Shown: positions 1 to 42,826 of the stretch, piece by piece
Numbering within the stretch: position 1 is the stretch's first letter
Layout: the number at the start of each line of letters is the position of its first letter
DNA from: Anaerolineae bacterium
GTDB taxonomy: Bacteria > Chloroflexota > Anaerolineae > Anaerolineales > Villigracilaceae
NCBI GenBank assembly: GCA_017303655.1
Contig: JAFLCE010000028.1
Span: 1 to 42,826, forward strand
Direction: 5' to 3'
DNA: 42,826 nt
Notes under the pieces: generated by a model
Database searches by the model: none
The model's input: the letters and a program-made list of their open reading frames with translations, nothing else
What the model was told of the DNA's origin: nothing
Program-made: the position numbers and the translations under genes

Positions 1-38
1 ATGTGGCTGGACGACACGAATTTTTCTCCACAGCCTCT

Positions 39-1391
39 ATGACCAATATCTGGTGGATTCGCCGCGACCTGCGCCTGACGGATAATGCTGCGCTTCACGC
101 CGCGCTCGAAGCGGGTGCAACCCTGCCAGTCTTTATCCTCGACCCGGCTCTTGAACACTTATCCGCACGACGCCTAAACTTTCTCTATGAAGGCTTATCG
201 TCATTGGATAAGGAACTTCGCAAACTCAACTCCTATCTGATCGTTCGTAAAGGCAAGCCGGTTGATGTACTGCGGCAACTGTTCAACGAAGTCAAAGCCG
301 AAGCCGTGTATGCTGAAGAAGATTACACGCCCTACGCCCGTCAACGTGATGCGCTGATTCAAAAGATCCTGCCACTAAAGTTAATCCACGGGCAGACGGC
401 TCAACATCCAAAAAACGTTCTCAAGCAAGATGGCAGACCCTACACAGTCTACACACCTTATTCAAAGACCTGGAAAGCGCAACTCCCAAAAATAAAACTA
501 TACCCAGCGCCGAAAACCATCGAAACCCCAACCGGGATTCGCACCGAGCCGTTGCCAGAATTCACGCCAACCAAACTCTTCCCTGCCAGTGAGCAGGAAG
601 CTCTCACCCGGCTCGAAGAATTTGCGCACAAACGAATCCACGAATATGCAGATAACAGAAATCGCATGGACTTGGATGGCACTTCTGCCCTTTCGCCTTA
701 TTTACGTTTCGGCATGCTCGGGCTACGTCAAGCTGTTCAACTTGCAACCTCTAACCTAAAACCTTCAACCTCAAAAGGCGCAGAAATCTGGCTCAACGAA
801 TTAATCTGGCGCGAGTTTTATATTCAGATCCTATATCATTTCCCATATGTCGCGCGGACAGCCTTCAACCGCTCCCTCGCGAACATTCCGTGGCGCAATA
901 AAGCTTCAGAGTTTGCTGCATGGAAGAGGGGCGAAACAGGTGTCCCCATAGTGGATGCGGCGATGCGTCAACTCAAAGAGACCGGCTGGATGCATAATCG
1001 CGCCCGCATGATCGTGGCATCTTTCCTCGTCAAAGATTTATTGATCGATTGGCGTTGGGGTGAAGCCTGGTTCATGGAAAACCTGCTCGATGGCGATATT
1101 GCCGCCAACAACGGCGGCTGGCAATGGACGGCGGGCACTGGCACCGATGCCGCACCATACTTTCGAATCTTTAATCCCATACTGCAAAGCGCCAAGTTCG
1201 ACCCGAATGGAGATTACATTCGCAAGTGGGTTCCTGAACTGCGCGGAATCAATGCCAAGCAAATTCATGCCCCATGGGAATATGAGCTACACATTGCGGG
1301 CTACCCAGCAGAACCAATCGTGGAGCGCGACATTGTAAAAGAAAGAACCTTGCAAGCGTACAAATTTTCAAAAGAGGCTTTAAAAACATGA
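39..1391 (+). CDS. phrB: deoxyribodipyrimidine photolyase (cryptochrome/photolyase family)
   Basis: Light-driven FAD enzyme that splits cyclobutane pyrimidine dimers in DNA. The N-terminus from this ATG has the family signature (IWWIRRDLRLTDN), which is why this start is preferred over the in-frame GTG at position 3. No clear Shine-Dalgarno is visible and the frame is open to the window edge, so an upstream start cannot be excluded. The N-terminal antenna domain covers about residues 1-130. The C-terminal helical FAD domain contains ELIWREFY, the WMHNRARM segment and DGDIAANNGGWQW, all characteristic of class I enzymes. About 450 residues is the normal length. Its stop overlaps the next start by 4 bases, the first link of a seven-gene run that also encodes carotenoid enzymes, which fits a light-protection operon. 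The antenna cofactor (MTHF or 8-HDF) cannot be read from the sequence. Confidence 0.93.
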   Translation: MTNIWWIRRDLRLTDNAALHAALEAGATLPVFILDPALEHLSARRLNFLYEGLSSLDKELRKLNSYLIVRKGKPVDVLRQLFNEVKAEAVYAEEDYTPYARQRDALIQKILPLKLIHGQTAQHPKNVLKQDGRPYTVYTPYSKTWKAQLPKIKLYPAPKTIETPTGIRTEPLPEFTPTKLFPASEQEALTRLEEFAHKRIHEYADNRNRMDLDGTSALSPYLRFGMLGLRQAVQLATSNLKPSTSKGAEIWLNELIWREFYIQILYHFPYVARTAFNRSLANIPWRNKASEFAAWKRGETGVPIVDAAMRQLKETGWMHNRARMIVASFLVKDLLIDWRWGEAWFMENLLDGDIAANNGGWQWTAGTGTDAAPYFRIFNPILQSAKFDPNGDYIRKWVPELRGINAKQIHAPWEYELHIAGYPAEPIVERDIVKERTLQAYKFSKEALKT

Positions 1392-2404
1392 ACCAAGAGA
1401 GACTTGCACAACCACGGTCCGCGCAGTCTGCATTATGGGGCGGCATTGCTTTTTCGGCGGTGTTCACCCTGTTGATTTGGCTGGCCAACCCGCTGCTAGA
1501 TCGCTTCGTAATCGACCCAGGTGATGGGACGATCATCTTCTACGATTGGGTATTGCTGGAACATACTTTTTGGGGTCGCCTCACTGCATGGGGATTTTAT
1601 GCCTTGCATCAATTAACGTTGTGGGGGCTGATTTATTATGCTCAGAACAGCGTTAAGAAATATAGCTCTGGCTTGCATCCGGTAAATATCTGGGCACTGG
1701 CAGTGAATGGATTCTTTATCGTGTTGCATTTCATCCAGACCCACCTTTGGTATGACGCGCTTGCGATGGATATGTCCTCGTACACCTCGCAGGGCTCGGT
1801 CATTTTAATGTTGTGTGTCATTCTCATCATCGAAAACAAACGACGCGGTATGTTCTTCGGCAAACCTGCGCCGTTCTCAGAACGGGTTGTGTCGTTCGCC
1901 AAAAAATATCACGGCTACCTGTTCGCTTGGGCGGTCGTGTACACCTTCTGGTTTCACCCCATGGTCAGCACCCCTGGTCATCTGGCGGGATTTTTCTACA
2001 TGTTTCTGCTGATGCTGCAAGGGAGTTTGTTCCTGACTAGCATTCACGTCAACAAGTGGTGGAAACTCACTCAAGAAGTGACCGTGTTCTTCCACGGCAC
2101 TTTGGTTGCCATCTTTCAAGGCGCAGACTTGTGGCAAATGTTCGCTTTTGGCTTCGCAGCCATGTTCGTCATCACCCAAATGCACGGGCTCAACCTCTCG
2201 CGCCTCACGCGCTGGCTAATCGGGCTGGGATACGTCATTGCCGCAGTCATCGTCTTCAATGCAGACTGGGCACAAATGAATGCGATCATCCGCATTCCCG
2301 TCATCGAATATGCCGTGGCAATTATATTGGCTGGGCTGGTGGCACTTGGCTTTTGGGTTGCAGACCGGTTCAAAACTAGCAATCCGAAACCGCAACCCGA
2401 GTAA
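1388..2404 (+). CDS. multi-pass membrane protein, unknown function
   Basis: A 338-residue protein with about eight hydrophobic segments from residue 20 to the C-terminus and a short polar tail. I do not recognise the family. The start is fixed by an ATGA overlap with the photolyase stop. Conserved-looking features are several aromatic and histidine residues inside or next to membrane helices (YALHQLTLWG, IVLHFIQTHLWYDAL, FWFHPM, VFFHGT, QMHGLNL), which could bind a metal, haem or a lipid or pigment substrate; that is inference only. Its position between photolyase and the P450/lycopene cyclase pair suggests a role in pigment handling or light response. A desaturase-like or transport role is equally possible. 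Confidence 0.75.
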   Translation: MNQERLAQPRSAQSALWGGIAFSAVFTLLIWLANPLLDRFVIDPGDGTIIFYDWVLLEHTFWGRLTAWGFYALHQLTLWGLIYYAQNSVKKYSSGLHPVNIWALAVNGFFIVLHFIQTHLWYDALAMDMSSYTSQGSVILMLCVILIIENKRRGMFFGKPAPFSERVVSFAKKYHGYLFAWAVVYTFWFHPMVSTPGHLAGFFYMFLLMLQGSLFLTSIHVNKWWKLTQEVTVFFHGTLVAIFQGADLWQMFAFGFAAMFVITQMHGLNLSRLTRWLIGLGYVIAAVIVFNADWAQMNAIIRIPVIEYAVAIILAGLVALGFWVADRFKTSNPKPQPE

Positions 2405-2428
2405 GCGATTTGTTTTTGGAAATCACCA

Positions 2429-2980
2429 ATGAAATCTGATATTCCTACCTCTTCGGGAAAACGCGACCTTTCCATCTCGATGGAACGCGCCAACCTTGGC
2501 GTGCTTTTCTTTGCGTTGCCGGTTGTGATTATTCAATTTCTTTTATTTGAGTTTATCCACCCGGATGCAGACGCATCCATCACTTGGAATTTCCTTTTCT
2601 TTCTGTTGGTGGTCATCGTTGGGATCATCATTCACGAAGCCATCCATGGTATTACCTGGGCAGGCTTTGGGCGCAAGCCTTGGTCTGCCATTAAGTTCGG
2701 GTTTCAACTGAAAACATTGACGCCCTACTGCCACGTCAAAGAGCCGATTGAGATCAATGCCTATCGCATTGGCGCATTTATGCCCGGCTTAATCGTCGGC
2801 ATTCTGCCTTACATCTACAGCCTGATCACTGGCGATGCAAATTGGTTTTGGTTCGGGCTGATACACACTTCCTCCGCAGGCGGTGACTGGCTCGTATTAT
2901 GGCTCATACGCGAAGTTAAAGCTGGTTCACTAGTTGAAGACCATCCCACCCAGGCGGGATGTTATGTTCTCGAAGGATAA
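2429..2980 (+). CDS. DUF3267-like membrane zincin metalloprotease-type protein
   Basis: A 183-residue membrane protein with the zinc-binding HExxH motif (HEAIH, residues 69-73) inside or next to a hydrophobic segment, followed by GITWAGFG. Further membrane segments lie at about 113-131 and 140-160, with HTSSAGGDW near the C-terminal part. This arrangement matches the DUF3267 family of putative membrane zincins. Substrates of the family are not established. It starts 24 bases after the preceding gene and ends just before the hydrolase gene, so it is part of the same transcription unit. No carotenoid connection is known; membership rests on gene order. Confidence 0.8.
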   Translation: MKSDIPTSSGKRDLSISMERANLGVLFFALPVVIIQFLLFEFIHPDADASITWNFLFFLLVVIVGIIIHEAIHGITWAGFGRKPWSAIKFGFQLKTLTPYCHVKEPIEINAYRIGAFMPGLIVGILPYIYSLITGDANWFWFGLIHTSSAGGDWLVLWLIREVKAGSLVEDHPTQAGCYVLEG

Positions 2981-2983
2981 TTG

Positions 2984-3943
2984 ATGAAAAAAAATAAATT
3001 CACTCGCATTGCAGGAAGCATTCTGCTCATCCTCCTTGCCATTCTGTTAATCGGACCGTTCCTTGTGCCCGTTCCGCCGTTGGAAAATACAGTTTCTGCC
3101 GTATCACTGGCAGACGAAGACAGCAAGTTCATTGAAGTGAACGGCGTCAATGTACACTACAAAACATATGGCGAAGGCGAACCCACCTTCATCCTTCTGC
3201 ATGGTTTTGGCGCAAGCCTATTCTCATGGCGCGAAGTGGTTGAACCCTTAGCCGAATACGGAACTGTCATTGCGTATGACCGTCCAGCCTTCGGGCTGAC
3301 CGAACGCCCAATGGAATGGGAAGGTGAAAGTCCTTACAGCCAGGACTCACAAGTGGAACTCGTCATCGGGTTGATGGACGCGCTTGGTGTTGAAAAAGCA
3401 ACACTGGTTGGCAACTCGGCAGGCGGAACCATCGCCATGTTGACTGCGCTGAAATACCCCGAGCGTGTGACCAGCCTCATTCTGGTTGACCCAGCCGTCT
3501 ACGCAGGTGGAGGCACACCCGCGTGGATTCGTCCGCTGTTGGGCACGCCGCAGTTCGATCATCTCGGTCCGTTGTTTGCACGTCAGTTACAAGCACAAGG
3601 CACCGAGTTCCTAAAAACTGCATGGCACGACCCCAGCAAGATCACGCCTGAAATTTTTGAAGGCTATCAAGAACCACTGCAAGTTGAAAATTGGGATAAA
3701 GCCTTGTGGGAGTTAACCGTCTCCAGCCGCGAGAGCGGACTGGCTGAACGTGTGAGCGAATTCGATCTTCCAATCCTCGTCATCACCGGCGACGATGACC
3801 GCATCGTGCCCACCGAGCAATCACTGCGTCTTGCCGAAGAACTCCCCAATGCCGAACTTGCAGTCATCCCACAATGTGGTCATGTTCCACATGAAGAATG
3901 CCCTGCGGTCTTCATGCAAGCCGTAACTGAATTTTTACGATGA
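2984..3943 (+). CDS. alpha/beta hydrolase with N-terminal membrane anchor
   Basis: A serine hydrolase of the alpha/beta fold. The nucleophile elbow GNSAGG is at about residues 143-148, the oxyanion region LLHGFGAS at about 72-79, an acid-bearing segment ITGDDDRIVP follows, and the final histidine lies in CGHVPHEE. Residues 8-33 form one hydrophobic segment, probably a signal anchor, so the catalytic domain likely faces the outside. ATG at 2984 is chosen because GAAGGA lies about 6 bases upstream; a TTG directly before it is in frame. The stop overlaps the P450 start by ATGA. Possible substrates are esters, including carotenoid or lipid esters given the neighbours, but nothing in the sequence defines this. 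Confidence 0.88.
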   Translation: MKKNKFTRIAGSILLILLAILLIGPFLVPVPPLENTVSAVSLADEDSKFIEVNGVNVHYKTYGEGEPTFILLHGFGASLFSWREVVEPLAEYGTVIAYDRPAFGLTERPMEWEGESPYSQDSQVELVIGLMDALGVEKATLVGNSAGGTIAMLTALKYPERVTSLILVDPAVYAGGGTPAWIRPLLGTPQFDHLGPLFARQLQAQGTEFLKTAWHDPSKITPEIFEGYQEPLQVENWDKALWELTVSSRESGLAERVSEFDLPILVITGDDDRIVPTEQSLRLAEELPNAELAVIPQCGHVPHEECPAVFMQAVTEFLR

Positions 3944-5193
3944 CGAAACCGCTACCACCCGAAGCCGGGCGCGACGCTCTGCAAGCATTCTTGCGCGAAG
4001 GCTCTCCGCTGGGTCCGCTAAAAGTCATGGCGAAATACGTCGGGCGCTTTTTTCAGCTTCCCATGCAGGTCTTTCATCCCTACATTGTCTTTGGTCCCGA
4101 AGCGAATCGCAAAGTGCTCGTCACCGAACGCGATAAAGTCCTTTGGCGCAACACCGACCCGGTGACAGATTTACTCCATCACGGCGTTTTGATCGTGGAT
4201 GGGCAAGAACATGATCACTACCGCGGATTGATGGAACCCGCGCTTCACCCTTCGATCTTGCCTGGGTATACCCCATTGATCCTTGACCACACCGAAAAAG
4301 TATCCTCCCAATGGAAAGACGGCGAGGTCGTGGATATGTTGGTCGAAAGCCGCAAGATCGCTTTGCTCATCATCATGGACACGCTCTTCAGCAAAGATGT
4401 CTGGGATGATATCCCACATATCTGGAAGCCCATCCTCAAAGCCATTGAATACATTTCTCCCGGTGCGTGGATCCTCTGGCGCAAGATGCCACGCTTTGGG
4501 TTTCGTAAACCGCTGAAACAGTTGGATGCGTATTTATTTGGAATCATTGAAGAAAGACGAAAGAAGAAAGAAGCAAAATCAGATCTGCTTCAACACCTGA
4601 TCGACGCCGGGCTCACAGACCAGATCATCCGCGACCAGATGTTGACGATGATGATCGCCGGACACGACACATCAACGGCTTTGCTGGCTTGGGTCTTTGC
4701 CTTGCTCGGTCAACATCCAGATATTCATCAACGTCTCGTGCAAGAAGTGGATACGCTCGAAAAATCACCTCTGCTCGATCAGGTTGTCAAAGAAGCGTTG
4801 CGGCTTTACCCACCCATTCATATCGGCAACCGGCGCATCGCCGAAGACTTAGAATTTACCGAGGGCACCGTCCCTGCTGGTGAGCGCTTGTTTTATTCGA
4901 TCTATCTCACCCACCACGACGAATCCATTTGGGAGAACGCGGAAGCTTTTCAACCCGAGCGATTCGCTCATGGGCGTAAGACGCCGCCTTTCTCCTACGT
5001 CCCATTTGGCGGTGGGCCGCGAGCCTGCATTGGCGCGGCGTTCGGTCAGGCAGAGGCGCGGCTGGTTATCGCATTTTTGCTTAAGAACTATAGTTTTGAA
5101 TTCACTCAACATCCCATTCACCCGCATATGGGCGCTACGTTAGAACCTAGACCGGGTGTAAAAATGAAAGTTACAAAGAGATTAGTGCCATGA
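3940..5193 (+). CDS. cytochrome P450, candidate carotenoid hydroxylase
   Basis: Soluble bacterial P450 of 417 residues. The I-helix oxygen-activation motif is AGHDTST (240-246), the K-helix ExxR is EALRLYPP (285-292), the PERF-type segment is PERF (339-342), and the haem loop FGGGPRACIG carries the thiolate ligand Cys363. It overlaps the hydrolase upstream and the lycopene cyclase downstream, each by ATGA. Because CYP175A1 of Thermus is a beta-carotene 3-hydroxylase, a P450 coupled to a lycopene cyclase is a good candidate for hydroxylating beta-ionone rings to zeaxanthin-type products. That substrate is inferred from context, not from residues. No redox partner (ferredoxin or reductase) is encoded in the run. 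Fatty-acid hydroxylation is the main alternative. Confidence 0.93.
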   Translation: MTKPLPPEAGRDALQAFLREGSPLGPLKVMAKYVGRFFQLPMQVFHPYIVFGPEANRKVLVTERDKVLWRNTDPVTDLLHHGVLIVDGQEHDHYRGLMEPALHPSILPGYTPLILDHTEKVSSQWKDGEVVDMLVESRKIALLIIMDTLFSKDVWDDIPHIWKPILKAIEYISPGAWILWRKMPRFGFRKPLKQLDAYLFGIIEERRKKKEAKSDLLQHLIDAGLTDQIIRDQMLTMMIAGHDTSTALLAWVFALLGQHPDIHQRLVQEVDTLEKSPLLDQVVKEALRLYPPIHIGNRRIAEDLEFTEGTVPAGERLFYSIYLTHHDESIWENAEAFQPERFAHGRKTPPFSYVPFGGGPRACIGAAFGQAEARLVIAFLLKNYSFEFTQHPIHPHMGATLEPRPGVKMKVTKRLVP

Positions 5194-5984
5194 CGTACTT
5201 TGAGTTTCTTTTACGATTCCTCGTTATTCCCATCATCATCTTTTTAGTTATCACCTGGTGGGACAATAAAAATAAGCGCCCCACGCCGGGTTTTCAAAAT
5301 GGTCGCGCCGTATGGGCTGCCATTCTTGTCCACGTCTTGCTTGCCGTCACTTATACGACTCCCTGGGATAACTACCTTGTTGCAACAGGCGTGTGGTATT
5401 ACAACCCAGAGTTGGTCACAGGCATCGTTATCGGCTATGTGCCGATTGAAGAATATACATTCTTTGTCCTTGAAACCATTCTGGCAGGGCTATGGTGGTG
5501 GTTCCTAGCTCGTCGCATACCCGAACCTACAGAGCCACTCAAAGCATCCAAAAGCGGGCGGCTTATCGCATTCGGCGTTTTGCTGGTCTTGTGGTTTATA
5601 TTCACCTATTTATTCTTCCTCGGCGGCGTGGAATGGACCTATCTCTCCATTATCCTATTTTGGGCGTTGCCCGCCATCTTCCCGCAATTTCTCTTCGGGG
5701 CAGATATCCTCTGGCACTATCGTAAATTGGTCTTTACTGCCATCTTCGTACCCGGCTTATATCTTTCATTGATGGATATCATTGCACTCACGGATACGAC
5801 CTGGTCGATTTCAAAAGAGCAGACGCTTGGCATTCTCTTTGTAAATATTCTGCCACTGGAAGAAGTGCTTTTCTTTTTCATCACCAATGTCCTCATCGGT
5901 TTCGGCATGACGCTCATCCTTTCCACGCTGGGCAGAAAACGTTTCGAAGATTGGAAATCTAACAAATTCAAAGGTCTACCATGA
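5190..5984 (+). CDS. crtYcd: lycopene cyclase, fused CrtYc-CrtYd type
   Basis: Membrane protein of 264 residues made of two homologous halves, each with the hallmark acidic motif of the heterodimeric lycopene cyclase family: PIEEYTFF (85-92) and PLEEVLFF (222-229). Each half also has an aspartate- and tryptophan-containing segment before the motif (TPWDNYLVATGVWYY and TDTTWSISKEQTLG). In actinobacteria the halves are separate genes (crtYc and crtYd); here one chain carries both, as in archaeal and some other bacterial versions. Predicted reaction: cyclisation of the ends of lycopene to beta rings. The phytoene synthase and desaturase genes are not in the window and may lie upstream of position 1. 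It is coupled to the P450 gene by overlapping ATGA. Confidence 0.9.
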   Translation: MTYFEFLLRFLVIPIIIFLVITWWDNKNKRPTPGFQNGRAVWAAILVHVLLAVTYTTPWDNYLVATGVWYYNPELVTGIVIGYVPIEEYTFFVLETILAGLWWWFLARRIPEPTEPLKASKSGRLIAFGVLLVLWFIFTYLFFLGGVEWTYLSIILFWALPAIFPQFLFGADILWHYRKLVFTAIFVPGLYLSLMDIIALTDTTWSISKEQTLGILFVNILPLEEVLFFFITNVLIGFGMTLILSTLGRKRFEDWKSNKFKGLP

Positions 5985-6361
5985 ACAACACTCTCAAGCA
6001 ATTTAAAAAACAACAATATCTGAACATCGAGACATTCCGTAAGAACGGACAGGGCGTAAAAACTCCGGTCTGGTTTGCACAAGATGGAGACACACTTCAT
6101 ATTTGGACGGGCGTCACCTCTGGCAAAGTGAAGCGAATACGTAATAATAAAAGTGTCCGAATCGCTCCATCAACCCCATCTGGCGAAGCGCTTGGAGAGT
6201 GGGTTGACGCACGAGCCATAGTTTTTGATTCAGAAATCAAAGTCAACGAAACTGAAACTCTGTTCAAGAAAAAATACGGCGTAATTTTCAGAGTATTAAG
6301 CAGCTTCAACAAATGGCGAGGCGGAAAGTACGCCTCCGTCGAAGTGACCTCGGGCGAATAA
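5981..6361 (+). CDS. PPOX-class F420-dependent oxidoreductase, Rv2061-type
   Basis: A 126-residue flavin/F420-binding split-barrel protein. The beginning resembles the Rv2061 subfamily: QQYLNIETFRKNGQGVKTPVWF, then LHIWTGVTSGKVKRIRNNKSVRIAP and GEWVDARA, the usual order of the small barrel. Such proteins bind F420 or flavin and act as small reductases; several have no known substrate. Length is normal. The start overlaps the lycopene cyclase stop by ATGA, and the gene is followed at once by a strong hairpin terminator, marking the end of the operon. A role in reducing an oxygenated carotenoid or quinone is conceivable but unsupported. Confidence 0.85.
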   Translation: MNNTLKQFKKQQYLNIETFRKNGQGVKTPVWFAQDGDTLHIWTGVTSGKVKRIRNNKSVRIAPSTPSGEALGEWVDARAIVFDSEIKVNETETLFKKKYGVIFRVLSSFNKWRGGKYASVEVTSGE

Positions 6362-6362
6362 C

Positions 6363-6393
6363 AAAACGGGACCTGGCTGGCAGGTCCCGTTTT
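6363..6393. terminator. bidirectional hairpin terminator
   Basis: Perfect 13-bp inverted repeat (6363-6375 with 6381-6393; arms begin AAAACGGGACC), loop GCTGG, with A and T runs at the two ends. It lies between the convergent PPOX and MATE genes (both stops within a few bases), so it can serve both strands. Confidence 0.88.
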
Positions 6394-6394
6394 A

Positions 6395-7753
6395 TTATTC
6401 ATTCACCAAATCGTGGATCCATTTTCTCGAATACACCCGCCACCCGCTGACAAAGGCTTTGGCAAGCTCTTCCAAGGCGACCATGAGATATACGTAATAA
6501 ACTGGCAGGTGTAATACAAAAGCGCCGATATAGGCAGCAGGGACTCCAATCAGCCAGATGGAACAGACCTCCATCAGGAGGGCAAAGCGTGTATCGCCGC
6601 CTGCACGCAGCGCGCCAATGAATGTGGAAAAGTTAAACATACGTATCCACAAGACGGACCCCATCATCAACATCAACATGCGGACGTTGTTTTCGCCGCT
6701 GGGAGACAAATCATACAAACCTACCACTACATCACGCAGCAGGATGACGATCAGCCCGACTGCCCATGCGAAGAACATGCTCAGGATCACCACCCGGCGC
6801 ACGGTCTCAAACGCCTCCTCCTTTTTGCCCGCCCCGATCCGATTCCCCACCATGACGGCGCAAGCATTCCCAAGCCCCATGAACACGACAAAGGCAAGCT
6901 CCTCAATGGTGGCATTGACGTTAATAGCAGCAATTGAGTCTGTACCGATGCGGGCATAGATGGCATTGTAGGTGGTGATGCCAAGCGACCAGAACATTTC
7001 ATTGGCGAGCGCGGGCAGAGTAGTCGTCAACACACGGCTGAAAAATGGCAGGTCAAAGGAGAAAAAAGTCAGAGGGTTGGCGGCAAGCGGAGTCTTTTGA
7101 GTGTAGACAAGGATAAGGATCAGGATCAGTTCCAAAGTCCAGCCTGCGGCGGTGCCGATAGCGGCACCTTCCACTCCGAGGGCAGGGAATCCACCAAGAC
7201 CAAAGATCAACATATAACCGAGGATAGTCTTGAATAACAATGCGGCGACAGTGGCGATGACGGTCAATTTGACGAGGTGAATACTGCGCAGTGTCGCAAC
7301 ATAGGAAGTGGCAATAGCAACCGGGATATAGGAGAGCCCAACGATCCGCAAGTACGAAGCGCCGATGTCAATCACTTCCTTGTCATTCGTGTAAAAGCCA
7401 AGTACAACGCGCGGCATCAGGGTTGCCGCCAGCGTAAACAACAAAGCAATGGCTGAGGTGATGAGAATGCTCATGCCGAGCACTTTACGAATGGGACCCA
7501 CCTCCTGCTTGCCCCAAAACTGGGCGGTGAAGATCGCCATGCCGCTGGTGAGTCCGAAAAGCAATAAGATAAAAACAAAGAACACCTGGTTGGAAAGTCC
7601 CAACGCGGCAATGGAAGCTTCGCCCAACTGACCGACCATGATGACGTCGATCATATTGAGGGAGGCATTGATCAACTGTTGGAAGGAGATCGGCAATGCG
7701 ATGGTGAGCATTTCACGCAGAAATGCGCGGTCTTTGAGAAAGGAGAGAGACAT
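6395..7753 (-). CDS. MATE family multidrug/toxin efflux transporter
   Basis: 452-residue transporter with about 12 membrane segments arranged as two homologous halves. The N-terminal segment has the MATE pattern (MLTIALPISFQQLINASLNMIDVIMVGQLGEASIAALGLSNQ), followed by the FGLTSGMAIFTAQFWG stretch; the second half starts near LPALANEMFWSLGITTYNAIYARIG. MATE proteins export cationic drugs, dyes or natural products using Na+ or H+ gradients. The ATG at 7753 has only a weak ribosome site. Upstream lies the terminator of the GT2 operon, so the gene is probably a separate unit with its own promoter in 7754-7809. Confidence 0.93.
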   Translation of the reverse strand: MSLSFLKDRAFLREMLTIALPISFQQLINASLNMIDVIMVGQLGEASIAALGLSNQVFFVFILLLFGLTSGMAIFTAQFWGKQEVGPIRKVLGMSILITSAIALLFTLAATLMPRVVLGFYTNDKEVIDIGASYLRIVGLSYIPVAIATSYVATLRSIHLVKLTVIATVAALLFKTILGYMLIFGLGGFPALGVEGAAIGTAAGWTLELILILILVYTQKTPLAANPLTFFSFDLPFFSRVLTTTLPALANEMFWSLGITTYNAIYARIGTDSIAAINVNATIEELAFVVFMGLGNACAVMVGNRIGAGKKEEAFETVRRVVILSMFFAWAVGLIVILLRDVVVGLYDLSPSGENNVRMLMLMMGSVLWIRMFNFSTFIGALRAGGDTRFALLMEVCSIWLIGVPAAYIGAFVLHLPVYYVYLMVALEELAKAFVSGWRVYSRKWIHDLVNE

Positions 7754-7809
7754 AGGGAATTCGTAATTGGGAAATCGAAATGAAGAAAGAAGAAAAAAGA
7801 AAGAAAAAT

Positions 7810-7844
7810 GTCGTTGGGATTTTAGCTATGAAAATCCCAACGAC
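7810..7844 (-). terminator. rho-independent terminator of the thrC-AI-2E-GT2 operon
   Basis: Perfect 14-bp stem (7810-7823 with 7831-7844) and 7-nt loop. Read on the minus strand it is followed by ATTTTTCTTTCTTTTTTC, a good U-rich tract, 16 bases after the GT2 stop. It insulates the MATE gene downstream. Confidence 0.88.
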
Positions 7845-7859
7845 TATTTGGCTAAATAG

Positions 7860-8789
7860 CTAATTTTCAGGCGCGTCACGGACGATATACAAAGGTCTGC
7901 CTTTGGCTTCATCATAAAGACGCCCAACGTATTCACCCAGAATGCCAAGCGAGATCAATTGTACGCCGCCCAGAAAAAGCACAGCGATCAAGGTAGTGGC
8001 TTGCCCAAAGAAAGCGCCGCTTCCGGCAATGCGCATGGTAATTACAACCGGAATGGCAAGGATCGCAACACCTGCAGAGAAGAAGCCAAAGAAAGTTGCC
8101 ACCTGCAAGGGGAAATAAGAAAAGCTAGTAATGGCATTGACCGCCAACTGCAGCATTTTCTTGAATGGGTACTTCGTCACCCCAGCGACGCGCGCCGCAC
8201 GTTTATAAGTCACGCCAATCTGCTTGAAACCCACCCAGGCTGACATGCCGCGTGGAAAGCGGTGACGTTCATTCATTTGTTTCAACACGTTCACCACTTT
8301 GCGGTCCATCAAACGGAAGTCACCGGTGTCGACGGGAATTTTCACATCCGTGATGCGATAGATGAGGCGATAGAAAAGGGAAGCCGTCCATAACTTGAAC
8401 CAGGATTCGCCTTCGCGTTCGCCGCGTACGGCATAGACAACTTCATAGCCTTCTTTCCACTTTTTTGCAAGTTCGAGGATGACCTCTGGCGGGTCTTGCA
8501 AGTCAGCATCGATGATGACAACCGCATCGCCGCGGGCATAGTCCCACCCGGCAGTGATGGCAACTTGATGACCAAAGTTACGAGCAAAGATAACCGGGCG
8601 AATAGTCTTATCTTTCTCTGCCAGCGCGCGGATCTTTTCTGTGGAGCCATCGGTGGAGCCGTCGTCTACCAGGATAAATTCCCAAGTCTCCCCATTGGAA
8701 TCCATGACCTCTTTTACGCGCCGGTAGAGTTCCGGCAGGTTGTCGATCTCGTTATAAATCGGCGCGATGATCGAATACATGATTTTCAT
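7860..8789 (-). CDS. family 2 glycosyltransferase with C-terminal membrane hairpin (DPM1/GtrB-like)
   Basis: 309 residues. The GT2 core includes IIAPIYNEIDNLPEL near the N-terminus, VDDGSTDGS (about 40-48) and DADLQDPPEVI (about 93-103), the nucleotide-sugar and metal-binding elements. Two membrane segments at about 230-295 are typical of polyprenyl-phosphate glycosyltransferases (GtrB, CsbB, bacterial DPM1-like). Expected role: transfer of a sugar from a nucleotide donor to undecaprenyl phosphate for envelope glycans, on the inner membrane face. The start overlaps the AI-2E stop (ATGA). An ATG three codons later is an alternative start. Confidence 0.92.
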   Translation of the reverse strand: MKIMYSIIAPIYNEIDNLPELYRRVKEVMDSNGETWEFILVDDGSTDGSTEKIRALAEKDKTIRPVIFARNFGHQVAITAGWDYARGDAVVIIDADLQDPPEVILELAKKWKEGYEVVYAVRGEREGESWFKLWTASLFYRLIYRITDVKIPVDTGDFRLMDRKVVNVLKQMNERHRFPRGMSAWVGFKQIGVTYKRAARVAGVTKYPFKKMLQLAVNAITSFSYFPLQVATFFGFFSAGVAILAIPVVITMRIAGSGAFFGQATTLIAVLFLGGVQLISLGILGEYVGRLYDEAKGRPLYIVRDAPEN

Positions 8790-9970
8790 GAGTTCTTCTT
8801 TTGTTTTTCCTTTACAGGGAATTTAAGCGTCTTTTTTTTCAATGTCTCGGGCGGTGCTTTGAATTGTTCTTCGCCATCATCACCAAATGGAGCCAGCCCC
8901 AAAATACGGCGGCGTAGATATTCCATGATAACGGCAATGGAAGCTAAAACCGGCACGATCAACAATGCGCCGAGGATGCCCCACAAAATAGTGGCGGTCA
9001 AAATGGCGATGAAGATCAACGCCTCGTTCATGTGCAGGCTGCGCCCCATAATGATGGGACGTACAAAGAAATTCTTGGCATTGATCAGAACAACATATAA
9101 GACCAACGCGATCAACCCAACCAACAGGTTATTCATGGTTGGGTCGGGAGAAAGACGAATCCAGGAAGAGCCTTCCAGCAGGGCGACACCAATCGCAATT
9201 GCCGCTGCCACGGTCGGACCGACATCCGGTACGAGGGTGAACAAACCAGCGATCACGCCCAATACCAAAGCGCCGGGGATTCCGATCGCTGTCCAGGCAA
9301 TCGTAAAGACGATACCCACGACCACCATCAAGACGATCTGTCCGCGCAGGTACGCCATCCACACATTACGCAAGCGGGTGTATAACTCACTCATCTCAGG
9401 TTGGTATTGCTCCGGCGCAAGATGGATCAACCAACTGCGCATGCGGGGCCATTCTGACATGAAAAGATGTACACTCACAAGAATAATCAAGATCCACAAC
9501 ACATTGATGGATGTTGCCTCAAGCAGTTCAAGCGCTTCTTCGGGCAAAGGCGACAACATGTTTTCTTGAAAATGCCCCAGACTTTCACCGACCTGTTCCA
9601 AATGCAAAACAAAGCCACCCATTTGGATCGGTTCAGAAAGGAACCCACTTAATTCCTCCGACAACTCAAGAATATCCTGTGCCACCAGTTGAATTTCGTC
9701 GAAGAAGATCGGCGTCAGGACGGAAGGAATGCCCACCAATACGATCAACGCCGAAAAATAGACCACATTCACAGCTGCCCTACGTGACATACGCGTACGT
9801 TCCACCAGGAATACAACCGCAGGGCTGATCAAATAGGCTGTGAACGCGGCAATGATGAACATCGTCACCGCTTCACTGGCATAGATCAACAATGCGACGA
9901 TGCTAATAAATATAATGATCCCCATCGTATAGCGAAAGGGAAGACTCCATTGATCTGTTCTATTGTTCAT
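8786..9970 (-). CDS. AI-2E family transporter (YdiK/TqsA/PerM-like)
   Basis: 394 residues with about eight membrane segments: a pair near the N-terminus, a long soluble part (about 80-170), then a C-terminal bundle with GIPGALVLGVIAGLFTLVPDVGPTVAA and GRSLHMNEALIFIAILTATILWGILGALLIVPVLA, both characteristic of this family. Despite the family name, most members do not carry AI-2; some are Na+/H+ or metabolite exporters. The tail after residue 360 is polar and lysine-rich. It overlaps threonine synthase upstream and GT2 downstream by ATGA, so all three are translationally coupled although their functions look unrelated. Confidence 0.92.
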   Translation of the reverse strand: MNNRTDQWSLPFRYTMGIIIFISIVALLIYASEAVTMFIIAAFTAYLISPAVVFLVERTRMSRRAAVNVVYFSALIVLVGIPSVLTPIFFDEIQLVAQDILELSEELSGFLSEPIQMGGFVLHLEQVGESLGHFQENMLSPLPEEALELLEATSINVLWILIILVSVHLFMSEWPRMRSWLIHLAPEQYQPEMSELYTRLRNVWMAYLRGQIVLMVVVGIVFTIAWTAIGIPGALVLGVIAGLFTLVPDVGPTVAAAIAIGVALLEGSSWIRLSPDPTMNNLLVGLIALVLYVVLINAKNFFVRPIIMGRSLHMNEALIFIAILTATILWGILGALLIVPVLASIAVIMEYLRRRILGLAPFGDDGEEQFKAPPETLKKKTLKFPVKEKQKKNS

Positions 9971-11235
9971 AATATCTTTTTCACCGCTTCTAAAGTAGGT
10001 TCGATCACCGGCGCAGGCGTGACAGCCTGCAATGCCGCCCGTACATCTTTCAATCCACTGCCCGTATTTATGACAAGGACGGGATCTTCGCTTCCCACCA
10101 CACCCAGGCTTGTTGCTTTTACCAACCCGGCATAGGCGGCCGCCCCAGCCGGTTCGGCAAAGACACCCTGCGTGCCGAGTTCTGCAATGGCTTTGATGAT
10201 CTCCTCATCAGACACCGTAATATACGTTCCATCTGTATGCATAGCCGCCCGCACCGCACGGACGCCGTCACGCGGCAAATCCACTGAGATGCTATCGGCA
10301 ATGGTTTTAGCAGAGACGGCTTGAATGATCTCCGTCTTGGCGTGAAAGGCATTCGCAATCGCAGCCGAGCCTTCTGCCTGTACACCAATGATGCGCGGCA
10401 GGTTGGGAATCCAGCCGAGTTCATGCAAGTCCTTAAAACCTTTGTGAATGCCAGAGATGATGTTGCCATCCCCCACTGAGACGATGATGGTCAAGGGAGG
10501 GTGATCTTCCAACGCACTATCTTTTTTATGCCAGTCACTGTGGGCTTCGATCCACCATTCCCAAATTTCGAAGGCTGCAGTCTTTTTTCCTTCAAGCGTG
10601 AATGGATTGTAGCCCGTGTTGCGGCAATACCAGCCAAATTCATTTGCGGCTTTCACCGTGAGGTCGAAAGCGTCATCGTAACTTCCATCCACCAGGATCA
10701 CTTTCGCACCGAAGACGAGCAGTTGTGCTACCTTCGCCTGCGGAGCAGACTTGGGCGCAAAGATAATGGCTTTTTGCCCGACCGCCGCCGCCATGCCCGC
10801 TAACGCTGCGCCAGCATTGCCTGTTGAAGCCGTGACCACTACTTCTGATTTGATCTCGCGCGCGCGTGTGACCACAACTGCACTTGCCCTATCTTTGAAA
10901 GATGCGGTGGGGTTACGCGATTCGTCTTTAAGCCAGAGATGTTTCAGGTTTAGTTTTTCGGCTAATCGTGGCAGGGCAAAGACTGGGGTCCAGCCGGAGG
11001 CGTGTAAAGGCGTAGAGTCGCCTGCGGGTTCATGAACCGGCAACAGGGGCAGATACCTCCACAACGAAGTTTCCGTCCGCGAGGTGATATCTTCAGGCTG
11101 AAATTTTTTGCGAATATCATCGTAGTCAAGGACGACGTCTAAATTGCCGCCATCCTTCGGGCAGGTGTAGGTCACCTGACCTGGCAGATATTCCGCGCCG
11201 CAGATCGAACATTTATAGCCGGTGAAATTTTTCAT
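9967..11235 (-). CDS. thrC: threonine synthase
   Basis: PLP enzyme of fold type II that converts O-phosphohomoserine to threonine. The N-terminal zinc-ribbon-like segment has Cys9, Cys12 and Cys25, common in one class of bacterial and archaeal threonine synthases. The PLP lysine is K114 in NPTASFKDRAS, the phosphate loop is ASTGNAGAA, and GSGLKD near the C-terminus completes the cofactor site. 422 residues is normal. It is first in a coupled run with the AI-2E permease and GT2 genes. A perfect 11-bp palindrome sits just upstream. Other fold-type-II enzymes of this shape are sometimes misannotated, so another O-phospho or diamino acid substrate is possible, but the SFKDR motif favours ThrC. 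Confidence 0.88.
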   Translation of the reverse strand: MKNFTGYKCSICGAEYLPGQVTYTCPKDGGNLDVVLDYDDIRKKFQPEDITSRTETSLWRYLPLLPVHEPAGDSTPLHASGWTPVFALPRLAEKLNLKHLWLKDESRNPTASFKDRASAVVVTRAREIKSEVVVTASTGNAGAALAGMAAAVGQKAIIFAPKSAPQAKVAQLLVFGAKVILVDGSYDDAFDLTVKAANEFGWYCRNTGYNPFTLEGKKTAAFEIWEWWIEAHSDWHKKDSALEDHPPLTIIVSVGDGNIISGIHKGFKDLHELGWIPNLPRIIGVQAEGSAAIANAFHAKTEIIQAVSAKTIADSISVDLPRDGVRAVRAAMHTDGTYITVSDEEIIKAIAELGTQGVFAEPAGAAAYAGLVKATSLGVVGSEDPVLVINTGSGLKDVRAALQAVTPAPVIEPTLEAVKKIL

Positions 11236-11255
11236 AGCCCCGTAATTTTATCAGA

Positions 11256-11280
11256 CCTGCAGGGTCTAAGACCCTGCAGG
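11256..11280. repeat. 25-nt perfect palindrome between permease and thrC
   Basis: Arms CCTGCAGGGTC (11256-11266) and GACCCTGCAGG (11270-11280) form an 11-bp stem with a 3-nt loop. It fills most of the 52-base gap. There is no T run on the minus strand, so it is more like a REP-type interspersed palindrome than a classic terminator, although it could block read-through. Confidence 0.75.
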
Positions 11281-11287
11281 CTGGAGG

Positions 11288-12286
11288 TTAATCTCTTTCA
11301 AATGGAACACCCAATGCCGCCGGTGGCGATGCCCGCATGGCGCGCAGCAGCTTGGACAGGAATTTACGGGTCGTTTCTGGCATGGCAGCCAACGTCCGTT
11401 CCACCCATTCGGCGTTGCCAATGTTGACAAGCAGCAGTGTGAGAATCATCAATGGGAACGGTGCGACTTGCAGAACTTGCGACGGAACCGCCGTGAAGAC
11501 GGATTGCAAGACCAATCCCAACCATTGCAAGAAGGCGAAGAGATACGCACCAAAAGCAGCTCGAGCGGGATTCCAACCGCCGAAGATGGTGATGGAAAGG
11601 GCGATCCACCCGATTCCATCCAAGCCGGAAATTGTTCCCATCCATCCGGCACGGACACCCAGTGAGTAGGCTGGTCCTGCCAACCCGATCAACGCACCGC
11701 CGATGACAGTGTACACATACCGCATCACAGTGACGTTCGCACCGCGGATGTAAGCCGCCGCCGGTTTCTCGCCAATGCCTTGCAACATCAATCCAGGGCG
11801 GGTGCGATAGATCCACAACCAGGCGAGAAAAATAGCAAGGAAGCTGACGTAAGTAATAACCTCCTGACGAAAGAGAAGCGGACCAAGGATGGGCAAGTCT
11901 CTCAACACAGGGATGGGAGCCGCCTGCAAGCGCGGACCCGGCACGCCCATAAACGGGTTACCGAGGAAGTAGGCTAGGTCACGGCAAGTGAGTGCAAGCA
12001 CGAAGCCAATCGCCACTTGAGATTGTTTAAGGGTAATACTGGCGAATGCTACGATCAAGGCGACAAGCCCGCCGATCAACATCCCGGCGAGGAAACCAAG
12101 TAGTAAACTGTTTGTAGAATAGGCAACCGCAAAGCCGCTCATTGCTGTCAGAAGGATCGTGCCATTCATAGACAAGTTGATGACACCTGCACGCTCGGAG
12201 AGCGTCTCACCCATGACCGCAAATACGATCGGAGCTGCCGCAGCCAGCACGCCCGCCAAACCAACGAGAAGGGTTTCTTGATTCAT
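11288..12286 (-). CDS. nucleoside ABC transporter permease (NupQ/YufQ-like)
   Basis: 332-residue inner-membrane permease of the branched-chain/ribose/nucleoside class, with about 9-10 membrane segments. MGETLSERAGVINLSMNGTILLTAMSGF near the N-terminus and SGLDGIGWIALSITIFGGWNPARAAFGAYLF are typical of permeases paired with BMP-type nucleoside-binding lipoproteins. The start has GAGG 6 bases upstream, 7 bases after the preceding permease stop. It is the last gene of the importer set, distal to lipoprotein, ATPase and first permease. Nucleobase or nucleoside import fits the purine catabolic genes on the same strand. Confidence 0.9.
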   Translation of the reverse strand: MNQETLLVGLAGVLAAAAPIVFAVMGETLSERAGVINLSMNGTILLTAMSGFAVAYSTNSLLLGFLAGMLIGGLVALIVAFASITLKQSQVAIGFVLALTCRDLAYFLGNPFMGVPGPRLQAAPIPVLRDLPILGPLLFRQEVITYVSFLAIFLAWLWIYRTRPGLMLQGIGEKPAAAYIRGANVTVMRYVYTVIGGALIGLAGPAYSLGVRAGWMGTISGLDGIGWIALSITIFGGWNPARAAFGAYLFAFLQWLGLVLQSVFTAVPSQVLQVAPFPLMILTLLLVNIGNAEWVERTLAAMPETTRKFLSKLLRAMRASPPAALGVPFERD

Positions 12287-12293
12287 AAATGCC

Positions 12294-13331
12294 TCATACC
12301 TTCTTTACGAATTTTTGACGAACGCCTTCAGTCAGCAGGACGAACAAGACCAACACACCCTGTAACACGCCTGATAACGAAGAGTCCAACTTCAAAACAA
12401 TCGGCAACTGAATACTGCCAATATTGAGAGCCGCAAAGAACAAAGCCACGGGGATCGCCCAGATCGCCTGATAATTGATCAGCATTGCCACCATCAAACC
12501 AAGATAACCATATCCACTTGAGATGGATGGGATCAGGCGATAATAAACGGCAGTCACTTGCAATGCCCCGGCAACACCTGCCAATGCACCGCAGATCAGA
12601 AATGAATAAAGCGAGTACTGCCAGGTGGGTATGCCTAGCAAATACGCCGCGCGGATATTTTTGCCAACGGCTTTGATCTTCAAACCAAAGTAGGTGCCGT
12701 TCAAAATGAAATAGACGATCACAATCGCAACCAGCGCAATGACCAAAGCATAGGGACTGATACGCAAGTCTGGGATCTGCGGCAGAGAAAAGGCTTCTGG
12801 AAAAGGCTCTGTCCCGCTCATGGATGCGACGCCTTCGCGCTTCCATGGACCGAAGATGAGGTACAAGGTCAACGCCGTGGAGACGAAGTTCAAACCCAAA
12901 CCGCCGAAGATCTCATTCACACCGCCAAAGGTTTTCAACATACCTGCAAAAGAAGCCCAAATGGCACCCGTGATCATTCCGCCCAAAATAGCCAATGTGA
13001 TGATGATCGCCGGGGAGATGGTGCTATCTACAAATTGGCGCAAGACCCAAACGGTACCGATCGCGCCTAATACGATCTGACCTTCCACACCGATATTCCA
13101 TAATCCGGCTGAAAAGGTAATGAGCAAACCTGCCGTTACTAGCAGCAATGGCACGAAAGAGACCAATACCTCTGCAAATTTACGCGTCGAACCGATAGAC
13201 CCTTTGAGCATGTTCGAAAATGCATCCAAGGGAGAGGCTCCAACTGCTACGAGGATCAGAGAGACAAACCCCAGCGCCAGCACAAAGGCGATCAACTGAA
13301 AAACGAAGCCGCTCATTCGAGACTTAAGCAT
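12294..13331 (-). CDS. nucleoside ABC transporter permease (NupP/YufP-like)
   Basis: 345-residue permease, partner of the next gene. The N-terminal pattern (GASPLDAFSNMLKGSIGSTRKFAEVLVSFVPLLLVTAGLLITFSAGLWNIGVEGQI) and the middle GTYFGLKIKAVGKNIRAAYLLGI are characteristic of the NupP side. About nine membrane segments. The ATG lies 8 bases inside the ATPase gene with GGAGG 5 bases before it, so translation is coupled. The two unlike permeases should form a heterodimer with the duplicated ATPase. Confidence 0.9.
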   Translation of the reverse strand: MLKSRMSGFVFQLIAFVLALGFVSLILVAVGASPLDAFSNMLKGSIGSTRKFAEVLVSFVPLLLVTAGLLITFSAGLWNIGVEGQIVLGAIGTVWVLRQFVDSTISPAIIITLAILGGMITGAIWASFAGMLKTFGGVNEIFGGLGLNFVSTALTLYLIFGPWKREGVASMSGTEPFPEAFSLPQIPDLRISPYALVIALVAIVIVYFILNGTYFGLKIKAVGKNIRAAYLLGIPTWQYSLYSFLICGALAGVAGALQVTAVYYRLIPSISSGYGYLGLMVAMLINYQAIWAIPVALFFAALNIGSIQLPIVLKLDSSLSGVLQGVLVLFVLLTEGVRQKFVKKV

Positions 13332-14817
13332 GAGAGCCTCCTTCAGCGGGCCAACCTTTGCCGCCGATCAATTGCCCCAACTGCTCAACACTGGTAGCCG
13401 TTGCATCAATGGGCGCAGAAACTTTACCGCTGAAGAAGACCAGAAGGCGATCGCTATATTGCAAGACTTCCTCCAAGTCTGACGAGATAAAGATGATCGC
13501 TGCGCCATCTTGCTTGCAACGATCTTTAAGTTTGCTCCAGATATAAATGACCGATTCAATGTCCAAGCCGCGCGTGGGGTGCTCCAACAAAACCAGTGAC
13601 AATGGAGTTTGCAACAATGCCAACTCTGCACGTTGCTGATTACCGCCCGAAAGCGACTCGACAGTGCTGGTAGGTGTACCGCGGATATTAAAAGATTTGA
13701 TGCAATCTTCCGCCAAGCGTTGACCATAGGCTTTGTCAATGAAAACGCCCTTCGGCTCTTCCGCCAGGACGAAGTGATCGGTCAGGCTCAAGCCGGGCAC
13801 CAAGCCTTCTTCCAGTCTTGCGGCGGGAAGGAAGTTGACGCCCTCATGTTTAAAGGCATGATACGGCTTGCCGGTCAAATCCTTGCCTTTGAGAAGCACC
13901 TTCCCACCAACGGGGCGTACTAAACCTGAACACGCTCGCATGAACATGCCTTGCCCGGAACCTTCCAACCCAGCAAGCCCAACAACTTCACCGGCGCGTA
14001 AATCGAAGTTAATATCATTGATCTTAAGGCGTGTATCTTCGAGAGAAACATGCTGCAGCGAAAGGACAGTATCTCCTGTCACCGCAGGCTGCCGCTCACC
14101 CAATGTGACGGCTTTGCCGAACATCATCTCCACCAGTTTTGGTGTTTTATATGGCGGCTTCATCTCGCCCACCAATTCACCGCCGCGCAAGACGGCAACC
14201 TGATCACACAGACTTTCCACATCCTCAAGCTTATGCGAGACAAAGATGACGGTCATGGCTTGTTCGGGGAATTTTTTAAGCGTAGCAAATAATTTTTCTT
14301 TTTGTATGGCGCTAATACCGGTTGTCGGCTCATCTAAAATAAAGATACGTGCGCCAAGGAATAATAATCGCATGATCTCCAATTGCTGGCGTTCGCCAAC
14401 CGTTAGAGAATCCACGTAATTTTCTGGGTCAAATGAAAAGCCGTATTCTTTTGCCAGCAGGTTGAAATCTTGTGTGGCATTTTTACGATTTGGGAAAAAA
14501 GAACCAGGAATGCCTAGTAAAAAATTATCCAGGATCTTCATCGGCGGAAAATCCAGTGGGTCCTGATGCAACATCCCCACGCCATAGCGAATAGCACTGG
14601 CGGGAGAATCCATAAAGACGGGTTTGCCGTCTAATAACACTTCACTGCCGGGATCCGCCTGAATAAACCCGGAAAGGATTTTCATCAGGGTGCTTTTGCC
14701 GGCACCGTTTTCCCCCAAAATACCCTGAATCGTTCCGGAAGGGATCGTCAGGTTTATGCCTTTATTGGCATGGGTCTTTCCGAAATGTTTGTGAATATTC
14801 TTGAGTTCAACGTTCAT
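13324..14817 (-). CDS. nucleoside ABC transporter ATPase, two ABC domains (NupO/YufO-like)
   Basis: 497 residues with two ATP-binding cassettes. The first has Walker A GENGAGKST (about 34-42), signature TVGERQQLE and Walker B IFILDEPTT. The second has a degenerate P-loop region (GLEGSGQG) but a good signature LSGGNQQRAEL and VLLEHPTRGLD. This asymmetry is normal for sugar/nucleoside ABC ATPases of the RbsA/YufO type. It energises the two downstream permeases. An upstream hairpin terminator separates it from the binding-protein gene, probably lowering its expression relative to the lipoprotein. Confidence 0.93.
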   Translation of the reverse strand: MNVELKNIHKHFGKTHANKGINLTIPSGTIQGILGENGAGKSTLMKILSGFIQADPGSEVLLDGKPVFMDSPASAIRYGVGMLHQDPLDFPPMKILDNFLLGIPGSFFPNRKNATQDFNLLAKEYGFSFDPENYVDSLTVGERQQLEIMRLLFLGARIFILDEPTTGISAIQKEKLFATLKKFPEQAMTVIFVSHKLEDVESLCDQVAVLRGGELVGEMKPPYKTPKLVEMMFGKAVTLGERQPAVTGDTVLSLQHVSLEDTRLKINDINFDLRAGEVVGLAGLEGSGQGMFMRACSGLVRPVGGKVLLKGKDLTGKPYHAFKHEGVNFLPAARLEEGLVPGLSLTDHFVLAEEPKGVFIDKAYGQRLAEDCIKSFNIRGTPTSTVESLSGGNQQRAELALLQTPLSLVLLEHPTRGLDIESVIYIWSKLKDRCKQDGAAIIFISSDLEEVLQYSDRLLVFFSGKVSAPIDATATSVEQLGQLIGGKGWPAEGGSHA

Positions 14818-14854
14818 GGGCGGTCAGGATCCTCCATGATGGAAGTATATAAAA

Positions 14855-14884
14855 TGCAGGGGCGCGGTGTGCCGCGCCCCTGCA
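14855..14884 (-). terminator. intercistronic GC-rich hairpin, partial terminator
   Basis: Perfect 13-bp stem (14855-14867 with 14872-14884; arms contain GGGGCGCGG), loop TGTG, followed on the minus strand by TTTTATAT. It lies between the binding-protein gene and the ATPase gene of one importer, a position typical of attenuating terminators that give excess binding protein. Confidence 0.85.
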
Positions 14885-14897
14885 AATGGGACAAACG

Positions 14898-16109
14898 TTA
14901 TTCGGAAGCGCTCAAGCCTTCCATGCCTTCGAGCAGTTGCGGCAGGTACCAGACCTGCTGGTCAGAAGCAACTTCCCCGTCGGCGAGGTAGGCGGTGCCG
15001 TCCTGCAAGTTGACAGGACCGGTCCAGAGGTTAAGTCCGCCAGCGAGTTCGGCGATGAATTCATCCAAGACAGCGGCATCATCAGCGGCGAGTGCGGGAC
15101 CCTTCTCGAAACCAACAGCAGACGTATCGAGGTTGTTGATGTTCGCCCAATCGGGTCCAACCCAAAGGAATGTAGACTGCCAAGAGCCATCCTGTGCGGA
15201 GGAGATCGCCTTCACATATTCCGGACCCCAGTTGAAGTACGGAACGCCCAAGCAGACATCAGGGGCAGCGGTACAAGCAGCGACATAGTCGTACGCAACG
15301 CCAGAGACAGCTTTGCCTTCGGCTTTGAGCTTGGCAGCTTCGCCGAGGTTGACAGGGTTGTCGATACCGGAGATGACAACATCATAATCAGTGGTGTAGA
15401 AGTCGTTGGAGACCTGAACGGGGTCGAGGGTCACACCGGGGATGTTGAACCAGAAGCCAATCCAAGTAACTTTGAATTCGAGAGAAGCAGGATCATTACC
15501 AGCCTTCTCATAGCAATACTTCGCGCCAAGGTAGGCGGAGGCAGCCAAGCGGCGGGTTTCATCGTTGATCAACGGTCCAAGATAACCGATCTTGCCGGTT
15601 TCAGAAGCGAGGGCGGCGGCGCAACCACCCATCATCTTGCCGTATTCCATGCGACCCATGATGTTCATGAGGTTGGGGATCTCTTCGTAGGCTTTGCCAT
15701 CCGGCCAAACCTGATCGCCAGACGCCATGATTACCTTTACATCAGGATTCGCCTTGGCAAACGTGGTGGAAGCATCCTTCATATCATCTGAGTTGAAGAT
15801 GATGAGCTTAGCACCCTGTGCAACCAATTCTTCAGCAAGCTGGTCGGGGGTGGTGCCAGGGCGGTCGGCGGGGTTGACCTTGTCTAAATAGAGCATGGTC
15901 GCGCCGAGTTTTTCTTCCACATACTTACCGGCTTCATAATGAGCCTGGCTCCAGCCGTTGTCGTTGTACGGACCAACAAGCAATATACCAAACACAAATG
16001 GTTCACCAGAGGCGGCTTCTTCTGTTGCGGCAGGTTGACCACCACAAGCAGAAAGGACAAACATCAGGACCAACGCCATTACGGCGAGGCGGGTAAAAAT
16101 TGTACGCAT
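14898..16109 (-). CDS. BMP/PnrA-family nucleoside-binding lipoprotein
   Basis: Substrate-binding lipoprotein of 403 residues. The signal peptide has a lipobox LSAC (19-22), so Cys22 is the lipidated residue, followed by an acidic, Ala- and Gly-rich linker. The mature part has the BMP opening (FVFGILLVGPYNDNGWSQAHYEAGKYVEEKLG), then KLIIFNSDDMKD and MGRMEYGKMMGGCAAALASETGKIGYLGP. ATG at 16109 is chosen because AAGGAG lies 7-8 bases upstream and it begins a proper signal peptide; an in-frame TTG at 16154 is rejected. PnrA-like proteins bind purine nucleosides, consistent with the locus. A GntR-type inverted repeat lies in its promoter region. Confidence 0.92.
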   Translation of the reverse strand: MRTIFTRLAVMALVLMFVLSACGGQPAATEEAASGEPFVFGILLVGPYNDNGWSQAHYEAGKYVEEKLGATMLYLDKVNPADRPGTTPDQLAEELVAQGAKLIIFNSDDMKDASTTFAKANPDVKVIMASGDQVWPDGKAYEEIPNLMNIMGRMEYGKMMGGCAAALASETGKIGYLGPLINDETRRLAASAYLGAKYCYEKAGNDPASLEFKVTWIGFWFNIPGVTLDPVQVSNDFYTTDYDVVISGIDNPVNLGEAAKLKAEGKAVSGVAYDYVAACTAAPDVCLGVPYFNWGPEYVKAISSAQDGSWQSTFLWVGPDWANINNLDTSAVGFEKGPALAADDAAVLDEFIAELAGGLNLWTGPVNLQDGTAYLADGEVASDQQVWYLPQLLEGMEGLSASE

Positions 16110-16177
16110 ATTTCTTCTCCTTTGAATATAGGTTGACGAGACTGACAGGGGCAAATTGGCGTCGAACCTCCTTTCAG

Positions 16178-16189
16178 TTGTCTAAACAA
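16178..16189. promoter_or_regulatory. candidate GntR-type operator at the importer promoter
   Basis: TTGTCTAAACAA: inverted half-sites TTGT and ACAA with centre CTAA (minus strand TTGTTTAGACAA). It fits the general GntR-family pattern (GTxTAxAC core) and abuts the predicted -10 of the lipoprotein promoter. A similar site lies at 28864-28874. Confidence 0.55.
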
Positions 16190-16216
16190 TTCTACCAAAA
16201 TATTCCAATTCGTGAA
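16189..16216 (-). promoter_or_regulatory. candidate promoter of the nucleoside importer
   Basis: On the minus strand TTCACG (16216-16211), 16-bp spacer, TAGAAT (16194-16189), followed directly by the inverted repeat. The -10 is good and the -35 is weak, as expected for a regulated promoter. Confidence 0.42.
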
Positions 16217-16232
16217 GAAAATAACAAAACCG

Positions 16233-18245
16233 CTAAGGCTGACACTCAAACTCTCGGGTTGCATCACCCACTGCAGAAACCTGCTCGGGCACACGCTCCG
16301 TTTCACGCTCGATACGATCCCACAACTTACACAACAACGGACCCACAAATGCCTTCGACACTTTATAAGATGCCTGCGACAATTCTACCGCCTTTTCCCA
16401 ATCGCCCGTGTGAGCAAATCCTTCAATATAAACAAAACGCTCCACAGGGTCATTTGGTGTGTCGTTCAATTCAAATGCCAGATCAGCAATGCGGATGACT
16501 TCGTCCCAATCTTTTTTCTGACGTGCCAACTCTGCCTGCTCAAAATAACTGCACCAGTCTGAATCAGCGGCTCGATATAACCCAGCCGGTAACTGATTCT
16601 GTTTCTCAAGCAGAATCACACTCTGATTCGACGCCCAGACCGCATCGCGCACCGCAGGTGGCAACAGACGATTATCCGCTTCCACTTCCACGTCGATCAC
16701 ACGAAAGCAACCCGGCGGCTCGAAGTTGACAACGAGGATGTTATCCGTATTCCCATAAAACGTCGGACCGATGTAATACAGCTGATGCGGTAGACCGGGC
16801 TCGATACTGGGCAAGGTCTTACCCACGCGAATGGATGCAAAGTACAACATCACGTTCATTTCGCCCGACGGACTGTATATCCAGTTTAGCGGGCCCGTCA
16901 AAGAATTATCAGAGTAATATGTCACTGGAATGTCATTAGATAATAGGATGGTGCCCGGCACTAAACCGGGAATCCGCTCGCTCATTTGGGTAAACAATTC
17001 CTGCTGAGTCAGCCAATCTCTGCGATAGATATCCTCCAACTGAAAGTGACGGCTGCCAGCAAAGCCAACCAACAATGTGATCAGGATCAATTGCACACGC
17101 TGATTTTTTATCAATGCGACCAAACAAGCCAGCAAAATGCTTGACCCTAGCATGAATGGCAGCATGAAACGGTCTTGCGAAAAATTGAACTGAGGGATAT
17201 TGCCGATCAACCATACGGATCCGCCAGACAAACCCCAAAAGACCAGCCCCACCCAACCAGCCTGGCTTGCAAAGTCACTGCCGTTCGAGTCTTCTACTTT
17301 ATACGCGAAGAGATAACTCCCAGTGATGAGAATGCCCACGAATAACAGGATCAACATCAAAGACAGGGTGAGCGGTCCAAATCCGGTAGTGCCAATGGTG
17401 AGAAAAGGCAACAGCCAAGCTTCAAATACGGTACGCCAGAAACTGAGCAGGATTTGATTCAGGAAGTATAAGATCCCGGCGAAGAAATCCGCTTTTATTT
17501 TGTCTAATAGAACATAGGAATAACTAGCGTTCTGGAACTCGAAGAAGAACATACGCCAAAACGTAATGCCGAAAAAGATAGCCAGATAAGGCAGATAATA
17601 GAGAATAGTTTTTTTTGCACGCTCTTTAAAGTTACCCGGTAGGAGTTGATAAAAAAGCACCAGCCGTCCAAATTCGATAAAATAAAAATATTCCATCGTC
17701 AGCAAATTAACTGCAGCCAATAAATAGGATGCCGCAAAATAGAACCAACGTCGTTTTTCATCTTTGATAGCAAGGATGGAAAAATAAAGCGACAACAAAA
17801 ATGCCGAAAGCACAATATAGAAATGACTGTACATCAAGGCGATAAATTGTTGCCCCATGCCGGGGTAGACAAGGAAGAATAAACTTGCCCACAAAGCAGG
17901 TTTGGGATGCGCCGGATACATGGCACGCAAAATCTTCCAAAGCAATACGGCGGTGACCCAACGCAAGAGAATGGCAAACAACTGCCACGCCCATGGGTTC
18001 GCACCGATAATGGGTAAGGTTAACTGATAGATCATGCCCCAAAACGGACGGCTGGTCGTGAAGGTCTTGGTTAGCATGGCAGGACCTAGACGATAATAGA
18101 TCCAAGCCCAGGGGAATTCATCCCAATAAAAGCCGCGCTGCCAAAAGAATAAGACATAGGTCAGCGCGGCAACCAGCAGCAAGAACCAGACCGTACTGCG
18201 CGGAGTGAATTGGATGTTGTTCAAACGGTCAGTTATTTTTTTCAT
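16233..18245 (-). CDS. large multi-pass membrane protein, possibly GT-C glycosyltransferase-like, with C-terminal helical repeats
   Basis: 670 residues: about 11-12 membrane segments up to residue 420, then an extracytoplasmic part. The first external loop carries RGFYWDEFPWAWIYYRLG, an acidic DE pair in the place where GT-C enzymes keep their catalytic aspartate. The C-terminus (about 570-660) has two TPR-like helical pairs (AELARQKKDWDEVIRIADLAFEL and EGFAHTGDWEKAVELSQASYKV). The substrate is unknown; envelope glycosylation is a guess from topology. The start has no good Shine-Dalgarno. Its place between importer and carbamate kinase is not explained by function. Confidence 0.78.
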   Translation of the reverse strand: MKKITDRLNNIQFTPRSTVWFLLLVAALTYVLFFWQRGFYWDEFPWAWIYYRLGPAMLTKTFTTSRPFWGMIYQLTLPIIGANPWAWQLFAILLRWVTAVLLWKILRAMYPAHPKPALWASLFFLVYPGMGQQFIALMYSHFYIVLSAFLLSLYFSILAIKDEKRRWFYFAASYLLAAVNLLTMEYFYFIEFGRLVLFYQLLPGNFKERAKKTILYYLPYLAIFFGITFWRMFFFEFQNASYSYVLLDKIKADFFAGILYFLNQILLSFWRTVFEAWLLPFLTIGTTGFGPLTLSLMLILLFVGILITGSYLFAYKVEDSNGSDFASQAGWVGLVFWGLSGGSVWLIGNIPQFNFSQDRFMLPFMLGSSILLACLVALIKNQRVQLILITLLVGFAGSRHFQLEDIYRRDWLTQQELFTQMSERIPGLVPGTILLSNDIPVTYYSDNSLTGPLNWIYSPSGEMNVMLYFASIRVGKTLPSIEPGLPHQLYYIGPTFYGNTDNILVVNFEPPGCFRVIDVEVEADNRLLPPAVRDAVWASNQSVILLEKQNQLPAGLYRAADSDWCSYFEQAELARQKKDWDEVIRIADLAFELNDTPNDPVERFVYIEGFAHTGDWEKAVELSQASYKVSKAFVGPLLCKLWDRIERETERVPEQVSAVGDATREFECQP

Positions 18246-18298
18246 TGGAACAATTGTAAACGCATCCGCTGCCGAAGTTGGCAGCGGAAATATATCGT

Positions 18299-19252
18299 CT
18301 ATGGAACAATCCAGGTACCCGTTTCGCCTTTGAGCGCGCGCCCGATATTTTCGGGGTTGGTGATGAGAGCTTTACCATTTGGCATGGCTTCGAGATACCA
18401 AATAATCGCTTGAATCTTTGGTGCCATGGAGCCTTTAGCAAAATGTATTCCTTCTGCCAGATAAGCTTTGGCTTCGGCAAGAGTGATCTGGTCTAACCAT
18501 TTTTGTTCGGGCTTGCCAAAATTAATGGCAACTTTCTCAACAGCCGTTGAAATGACAAATAAATTAGCGCCAATAGAGCGCGCTAGCAATGAAGATGCAT
18601 AATCTTTGTCAACCACAGCTGCTATGCCTTCATAATTCCCATCACCCGGGTCAATCACTGGAATACCGCCGCCACCTACTGTAATAGTGACGATTCCTTT
18701 TTCCAACAAGGTCTGGACGGTTTCCAACTCCACGATCTCTTTGGGTTGCGGAGAAGCGACTACACGCCTCCACCCACGCCCGGCATCTTCCACCACAGAC
18801 CAACCTTGTTCTTGCTGACGGCGTTCCGCTTCTTCCTTTTCCATAAAGCTGCCAATGGGCTTGGCTGGTTTGGAAAACGCCGGGTCATTTTTATCTACCA
18901 AGGTTTGGGTAATGACCGTAACGACCTTCTTCTTGATACCACGCTGGTAGAGAATATTCTGCAAATTTTGTTGAATGGCATATCCGATCGCGCCTTGGCT
19001 ATCTGCACCGCATACATCTAAAGGAACTTCGTGCATTCCAGCCGTTTTAGCAGCAATTTCAGAACGGCGCAAAATATAGCCAACCTGCGGACCATTGCCA
19101 TGCCCGATGGCGACGTCCCAACCTTGTTCGATCAGATCGGCAATATGCAAACAGGTTTGCTTTGCCGCCTGATATTGGCTTTCTACGGTCACGTTCTTAT
19201 CGTCAATAATGAGCGAATTACCACCAACGGCAATGACTGCGAGTTTGGTCAT
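18299..19252 (-). CDS. arcC: carbamate kinase
   Basis: 317-residue amino-acid-kinase-fold enzyme. It makes ATP from carbamoyl phosphate and ADP, releasing CO2 and ammonia. Diagnostic stretches are VAIGHGNGPQVGYILRR, VDKNDPAFSKPAKPIGSF, ITVGGGGIPVI and KGSMAPKIQA near the C-terminus, all normal for ArcC/YqeA. Ribosome site AAGGAG lies 7 bases before the ATG. In fermentative purine or arginine breakdown this is the energy-conserving last step, paired with a transcarbamoylase. Here the transcarbamoylase gene is the next functional gene upstream, separated by the repeat and four-helix-bundle cassette. No arginine deiminase is present, which favours a purine or ureido-compound source. Confidence 0.95.
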   Translation of the reverse strand: MTKLAVIAVGGNSLIIDDKNVTVESQYQAAKQTCLHIADLIEQGWDVAIGHGNGPQVGYILRRSEIAAKTAGMHEVPLDVCGADSQGAIGYAIQQNLQNILYQRGIKKKVVTVITQTLVDKNDPAFSKPAKPIGSFMEKEEAERRQQEQGWSVVEDAGRGWRRVVASPQPKEIVELETVQTLLEKGIVTITVGGGGIPVIDPGDGNYEGIAAVVDKDYASSLLARSIGANLFVISTAVEKVAINFGKPEQKWLDQITLAEAKAYLAEGIHFAKGSMAPKIQAIIWYLEAMPNGKALITNPENIGRALKGETGTWIVP

Positions 19253-19273
19253 TAAATCTCCTTATGGGTAAGT

Positions 19274-19332
19274 AGTAGACAAGTAGACAAGTAGACAAGT
19301 AGACAAGTAGACAAGTAGACAAGTAGACAAGT
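19274..19332. repeat. 8-bp tandem repeat, about seven copies
   Basis: Six exact copies of AAGTAGAC (19281-19328) with partial copies on either side (19274-19280 and 19329-19332). It lies between the four-helix-bundle gene stop and the arcC ribosome site. The same word occurs inverted beyond the other end of that gene (19881-19891). Unit length 8 makes it prone to slippage. Confidence 0.95.
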
Positions 19333-19344
19333 CTGGAAGACTAT

Positions 19345-19851
19345 TTACTTGGTTTCATTACTTGTATCAGATGCTTTATCCTCGTCGTTTAGGAAGTATG
19401 CAACCACGTCTTCACGAATGGCTTTATCACCATATTCCTTTGAGCCAGCGCGTTGACGTTGAACATATGCCATGTAGCCATTCAATGTCTGTTCCGTCTC
19501 GCGAATTAAGGAATAGAGAGACTCGAACATTGCATGATCAATATAACCAAGAACATTTGCGTTAATGATGTGCGACAGAGTCTCATTTAACTCTCCTCGC
19601 GCGATGGAATATTTGTATAGGCTGTCAAGGTAATGATAACGCCCATAACCTTCGGCAATATTTGCGGTTACGCTCTTTGAAGACCGCCGAATTTGAGCCG
19701 TAAGATCAAATTTTTCTTCTGGAGGCAAGCGCTTGACCATCTCCTGTATATCGGTAACTACGTGAAGAGCTAGTTTATAACATTCCAAGTCTTCAAAGCC
19801 ACGCCTACCAGGTTGATCAGGCGACTTATACAAGGGTTTTCTTTCAGTCAC
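19345..19851 (-). CDS. four-helix-bundle protein (TIGR02436, 23S rRNA intervening-sequence/Avd-like family)
   Basis: 168 residues. The family signature is SSKSVTANIAEGYGR (about 58-71), preceded by FEDLECYKLALHVVTDI and followed by SLYKYSIARGELNETLSHI and the third and fourth helices. Relatives are encoded in 23S rRNA intervening sequences and near diversity-generating retroelements (Avd), and are widespread as orphan genes of unknown function; no reverse transcriptase or rRNA is present here. The GTG start at 19851 has GGAGG 5 bases upstream. The gene sits between a tandem AAGTAGAC array and one inverted copy, as if carried in as a small cassette between two purine-pathway genes. The C-terminal 35 residues are polar and acidic and probably disordered. 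Confidence 0.88.
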   Translation of the reverse strand: MTERKPLYKSPDQPGRRGFEDLECYKLALHVVTDIQEMVKRLPPEEKFDLTAQIRRSSKSVTANIAEGYGRYHYLDSLYKYSIARGELNETLSHIINANVLGYIDHAMFESLYSLIRETEQTLNGYMAYVQRQRAGSKEYGDKAIREDVVAYFLNDEDKASDTSNETK

Positions 19852-19880
19852 ACCTGCCTCCGTCCTATACTACTTGTTTC

Positions 19881-19891
19881 CTTGTCTACTT
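19881..19891. repeat. inverted copy of the tandem repeat word
   Basis: CTTGTCTACTT, the reverse complement of AAGTAGACAAG from the array at 19274-19332. With the array it brackets the four-helix-bundle gene (about 620 bp in all). Confidence 0.7.
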
Positions 19892-19902
19892 ATTTACTGC
19901 TC

Positions 19903-20883
19903 TTATGACATCGTCAATGCCATAACAGCTTTTTGTGCGTGCAAGCGGTTTTCGGCTTCATCGTACACAACCGAATGCGGACCATCAATAACGCCATCGG
20001 TCACTTCGAGACCTCGATCAGCGGGCAGACAGTGCATATAAATAGAGTCATCCTTGGTCAGTTTCATGCGGCGTTCGTCAGTGATCCAGTCCTTGTACTT
20101 ATCAATGAGCGCTTTGCCTTCTTCCTTACCAGTAGTGGTAAGCATGGGACCCCAGCTCTTGGGGTAGACCACATCAGCATCTTTGAAGGCTTCGTCCATA
20201 TTATCGGTTACGTCAAAACCAACACCATATTTCTTGGCGTTGTCTTTTGCCTGCTGCATGATTTCAGGCATGAGCTTGAACTCTGGCGGATGCGCCAACA
20301 CCACATCGCAGCCAAAGCGGGTCATCTGAAGGATGAGAGATTGCGGCACGGAGATAGGTTTGGAATACGAAGCTGCATATGCCCAAGAAACGACAACCTT
20401 CTTCTTCTTGAGGTCGCGTCCCTTCTTTTCTTGAATGGTCATCAAGTCGGCGAGGCACTGGAAGGGATGATACACGTCGCATTGCATGTTGAGGATCGGG
20501 GTGCGGCTCGCCTGTGCAACTTCGTTGATGTATTTGTTACCAAAATTCCAGTCACACTGGCGGATAGCAATGCCATCGAAATAGCGACCGAAAATTTCAC
20601 CAATCTCCTTGGCAGTGTCGCCATGCGAGATCTGGGTGGTTTCACTGTCGATGAAAGCCGCATGTCCGCCCAACTGCGCCATGCCCGCTTCGAACGAACC
20701 GCGAGTGCGGGTGGATGTGAAGAAGAACAGCATCGCGAGAGTCTTGTCACGCAACAACGCATGAGATTCTCCCAGTGCGCGCTTGCGTTTCAAGTCCCAG
20801 GCTACATCTAAAACTGTTTCGACTTCTTCTTTCGAGAAGTCGAGGTCGCCGATAAAATCGCGACCGCGAAAATTGGTTTGCAT
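19903..20883 (-). CDS. YgeW-like knotted carbamoyltransferase
   Basis: 326-residue aspartate/ornithine carbamoyltransferase-fold protein. The carbamoyl-phosphate motif is STRTR (57-61), HPFQCLADL starts at 139, and HCLPADR lies at 284-290. The segment ADVVYPKSW (about 236-244) and HCLPAD rather than HCLPAH are features of YgeW and acetylornithine-type transcarbamoylases, not of ordinary OTC, whose SMG loop is absent. The stretch VVVSWAYAASYSKPISVPQ closely follows E. coli YgeW, which is about 396 residues, so this protein lacks an insertion before HCLPAD. The C-terminal DEAENRLHAQKA is OTC-like. Proposed role: phosphorolysis of a ureido intermediate of purine breakdown to give carbamoyl phosphate for the carbamate kinase. 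AAGGAG lies 9 bases before the start. Confidence 0.85.
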   Translation of the reverse strand: MQTNFRGRDFIGDLDFSKEEVETVLDVAWDLKRKRALGESHALLRDKTLAMLFFFTSTRTRGSFEAGMAQLGGHAAFIDSETTQISHGDTAKEIGEIFGRYFDGIAIRQCDWNFGNKYINEVAQASRTPILNMQCDVYHPFQCLADLMTIQEKKGRDLKKKKVVVSWAYAASYSKPISVPQSLILQMTRFGCDVVLAHPPEFKLMPEIMQQAKDNAKKYGVGFDVTDNMDEAFKDADVVYPKSWGPMLTTTGKEEGKALIDKYKDWITDERRMKLTKDDSIYMHCLPADRGLEVTDGVIDGPHSVVYDEAENRLHAQKAVMALTMS

Positions 20884-20937
20884 ATTTTGATCTCCTTATG
20901 TTTTTTTGTCGTTGAACATCAATACACGATCTGGTTT

Positions 20938-21462
20938 TCACTTTGGCACACGCAAGACTTCGCCATGCGTGAACCGTCCATCGTCCCAAAAGAGGCGGGC
21001 ACCTTCGCAGTAATTCACCGCGTCGCCCCAGGCAGAAAAATCCGTTTCGGCAAGGCAGGCAACCACTCCCAATTCCACAACACCACCATGGTTAATCATT
21101 AGTGCTGAGCTACCTTCACTCATTCGTTCCATAATAGTAGTGTAGCAATCTACTAACTGATAGGCATACCGCGCCGCCGCTCCATCTTGTTTGACGATGA
21201 CGGAATAATGATGGAAAGGCATGGGCCAGGGCGCCTCTCGCTCGACCTCACCGCCGTAGGTGTTCATCAGAACATTTTGCTCGCTGACAGCGAAACCCAT
21301 GGCAATGGCAGTTTCATATGCGCGCGGTAAGGTGGATGTCGCCACAAACTCAAAGGGACCAATGCCTTGACCAACCTTACGAGCAAGGTTGATGCCTTTT
21401 TGATTCAAGTGATCACCGCCGATATGACGGATGGAATGCCGCCGTACTTCTAAAATTTTCAT
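20938..21462 (-). CDS. histidine phosphatase family protein
   Basis: 174 residues. The catalytic RHx segment is EVRRHSIRH (about 5-13), STLPRAYETA (about 43-52) supplies the second basic site, and INHGGVVE (about 123-130) carries the second catalytic histidine. This is the branch-1 phosphoglycerate-mutase fold with slightly divergent motifs (RRHS instead of RHGE). The substrate is unknown; such enzymes dephosphorylate sugar phosphates, nucleotides or proteins. It lies 13 bases after the YgeY-like gene and likely shares its transcript. A nucleotide phosphatase role would suit the locus, but the sequence does not settle it. Confidence 0.82.
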   Translation of the reverse strand: MKILEVRRHSIRHIGGDHLNQKGINLARKVGQGIGPFEFVATSTLPRAYETAIAMGFAVSEQNVLMNTYGGEVEREAPWPMPFHHYSVIVKQDGAAARYAYQLVDCYTTIMERMSEGSSALMINHGGVVELGVVACLAETDFSAWGDAVNYCEGARLFWDDGRFTHGEVLRVPK

Positions 21463-21475
21463 GTCGGTAAAATAA

Positions 21476-22675
21476 TTATTTGATCAAACTGGGCAAGATC
21501 GCGTAGAACTCCGTTGCCTTGACCACATCATCCAGCGAAACAGAATCGTTGACGGTGTGTGCTGTCTCTTCATCGCCGGGACCAAAGCCGATGGAAGGAA
21601 TTCCAGCCTTGCCAGCCCAGTAGATGCCGTTCGTAGAGAAGTTCCATTTGCCGGGTTTCGCTTCGGGCAAGCCGATCATAGTGCGAGCTTCCTGCCCAGC
21701 CTGCACCAGCGGATGATTTTCTTCATACGCCCACGCCGGGAAGTATTTATCGACTGGGAAGACAAAACCAGTATAGGAAGGCTCATCGTAGAAGAGTTCT
21801 TCCAATTTGACCGTGTCTTTAAATTCGGCAGGGATCAGATCTTCGACCTGCTTCTTAACCGCTTCTTTTGTTTCGCCGAAGGTCATGCGGCGATCAATGT
21901 AAATGATGGCTTCATCGGGCACAGCATTGATGGACGGTGTCTTGACATGCATATCACTGACTGTGATCTTGCCGTGACCAAGAAATTCATGGTCACCCAG
22001 TTTCGGCTCCAAGTCACGGATGCCTGCGATGATCGGCAAAAGTTTATAAATGGCATTATCCCCAAGATGATTGCTCGCCGCGTGCGCCGATTTGCCCTTG
22101 GCAGTCACTTTCATTTCGAGGCGACCTTTGTGACCACGGTAGACCAGCATTTTGGTCGGCTCGCCAATGACGACGAAATCTGGCTTGATCTGTGGATCTA
22201 CTTCTACGAAGGTATTCGGTGCAATACCATCACACCATTCTTCCATGTTGCCAAAGTAATAGACCGTCCAACCATCCAGCAAGCCGAGGTCGCGCGCAAT
22301 TGCAAGTCCGTAGATCATGCCCGGGGTGCTATTCTTTTCATCGCAGGCACCGCGCGCATAAAAAATCCCGTCCTCTACTTTGCCTTTGAAGGGATCCCAT
22401 TGCCAAGAAGATGGGTCACCAATGCCAACCGTGTCAATATGTGAGTCATACACCATCACACGTTTGCCATTGCCAATGCGACCGATGGTATTGCCCATCT
22501 TGTCAAAACGGACTTCATCGAAGCCAAGTTTCTTCATCTCAGCTTGAACGCGCTCACCCACTTCGCCGATCTTTGAATCCATCGAAGGGATGGCAACAAT
22601 ATCACGCATGAATTCGATGATATCTTCCCGCGAACCTTCCACGCGTTTTTGGATTTCTTTTGATTTATCTGTCAT
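21476..22675 (-). CDS. YgeY-like M20 family hydrolase
   Basis: 399-residue di-zinc M20 hydrolase. Metal ligands and base are visible: DSHIDTVG (His and Asp), RGACDEKNS (bridging Asp), GNMEEWCDG (Glu pair, with the EExCDG pattern seen in YgeY), VIGEPT and GPGDEETAHTVND (final His). The lid domain includes GHKGRLEMKVTAKGKSAHAA. M20 enzymes cleave amide, carbamoyl or peptide bonds; the YgeY branch is usually linked with ygeW, ygeX and purine catabolism genes in enterobacteria and clostridia. Here it shares a strand with the YgeW-like enzyme, carbamate kinase and purine deaminases. AAGGAG is 7 bases upstream of the ATG. ArgE/DapE-like activity is the alternative. Confidence 0.87.
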   Translation of the reverse strand: MTDKSKEIQKRVEGSREDIIEFMRDIVAIPSMDSKIGEVGERVQAEMKKLGFDEVRFDKMGNTIGRIGNGKRVMVYDSHIDTVGIGDPSSWQWDPFKGKVEDGIFYARGACDEKNSTPGMIYGLAIARDLGLLDGWTVYYFGNMEEWCDGIAPNTFVEVDPQIKPDFVVIGEPTKMLVYRGHKGRLEMKVTAKGKSAHAASNHLGDNAIYKLLPIIAGIRDLEPKLGDHEFLGHGKITVSDMHVKTPSINAVPDEAIIYIDRRMTFGETKEAVKKQVEDLIPAEFKDTVKLEELFYDEPSYTGFVFPVDKYFPAWAYEENHPLVQAGQEARTMIGLPEAKPGKWNFSTNGIYWAGKAGIPSIGFGPGDEETAHTVNDSVSLDDVVKATEFYAILPSLIK

Positions 22676-22723
22676 AGTTATCTCCTTAAATTGCCACAGA
22701 GGTCACAGAGAGCTCTGAGATTT

Positions 22724-23437
22724 TTAATGACCTACTCTTCTCACAATATGGAAGTGGAAATACCCAGGGATAAAATAGCTCAACGAATAATCCACGATCT
22801 TGCCTTCGGTGTTGAACAACTGGGCATGGAAGTGCAGCAGCACATCGCCGCGTTGGATCTCCATTGGCTTTGCCACATCTGCTGTGGCGCCAATAGCGCT
22901 GACATTCGCGCGGGAAGAGGTCAGAGAATCGCCGCGACTCAGCAAAAAGTCCAGCACCGAGCCGTGGAAGTCTGAGGGCAGGTCTTTGGCGTGCAACACA
23001 TCTTCGGGCAGCGTGTCCACGAGATAAGCGACGGGGCGGCTCTCGGCACGGATGACCCGGCGAACCCGCGTAAGCTTTGCGCCGACGGCGACATTCAAGA
23101 ACGAAGCCATGTCTTCATCAGCCACAGTGGACTCGATGTTCAGATCGCTGACCGACACTTCAAGTCCTTGTCGCTTAGCGATGGTTTCGAGACTCTCCAA
23201 CACTTCAAGCCCGCCATCCAGTGCTTGCACCTTGCCAACTACGAAAGTCCCAGAACCCTGTCTGCGGCGAATGAGTCCTTGCGTTTCAAAAGAACGCATT
23301 GCTTCACGCAAAGTAGCGCGCGAGACACCAAGTTGTTTTGCCAGATCAGGCTCAGAGGGTAACCTTGAACCAGCGGGCGTCTTGTTGATCAAAGTCGCCA
23401 GGTCTGCCTGCAATCGTTGAAAAGGGAAATTTGCCAT
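22724..23437 (-). CDS. GntR family transcriptional regulator, HutC/UTRA type
   Basis: 237 residues: an N-terminal winged helix (about 5-70) with GSRLPSEPDLAKQLGVSRATLREAMRSFETQGLIRRRQGSGTFV, and a C-terminal UTRA ligand-binding domain (about 90-235) ending in the usual SLSYFIPGYFHFHIVRR. Such repressors respond to small metabolites of the pathway they control. The gene lies 10 bases after the adenine deaminase gene and in front of the YgeY-like gene, so it is embedded in the catabolic operon and likely autoregulated with it. Candidate binding sites of GntR type are at 16178-16189 and 28864-28874. A purine or purine-derived effector is inferred. Confidence 0.92.
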   Translation of the reverse strand: MANFPFQRLQADLATLINKTPAGSRLPSEPDLAKQLGVSRATLREAMRSFETQGLIRRRQGSGTFVVGKVQALDGGLEVLESLETIAKRQGLEVSVSDLNIESTVADEDMASFLNVAVGAKLTRVRRVIRAESRPVAYLVDTLPEDVLHAKDLPSDFHGSVLDFLLSRGDSLTSSRANVSAIGATADVAKPMEIQRGDVLLHFHAQLFNTEGKIVDYSLSYFIPGYFHFHIVRRVGH

Positions 23438-23447
23438 ATCGTCTCTC

Positions 23448-25238
23448 TTAATCTTCCAACACTGGGATGAAATCGAACTGGGTCACATCGACCAGACCCT
23501 TATCAGAAATTCTCAACTCAGGGATCACCACCAACCCCAACAAACTCAATTGCATATTCGGGTTATTCAATTCACTGCCGCACATCTTGAAGCCTTCCAA
23601 CACGGTCGCGGCTTTCTTTGCCACCACATCCGCACGCTCAGTAGACATCAACCCGGCAATTTGCAATTCCACCAAGCCGATCACATTACCATCCAACACC
23701 ACCACCTGACCACCACCGCATTTCAATAGCTCATTCGCGGCAACCGCCATGCTGGCTTCATCCGTGCCAACCACGATCATATGATGGCTGTCATGCGCCA
23801 CCGTTGAAGCAATGGCACACTTGCGGGTAAATTCAAAACCACTCGTCAACCCAACCACTACCTTACCCGTCGCACGATGCCGTTCTACCAACGCGATCTT
23901 GGCAAGATCACGCTTTATATCCACTTTGACTTCGCCATCCTCAGCCTTGACCATCATCTTTAGATGACGAGTCGGCGCCTGATTCTCGATCACCCCGATG
24001 ACATGCGCCTCAACTTCCGCGCCGGTAGCTGCTCTTGTCCGAAGGATAAAATCTTCAGCTGTGAGTTTTCTCTTCATCTTCACAGACTTGGTTGCCCATT
24101 GCGGATATTTCACCACCGGCAATTTGACCTGCCATTCGCCGCTCTCAGCAATGACTTGTCCCTTGGCGATGACCAGGTCGGCTTTGAAATGCATCAGATC
24201 TTCCACCAGCAAAATATCTGCCCAACGACCGGGAGCGATCATGCCCATCTCTTTGCTCAAGCCAAAATGCTCAGCGGTGTTGATGGTCATCATCTGGATC
24301 GCCGTCATGGGATTCAGTCCCTCGCTCACAGCGTGGCGAAGGACTCGGTCCATGTGACCTTCTTCGGTTAAGGTTGCGGCGTGTGAGTCGTCAGTGACGA
24401 GGAGGAAGCGGCGCGAGTCCAATTTTTTTTCGGTAATGGCTTTGACTTGCGCAGCAACGTCGAACCAAGCCGAGCCATAACGTAACATGGCTTTCATCCC
24501 CTGGCGGACTCTTGCAATCGCATCTTCCATGCGCGTGCCTTCGTGATCATCTTCCGCGCCGCCAGCCACATAACCGTGAAAAGGCAAACCGAGATCGGGC
24601 GAAGCGTAATGCCCGCCTATAGTTTTGCCCGCCGCATGCGTCGCGGACATTTCATCGAGCATCTTTTTGTCGCTCATGAAAACGCCGGGGAAGTTCATCA
24701 TTTCACCCAAGCCGATGATGCCTTTCCATTTCATCGCCTCGGCAACTTCTTTCGGTCCGATGGATGAACCGGGAGTTTCCAATCCCGGCGCGGATGGCAC
24801 ACAAGACGGCATTTGCACCCAGACGTGAATGGGTTGTTTTTGGGCTTCATCCACCATGAGCTTGACGCCTTTGAGACCAAAGACATTCGCGATCTCATGC
24901 GGGTCGATGAACATGCCGGTCGTGCCACGCACTGCCACCGTCCGCACAAATTCAGTCACCGTCACCATGCCCGACTCAACGTGCATGTGACCATCGAGCA
25001 AACCGGGCACGAGATATTTTCCTTTAGCATCGATCACTTTGGTCTTCTTACCGATCGTATGGCTGGCGTCGCGCCCCACAAAAGCGACCCGCCCTTGCAC
25101 GACAGCAATATCGATATTCGGGATGATCTCCCCCGATTGCACACTGACCCACTTGCCGTTCTTTATAACAAGGTCGGCATGGGCGCGCCCCATGGCAACA
25201 TCAACTAGCGCCGTGGTAAGTTTGGTGGAAGGTGTCAT
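23448..25238 (-). CDS. ade: adenine deaminase
   Basis: 596-residue amidohydrolase of the Ade family (COG1001-type), which deaminates adenine to hypoxanthine. The metal site begins with GLLDGHMHVES (His84, His86), followed by DPHEIANVFG, GEMMNFPGV, GGHYASPDLG and LLVTDDSHA. The C-terminal domain contains the conserved VAHDSHH and LGLVVIPELRISDKGLVD-type ending. 596 residues is the usual length. The GHYASPDLG stretch replaces the more common GHAPG, so it is a somewhat divergent member. AGGAGA lies 6 bases upstream of the ATG. It fits a route from imported adenine or adenosine to hypoxanthine and xanthine; no xanthine dehydrogenase is in the window. Confidence 0.9.
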   Translation of the reverse strand: MTPSTKLTTALVDVAMGRAHADLVIKNGKWVSVQSGEIIPNIDIAVVQGRVAFVGRDASHTIGKKTKVIDAKGKYLVPGLLDGHMHVESGMVTVTEFVRTVAVRGTTGMFIDPHEIANVFGLKGVKLMVDEAQKQPIHVWVQMPSCVPSAPGLETPGSSIGPKEVAEAMKWKGIIGLGEMMNFPGVFMSDKKMLDEMSATHAAGKTIGGHYASPDLGLPFHGYVAGGAEDDHEGTRMEDAIARVRQGMKAMLRYGSAWFDVAAQVKAITEKKLDSRRFLLVTDDSHAATLTEEGHMDRVLRHAVSEGLNPMTAIQMMTINTAEHFGLSKEMGMIAPGRWADILLVEDLMHFKADLVIAKGQVIAESGEWQVKLPVVKYPQWATKSVKMKRKLTAEDFILRTRAATGAEVEAHVIGVIENQAPTRHLKMMVKAEDGEVKVDIKRDLAKIALVERHRATGKVVVGLTSGFEFTRKCAIASTVAHDSHHMIVVGTDEASMAVAANELLKCGGGQVVVLDGNVIGLVELQIAGLMSTERADVVAKKAATVLEGFKMCGSELNNPNMQLSLLGLVVIPELRISDKGLVDVTQFDFIPVLED

Positions 25239-25255
25239 ACAATCTCCTGAACGAA

Positions 25256-26833
25256 TTAATTGCCAACTCGCTGGATATATCGTTCCAGCAAATAATTATA
25301 TTGACCGGTATTGAACTTCCATATCTCGGTCATGCGGTTCCAATCGTTCAACGGACCAGCAACAATAACTTGCAGTTTTTCATAGTATAAGGCGAGGTCT
25401 GGGTCTGCGATCTGGTTTTCGCCCGTTCCCAAGGTCTCAAGATAACCATCCGGAATTTCCCGTTCAAAGTGCCCGATCTCCCATTCCGAAACAGGGAGGC
25501 GTGCCAGCAAGGGATCGGACAAAGCATAGGAATCGATCACAAAAACGTTCGGTCCTTTTTTATAGCCGGGCTTACCCAGTGCCTCGGCAACATACACTTC
25601 TTCAAAACCGGTAAAGCGCCATTGGTTCCCAGCAAATGGTGAACCCCATTCAAATTCACGAAAACCATTCTCGACTAGGCTATTGTATTGACCCTTACGG
25701 TCATTGCCGAAATATTCCAAGCGCTGATCTGAGATGGCGTTGCGGTCGCTGATCGGATATTCAGGCAGGGCTGCTACCATGTTCGAAGACCAAAGCGGCG
25801 AACGGAGGGAAAATACTCCCAATAAAAGTACAACTGCCAAAGCCGTCCATTGATGCATCTTGACAGTTAGCAGACTGGAGGCAATCACTACAGAGACAAG
25901 CAATGGCGCCGAGAAGAAGCGGCTGCTGAAGAAATCTCCGCCAATACGCACTATATATGCCAGATAAAACAATACACCGATAAACAGAAGCATGTATTTT
26001 CTAGCCGGTTCAAAATACAAGGCTACGCCAGCCAATAAAATTCCAAAGATCGTGATCGTATCCCAGTTGATCGCATTCAAAAAATAATCAACCCCTTGAA
26101 GCATCATCAGGGAATCTGAAATACCTGTATTTAATTTTGCATAGGCGGTATTCGGAAAAAGAAAGCCGAAATAGAACAACGAAAACACTTCCCAGATCAG
26201 CATGGGAAGAAAACCCACAAAGACTTTAAAAGCAGCTTGCTTACGCTGACTGGACGTCCACCAGGCGTAGCCTAGTGCCGGTGCGATTATCAGAAAGGCA
26301 TCAATACGATTAAGCATGATCAGAGATGAAATGAAAGACAAAAGCAGTATGTTCGGCTGCTCGGCAAGGAAGACTATGATGAAGACCACCAACAAAAGAT
26401 GGGTCAATGGGTTTTCCAAGCCGGAGGTGGAAAAATCAATAAAGCCGTTCGAGAGACTTAACACCAAAACTGCCAACCCAAGTGATAAAGGATCAGGCTT
26501 TGAGATGTGGGTCAATAACAGGAAAACGGTCAGAACAGACAGCAGAATGGATAAAAAGAATGTAATGTAAAACAAAGCGTTGGGGACGCTGGGTAGGAAC
26601 AATCCGCTCACAAAATATACCAACGCGATCAAGAATAACCACAAGGGATGCGTAAACGCCTGCACACGCACAAAGGGGTTATAGCCCAGCCCATACCCCG
26701 CCAGAAAATTCTCAACCACGCGGAATGTGATGATGCCATCATCTGAGATCCAGGCATTGCGAATCACCAACAGCAGGTATAAGCCTAGCAGCAGGGCGAT
26801 CACAACTCTGGTTTCTTTTTGCAAATGCTTCAT
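25256..26833 (-). CDS. multi-pass membrane protein, GT-C type glycosyltransferase-like
   Basis: 525 residues with about 11 membrane segments, then a soluble C-terminal part after residue 330. The first external loop reads AWISDDGIITFRVVENFLAGYGLGYNPFVRVQAFTHPLW. The DD pair, ITFR and the GxGLxYNP pattern match GT-C polyprenyl-phosphate-sugar transferases of the AftB/arabinosyl class. Likely role: transfer of a lipid-linked sugar outside the membrane. ATG at 26833 is preferred over the TTG just before it. Although it lies between ade and the kinase gene with short gaps, its relation to purine metabolism is unclear. Confidence 0.8.
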   Translation of the reverse strand: MKHLQKETRVVIALLLGLYLLLVIRNAWISDDGIITFRVVENFLAGYGLGYNPFVRVQAFTHPLWLFLIALVYFVSGLFLPSVPNALFYITFFLSILLSVLTVFLLLTHISKPDPLSLGLAVLVLSLSNGFIDFSTSGLENPLTHLLLVVFIIVFLAEQPNILLLSFISSLIMLNRIDAFLIIAPALGYAWWTSSQRKQAAFKVFVGFLPMLIWEVFSLFYFGFLFPNTAYAKLNTGISDSLMMLQGVDYFLNAINWDTITIFGILLAGVALYFEPARKYMLLFIGVLFYLAYIVRIGGDFFSSRFFSAPLLVSVVIASSLLTVKMHQWTALAVVLLLGVFSLRSPLWSSNMVAALPEYPISDRNAISDQRLEYFGNDRKGQYNSLVENGFREFEWGSPFAGNQWRFTGFEEVYVAEALGKPGYKKGPNVFVIDSYALSDPLLARLPVSEWEIGHFEREIPDGYLETLGTGENQIADPDLALYYEKLQVIVAGPLNDWNRMTEIWKFNTGQYNYLLERYIQRVGN

Positions 26834-26853
26834 CAAGACTTCATCCGCTCCGG

Positions 26854-27414
26854 TTAGTGATAACTTCCTTTGGTTAATTCAATATCGTCCAAGGGACGGA
26901 TATCAACTTCCTCTTTTTGCACGAACGTTAAAACGTTCGCGTAATTTTGTTCCAACGAATTTACACTATCAACGAACAGTGCTGTATCGAACTGCCATGC
27001 TAGAAAATGCGTGCGCTGGCGTTCGATTTGTTTCCAGTCTGCCGCATTGTGCGCGGAGTCTTCAAAGCGTTTGATCACACGTTCCTGCCAGATGTCTTCA
27101 TCAGACACATAGGTATAGATCGGGCGAAAGCGGACATTGTACTTTCGCGCCAACGACTGGGCATGATGGCGGTCTGTGTTCATGAAAACGGAGTCAACGA
27201 TCACGCTCAGACTCAGTTCGAGCTGTCTCTCTGCCAACCCAAGCAGGACCGTCACCTTTGAGTCCCAGAACTGGACATTCGGATTTTCGGGCAGCTCACC
27301 CACCACATCATCGATACCCAAGTAAGGGACTTGTAATTCGCGAGACAGCCGCTTTGCAAGGGTTGTCTTGCCGGTACCAGGCAGCCCTGAAAAAATGACG
27401 AGTGTCTGAGGCAT
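26854..27414 (-). CDS. P-loop kinase (AAA_33/zeta-like fold)
   Basis: 186 residues. The Walker A motif GLPGTGKTT is at 10-18, with a probable lid arginine region (VIKRFEDSAHNAADW) and a substrate-side DSVFMN segment near 70. This is the small-molecule kinase fold also seen in zeta toxins, gluconate kinase and chloramphenicol phosphotransferase. No antitoxin is beside it. The gene starts 1 base after the stop of the amidohydrolase gene, so they are co-translated, suggesting a phosphorylation step in the same pathway, perhaps of a nucleoside. That is inference. Confidence 0.82.
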   Translation of the reverse strand: MPQTLVIFSGLPGTGKTTLAKRLSRELQVPYLGIDDVVGELPENPNVQFWDSKVTVLLGLAERQLELSLSVIVDSVFMNTDRHHAQSLARKYNVRFRPIYTYVSDEDIWQERVIKRFEDSAHNAADWKQIERQRTHFLAWQFDTALFVDSVNSLEQNYANVLTFVQKEEVDIRPLDDIELTKGSYH

Positions 27415-27415
27415 G

Positions 27416-28795
27416 TTACCCAGCCAGCAATCGTTTGGCGGCTTTGTTATGCTTTTCGATCAACTTGCCCTGATCTACGGTCACGAGTTGACCTTCTTTC
27501 ACAACGAACTTGCCGCCGACCACGGTGTAATCTGCATTGAAAGATTGACCGAACACCACAGCCGCGACGGGGTCATGCATGCCAGCATAGCCGAGCTTAT
27601 TCAAGTTGATCGCGAAGAAATCAGCACACTTCCCACTTTCCAAGCTACCAATATCTTTGCGTCCGAGAACTGCTGCACCGCCGCGTGTGCCCAAATGCAA
27701 GGCTTCGCGGGCCGTCATCAATTTTCTATTTGGATCATTGGAAAGGGAATAGCCCGTCAGTCCTTCTTTGACTCGCGAGACGAGCATGGCATTTCGCACT
27801 TCTGCAAGGAGATGCGAGCCATCGTTCGAGGCGGAACCGTCCACGCCCAAGCCAACGTTGACACCGGCTTGGCGATATTCCTTGATGGGAGCGATGCCTG
27901 ACGCCAAACGCATATTCGAGGTGGGACAATGCGCCACGCCGCAGTTATGCTTGGCAAAGACTTGAATCTCTTCATCATTGACCCAGACCGCATGCGCAAA
28001 CCAGACATCCTCCCCCACCCAGTCCACTTGTTGCATATATCCGACGGGGCGATGACCGAACATCTGCATACAGAATTTTTCTTCGTCTTCGGTCTCGGCG
28101 AGATGCGTATGCAGATGCACGCCATATTGACGTGCCAACTTTGCAGACTGTTTCATCAAATCTGATGTGACGCTGAACGGCGAGCAAGGCGCAAGCACGA
28201 CTTGAGTCATCGCGCCGGGTTTGGCGTCGTGATATTTTTCAATGAGACGTTGGGAGTCTTTGAGGATGTTCTCTTCGGTATCGACGACGCTATCAGGTGG
28301 CAGACCACCTTTGGATTCGCCGAGGCTCATCGAGCCGCGAGAAGCTTGCAGCCTGACCCCAACTTCGAGAGCTGCAGCAATTTCATCGTCAAGTTTGGAT
28401 CCGTTGGGAAAGAGGTAGAGATGGTCTGAGGCGGTGGTACAGCCCGAGAGGGCGAGTTCTGCCAGTGCTGTTTGAGTCGACATAAAAATATCGTCGGGGT
28501 TTAATCGCGCCCAAATGGGATAGAGAGTCTTGAGCCAGTTGAAGAGGTTGGCATCTTGCGCGGCAGGGACGGCGCGTGTGAGGGTTTGGTAAAAGTGATG
28601 ATGGGTGTTGACCAAGCCTGGCAGGACAACATGCCCTTTGAGGTCGAGCACTTCATCGGCGGTGGTTGGCAGATCAGCGATCTGCCCTACTTGTTCGATA
28701 AAGCCGTCGCGGATAAAAAGACAGCCCTCGGGGATTTCCCGCTGGGCGTTGTCCATGGTGACGATATATGCGTTTTTGATGAGGAGAGTTGTCAT
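27416..28795 (-). CDS. 8-oxoguanine deaminase-like amidohydrolase (TrzA/AtzA/SsnA group)
   Basis: 459-residue metal-dependent deaminase. Metal and catalytic residues: NTHHHFYQT (His65-67), HTHLAETEDEE (His229, His231, Glu234), WFAHAVW (His268) and GLGVDGSASND (Asp319). The stretch HHFYQTLTRAVPAAQDANLFNWLKTLYPIWARL matches the 8-oxoguanine deaminase branch rather than SsnA or guanine deaminase. Expected reaction: 8-oxoguanine to urate plus ammonia, with related aminopurines or pterins possible. It is the first gene of the minus-strand run and has a good promoter with an inverted repeat at the start point. No strong Shine-Dalgarno precedes the ATG. Confidence 0.86.
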   Translation of the reverse strand: MTTLLIKNAYIVTMDNAQREIPEGCLFIRDGFIEQVGQIADLPTTADEVLDLKGHVVLPGLVNTHHHFYQTLTRAVPAAQDANLFNWLKTLYPIWARLNPDDIFMSTQTALAELALSGCTTASDHLYLFPNGSKLDDEIAAALEVGVRLQASRGSMSLGESKGGLPPDSVVDTEENILKDSQRLIEKYHDAKPGAMTQVVLAPCSPFSVTSDLMKQSAKLARQYGVHLHTHLAETEDEEKFCMQMFGHRPVGYMQQVDWVGEDVWFAHAVWVNDEEIQVFAKHNCGVAHCPTSNMRLASGIAPIKEYRQAGVNVGLGVDGSASNDGSHLLAEVRNAMLVSRVKEGLTGYSLSNDPNRKLMTAREALHLGTRGGAAVLGRKDIGSLESGKCADFFAINLNKLGYAGMHDPVAAVVFGQSFNADYTVVGGKFVVKEGQLVTVDQGKLIEKHNKAAKRLLAG

Positions 28796-28863
28796 GGGGT
28801 AGTCGCTTAGTCCGGTAGTTCGTAGTTCGGATGTTCGGGCGTTTGCTCGATGACTAGATTAAT

Positions 28864-28874
28864 TTGTCTGACAA
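28864..28874. promoter_or_regulatory. candidate GntR-type operator at the deaminase promoter
   Basis: TTGTCTGACAA, a perfect inverted repeat with one central base. It starts 5 bases downstream of the minus-strand -10, covering the expected transcription start, the classic place for repression. It resembles the 12-bp site at 16178-16189. Confidence 0.58.
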
Positions 28875-28879
28875 CTCAA

Positions 28880-28908
28880 AGTGTAGCAAAAAAGGCGGGG
28901 GATGTCAA
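28880..28908 (-). promoter_or_regulatory. promoter of the purine catabolic run
   Basis: On the minus strand TTGACA (28908-28903), 17-bp spacer, TACACT (28885-28880): a perfect -35 and a 4/6 -10. The transcript would have a leader of about 80 nt before the deaminase ATG at 28795. Confidence 0.72.
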
Positions 28909-28955
28909 TTCAGGATTTGAAGCATTTGCAATACATTAGAAGAATTGACCAATGG

Positions 28956-28984
28956 TTGAAATATGTTCTGGTTTCGTGTATAGT
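28956..28984 (+). promoter_or_regulatory. promoter for the structured leader/ncRNA
   Basis: TTGAAA (28956-28961), 17-bp spacer, TATAGT (28979-28984). The predicted start is near 28991, just where the structured sequence begins. It diverges from the promoter at 28880-28908. Confidence 0.7.
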
Positions 28985-28991
28985 GAAATTG

Positions 28992-29190
28992 AGAACAAGC
29001 TTTTACAGATAATCGCTTGCGAGATTATCTGATGCTGTAAGCGGCCATACACAGCATAGGACTGATCGTGTGGCAGTAGGAGCAGTAGCCGCGTGGTAAG
29101 CGTGTGCCCCAGCAGCAATGCAGGGAACCATGGGTTTGAAGCCCATCTGCTCGCCCTCGTAACTGTTTGGCAGGCGAGGGGCGTTTGTTA
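28992..29190 (+). ncRNA. candidate structured RNA (small RNA or long 5-prime leader)
   Basis: About 200 nt, no convincing ORF. Hairpins: CAGATAATC 29006-29014 with 29023-29031 (9 bp); ATGCTGT 29032-29038 with 29051-29057 (7 bp); ATGGG 29130-29134 with 29142-29146; CGCCCTCG 29152-29159 with CGAGGGGCG 29175-29183 (one bulge), followed by TTTGTT. The 5-prime end (AACAAGC, 28994-29000) can pair imperfectly with the 3-prime end (GCGTTTGTT). A direct repeat GCAGTAG occurs at 29073-29079 and 29082-29088. The last hairpin plus the short T run could end the RNA just before the gene at 29206, or the whole could be its leader. It does not match any riboswitch class I know. Confidence 0.5.
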
Positions 29191-29205
29191 CAAAGGACGG
29201 GTTGT

Positions 29206-30699
29206 ATGTTAATCTTTGTCCAATACCCACTTGCAGATTTAAGGTTGTTTACAGGAGCCAATACCGGGCGTTTGCAATCTCCACTCTGGCCCGTACCAAA
29301 ACCTTATCACGAGTTTGTGCGTTCTTTTGGGATGGTCCGAAAGCGGGGCAAGGGTGGTATTCAAGGTTGGATAGGCGAAAATGAAATCTGTGATGCCAAA
29401 CATGCTGTGAAATTTAAGAGTCCCACAGTCATCTCATTTCCCCCAAGCTTTAATGGCAAAATTCAAAACATTGGAATTAAGTGTGTCTCTCGCCACTTTT
29501 ATTTTGACGGAACTGCACTGGCAAAACTGGAATTGGTTTTCGTGTCCGACCCAAAATCAGTGCATTTAACCCCACAAGAATTCTCGTGCTTTTTTAAAAA
29601 ATTTCTTGAGTGCCAGGTTGAAATCCCAGGGGCGATACATACTTCTCGCAAGACAAGCATCCAAAATCTTAGCAAGGCATTTACAGAAGCATATTTACAT
29701 TCCACAACATCTAAAGAGTTCTTAGGCAGCATCGATTACAAGCACTGGGTAAAAGCAGGCGAGCCTTTGTTCTGGGTTGAGTTCAGCGAAAACGAATCCT
29801 TGCCTTTGCCTTCCAAAGCGCATAAAATTCAGACCAGGGCAAATGAGGAGATGAATTTCAATTTCTGGAATGTACCCACTGCAACCAACAGGGAATTAAA
29901 TGGTTGGATCGTAAAACGTCAAACCGACGCTCAAACCGGAAATGAAATCAGCCGTACTGCTAGAATCATGCTGACCAGGTTGTCTGCCGAATATGAGGTA
30001 TTCTGGGCAGTCTTGAATATGCTTGCACACACAAAAACCGATTACAACACAAATGACAAGCTGGTAAATGAGGCGCTTGAACAGCTACAGCGTTATTTCA
30101 ATGAAGCCACCCGCCGGATATTCCGTTTGATGAGATCGGAAGGAGGGTTCTTCGAACCAGAAAAAATTGGCGATAATGTCCGTCGATCCATGGACAGCGT
30201 CATCCCCGGCCACGCAGAAGGTTTGATCCAAATTCTAGAACGCTTGCAAATCCGCCCGCAAGTATCAAAAAAAATCCAGGATGTCTTTCAGATATTTATC
30301 ACGGAGGCAAATATGGGCAACATCTTTATCGGAAACAATAAAGTGACACAAAACACAACAAACAACCAGTACAACGTCAGCGGCGGGACGGTGATTAGTG
30401 ATAACACCGTGACAGGAAACATCGAAGTACACAATGAGAACAAAAGTGAGCTAGATTACAAAAAACTTGCTGAAGAATTAAGGGCTTTACGGGACGAAAT
30501 GCAGAACTCTGCAACCAATGGTGAGCATGCAAGTGAGATTGAAGAGGTTGAACTTGCCCAGCAAGCAGCTGAGGCGAATAGTAAGCCTGCTATTCAAAAA
30601 GCGCTAAAAAAAGCGGGCGGGTGGGCATTGACGGTTGCGGAAAAAATAGGGACACCGCTTGCAATTGCCGCTCTAAAAAATGCCATTGGCATACCCTGA
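29206..30699 (+). CDS. uncharacterised protein with conflict-system-like C-terminus
   Basis: 497 residues; I do not recognise the family as a whole. The ATG at 29206 has AAAGGACG about 8 bases upstream, better than the upstream in-frame start. The N-terminal part (1-100) has a compact sequence FVQYPLADLRLFTG, LWPVPKPYHEFVRSFG, KRGKGGIQGWIGEN. The centre is mixed, with helices near 260-350. From about 370 an Asn/Thr/Val-rich stretch (GNNKVTQNTTNNQYNVSGGTVISDNTVTG) looks like a beta-roll linker. A heptad-like helix follows (LAEELRALRDEM), then a C-terminal helical domain ending KKAGGWALTVAEKIGTPLAIAALKNAIG. That ending resembles small C-terminal domains found in proteins of bacterial conflict (defence) systems. 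No effector motif is visible. Base use is more AT-rich than its neighbours. Confidence 0.7.
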   Translation: MLIFVQYPLADLRLFTGANTGRLQSPLWPVPKPYHEFVRSFGMVRKRGKGGIQGWIGENEICDAKHAVKFKSPTVISFPPSFNGKIQNIGIKCVSRHFYFDGTALAKLELVFVSDPKSVHLTPQEFSCFFKKFLECQVEIPGAIHTSRKTSIQNLSKAFTEAYLHSTTSKEFLGSIDYKHWVKAGEPLFWVEFSENESLPLPSKAHKIQTRANEEMNFNFWNVPTATNRELNGWIVKRQTDAQTGNEISRTARIMLTRLSAEYEVFWAVLNMLAHTKTDYNTNDKLVNEALEQLQRYFNEATRRIFRLMRSEGGFFEPEKIGDNVRRSMDSVIPGHAEGLIQILERLQIRPQVSKKIQDVFQIFITEANMGNIFIGNNKVTQNTTNNQYNVSGGTVISDNTVTGNIEVHNENKSELDYKKLAEELRALRDEMQNSATNGEHASEIEEVELAQQAAEANSKPAIQKALKKAGGWALTVAEKIGTPLAIAALKNAIGIP

Positions 30700-31009
30700 C
30701 CTTCCTAAGAAATTCTTAATCACTACAATAACCCGCACTGCCAAATAACAATTATGTAACTTGGTCTAATCCAGCGAATGACTTCACGCATCTACGCTAG
30801 GTTGAGATCAGCATCCTGCTCTTTCCGGTTACAGCAACCCATTGAAAAGGTTCGCACCTACACCATAGCGCTACGAAAACATCACTATGATACATATCAG
30901 CCTAATATTCTGGATGTGATTCAATAAAACATACGGGGTAACAAAGTGATAGTCAGCTTGCAGGTCAACGTCACTATTTAAAACACAAACTGTGTCAGAA
31001 CCAAGTCCG
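30700..31009. other. 310-base gap, nothing convincing
   Basis: Between a plus-strand and a minus-strand gene (convergent). AT-rich, no long ORF, no RNA gene. A short TAAGAA/TTCTTA palindrome near 30706 has no T run, so no clear terminator is seen for either gene. Confidence 0.6.
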
Positions 31010-31822
31010 TTATTCCACATAAGCCCTATCCACATTCTCCCAGGGAGAAACCACAAATTCAATCGCATTATTCAAGATCAAAATGTGAACGGGATCCGGC
31101 TCCACGAACTGCGCCCATAACGTCCCATCGTTGATGGCAGCATCCTTGCTGCTGATCAGGCTTACCTTCGTATTGGCCAACCCCGCATTGTAGAACGTGC
31201 GGTCACAGACTCCATTCAGCCAATAGATATAGTCATTGGCAGTCACCCACTCCGCCGAGGAATGAACCGAAGGCGCTTGCTCCGGCAATGTGATGGTGGA
31301 CACAAAAGCATCGGCACCATCCCCGATCTGGGTGCGGATCACGTTCCCCTCGCGTTTATGCAACACTGTAGACTTTTTCGTAACGATACTTACCGGGTCC
31401 ATGGAAAAAGTGGACGAGCGCGCATCCACGATCATGTAACGAGCCGTGTTCGTAGAATCTCGCACGAAAACCGACCATTCCGCTCGAACACCACTCACCA
31501 AGCCAGATACGCGATAGGCGTTGAGCGCCAGATAGTACGATGGTTCATCGATATCGAGGCAACGAACAGGAGTCAACGAAAGATTGGGCGGGATGCGCAG
31601 CTTTTGTACCAAATTGTCAATTTCAGATGACTTTATCCGATACACCCAATAGACCGAGGGCGGGTCCATTTCAACGGTGAATTGCACATGTGGCTGATCT
31701 TTGCCGAAGATGATTCGTAGCCCGGAATAGACCGTCATTTGAGAGTACATAAACCGTTTCAGAATACTCCGTCCGAGCCGCCCAAGTTTGGACATTTTTT
31801 TTGCTAATACCGGGTTTTCCAT
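31010..31822 (-). CDS. hypothetical protein, possibly acetoacetate-decarboxylase-like fold
   Basis: 270 residues, no signal peptide. The middle part (LRIPPNLSLTPVRCLDIDEPSYYLALNAYRVSGLVSGVRAEWSVFV, about 75-120) resembles the pattern of acetoacetate-decarboxylase-fold proteins, which place a strand-rich core around a small-molecule site. The catalytic lysine of true decarboxylases is not evident, so this is a weak assignment. The rest does not match a family I know. ATG at 31822 has GGAG 7 bases upstream. It stands alone between two gene-poor gaps, facing the unknown 497-residue protein. No co-transcribed partner. Confidence 0.6.
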   Translation of the reverse strand: MENPVLAKKMSKLGRLGRSILKRFMYSQMTVYSGLRIIFGKDQPHVQFTVEMDPPSVYWVYRIKSSEIDNLVQKLRIPPNLSLTPVRCLDIDEPSYYLALNAYRVSGLVSGVRAEWSVFVRDSTNTARYMIVDARSSTFSMDPVSIVTKKSTVLHKREGNVIRTQIGDGADAFVSTITLPEQAPSVHSSAEWVTANDYIYWLNGVCDRTFYNAGLANTKVSLISSKDAAINDGTLWAQFVEPDPVHILILNNAIEFVVSPWENVDRAYVE

Positions 31823-32128
31823 GAATAGACTCCAAAATTAGGTTTAAGAATTATTTCTGAGAATGTTGTTAATCATTTTTTGTATTCTGACAAATATAGT
31901 AAACTTAAATAAACAGTTGATTATTACACATTCGTGCGACTTTAGATGCGCTACCCTGTTGAATTCATACCTTTAAAGTTAGCGATTTCCGCGTACGGAC
32001 AACCCGTCAAGGTTTAACCGTTTGCCAGCCTACAAGAAAGGGTCGCCCTTTGTGAAACGCTTCCATAAAATGTGGTTGGGTTGCCCCTACAGTTAAGAAA
32101 AATTTGTCTTTTCCCTCAAAAGGAGTTT
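31823..32128. other. 306-base divergent gap
   Basis: Upstream of both neighbours (minus 31822 and plus 32129), so it must hold their promoters, but no pair of boxes stands out. A small perfect hairpin AAAGGG/CCCTTT with loop TCG is at 32037-32051. No ORF or RNA gene supported. Confidence 0.55.
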
Positions 32129-32569
32129 ATGAGCATCGCACCCCTAAACACAGATGACATCTTGAGACTTTGGTCTCAAACCTACAACCGCGAAGGCAAG
32201 CCCGATTGGTCACATATCTTCCCTTATTACCATGATGATATCGTGTTTCAAGATAGCATCCAACGAGTGGAAGGCAAAGAAAATTTCATTGCATTATGCG
32301 ATCGTCTGACAAAGCGCTGTGAACAATTGCGCATGGATATTTCGTCCATTGCACAAAATAAAAACGAGATCTTCATGGAATGGAAGATGACCATGATCTT
32401 CAAGAAATTTCCCAGCACGCCCATGTTTGGCTGCACAAAACTCACCTTGGGTGAAGACAATCGCATCATCAACCAACGCGACTATTACGATCTCTGGGGC
32501 GATATCTTCAATGAGATTCCCTGGTTCCATCGTCCGTATAGAAAATTCATGCACAAATATTTTGGATAG
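32129..32569 (+). CDS. SnoaL/NTF2-like (nuclear transport factor 2 fold) protein
   Basis: 146 residues. The pattern LNTDDILRLWSQTYNREGKPDWSHIFPYYHDDIVFQDSIQRVEGKENFIALCDRLTKRC is typical of small NTF2-like proteins: helix, then the cone wall with conserved Asp residues (DIVFQD). The C-terminal part has FGCTKLTLGEDNRIINQRDYYDLW. Such proteins are isomerases, hydratases or ligand binders in steroid, polyketide and terpenoid pathways. ATG at 32129 is set by AAAAGGAG 4-5 bases upstream. It is followed after 12 bases by the SDR gene and then the carotenoid oxygenase gene, suggesting a terpenoid/apocarotenoid ligand (inference). Confidence 0.85.
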   Translation: MSIAPLNTDDILRLWSQTYNREGKPDWSHIFPYYHDDIVFQDSIQRVEGKENFIALCDRLTKRCEQLRMDISSIAQNKNEIFMEWKMTMIFKKFPSTPMFGCTKLTLGEDNRIINQRDYYDLWGDIFNEIPWFHRPYRKFMHKYFG

Positions 32570-32581
32570 GCGGCTTACACC

Positions 32582-33556
32582 TTGAAACTCCCTGAAGAAC
32601 TTCAATTTATTGAAAACGCAAGAATGCCCCAAAAGACCACAACCGCCCGGTTGGATGGTCAAGTCTGTGTCATTACCGGTGCGACATCCGGCGTGGGCTA
32701 TCAAACCGCAAAACGGATCGCGCAAGCGGGCGCTCATCTGGTGTTGGTGAATCGGAACGCAGAAAAAGCAGCGGCACTCAAAGCGGAACTCACGGCTCTT
32801 TCCAACGCCAGAGTTGATCTTGTCCATGCTGATTTTTCCAACCTCGACGAAGTTCAAAGTGCCGCGAGCCAGATCCTGCATCAGTTCCCCTCCATCCATG
32901 TCTTGATCAACAACGCAGGCATGCACATGACCACCCGCAAACTGACAGTCGATGGCTTTGAAACAGCATTTGCCGTCAATCATCTTGCGTCATTTCTTTT
33001 TACGCGCTTATTGCTTGAACGAATGATCGCTTCCGCTCCTGCCCGCATCATACAAGTCAACTCAGAAGGGCATCGCTTTGGCGGGTTGAAGTTGGATGAT
33101 CTTAATTGGGAAAAACGCAGATACAAAGGTTTGCAAGGCTATGGCGCATCCAAGACCGCTCAGTTAATGACCGTTTGGGAATTAGCAGAGCGATTAAATG
33201 GAACCGGTGTGACGATCAATGCAGTCCACCCCGGTGAAGTCGCCACAAATATTGGCATGAACAATGGCATCCTCTATCGCTGGTATCAAAAATACTTACT
33301 CTCGCATATCCTAAAAGACCCCAAATTATCTGGCGAAGCGCTCTATTACTTTGCCGCCGCCCCAGAATTAAGCACAACGAGTGGCAAATTCTTCAACCTG
33401 ACCATCGAAGAAAAACCAGCAGCTCATGCATTGGATCGGACAGTAGGCAAACGCATTTGGGAAATCAGTGAGGAATTAACCGGTTTGCACCACAAGATGA
33501 TGGGTAATACAGTTTCCACCGCGGTGGAAAACCCCGGCTTTACCGCCGCTTCATAA
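32582..33556 (+). CDS. short-chain dehydrogenase, retinol dehydrogenase-like
   Basis: 324-residue SDR. The nucleotide-binding motif TGATSGVG (32-39) is followed by NRN at the end of strand 2 (NADP-type specificity is likely), NNAG (about 113-116), the catalytic Ser in IQVNSEGH and YxxxK in YGASK (about 187). The layout and SGVGYQTAKRIAQAGAHLVLVNRN fit the retinol dehydrogenase/WWOX-like branch. The TTG start at 32582 lacks a Shine-Dalgarno; an ATG at 32624 (MPQKTT) is the alternative and keeps the whole domain. Its neighbour is a carotenoid cleavage oxygenase, whose aldehyde product could be the substrate. Confidence 0.88.
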   Translation: MKLPEELQFIENARMPQKTTTARLDGQVCVITGATSGVGYQTAKRIAQAGAHLVLVNRNAEKAAALKAELTALSNARVDLVHADFSNLDEVQSAASQILHQFPSIHVLINNAGMHMTTRKLTVDGFETAFAVNHLASFLFTRLLLERMIASAPARIIQVNSEGHRFGGLKLDDLNWEKRRYKGLQGYGASKTAQLMTVWELAERLNGTGVTINAVHPGEVATNIGMNNGILYRWYQKYLLSHILKDPKLSGEALYYFAAAPELSTTSGKFFNLTIEEKPAAHALDRTVGKRIWEISEELTGLHHKMMGNTVSTAVENPGFTAAS

Positions 33557-33562
33557 ATAAAC

Positions 33563-33595
33563 AGGTGACAGTCACTTTGGAAGTGACTGTCACCT
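33563..33595. repeat. 33-nt perfect palindrome between SDR and carotenoid oxygenase genes
   Basis: 15-bp perfect stem (33563-33577 with 33581-33595; arm begins AGGTGACAGTCAC), loop TGG. It is followed by TATCAATA, not a real U tract. It could be a terminator-like block or a REP-type interspersed palindrome, and it fills most of the 52-base gap. Confidence 0.78.
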
Positions 33596-33608
33596 TATCA
33601 ATACCCAC

Positions 33609-35567
33609 ATGCACAAACCACAAACCCCTGCCTTTGTTTTCAAAAATATTTACCCGGCATTTCGACACATCCTACTCTTGGGGCGCAGGCTCCATCAGTT
33701 TTTCATGACCCTGCTAACGTCTTTTAGCAAACGTCCAACTTCCTCTCCTGTTCTACCAGATACCTACATAGCCGCAAACACCTCAACGTTCGATTCTGAA
33801 ATAAACCTCCATTGTCTGGAAGGTGAAATACCCGCCGATATTGAAGGTTCGTTATTCATCTGTCAATGCCTGGGCTCGCCCGAAGCGTATATGGTCGGAG
33901 ACACCAACATTATCCGCATGGATTTTGACGGCAATCAACCGCGCCTAACGAATCGTTTCATGTGGACACCAACCGCAGTGGCGCGTCACAAACTAAAGAA
34001 CACCCGTCACCGTTTTGACTTTTTCGGCTTCATGTACCTCTCGCCCGGGCTGGGCATGTCTTCCTACACAGAAGGACTGTATCTCCTGCCCGATGGGCGT
34101 TTAGCAGTAACCAGTGACGTAGACCGTCCGTGGGTCATTGAACGAGACAGTTTACAAGCCGTCACACCCGTTGGGCGAAGAGACGAATGGCTTCCCATGC
34201 TGACGGATAACGCCGGGGAAGTGATGGGAAGTCTGTTCGCTGGCTATAACAATTCCCATGTCTTGTATACTGACCACGAAAAAGGGGAAGTTTTTTTGGT
34301 CAACTATCGACTGAAGCCAAACAACAAAGAGCATCCGGTCAAGCTGATCCGCTGGGATGGCTATCATGATTTTGAATCTTGGGTCGTTGTAGATATTAAT
34401 GGTGCTGAGATCGAAATCAAGCAAAGCATTCACGAATTGGTCTTTACCCGTGATTACATCCTGCTCGCCGATACTGCCTTTGTAGCGGGTACAGAAATGT
34501 TCACTCCGTGGAAGAGCGCAAAACTACCTCATGATAAAACGGTTGTCCATATTATCGATCGCCGCGATTTAATATCAGGCAAGAAAACCGTTATCTCAAA
34601 ACAAATAGTAGTGAATAATCCCTGCATCCATTTAATTCCAGAATACGAAAACCCCAATGACCAGATAACAGTGTACATGCTCCATACGCCCGCCACAAAT
34701 ACGGCAGAAATATTGCGCAGTTATGATCGCGATCTGCATGGAAATTTATTTCCCAAACACCTGATCGGATATGGCACACTGCCCGTACTGGATCTGAGCA
34801 GTGTCGGCAAACATCTGATAGATGTTTGCCGAGCTGAAGTTATCAGGTCAAACTACATTTCTGAAATGCCGTATTGTTGGGGACCCTATCTTTACACCTA
34901 CATAGGGCGGCAAACAAAACCGTTCCATGGGCAGGATCTATTTATTATGTTCAAAGGCTTTTCGCCAGATATCTTGCCCAAGCGAATTTTTAATGCCTAT
35001 AAGGATGTCGGCACGCGTCAGGTTCCGCTTGAGAACATGGTAAATGAGGAAGGTATTCATCACAACAACTCGATCTGCCGGATAACGACGAAAGATTTTG
35101 CAATTGTAGACGCCTACGTTTTTCCAGACCGGGTACTTCTGTATACAATCGCAACTCTTGATTCCAAAAATCAAGACGGAGCGGGTTATGTCATTGCCGG
35201 AGTAGCTACAGGTCAAGCTGCGGACGAAAGTTCATCTGGGCATGAGTATTGGATCTTTAACGCCTCCGACCTGGCAAAGGGACCCATTTGCAAGCTGGGG
35301 CATGAGTCTTTAAATAATTCAACTCTCTTTCACGCAGTGTATATTCCCAAGACAGTTGCAAAAGAATTAGACCAAAAGAAAGCCTCATATCATGTTCCAA
35401 TTCGGGAAGATTACCCAAAAGAAGAACTTGAAAAATGGGCTCCCAGCGTTTTGGATTGTTTTGAAGAAGTGATCTATCCCATGTATGATCATTCTGACCC
35501 TGCAGCAACACAACGAGCAAAGAAAATAGCCAGCCAACTGGCGGCGCAACGAGTTCGCAAAAAGTAA
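33609..35567 (+). CDS. carotenoid cleavage oxygenase (RPE65/CCD family)
   Basis: 652-residue seven-bladed propeller oxygenase using non-haem iron held by four histidines. Plausible ligands are H217 (NNSHVLYTD), H275 (SIHELVFT), H484 or H485 (EEGIHHNNS) and H575 (LFHAVYIP), in the family's expected order. Opening blades are recognisable: EGEIPADIEGSLF, NIIRMDFDG and GLYLLPDGRLAVTSD. It is longer than usual (about 480-550), with an N-terminal 60-residue extension and a lysine-rich C-terminal tail. The annotated ATG has no strong ribosome site; an internal ATG at residue 33 is possible. It would cleave a carotenoid double bond to give apocarotenals or retinal; lignostilbene-type substrates cannot be excluded. 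Confidence 0.88.
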   Translation: MHKPQTPAFVFKNIYPAFRHILLLGRRLHQFFMTLLTSFSKRPTSSPVLPDTYIAANTSTFDSEINLHCLEGEIPADIEGSLFICQCLGSPEAYMVGDTNIIRMDFDGNQPRLTNRFMWTPTAVARHKLKNTRHRFDFFGFMYLSPGLGMSSYTEGLYLLPDGRLAVTSDVDRPWVIERDSLQAVTPVGRRDEWLPMLTDNAGEVMGSLFAGYNNSHVLYTDHEKGEVFLVNYRLKPNNKEHPVKLIRWDGYHDFESWVVVDINGAEIEIKQSIHELVFTRDYILLADTAFVAGTEMFTPWKSAKLPHDKTVVHIIDRRDLISGKKTVISKQIVVNNPCIHLIPEYENPNDQITVYMLHTPATNTAEILRSYDRDLHGNLFPKHLIGYGTLPVLDLSSVGKHLIDVCRAEVIRSNYISEMPYCWGPYLYTYIGRQTKPFHGQDLFIMFKGFSPDILPKRIFNAYKDVGTRQVPLENMVNEEGIHHNNSICRITTKDFAIVDAYVFPDRVLLYTIATLDSKNQDGAGYVIAGVATGQAADESSSGHEYWIFNASDLAKGPICKLGHESLNNSTLFHAVYIPKTVAKELDQKKASYHVPIREDYPKEELEKWAPSVLDCFEEVIYPMYDHSDPAATQRAKKIASQLAAQRVRKK

Positions 35568-35582
35568 GGTTATTATTCACAA

Positions 35583-36113
35583 ATGCTAACCATCCAAAAA
35601 TCCCCCGCCCCAGCTAACGCCTTCCTCCATAAATACGCCTCCATGCCCGGAGCCTACACAGACTCTTACCTGACTGAAATCCCCTCGCAGGTATCCTTCT
35701 CTGATTACGCCTTCGCTTTTTACACCACACCTTTATTCAAAGTGGAGCGCCTGATCCTCTCCCTTACCGTGCGAAAGCCATCTACAGATGCACAGGCTCG
35801 CGAACTGGCAGATGGAGTCCGCGGTCAATTCGCGGCGTGGACGGTGGAAGCTCGCGACGAGAATCAGATACTGATGTGCGACTTTGCAGGCAGTACTCGC
35901 TCGTGGCTAATGACTGTCCCATCTGAAAATGGCTCATGTTTATACTTCGGGTCGGCAGTCGTTCCGCATCGCATTGCCCAAGATGGCAAACCGTCGCTGG
36001 GATTTTTCTTCACCGCCTTGTTGGGGTTTCATAAGGTTTATTCGGTGTTGCTCTTGTCCTCGGCAAGGTCCAAGTTGAGGCAAAACCACCATTTGCCTAC
36101 ACGAAGACCGTAA
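35583..36113 (+). CDS. conserved hypothetical protein
   Basis: 176 residues, no signal peptide, one possible hydrophobic stretch near the C-terminus (FFFTALLGFHKVYSVLLL). Features: YTTPLFKVERLILSLTVRKPSTDAQARELADG, then FAAWTVEARDENQILMCDFAGSTRSWLMTVP and LYFGSAVVPHR, which look like a small alpha+beta domain conserved elsewhere as a hypothetical protein. No function known to me. It starts 15 bases after the carotenoid oxygenase stop and is probably co-transcribed with it. Confidence 0.75.
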   Translation: MLTIQKSPAPANAFLHKYASMPGAYTDSYLTEIPSQVSFSDYAFAFYTTPLFKVERLILSLTVRKPSTDAQARELADGVRGQFAAWTVEARDENQILMCDFAGSTRSWLMTVPSENGSCLYFGSAVVPHRIAQDGKPSLGFFFTALLGFHKVYSVLLLSSARSKLRQNHHLPTRRP

Positions 36114-36230
36114 TACGGTCACTGTCTTACCCTCGTCTTACCATCCTCTTACTATCCTCTATCCATCCTTCGACGCTCGTTCGACTGTCCTTCGACTATC
36201 CTATATCCTCGGTTTCGACTGTCAGAACGC
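36114..36230. repeat. pyrimidine-rich degenerate short repeats
   Basis: Top strand is C/T-rich with loosely repeated words TCTTACCATCC, TCTTACTATCC, TCTATCCATCC and then TTCGACTGTCC, TTCGACTATCC. It lies between the hypothetical gene and the SCO-cytochrome promoter. Too irregular to be a clean tandem array. Confidence 0.5.
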
Positions 36231-36243
36231 CCCGCACTATAGT
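36214..36243 (+). promoter_or_regulatory. candidate promoter of the SCO-cytochrome c gene
   Basis: TTCGAC (36214-36219), 18-bp spacer, TATAGT (36238-36243). The transcript would start near 36250 and carry a leader of about 50 nt made almost wholly of the hairpin at 36264-36297. Confidence 0.45.
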
Positions 36244-36263
36244 TGCGCCAGCGCAAAGACGAA

Positions 36264-36297
36264 ACTCCATGCCCAAAGTATAAAGAAGGCATGGAGT
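36264..36297 (+). promoter_or_regulatory. leader hairpin covering the ribosome binding site
   Basis: ACTCCATGCC (36264-36273) pairs perfectly with GGCATGGAGT (36288-36297), loop 14 nt. The Shine-Dalgarno GGAG (36293-36296), 5 bases before the ATG at 36302, lies in the 3-prime arm and would be hidden when folded. Possible translational switch or thermosensor. Confidence 0.6.
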
Positions 36298-36301
36298 CTT
36301 C

Positions 36302-37366
36302 ATGAAACACAGCATTTTAATATTAGGCGGTATCTTGCTCGCTTTCGCAGCCTTGATCGTCGCTTACACCCTCACTCAAACCTATCAATTTAATGGTTAC
36401 ATCCTGCCTGAGCCAGTGAGAGCACCAGAGACCATGCTTCGCTCTGCAAATGGACCTGTCCGCCTTGGTGATTTTCAAGGCAAGATCGTTTTGCTTTATT
36501 TTGGCTACACCTTTTGCCCGGATGTTTGCCCCACTTCGCTGGCAAATATCAAGCTGGCATTGGGTGACCTGACCCCAGAAGAAGCGGCTCAGGTGCAGGT
36601 CATATTTGTTTCTGTAGACCCAGCCCGCGACACGCCCGAATCGCTCGCTCGTTACGTCGCCATGTTTCAGGATGATTTCATCGGTGCGACCGGCACCCGC
36701 GAAGAGATCGATTGGATGGTGAATGCCTTCGGCGCAAAATACACTGTCGAAGCACCCAATGCGGATGGAAATTACAATGTCAGTCATTCCGCGTTTACGA
36801 TGGTGCTCGACCGCAGCGGATATTATGTGATGAACTGGGCGCACGGCACACCGTCCACAGCCATAAGCGCAGACTTACATCACCTGATCAACGAAGGGAT
36901 TCCCGTCAGCGCACAAATCCTTGCGGGTCCCACCTACACGCCGGTTGTTTGCGCCGTCACACTCATACCGGCACACGTCCGCAATGGGCAATGGTTATAT
37001 GAACATCATTGCGCTCAATGTCATGGCATGGATATGGCGGGCAACCCGCAGTGGCAGGTCGAACTGGCAGACGGCTCACATCTGGCTCCCCCGCTCAATG
37101 GAAGTGGGAGCGCGTGGACATATTCTCAAAGTGAGCTGCTGACCATCATCAAAGAAGGACGCAATCTCGATAAGCCCATCCACATGCCCGCTTTCAAAAC
37201 CAAGCTTATGGATTGGGAGATCGAATTCATCTTTTCGTATGTTCAAAGCACATGGGATATCAACCAATTAAACTATCAACACGGATTCATGACCCTGACC
37301 CCCAACCCAACCGACACTCCTGCCGCGCCTCTTGCCCCGCTGATAACGGTCACGCCGTCACCATAG
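36302..37366 (+). CDS. SCO1/SenC copper chaperone fused to cytochrome c
   Basis: 354 residues in two domains. The N-terminal signal anchor (about 5-26) is followed by a SCO thioredoxin-fold domain with the copper site C72 and C76 in FCPDVCP and H162 in VSHSAF. The second domain (about 225-320) is a cytochrome c with CxxCH (C237, C240, H241 in HCAQCHG) and a likely axial Met295 (IHMPAF). A Pro/Thr-rich tail ends the protein. SCO proteins deliver or reduce copper for the CuA site of cytochrome c oxidase, outside the membrane. The fused haem domain could supply electrons. No oxidase genes are in the window. The Shine-Dalgarno is inside a leader hairpin. Confidence 0.92.
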   Translation: MKHSILILGGILLAFAALIVAYTLTQTYQFNGYILPEPVRAPETMLRSANGPVRLGDFQGKIVLLYFGYTFCPDVCPTSLANIKLALGDLTPEEAAQVQVIFVSVDPARDTPESLARYVAMFQDDFIGATGTREEIDWMVNAFGAKYTVEAPNADGNYNVSHSAFTMVLDRSGYYVMNWAHGTPSTAISADLHHLINEGIPVSAQILAGPTYTPVVCAVTLIPAHVRNGQWLYEHHCAQCHGMDMAGNPQWQVELADGSHLAPPLNGSGSAWTYSQSELLTIIKEGRNLDKPIHMPAFKTKLMDWEIEFIFSYVQSTWDINQLNYQHGFMTLTPNPTDTPAAPLAPLITVTPSP

Positions 37367-37432
37367 TTTTTGCTACACTGTCTCAGCCCAATAATGAGCG
37401 TTTACCCACACCCCGTTTACGAATGTAATGTG

Positions 37433-37441
37433 TGTTATGCT
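37433..37441 (+). promoter_or_regulatory. candidate extended -10 promoter of the RRM gene
   Basis: TGTTATGCT (TGn plus TATGCT) with no clear -35. The transcript would start near 37448 and carry a 120-nt leader with several hairpins. Confidence 0.35.
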
Positions 37442-37480
37442 GAATGAGCAATAAGTAACTGGATCTCTCTGTCTCACCTT

Positions 37481-37510
37481 GACCGCCGACCCTTTTATAG
37501 GGTGGCGGTC
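37481..37510 (+). terminator. terminator-like hairpin in the RRM leader (attenuator candidate)
   Basis: GACCGCC plus ACCC (37481-37492, one bulged G) pairs with GGGTGGCGGTC (37500-37510), followed by ATTTTATTTC. It lies inside the probable leader of the RRM gene, so it would either end read-through from upstream or act as an attenuator. Confidence 0.6.
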
Positions 37511-37519
37511 ATTTTATTT

Positions 37520-37551
37520 CCGGCAATGCCGGGTAATTACCCATCTGGGTA
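37520..37551 (+). promoter_or_regulatory. overlapping alternative hairpins before the RRM gene
   Basis: Three small hairpins share bases: CCGGC/GCCGG (37520-37532), GGGTAA/TTACCC (37531-37542) and TACCC/GGGTA (37538-37551). The first and third can form together; the middle one excludes both. The ribosome site AAGGAA (37558-37563) follows. Confidence 0.5.
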
Positions 37552-37567
37552 GAAAGCAAGGAACAAA

Positions 37568-37819
37568 ATGGATATTCGAATTTATGTAGGCAACCTCAAC
37601 AAGTCCACCACACAGGAAGAAATCACCACCCTGTTCACGCAAGCGGGAAGCGTTTCCGGCACCGAAGTCGTCATGGACAAGGGGACCGGTCTCTCGAAGG
37701 GCTTTGCATTTGTCTCCATGTCAGATCAAGCCGAAGCCGATAAGGCGATCAGCATGTTCAACGGATACGACATGTCTGGCAACGCGCTCAAGGTCAACGT
37801 CGCCAAGCCACGTGTCTAA
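37568..37819 (+). CDS. RNA-binding protein with single RRM domain
   Basis: 83 residues, one complete RNA recognition motif. RNP2 is IYVGNL (5-10) and RNP1 is KGFAFVSM (44-51), with aromatic residues placed to stack on bases. Stand-alone bacterial RRM proteins (Rbp type, as in cyanobacteria) bind RNA and are often cold-induced. ATG at 37568 has AAGGAA 4-5 bases upstream. The hairpin-rich leader before it suggests post-transcriptional control, perhaps by its own product. A clear terminator follows, so it is monocistronic. Confidence 0.95.
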   Translation: MDIRIYVGNLNKSTTQEEITTLFTQAGSVSGTEVVMDKGTGLSKGFAFVSMSDQAEADKAISMFNGYDMSGNALKVNVAKPRV

Positions 37820-37843
37820 TCCCAATCTCGAAAAATACACCCT

Positions 37844-37871
37844 ATCCCCGCCTCGCAAGCGGGGATTTTTT
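37844..37871 (+). terminator. rho-independent terminator of the RRM gene
   Basis: 8-bp stem ATCCCCGC/GCGGGGAT (37844-37851 with 37859-37866), 7-nt loop, then TTTTTT. It starts 25 bases after the RRM stop. Confidence 0.92.
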
Positions 37872-37948
37872 ATAGCAATTGACAGTCTCTCAATAGACTT
37901 TGCCAGTCAGACCCTGCTATCCTGATGTCAACATAAGGAGAAACAGGT

Positions 37949-38299
37949 ATGAAAGTCATCTCGATCTTTTTGGCATTAATTAATTTCTTAATGGGCGTCC
38001 TGCTCATCCTCTCCTGCATCTCCGCCAATGAGAGCTTCGCCTGGGTTGCATGGAAGACCGGAGCCGGAATTCTGGCAGTCGCCTTTGGCATCCTCACCTT
38101 CAAAGACAGTGCCCAACCGGTCAGCCAACGCAAGATGATATTGTATGGCTTACTGCTCGTCATCCTTGGCGTATCCGTGTTTGCATATGGCATTCATTGG
38201 TCTATCATCAGTGGAGACGCCAAACATACCGTCCTCATTGTAGGCGGCAGTTTCTTCTTACATGGCTTTACATCCGTATTGGGGGGTACAAACGAATAA
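37949..38299 (+). CDS. small membrane protein, unknown function
   Basis: 116 residues with about four hydrophobic segments (roughly 4-25, 31-49, 63-82 and 92-110) and no recognised motif. AAGGAG lies 7 bases before the ATG, so the start is secure. It has a gene to itself between the RRM terminator and the convergent PHP gene, whose stop is 5 bases away, with no hairpin between them. Confidence 0.78.
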   Translation: MKVISIFLALINFLMGVLLILSCISANESFAWVAWKTGAGILAVAFGILTFKDSAQPVSQRKMILYGLLLVILGVSVFAYGIHWSIISGDAKHTVLIVGGSFFLHGFTSVLGGTNE

Positions 38300-38304
38300 T
38301 CTGC

Positions 38305-38985
38305 TTACTTCATTTTCTTTTTTATGGATGCATAGCGCGAAATGAGATGTACCCACCAGGGCGATAATTTCGTTTTGACCTGCGCCTGCCTGATGACCAT
38401 TCGCATCTCATCCGGACCTGTGAACGGGTCCAGCAACAAAACAGATGTCGCCACCTCAAACGCTCCATGCGCATCCGACCCGACCGTACCGGGCAAATTA
38501 TGTTTTTCGGCAAATGCCTTCGCCTTGTGATTAAAGCGCGGATCCATGCAGCGTGAGTTGAAAACTTCAATGGCATCTACATCAGGGATAATCTCCAACA
38601 AGTCAGCTTCCTTCCAGCCGCCTTTGCGATGAGTATCATACGGATGCGAGACGCTGATGAACGCCCCTTGCTCCTTCAATCGTCTGATCGTCTCTTGCGG
38701 AGTCAACCCGGCGGGAATCTCCTCCTGCACGAATGCCGCCAGGATTTCCCCTCGGGTGGTCATAATCTCCTCCCCAACGATGACCAGTTCCGGGTCCAGA
38801 GCTTGAGCCGCTTTTGCTCCCACAATCGAATTATGGTCAGTGATGACGAGTCGATCCAATCCCTTTTGACGGGCTACACGAATCAGATCTTCTGGGCGGG
38901 TTAAAGAGTCTTTTGAAGCATGGGTATGGCAGTGAAATTCTAATTGCCATAGATTATTTTTGGGGACGATTGACACTTGATTCAC
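38305..38985 (-). CDS. PHP domain metal-dependent phosphoesterase
   Basis: 226 residues with the PHP signature near the N-terminus: EFHCHTHASKDS (His18, His20, His22) and ITDHNS (Asp50, His51), then VIVGEEIMT and ISVSHPYDTH, and GSDAHG near the C-terminus for the last metal ligands. PHP enzymes hydrolyse phosphoesters, for example histidinol phosphate, nucleoside 3-prime,5-prime-bisphosphates or RNA ends. The substrate is not known here. The GTG start at 38985 is the first in frame. The plus-strand -35 of the SPFH promoter lies inside its start, so the two genes are divergent with overlapping control regions. Confidence 0.88.
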   Translation of the reverse strand: MNQVSIVPKNNLWQLEFHCHTHASKDSLTRPEDLIRVARQKGLDRLVITDHNSIVGAKAAQALDPELVIVGEEIMTTRGEILAAFVQEEIPAGLTPQETIRRLKEQGAFISVSHPYDTHRKGGWKEADLLEIIPDVDAIEVFNSRCMDPRFNHKAKAFAEKHNLPGTVGSDAHGAFEVATSVLLLDPFTGPDEMRMVIRQAQVKTKLSPWWVHLISRYASIKKKMK

Positions 38986-39005
38986 CTATACAATTCCTAT
39001 ATACT
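38977..39005 (+). promoter_or_regulatory. promoter of the wHTH-SPFH gene
   Basis: TTGATT (38977-38982), 17-bp spacer, TATACT (39000-39005). It leaves a leader of about 85 nt to the ATG at 39097. The -35 overlaps the start codon of the PHP gene on the other strand. Confidence 0.55.
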
Positions 39006-39096
39006 AGGTAACAGTTTGATACTGGGCGGCATTTATAAATGGTAATGCCTAAAAAATCAACAGCACTGCTGAGTCGTTCACAACAATGAGGGAAGC

Positions 39097-40359
39097 ATGG
39101 TAACAAACAACTACAACGACGAGCTCGACCCGATCTCCTTTTGGATTCTTTTACTACTATCTGGTGGTCAGCAATTCACGTTTCATGACCTTGTACGTAT
39201 TATGAATCGTTCGAATGAAAGTGTCTGGGAGTCACTGCAAATTCTACAATCCCGGCATTATGCAAAAAATGCGCACGCCAAATTTATGATCGATTATGCC
39301 GGGGTGGAATACCTCAACAAACGAGGCATCCTTGCCGGTGAAGCAGAAGAGGAACCGAAAGCCAAGGATTTCAAACGCGGCTTCAAACCGCCCTTTTTCT
39401 TTTCCAGTTGGGCAGATATGTTCATCTGGCTTGGGGTGCCATTTGCGCTGACCCTGGCAGCAGTGGTCTTTTCTGGAAATGTAACAGAAGGATACAATTT
39501 CATCTCTACCGATAAGATCATCTCTCAGGTACTGATTTGGGTAGTATATACCCTTCTTTTGGGGCTTTATATCTGGCGTTCGTATCACCACATTTTGGAA
39601 TATGAACGCATCGTGGTTTTCTTCGGCGGGAAGGCTATCGCCAAAAAAGGACCGGGGCGCATTTTACTGCTGCCCATTTTTCATAACCCCAAGCGAGTGG
39701 AGTTACGTGAACGCTCGCAAGTGATCACCAAAGAGCCCTGCCTCACACGCGACAACATGCTCGTCAACACCGGGTTCTACATCGCCTGGGAAATCACAGA
39801 CCCGATACTCAGCCTGACCAAAGTCTCCAAAGTGGACGACTCAATGTCTCTACTTTCGGCTGCCGTCCTACGCGCCACTATCGCTGAGTTCATTTTGGAT
39901 GAAGCTTTAGAAAGACGCCGGGCATTAAATACGCTCATTCAAACCCGCATTCAACACAAGGCGGAAGATTGGGGTGTGCAGGTCAATACCACCGAAATCC
40001 GCGAGCTCGAACCGCCTAATGGAGTCTTAAGGCAGATCGAGAACAGATTCAATGCCACACTAGAAAGAGATACCGAGATTGAAAGATCAAACGCGAAAGT
40101 CCGATCTCTGCGAGATTTTCTGACTATCGGTGAAGGCATGGCAAGGAATCCCATCGCCCTTAATTTAAAATATCTTGACACTCTCGAGAAAATCGGTGAG
40201 GGTGCTTCCACCAAGTACATTATCCCAATGGAATTGTTCAACATACTACAGGAAGCCCTACACGCAATAGGAAGCGGCAACACGCCCGGGAATGGCAATG
40301 CCCCCAGAAACGAAAACAACCCACCCGAGCAATTACCACCCGGTGGGCCTGTTCAATAA
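39097..40359 (+). CDS. SPFH/Band 7 protein with N-terminal winged-helix domain
   Basis: 420 residues. The N-terminus (about 1-80) looks like a winged helix (ISFWILLLLSGGQQFTFHDLVRIMNRSNESVWESLQILQSRHYAK, then IDYAGVEYLNKRG). Two membrane segments follow (about 108-128 and 142-162). The rest is Band 7: GPGRILLLPIFHNPKRVELRERSQVITKEPCLTRDNMLVNTGFYIAWEITDP, then a long helical stretch (DEALERRRALNTLIQTRIQHKAEDWGVQV) as in stomatins and prohibitins. The tail is Pro/Asn/Gly-rich. SPFH proteins build membrane microdomains. A DNA-binding-like domain fused before the membrane helices is unusual and could be a membrane-tethered regulator or protein-protein module. Confidence 0.88.
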   Translation: MVTNNYNDELDPISFWILLLLSGGQQFTFHDLVRIMNRSNESVWESLQILQSRHYAKNAHAKFMIDYAGVEYLNKRGILAGEAEEEPKAKDFKRGFKPPFFFSSWADMFIWLGVPFALTLAAVVFSGNVTEGYNFISTDKIISQVLIWVVYTLLLGLYIWRSYHHILEYERIVVFFGGKAIAKKGPGRILLLPIFHNPKRVELRERSQVITKEPCLTRDNMLVNTGFYIAWEITDPILSLTKVSKVDDSMSLLSAAVLRATIAEFILDEALERRRALNTLIQTRIQHKAEDWGVQVNTTEIRELEPPNGVLRQIENRFNATLERDTEIERSNAKVRSLRDFLTIGEGMARNPIALNLKYLDTLEKIGEGASTKYIIPMELFNILQEALHAIGSGNTPGNGNAPRNENNPPEQLPPGGPVQ

Positions 40360-40386
40360 TAAAAACTATCTAATTGTTCTATAAAA

Positions 40387-40614
40387 TTATCTGGATGTGC
40401 TTCTAAGTCTTTGGATATCTTCCGGGGCGAGGAAGCTTTCTGGGTTTACACCTACTGCCAATGCCACGCTGGAAAGCGCAGCCGCAAAACCAACTCGATA
40501 CTCATTGTCCGTACGTTGCGAACCATTTGCAGCGGATGCAAAATAGATGCTCATCAAAGTTCTGGCTATATCATCACGAAACCAGGGCTTTATATCAGTG
40601 ACATTATTATTCAT
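40387..40614 (-). CDS. small conserved hypothetical protein
   Basis: 75 residues (start MNNNVTDIKPWFRDD). ATG at 40614 has AAGGAG 9 bases upstream and is preferred over the earlier in-frame start. Sequence features: IARTLMSIYFASAANGS, then YRVGFAAALSSVALAVGVNPESF and a helix at the end; no membrane segment is certain. It lies between two SPFH genes but on the other strand. Function unknown. Confidence 0.6.
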   Translation of the reverse strand: MNNNVTDIKPWFRDDIARTLMSIYFASAANGSQRTDNEYRVGFAAALSSVALAVGVNPESFLAPEDIQRLRSTSR

Positions 40615-40730
40615 TTTCTTTCTACTCCTTGGCGTTCCAAAATACAGATTTATTTTATTATAGAACAAAAATTCGATAATTTCGTTACGGTAAGATATTC
40701 GTATTCTACCGCTCTATTTTGCGACAATCC

Positions 40731-40770
40731 TTTGCAGGCTATTTGCAGACCCCTTGCAAGCTCTTTGCAG
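40731..40770 (+). promoter_or_regulatory. array of four 11-bp-phased TTTGCAG direct repeats
   Basis: TTTGCAG at 40731 and 40742, CTTGCAA at 40753, TTTGCAG at 40764: exactly 11 bases apart, the spacing of PhoB/OmpR-family binding half-sites (7 plus 4). It lies about 70 bases before the SPFH gene at 40841 and about 115 bases upstream of the divergent small gene. Confidence 0.62.
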
Positions 40771-40840
40771 CCAAACTGGGACAGATTGAAACGATTTTAA
40801 CTGCCCGATTCTTCATTTTTTGATTTAGAATCAAGCGATA

Positions 40841-42307
40841 ATGAGACAAGCTTTTAGCGGAATCGGCTCGTTCCTGCAAACACCTTCCGGCGTTATTTTA
40901 TCGGTATCGGCTGTCTGGCATGCTATCCTTTGGGTGGTTGGAGTCGAATTTTCTTACCTGTATATTGGAATAGCCGTCATTGTGCTTATTTTTGACTTTG
41001 TGGTCGCCAACCTGCTCCTCGACCGGCTGATCTATTTCTATTCTCAATTCGTTCTCCCCGTGCAAACTGCCAAGGACCGGCAGGAAATCCATTCGCGGGT
41101 CAGCGGGTTCACCGGCAACCGTGGACCGACTCTCTTCGTTAAGAACGGGCGGGTGATCAAACATGAAGGGGAAACAGAAAAGCGCGGTCCTGGTGTGATC
41201 GTGCTGGATACTGCCAGCGCGGTAGTCATGCAAACAGATACGCAGATCATCGGCGCCGCCGGGCCAGGCATCCGCTTTACAAAGGGACGGGAATACATCA
41301 CCGGCGAGATCGGTATCGACTTGCGCGCCCAATGGCAGTTTATTGGTCCGCTAACGAGTGATCAGCCTTTCCTCAAACCGGCACCGAACTCAGACCCCAA
41401 GAAATATAACGACCAACAAGCTCAAGCCCGCCGCCAACAAACGGCAGGGCAAACGCGCGATGGCTTTGAGATCTCCCCTACCATCAGCATCAAGTTCCGT
41501 ATCAAGCGCCCCGAGACTTTTACCGAGTTTGAAAACGGCATACCGAAAAATAGATATAGCTCCACCTCTGAAAGCGGAGTCACCTCGCAATATGGGTATA
41601 ACGCCACTGCCGTGTTTAACGCGATCTCACGTGAAGTGATGGAGCTGGGCACTGCCGATAATAAACGCACTCGCATGGAATGGAACAAACTGCCTGCTCA
41701 TTTGGTCGTCAATCTTTGGCGCGAATATGTCCGCAAGTTTAAGTTGGAAGAATTATTTAAAGCCGAAGGTTTCAGCGGGCTGCAAACTATTGAAGACATG
41801 ATAAACAAACGTGTCAAACGTCCGCTCGTGGTTGCGATGGATGATATCGGCCTGCCCACCGGCGAGGCGCTGCCCAGCCTTGAGCATCGTCAACTGGAAG
41901 AACGTGGGCTAGAGATCATGGACGTCCGCATTCATAACGTGATCTTCGACCCTACCATTGAAGAACAAACCATCCAGAACTGGAGCGCGGAGTGGTCCAA
42001 GATCGCGAAACGCGAAGAAGATTTATTGAACGAACGCGAGAAATTGATCGAGACCGGCGCTCACAATGATGCGGTCAAACAGTTTGCGCGGCTCGCCTCA
42101 CAAAAATTTGATAACCCGATTGCAGCGGAAGCCGATATTTTTTCCACCCTGCAAGCTTTGATCGAACCCGTTCGGGAAGCCATCCTCATTGAAAGCCGTG
42201 CCAACAACCAGATGGAAGCCGAGATCAAAAAACTGGACGAAGTCTGGAAGTGGTTGCTCGTCCATAAATTGGATTCCTCCATGCGCCGCGACGAGGATCG
42301 CCAATGA
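40841..42307 (+). CDS. SPFH/Band 7-like membrane protein
   Basis: 488 residues. Two membrane segments near the N-terminus (about 15-60) are followed by a domain with GPTLFVKNGRVIKHEGETEKRGPGVIVLDTASAVVMQTD, IIGAAGPGIRFTKGREYITGEIGIDLRAQW and ISPTISIKFRIKRPETFTEF, which reads like a divergent Band 7 core. The C-terminal half is long, helical and charged. The ATG has no clear Shine-Dalgarno but a TTGATT/AATCAA hairpin (40820-40834) lies directly before it. It is coupled by ATGA to the next gene. The phased TTTGCAG repeats upstream may control it. Confidence 0.82.
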   Translation: MRQAFSGIGSFLQTPSGVILSVSAVWHAILWVVGVEFSYLYIGIAVIVLIFDFVVANLLLDRLIYFYSQFVLPVQTAKDRQEIHSRVSGFTGNRGPTLFVKNGRVIKHEGETEKRGPGVIVLDTASAVVMQTDTQIIGAAGPGIRFTKGREYITGEIGIDLRAQWQFIGPLTSDQPFLKPAPNSDPKKYNDQQAQARRQQTAGQTRDGFEISPTISIKFRIKRPETFTEFENGIPKNRYSSTSESGVTSQYGYNATAVFNAISREVMELGTADNKRTRMEWNKLPAHLVVNLWREYVRKFKLEELFKAEGFSGLQTIEDMINKRVKRPLVVAMDDIGLPTGEALPSLEHRQLEERGLEIMDVRIHNVIFDPTIEEQTIQNWSAEWSKIAKREEDLLNEREKLIETGAHNDAVKQFARLASQKFDNPIAAEADIFSTLQALIEPVREAILIESRANNQMEAEIKKLDEVWKWLLVHKLDSSMRRDEDRQ

Positions 42308-42826
42308 AGCGTTCTAATTTCCAGCGTGACACCTTCCTCAAAGAACTCTTCGAACTGGATGATGACAGCGTCGAGTTCCGCAACACCTGGCGCGGGCGTG
42401 CCAATCTATTCGTATGGGCTGCCCTCAGCGGCATTACCTTGTTGCTTTTTATTTTCCTTGCCAAAGACAACCTCGGTCGTATTTCCATTCTGGGGTTGAG
42501 CGCCATAAAATATATACCTTTGATCATCGTCGTCTATATAGTGGCGAAAGCAAGAGCCGCCGCCTACCTAGCAGATGTGTTCGAGATCGAGGATGAAACC
42601 ATCGCCTCCGACTTTATCGAAGAAATCGCCTTCAGTGATGGTTCAGAAAAGATCACCATCAACCAAGGCAAGATCTCAGAAAAAGATGAGGAATCTTCGC
42701 TCATCCGCATTGGTGGACCTGGCTACATCCAAGTCAATCTCGACAGTGTGGCGTTGCTCGAACGGGTTGACGGAACGCCCGAGATCATTTCTCCGCGTGG
42801 TGAACCGTGGAAAATGGGCAGGTTCG
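42304..42826 (+). CDS. membrane protein of the SPFH cluster, partial at window end
   Basis: Open reading frame running off the window end (174 codons seen). It starts with an ATGA overlap at the stop of the SPFH gene. Two hydrophobic segments (about 34-52 and 60-80) are followed by FEIEDETIASDFIEEIAFSDGSEKI and GGPGYIQVNLDSVALLERVDGTPEIISPRG, which parallels the GPxxxxVxxxSVALLxxxxGxxxI pattern of the preceding gene. It is therefore probably a third, related SPFH-type subunit. The C-terminus is not visible. Confidence 0.75.
   Translation, partial: MKRSNFQRDTFLKELFELDDDSVEFRNTWRGRANLFVWAALSGITLLLFIFLAKDNLGRISILGLSAIKYIPLIIVVYIVAKARAAAYLADVFEIEDETIASDFIEEIAFSDGSEKITINQGKISEKDEESSLIRIGGPGYIQVNLDSVALLERVDGTPEIISPRGEPWKMGRF

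Follow-up and report, generated by a model that had tools for sequence, protein, structure and literature searches.

The window, i.e. the whole 42,826-nt stretch of DNA analysed, which belongs to the genome of an uncultured member of the Chloroflexota, contains a run of long open reading frames, all on the minus strand, between positions 11288 and 28795, which confirms that the genes named in the initial annotation lie together on one strand. The features of the run and its flanks are as follows.

28880..28908, minus strand: promoter-like site, TTGACA - 17 - TACACT with a TG extension, upstream of oxoG
28864..28874, strand not assigned: palindromic operator, exact copy of TTGTC-N-GACAA, just 3' of the -10
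27416..28795, minus strand: 8-oxoguanine deaminase-type amidohydrolase (oxoG), at the head of the operon (profile score)
26854..27414, minus strand: small P-loop kinase, identified in a small number of relatives (Pfam)
25256..26836, minus strand: multi-pass membrane protein, identified in a small number of relatives (Pfam)
23448..25238, minus strand: adenine deaminase (ade; NCBIfam)
22724..23437, minus strand: GntR/UTRA regulator, which presumably reads the operator (Pfam; link to operator inferred)
21476..22675, minus strand: YgeY hydrolase, presumed remover of a ureido group (NCBIfam)
20938..21462, minus strand: histidine-phosphatase-fold protein, variable passenger (Pfam, neighbourhoods)
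19903..20883, minus strand: YgeW-like knotted-type carbamoyltransferase (profiles, alignment, tree)
19345..19851, minus strand: 23S_rRNA_IVP four-helix protein, variable insertion (Pfam, neighbourhoods)
18299..19252, minus strand: carbamate kinase (arcC), forming ATP from carbamoyl phosphate and ADP (NCBIfam, neighbourhoods)
16233..18245, minus strand: multi-pass membrane protein, often but not always a neighbour (Pfam, neighbourhoods)
14898..16154, minus strand: BMP/PnrA-type binding lipoprotein of the importer (Pfam)
14855..14884, minus strand: terminator-like hairpin between the BMP and ATPase genes (13 pairs, 11 G-C)
13324..14817, minus strand: ABC importer ATPase (profile match below cut-off)
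12294..13331, minus strand: ABC importer permease 2 (profile match below cut-off)
11288..12286, minus strand: ABC importer permease 1 (profile match below cut-off)
9967..11235, minus strand: threonine-synthase-like PLP enzyme (ThrC), kept at the locus end, outside the interval initially annotated

The promoter-like site scores 10/12, the joint top of the region in a tie with two others, and such matches alone are no evidence of function. The membrane proteins at 16233-18245 and 25256-26836, the P-loop kinase, the histidine phosphatase and the 23S_rRNA_IVP protein are interspersed among the named genes and were absent from the initial annotation.

Gene calls were scored against curated NCBIfam cut-offs, and the BMP and GntR+UTRA proteins against Pfam cut-offs. 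The products of oxoG (677.8; cut-off 532), ade (501; cut-off 472.5), the YgeY gene (491.9; cut-off 321.5) and arcC (375.2; cut-off 358.25) all exceeded the cut-offs of the 8-oxoguanine deaminase, adenine deaminase, YgeY and carbamate kinase models, and the BMP/PnrA-like binding protein and the GntR+UTRA regulator passed those of Pfam; these identities are as initially proposed. By contrast, the ABC ATPase and the two permeases gave only sub-cut-off matches, to sugar and putative B6 importer models. Thus, the BMP/PnrA family is the basis for calling it a 'nucleoside' importer.

Across Anaerolineae, the gene order oxoG-ade-gntR-(ygeY and/or second carbamoyltransferase)-ygeW-like-arcC-importer is kept. 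Among 80 named relatives, arcC lies at most 3 kb after ygeW in 60 of the 64 loci whose flanks are long enough, and upstream of them oxoG is present in 35/48 loci and gntR in 37/48; because named and other genomes' loci overlap (e.g. L085 and G028), as do some of the stretches, these are not counts of independent organisms. As these positions recur among the relatives, we conclude that the arrangement is not due to chance. Related genomes do keep the purine/ureide genes together, contrary to one of the conditions named as refuting the initial annotation. Moreover, xdh lies within the same locus in relatives. A threonine-dehydratase-like gene adjoins ygeW in L066, L069, L078 and L079.

The operator, TTGTCNGACAA, was present in 60 of 62 regions upstream of oxoG, a score that is by construction because the matrix was built from the oxoG sites. 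It was also found before PALP17, a PLP enzyme gene on contig C129 of the window's own genome (G000), in 12 of the 30 copies examined (11/12 family genomes, G000 included; L149 and L150 are one gene), and before the gene pair for SsnA and a PydA-like enzyme in 4/8 loci; before other ORFs it was found in 21/961 cases. Directly before the gene of an LLM-type enzyme it was found once in 24 cases, and directly before SsnA (0/27), HyuA (0/8), XdhMo (0/12) and the ThrC-like gene (0/47) it was not found. We propose that the GntR regulator would bind TTGTCNGACAA and control both the operon and PALP17.

The initial annotation described the locus as lacking xanthine dehydrogenase, YgeX and hydantoinase genes. 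This is true of the window, but a search of the genome identified an XdhD-type enzyme, a second xanthine-dehydrogenase-family enzyme (C17), HyuA and also SsnA; by contrast, YgeX was found in 0/61 genomes at E 1e-20 in a search that finds the E. coli control. SsnA (C107; 494 bits, cut-off 455.5) and HyuA (C51; 504, cut-off 393.25) are above cut-off in 53/61 and 52/61 genomes, respectively. On C107, SsnA, NADPH-F420 reductase, CofE, CofD and CofC, all above cut-offs, form one same-strand run with the LLM enzyme, which is present in 46/61 genomes and lies less than 20 kb from SsnA in 34/34 same-contig cases. The XdhD-type enzyme on C131 shares 39.4% identity with E. coli XdhD and 36.1% with XdhA, and has the XdhD insert and the Glu of XdhD E606, both of which are lacking in E. 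coli XdhA and the C17 enzyme; against TIGR03313 it scores 702 bits, below the cut-off of 1101.9, and its relatives occur in 54/61 genomes. The presence lists (tree, joint-loss, YgeY/ATC2 counts) and the LLM-SsnA coordinates were transcribed by hand from search results.

In the available part of Li et al. 2025 (PMC12507026), the reactions of the reductive uric acid pathway are reported for E. coli enzymes and for HyuA from C. difficile, the E. coli cluster being xdhD-ygfM-ygfK-ssnA-hyuA-ygeW-yqeA-ygeY-ygeX. An energy-yielding variant of purine catabolism in Chloroflexota, as initially suggested, remains the best reading and is partly supported. In total, we consider it probable that the window locus provides parts of a reductive, F420-dependent purine/urate catabolism, namely import, front-end deamination and the closing steps, which cleave ureido groups and yield ATP, whereas the middle of this pathway is encoded elsewhere in the genome. 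Gene content, conserved order, the shared operator, single-cluster relatives and active-site changes are the observed basis of this reading, while every substrate, the order of reactions, the direction of the carbamoyltransferase and the regulator-operator contact are our proposals. The BMP-type importer would take up a nucleoside or base, adenine deaminase would yield hypoxanthine, and a xanthine dehydrogenase encoded elsewhere in the genome together with 8-oxoguanine deaminase would lead to urate, which the XdhD-type reductase may convert to 2,8-dioxopurine. The F420H2-dependent LLM reductase would then dearomatise 2,8-dioxopurine in YgfK's place, and SsnA and HyuA would open the rings to 2,3-diureidopropionate. 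Finally, the YgeW-like enzyme would phosphorolyse one ureido group to carbamoyl phosphate, from which ArcC would form ATP, YgeY would hydrolyse the other ureido group, and a PLP enzyme other than YgeX would convert 2,3-diaminopropionate to pyruvate and ammonia.

As in the E. coli cluster, the window's genome encodes an XdhD-type enzyme, SsnA, HyuA, YgeY, carbamate kinase and a YgeW-related carbamoyltransferase, and by analogy a ureido group would be conserved as carbamoyl phosphate. However, the genes lie on at least four contigs of the draft, where the window operon is separate from the SsnA-F420 operon; an F420-type LLM reductase, found in the SsnA operon, would stand in the place of a YgfK or UacX reductase, and YgeX is lacking; the operon includes a BMP-type ABC importer and adenine and 8-oxoguanine deaminases; and the YgeW-like enzyme is short and below the family cut-off. 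A putative F420-dependent (PF00296) dehydrogenase near SsnA in Chloroflexota was already noted by Li et al. 2025 (PMC12507026); the F420 idea is theirs, and our neighbourhoods with SsnA near the LLM enzyme resemble those they describe. The F420-biosynthesis genes, the separate window-type locus, the regulon, the YgeX substitute and the tandem carbamoyltransferases go beyond the available part of that paper, and a literature search returned no account, for Chloroflexota, of a pathway split in this way, of the regulon or of tandem carbamoyltransferases. The elucidation of the reductive urate pathway dates only from 2025 and concerned gut and clostridial bacteria; the locus and its relatives suggest that a version of it is widespread in a large group of environmental Chloroflexota, one that uses F420 chemistry, has a regulon to itself and ends in another final step, and they name candidates for three open points, i.e. 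the dearomatising enzyme, the YgeX substitute and a second ATP-conserving carbamoyltransferase. Moreover, Chloroflexota genes annotated as ornithine or aspartate carbamoyltransferase may be purine enzymes.

It is also conceivable, but unlikely, that the window locus serves to break down a different ureido or hydantoin compound while SsnA, the LLM enzyme and F420 belong to a separate pathway, e.g. pyrimidine degradation. HyuA is a dihydropyrimidinase-family enzyme, and both HyuA and SsnA could serve other heterocycles; a GltD-PreA-like fusion (832-aa reductase) resembling the pyrimidine-degrading PydA adjoins an SsnA gene and occurs in 13/61 genomes, and no such fusion was found in G000 in the search of the 61 genomes. 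In addition, loss of one half is not coupled to loss of the other: SsnA, LLM and XdhD are present while the window carbamoyltransferase, ThrC-like gene and PALP17 are absent in G004, G007 and G042 (98-99% complete), and the window locus is present while SsnA above cut-off and LLM are absent in G053 (91%), which also lacks XdhD, and in G019 (100%, 7% contamination). Because three genomes keep SsnA/LLM alone and at least two keep the window locus alone, the two halves are not obligately coupled. However, the operon begins with purine deaminases, the operator ties it to the PydA-like-SsnA pair, and other Chloroflexota unite both halves in single clusters. In L052, L055, L070 and L077 the order is LLM-ygeY-ygeW-arcC, followed directly by SsnA in the first three and by the contig end in L077; in L066, L088, L089, L091 and L109 it is ygeW-arcC-thrC-PALP17-SsnA, interspersed with some other genes. 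Of these five, L066, L088 and L091 continue with NADPH-F420 reductase, and L066 and L091 also with CofE. HyuA was not seen in these single-cluster loci of either type.

An oxidative route is quite unlikely. In such a route, uricase and allantoinase would turn urate into allantoate, the carbamoyltransferase(s) would cleave allantoate or ureidoglycine by phosphorolysis, as in Rubrobacter xylanophilus, and YgeY would act as the hydrolase for ureido groups. This reading is consistent with the pseudo-ATCase adjoining carbamate kinase that phosphorolyses allantoate (PMC4016543, in the part available) and with genes in the window that by eye look O2-linked (P450, RPE65-type oxygenase, Sco). By contrast, HyuA of G000 scores 223 bits against an allantoinase cut-off of 357.85, no uricase-type gene was recognised by eye in the locus neighbourhoods inspected, and in relatives SsnA and LLM genes cluster with ygeW.

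The carbamoyltransferase bears on both the reductive reading and a role in arginine metabolism. It is below the cut-offs of the curated YgeW models (TIGR03316/PRK07200; 215.7 vs 500 and 227.1 vs 453) and also below those for ornithine carbamoyltransferase (OTC; 269.5 vs 306; 268.5 vs 280.85). An alignment of 114 relatives contained stretches in common with E. coli YgeW, picked by eye (QC-x-x-HP-x-Q, WAY-x-x-SY-x-KP-x-SVPQ, Y-x-KSW and MH-x-LPAD), and lacked, in the window enzyme, the SMG motif, which we take to be the ornithine motif of OTCs. In the tree, the enzyme falls in a clade with YgeW and N-acetylornithine carbamoyltransferase (AOTC), outside the OTC clade (support 99/94); the window family is sister to YgeW with a support of only 81/87, and a grouping of the family and its 48% paralogues with AOTC, YgeW excluded, was not rejected (p-AU 0.177). 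The window enzyme clusters with YgeW and the acetylornithine carbamoyltransferases rather than with the ornithine type.

The enzyme shares the Y-A-K-S-W-G stretch with AOTC (PDB 3kzc and relatives), but it has HPFQ instead of HPCQ, is shorter and has another gene context. Its STRT, HPFQ and HCLP motifs agree with those listed for YTCase in Table 1 of PMC4016543, as far as available, and differ from those given for AOTCase (S[LM]RT, HP[LC]Q); YHPFQ occurs in 96/100 distinct relatives, while HPLP, outside the YTCase motif H[AVC]LP, occurs in 49/100. It is very unlikely that the enzyme is an ornithine or N-acetyl-/N-succinylornithine carbamoyltransferase, or an arginine deiminase-route partner of carbamate kinase, in an incidental purine context: the top PDB matches by sequence are OTCs (1pvv, 1a1s) and the family profile scores acetylornithine carbamoyltransferase (248.6 bits) slightly above YgeW-type 3q98 (243.2), but the clade and motifs argue otherwise, a separate OTC-type gene adjoins an apparent ornithine aminotransferase (by eye) on C83, and no arginine deiminase was recognised by eye in the locus neighbourhoods.

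For the last step of the reductive pathway, we favour PALP17, which has the operon's operator, as the best YgeX substitute. The ThrC-like gene, which lies in the locus and is lost together with it in G004, G007 and G042, was set aside as second choice: it passes a threonine synthase cut-off (185.9; cut-off 167.1) and has no operator directly before it. Another threonine-synthase-like gene (33%) is present on C54.

In 30 of the 55 family genomes that hold the window-type carbamoyltransferase, this gene adjoins ATC2, an aspartate-carbamoyltransferase paralogue that passes the TIGR00670 cut-off and was not found in G000. At the positions of R229 and Q231, which we take to be aspartate-binding residues of aspartate carbamoyltransferase, ATC2 has P and T/S in 34/34 sequences and family PyrB has R and Q in 10/10, with a local insertion that makes the facing residue alignment-dependent. 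The 55 genomes comprise 23 with YgeY only, 16 with both (in G017 only as a fused, truncated frame), 14 with ATC2 only and two with neither (G005, G035); among named loci, neither was recognised beside ygeW in L075, L081 and L103. The pattern gave a Fisher p of 0.0024, ignoring kinship, but with seven changes of YgeY and seven of ATC2 on a quick tree (fused G017 left out) an independent-pairs test showed no association (median p 1), and a replacement of YgeY by ATC2 is therefore suggestive only.

Barba et al. 2013 (PMC4016543, in the part available) describe a Rubrobacter xylanophilus pseudo-ATCase/ureidoglycine carbamoyltransferase and a Nocardioides pseudo-ATCase beside ygeW. Like these, ATC2 keeps the carbamoyl-phosphate residues, has lost R229 and Q231, and adjoins a ygeW-like gene and carbamate kinase; its HSLP motif and V/I-Q-P stretch resemble pseudo-ATCase 3 (HSLP, VXP), whereas the enzyme assayed there is of another subgroup (HPLA) with allantoate as substrate. 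The 14 genomes with ATC2 but without YgeY hint at a second ATP-saving phosphorolysis. Tentatively, we envisage as one possibility an F420-dependent reductive purine pathway of Anaerolineae in which PALP17 replaces YgeX and, in the lineages with the tandem pair, ATC2 replaces YgeY and the second ureido group is phosphorolysed as well. Because both ureido groups would be phosphorolysed, these lineages would gain two carbamoyl phosphates and two ATP per purine; G000 has YgeY only and would therefore gain one ATP in the proposed scheme.

The window corresponds to contig C94 of G000, a 4.6-Mb draft genome in 172 contigs with a completeness of 93.55% and a contamination of 5.82%. The genes that the initial annotation had listed for 11288..28795 were all found on the minus strand, in the following arrangement.

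Operon of the window and the gene that follows it, 5' to 3'
within 28795 to 11288, minus, part 1: 8-oxoguanine deaminase (oxoG), P-loop kinase, membrane protein, adenine deaminase (ade), GntR/UTRA regulator, YgeY
within 28795 to 11288, minus, part 2, continuing after YgeY: histidine phosphatase, YgeW-like carbamoyltransferase, four-helix IVP protein, carbamate kinase (arcC), membrane protein
to 11288, minus, part 3, continuing after carbamate kinase and membrane protein: BMP binding protein, ABC ATPase, two permeases
11235-9967, minus: threonine-synthase-like gene (thrC), next after the last permease

Relatives were sought via the window carbamoyltransferase, giving 463 pattern matches, 363 of them confirmed. 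The best 80 of the 363 were used as named loci (L numbers); their record titles are Chloroflexota, chiefly Anaerolineales MAGs, with one locus (L058) titled Pseudomonadota. The isolate Anaerolinea thermolimosa IMO-1 is among them, and its locus L067 has the genes oxoG-ade-gntR-ygeY-ygeW-arcC-importer. Among these 80 the purine/ureide genes stay together, bearing out the grouping first proposed: arcC follows ygeW in 60 of 64 loci with enough flank, importer genes lie downstream of ygeW-arcC in 33/50, and oxoG, ade and gntR lie upstream in 35, 28 and 37 of 48 loci, respectively. The recurrent family order is oxoG-ade-gntR-[ygeY]-[ATC2]-ygeW-arcC-BMP-abcA-perm2-perm1-(xdh)-thrC, and of 61 family genomes, 55 encode the carbamoyltransferase at no less than 65% identity, one of them (G005) as a contig-edge fragment. 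We conclude that the operon is real and widely conserved. Genes for the membrane proteins, the kinase, the phosphatase and the IVP protein are present in some relatives and missing from others, and are taken as passengers. The importer is of two sequence types at the same position, one close to that of the window and the other only ~25-40% identical. The 23S_rRNA_IVP four-helix gene (19345-19851) is inserted at differing operon positions in L207, L211 and L041. Moreover, a strong terminator-like hairpin (14855-14884, minus) separates the binding-protein gene from that of the ATPase, an arrangement that would suit production of binding protein in excess.

The window carbamoyltransferase (19903-20883) scores under both the YgeW and the ornithine carbamoyltransferase cut-offs. 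In an alignment of 114 relatives, the carbamoyl-phosphate motifs STRT and HP-x-Q are kept, the ornithine SMG motif is missing from the window family, and QC..HP.Q, WAY..SY.KP.SVPQ, Y.KSW and MH.LPAD are common to the family and E. coli YgeW. In a tree of 23 sequences, the enzyme shared a clade (99/94) with YgeW and acetylornithine carbamoyltransferase that left out the ornithine enzymes sampled; YgeW was recovered as its sister (81/87), and grouping with the acetylornithine enzyme instead was not rejected (p-AU 0.177). STRT/HPFQ/HCLP of the window enzyme agrees with the YTCase row of Table 1 in PMC4016543 and disagrees with its AOTCase row; HPLP replaces HCLP in 49 of 100 distinct relatives. 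From these features we infer that the enzyme would carry out YgeW-type phosphorolysis of a ureido acid.

The initial annotation had seen no xanthine dehydrogenase, YgeX or hydantoinase gene. The absence of YgeX held in 61 of 61 genomes by a search that does detect YgeX in E. coli, but xanthine-dehydrogenase-family enzymes and the hydantoinase HyuA are encoded elsewhere in G000. HyuA is on contig C51, and a PF02738 search found two enzymes of the former family. The one on C131 is 39.4% identical to E. coli XdhD vs 36.1% to XdhA and carries the inserted glutamate E606 of XdhD, to which PMC12507026 tentatively ascribes a part in making 2,8-dioxopurine; by eye, a YgfM-like FAD subunit and an XdhC-like protein are on the same contig. 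An additional xdh lies within the window-type locus in G003, G010, G028 and G039. SsnA was detected over cut-off at C107:108637-109959. On the same strand it forms one run with genes for NADPH-F420 reductase, CofE, a nitroreductase-like protein, CofD, CofC and an F420 enzyme of the LLM class, the proposed replacement for YgfK. This LLM enzyme scores under the cut-offs of the models matched and is 76% identical to the LLM of L055.

Four lines link the window operon with the SsnA/LLM/F420 genes: single clusters, proximity of LLM to SsnA and XdhD, a shared operator, and proximity of HyuA to PALP17 (G000:C129), a PLP enzyme proposed as YgeX substitute, with the ThrC-like enzyme as second candidate. 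First, LLM directly precedes ygeY-ygeW-arcC in L052, L055, L070 and L077, with SsnA next after arcC in the first three and the contig of L077 stopping at that point. Similarly, ygeW-arcC-thrC is followed by PALP17 and SsnA in L066, L088, L089, L091 and L109, with NADPH-F420 reductase also in L066, L088 and L091 and CofE in L066 and L091; no HyuA was seen in these nine loci. Second, LLM and SsnA lie <20 kb apart in 34/34 genomes with both on one contig (44 have both), and LLM and XdhD <30 kb apart in 13/17 same-contig cases (46 have both). Third, the palindrome TTGTCNGACAA lies at 28864-28874, just 3' of a promoter-like site (TTGACA-17-TACACT) that precedes oxoG, and in 60 of 62 regions upstream of oxoG. 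A 15-mer matrix built on oxoG sites detected the operator before oxoG in 65/72 cases, a figure that, unlike those for other genes, follows by construction; before PALP17 in 12 of 30 copies scanned, falling in 11 of the 12 family genomes whose PALP17 was scanned (G000 included; G037 was the miss, and L149/L150 are one gene); and before GT2 in 4/22, BMP in 4/74, LLM in 1/24 and other ORFs in 21/961. In named loci it was not found directly before PALP17, and it precedes the GT2-PALP17 pair in L067 (A. thermolimosa) and L101. Exact matches numbered 100 in the real 2.8 Mb vs 1 in mononucleotide shuffles. Finally, PALP17 and HyuA lie <12 kb apart in 27/29 same-contig cases (50 genomes have both). 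Against the link, none of the SsnA, HyuA and XdhMo genes scanned had the operator immediately upstream, and the two halves were lost independently in five genomes (G004, G007, G042, G053, G019).

Altogether, genomic context, the shared operator and active-site evidence make it reasonably likely that the operon represents a novel form of the reductive purine pathway; we hold back from a firmer statement because the YTCase motif is not kept in half of the relatives and the F420 biosynthesis genes seen are CofC, CofD and CofE. PMC12507026 reports the E. coli reductive uric acid pathway and already points out that a gene for a putative F420-dependent dehydrogenase lies close to SsnA in Chloroflexota; PMC12990295 describes the order of ureido cleavage as unsettled. 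Among the matches listed in the open-access literature, no title or abstract dealt with the split locus, the regulon or tandem carbamoyltransferases in Chloroflexota.

In 30 of the 55 family genomes, G000 not among them, ygeW adjoins ATC2, which scores over the aspartate carbamoyltransferase cut-off yet is distinct from PyrB in trees; most genomes with ATC2 also hold PyrB. All 34 ATC2 sequences have R229 replaced by P and Q231 by T/S, together with S80R and P266S, and retain intact carbamoyl-phosphate residues, whereas R229, Q231, S80 and P266 are all kept in 10/10 family PyrB; K84 is replaced by Y in ATC2 and falls in a gap in those 10. ATC2 is similar to the pseudo-ATCases described by Barba et al. 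2013 (PMC4016543): one was shown to phosphorolyse allantoate, and another adjoins ygeW in a single Nocardioides case, the nearest precedent for the tandem pair. Among the 55 genomes, 23 have YgeY only, 16 both, 14 ATC2 only and two neither (G005, whose contig begins inside ygeW, and G035, 85% complete). The 14 lack YgeY at at least 62% identity and have gntR-ATC2-ygeW in 14/14, and ATC2 is absent from all 20 genomes with YgeY of at least 81% identity, including G000; with kinship controlled, the pattern did not reach significance in the family genomes. These observations point to ATC2 taking over the job of YgeY, which would conserve a second carbamoyl phosphate. Two of the 30 ATC2 genes are imperfect: that of G026 is cut at the contig end, and in G017 its start is fused in-frame to the ygeW end. 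The latter (L197; G017:C39, ORF 6068-7399, minus) is a single 444-aa frame in which ATC2 residues 1-182 are followed by the YgeW-like enzyme from residue 102 to 326, either a natural deletion fusion or an assembly artefact.

Related genes also occur in other settings. An 832-aa GltD-PreA-like fusion, similar to the pyrimidine-degrading PydA, is paired with SsnA beside F420 genes in L131, L133, L135, L141, L142, L143, L144 and L146. The fusion occurs in 13 of 61 genomes, in two of these as fragments, and the operator precedes it in 4 of 8 copies scanned. A compact second cluster (L137/L138, G003:C26; L139, G029:C53) contains SsnA-like, HyuA and LLM genes, with Fno, CofC and a 44% YgeW-like paralogue in G003 and xdh in G029; its neighbours, read by eye, are AOR-type oxidoreductase, corrinoid methyltransferase and ECF-type transporter genes, and it may serve another heterocycle. 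Immediately upstream of ygeW in L066, L069, L078 and L079 is a threonine-dehydratase-like gene, a candidate third PLP enzyme linked with the pathway.

By eye, window 33609-37366 and 3-5984 hold RPE65-like oxygenase, Sco-like, P450, photolyase and carotenoid-type genes, suggesting that the host meets oxygen and light, which would be unusual since the pathway is known from anaerobes. The iron-sulphur enzyme YgfK is presumably more sensitive to oxygen than F420 chemistry, and these genes would then favour the proposed pathway variant. Finally, thrC, perM, GT2, MATE, P450, carotenoid and photolyase genes of window 1-11235 are 87-96% identical to those of L220 (G000:C171); the G000 bin is probably a mix of two strains, in agreement with its 5.8% contamination.
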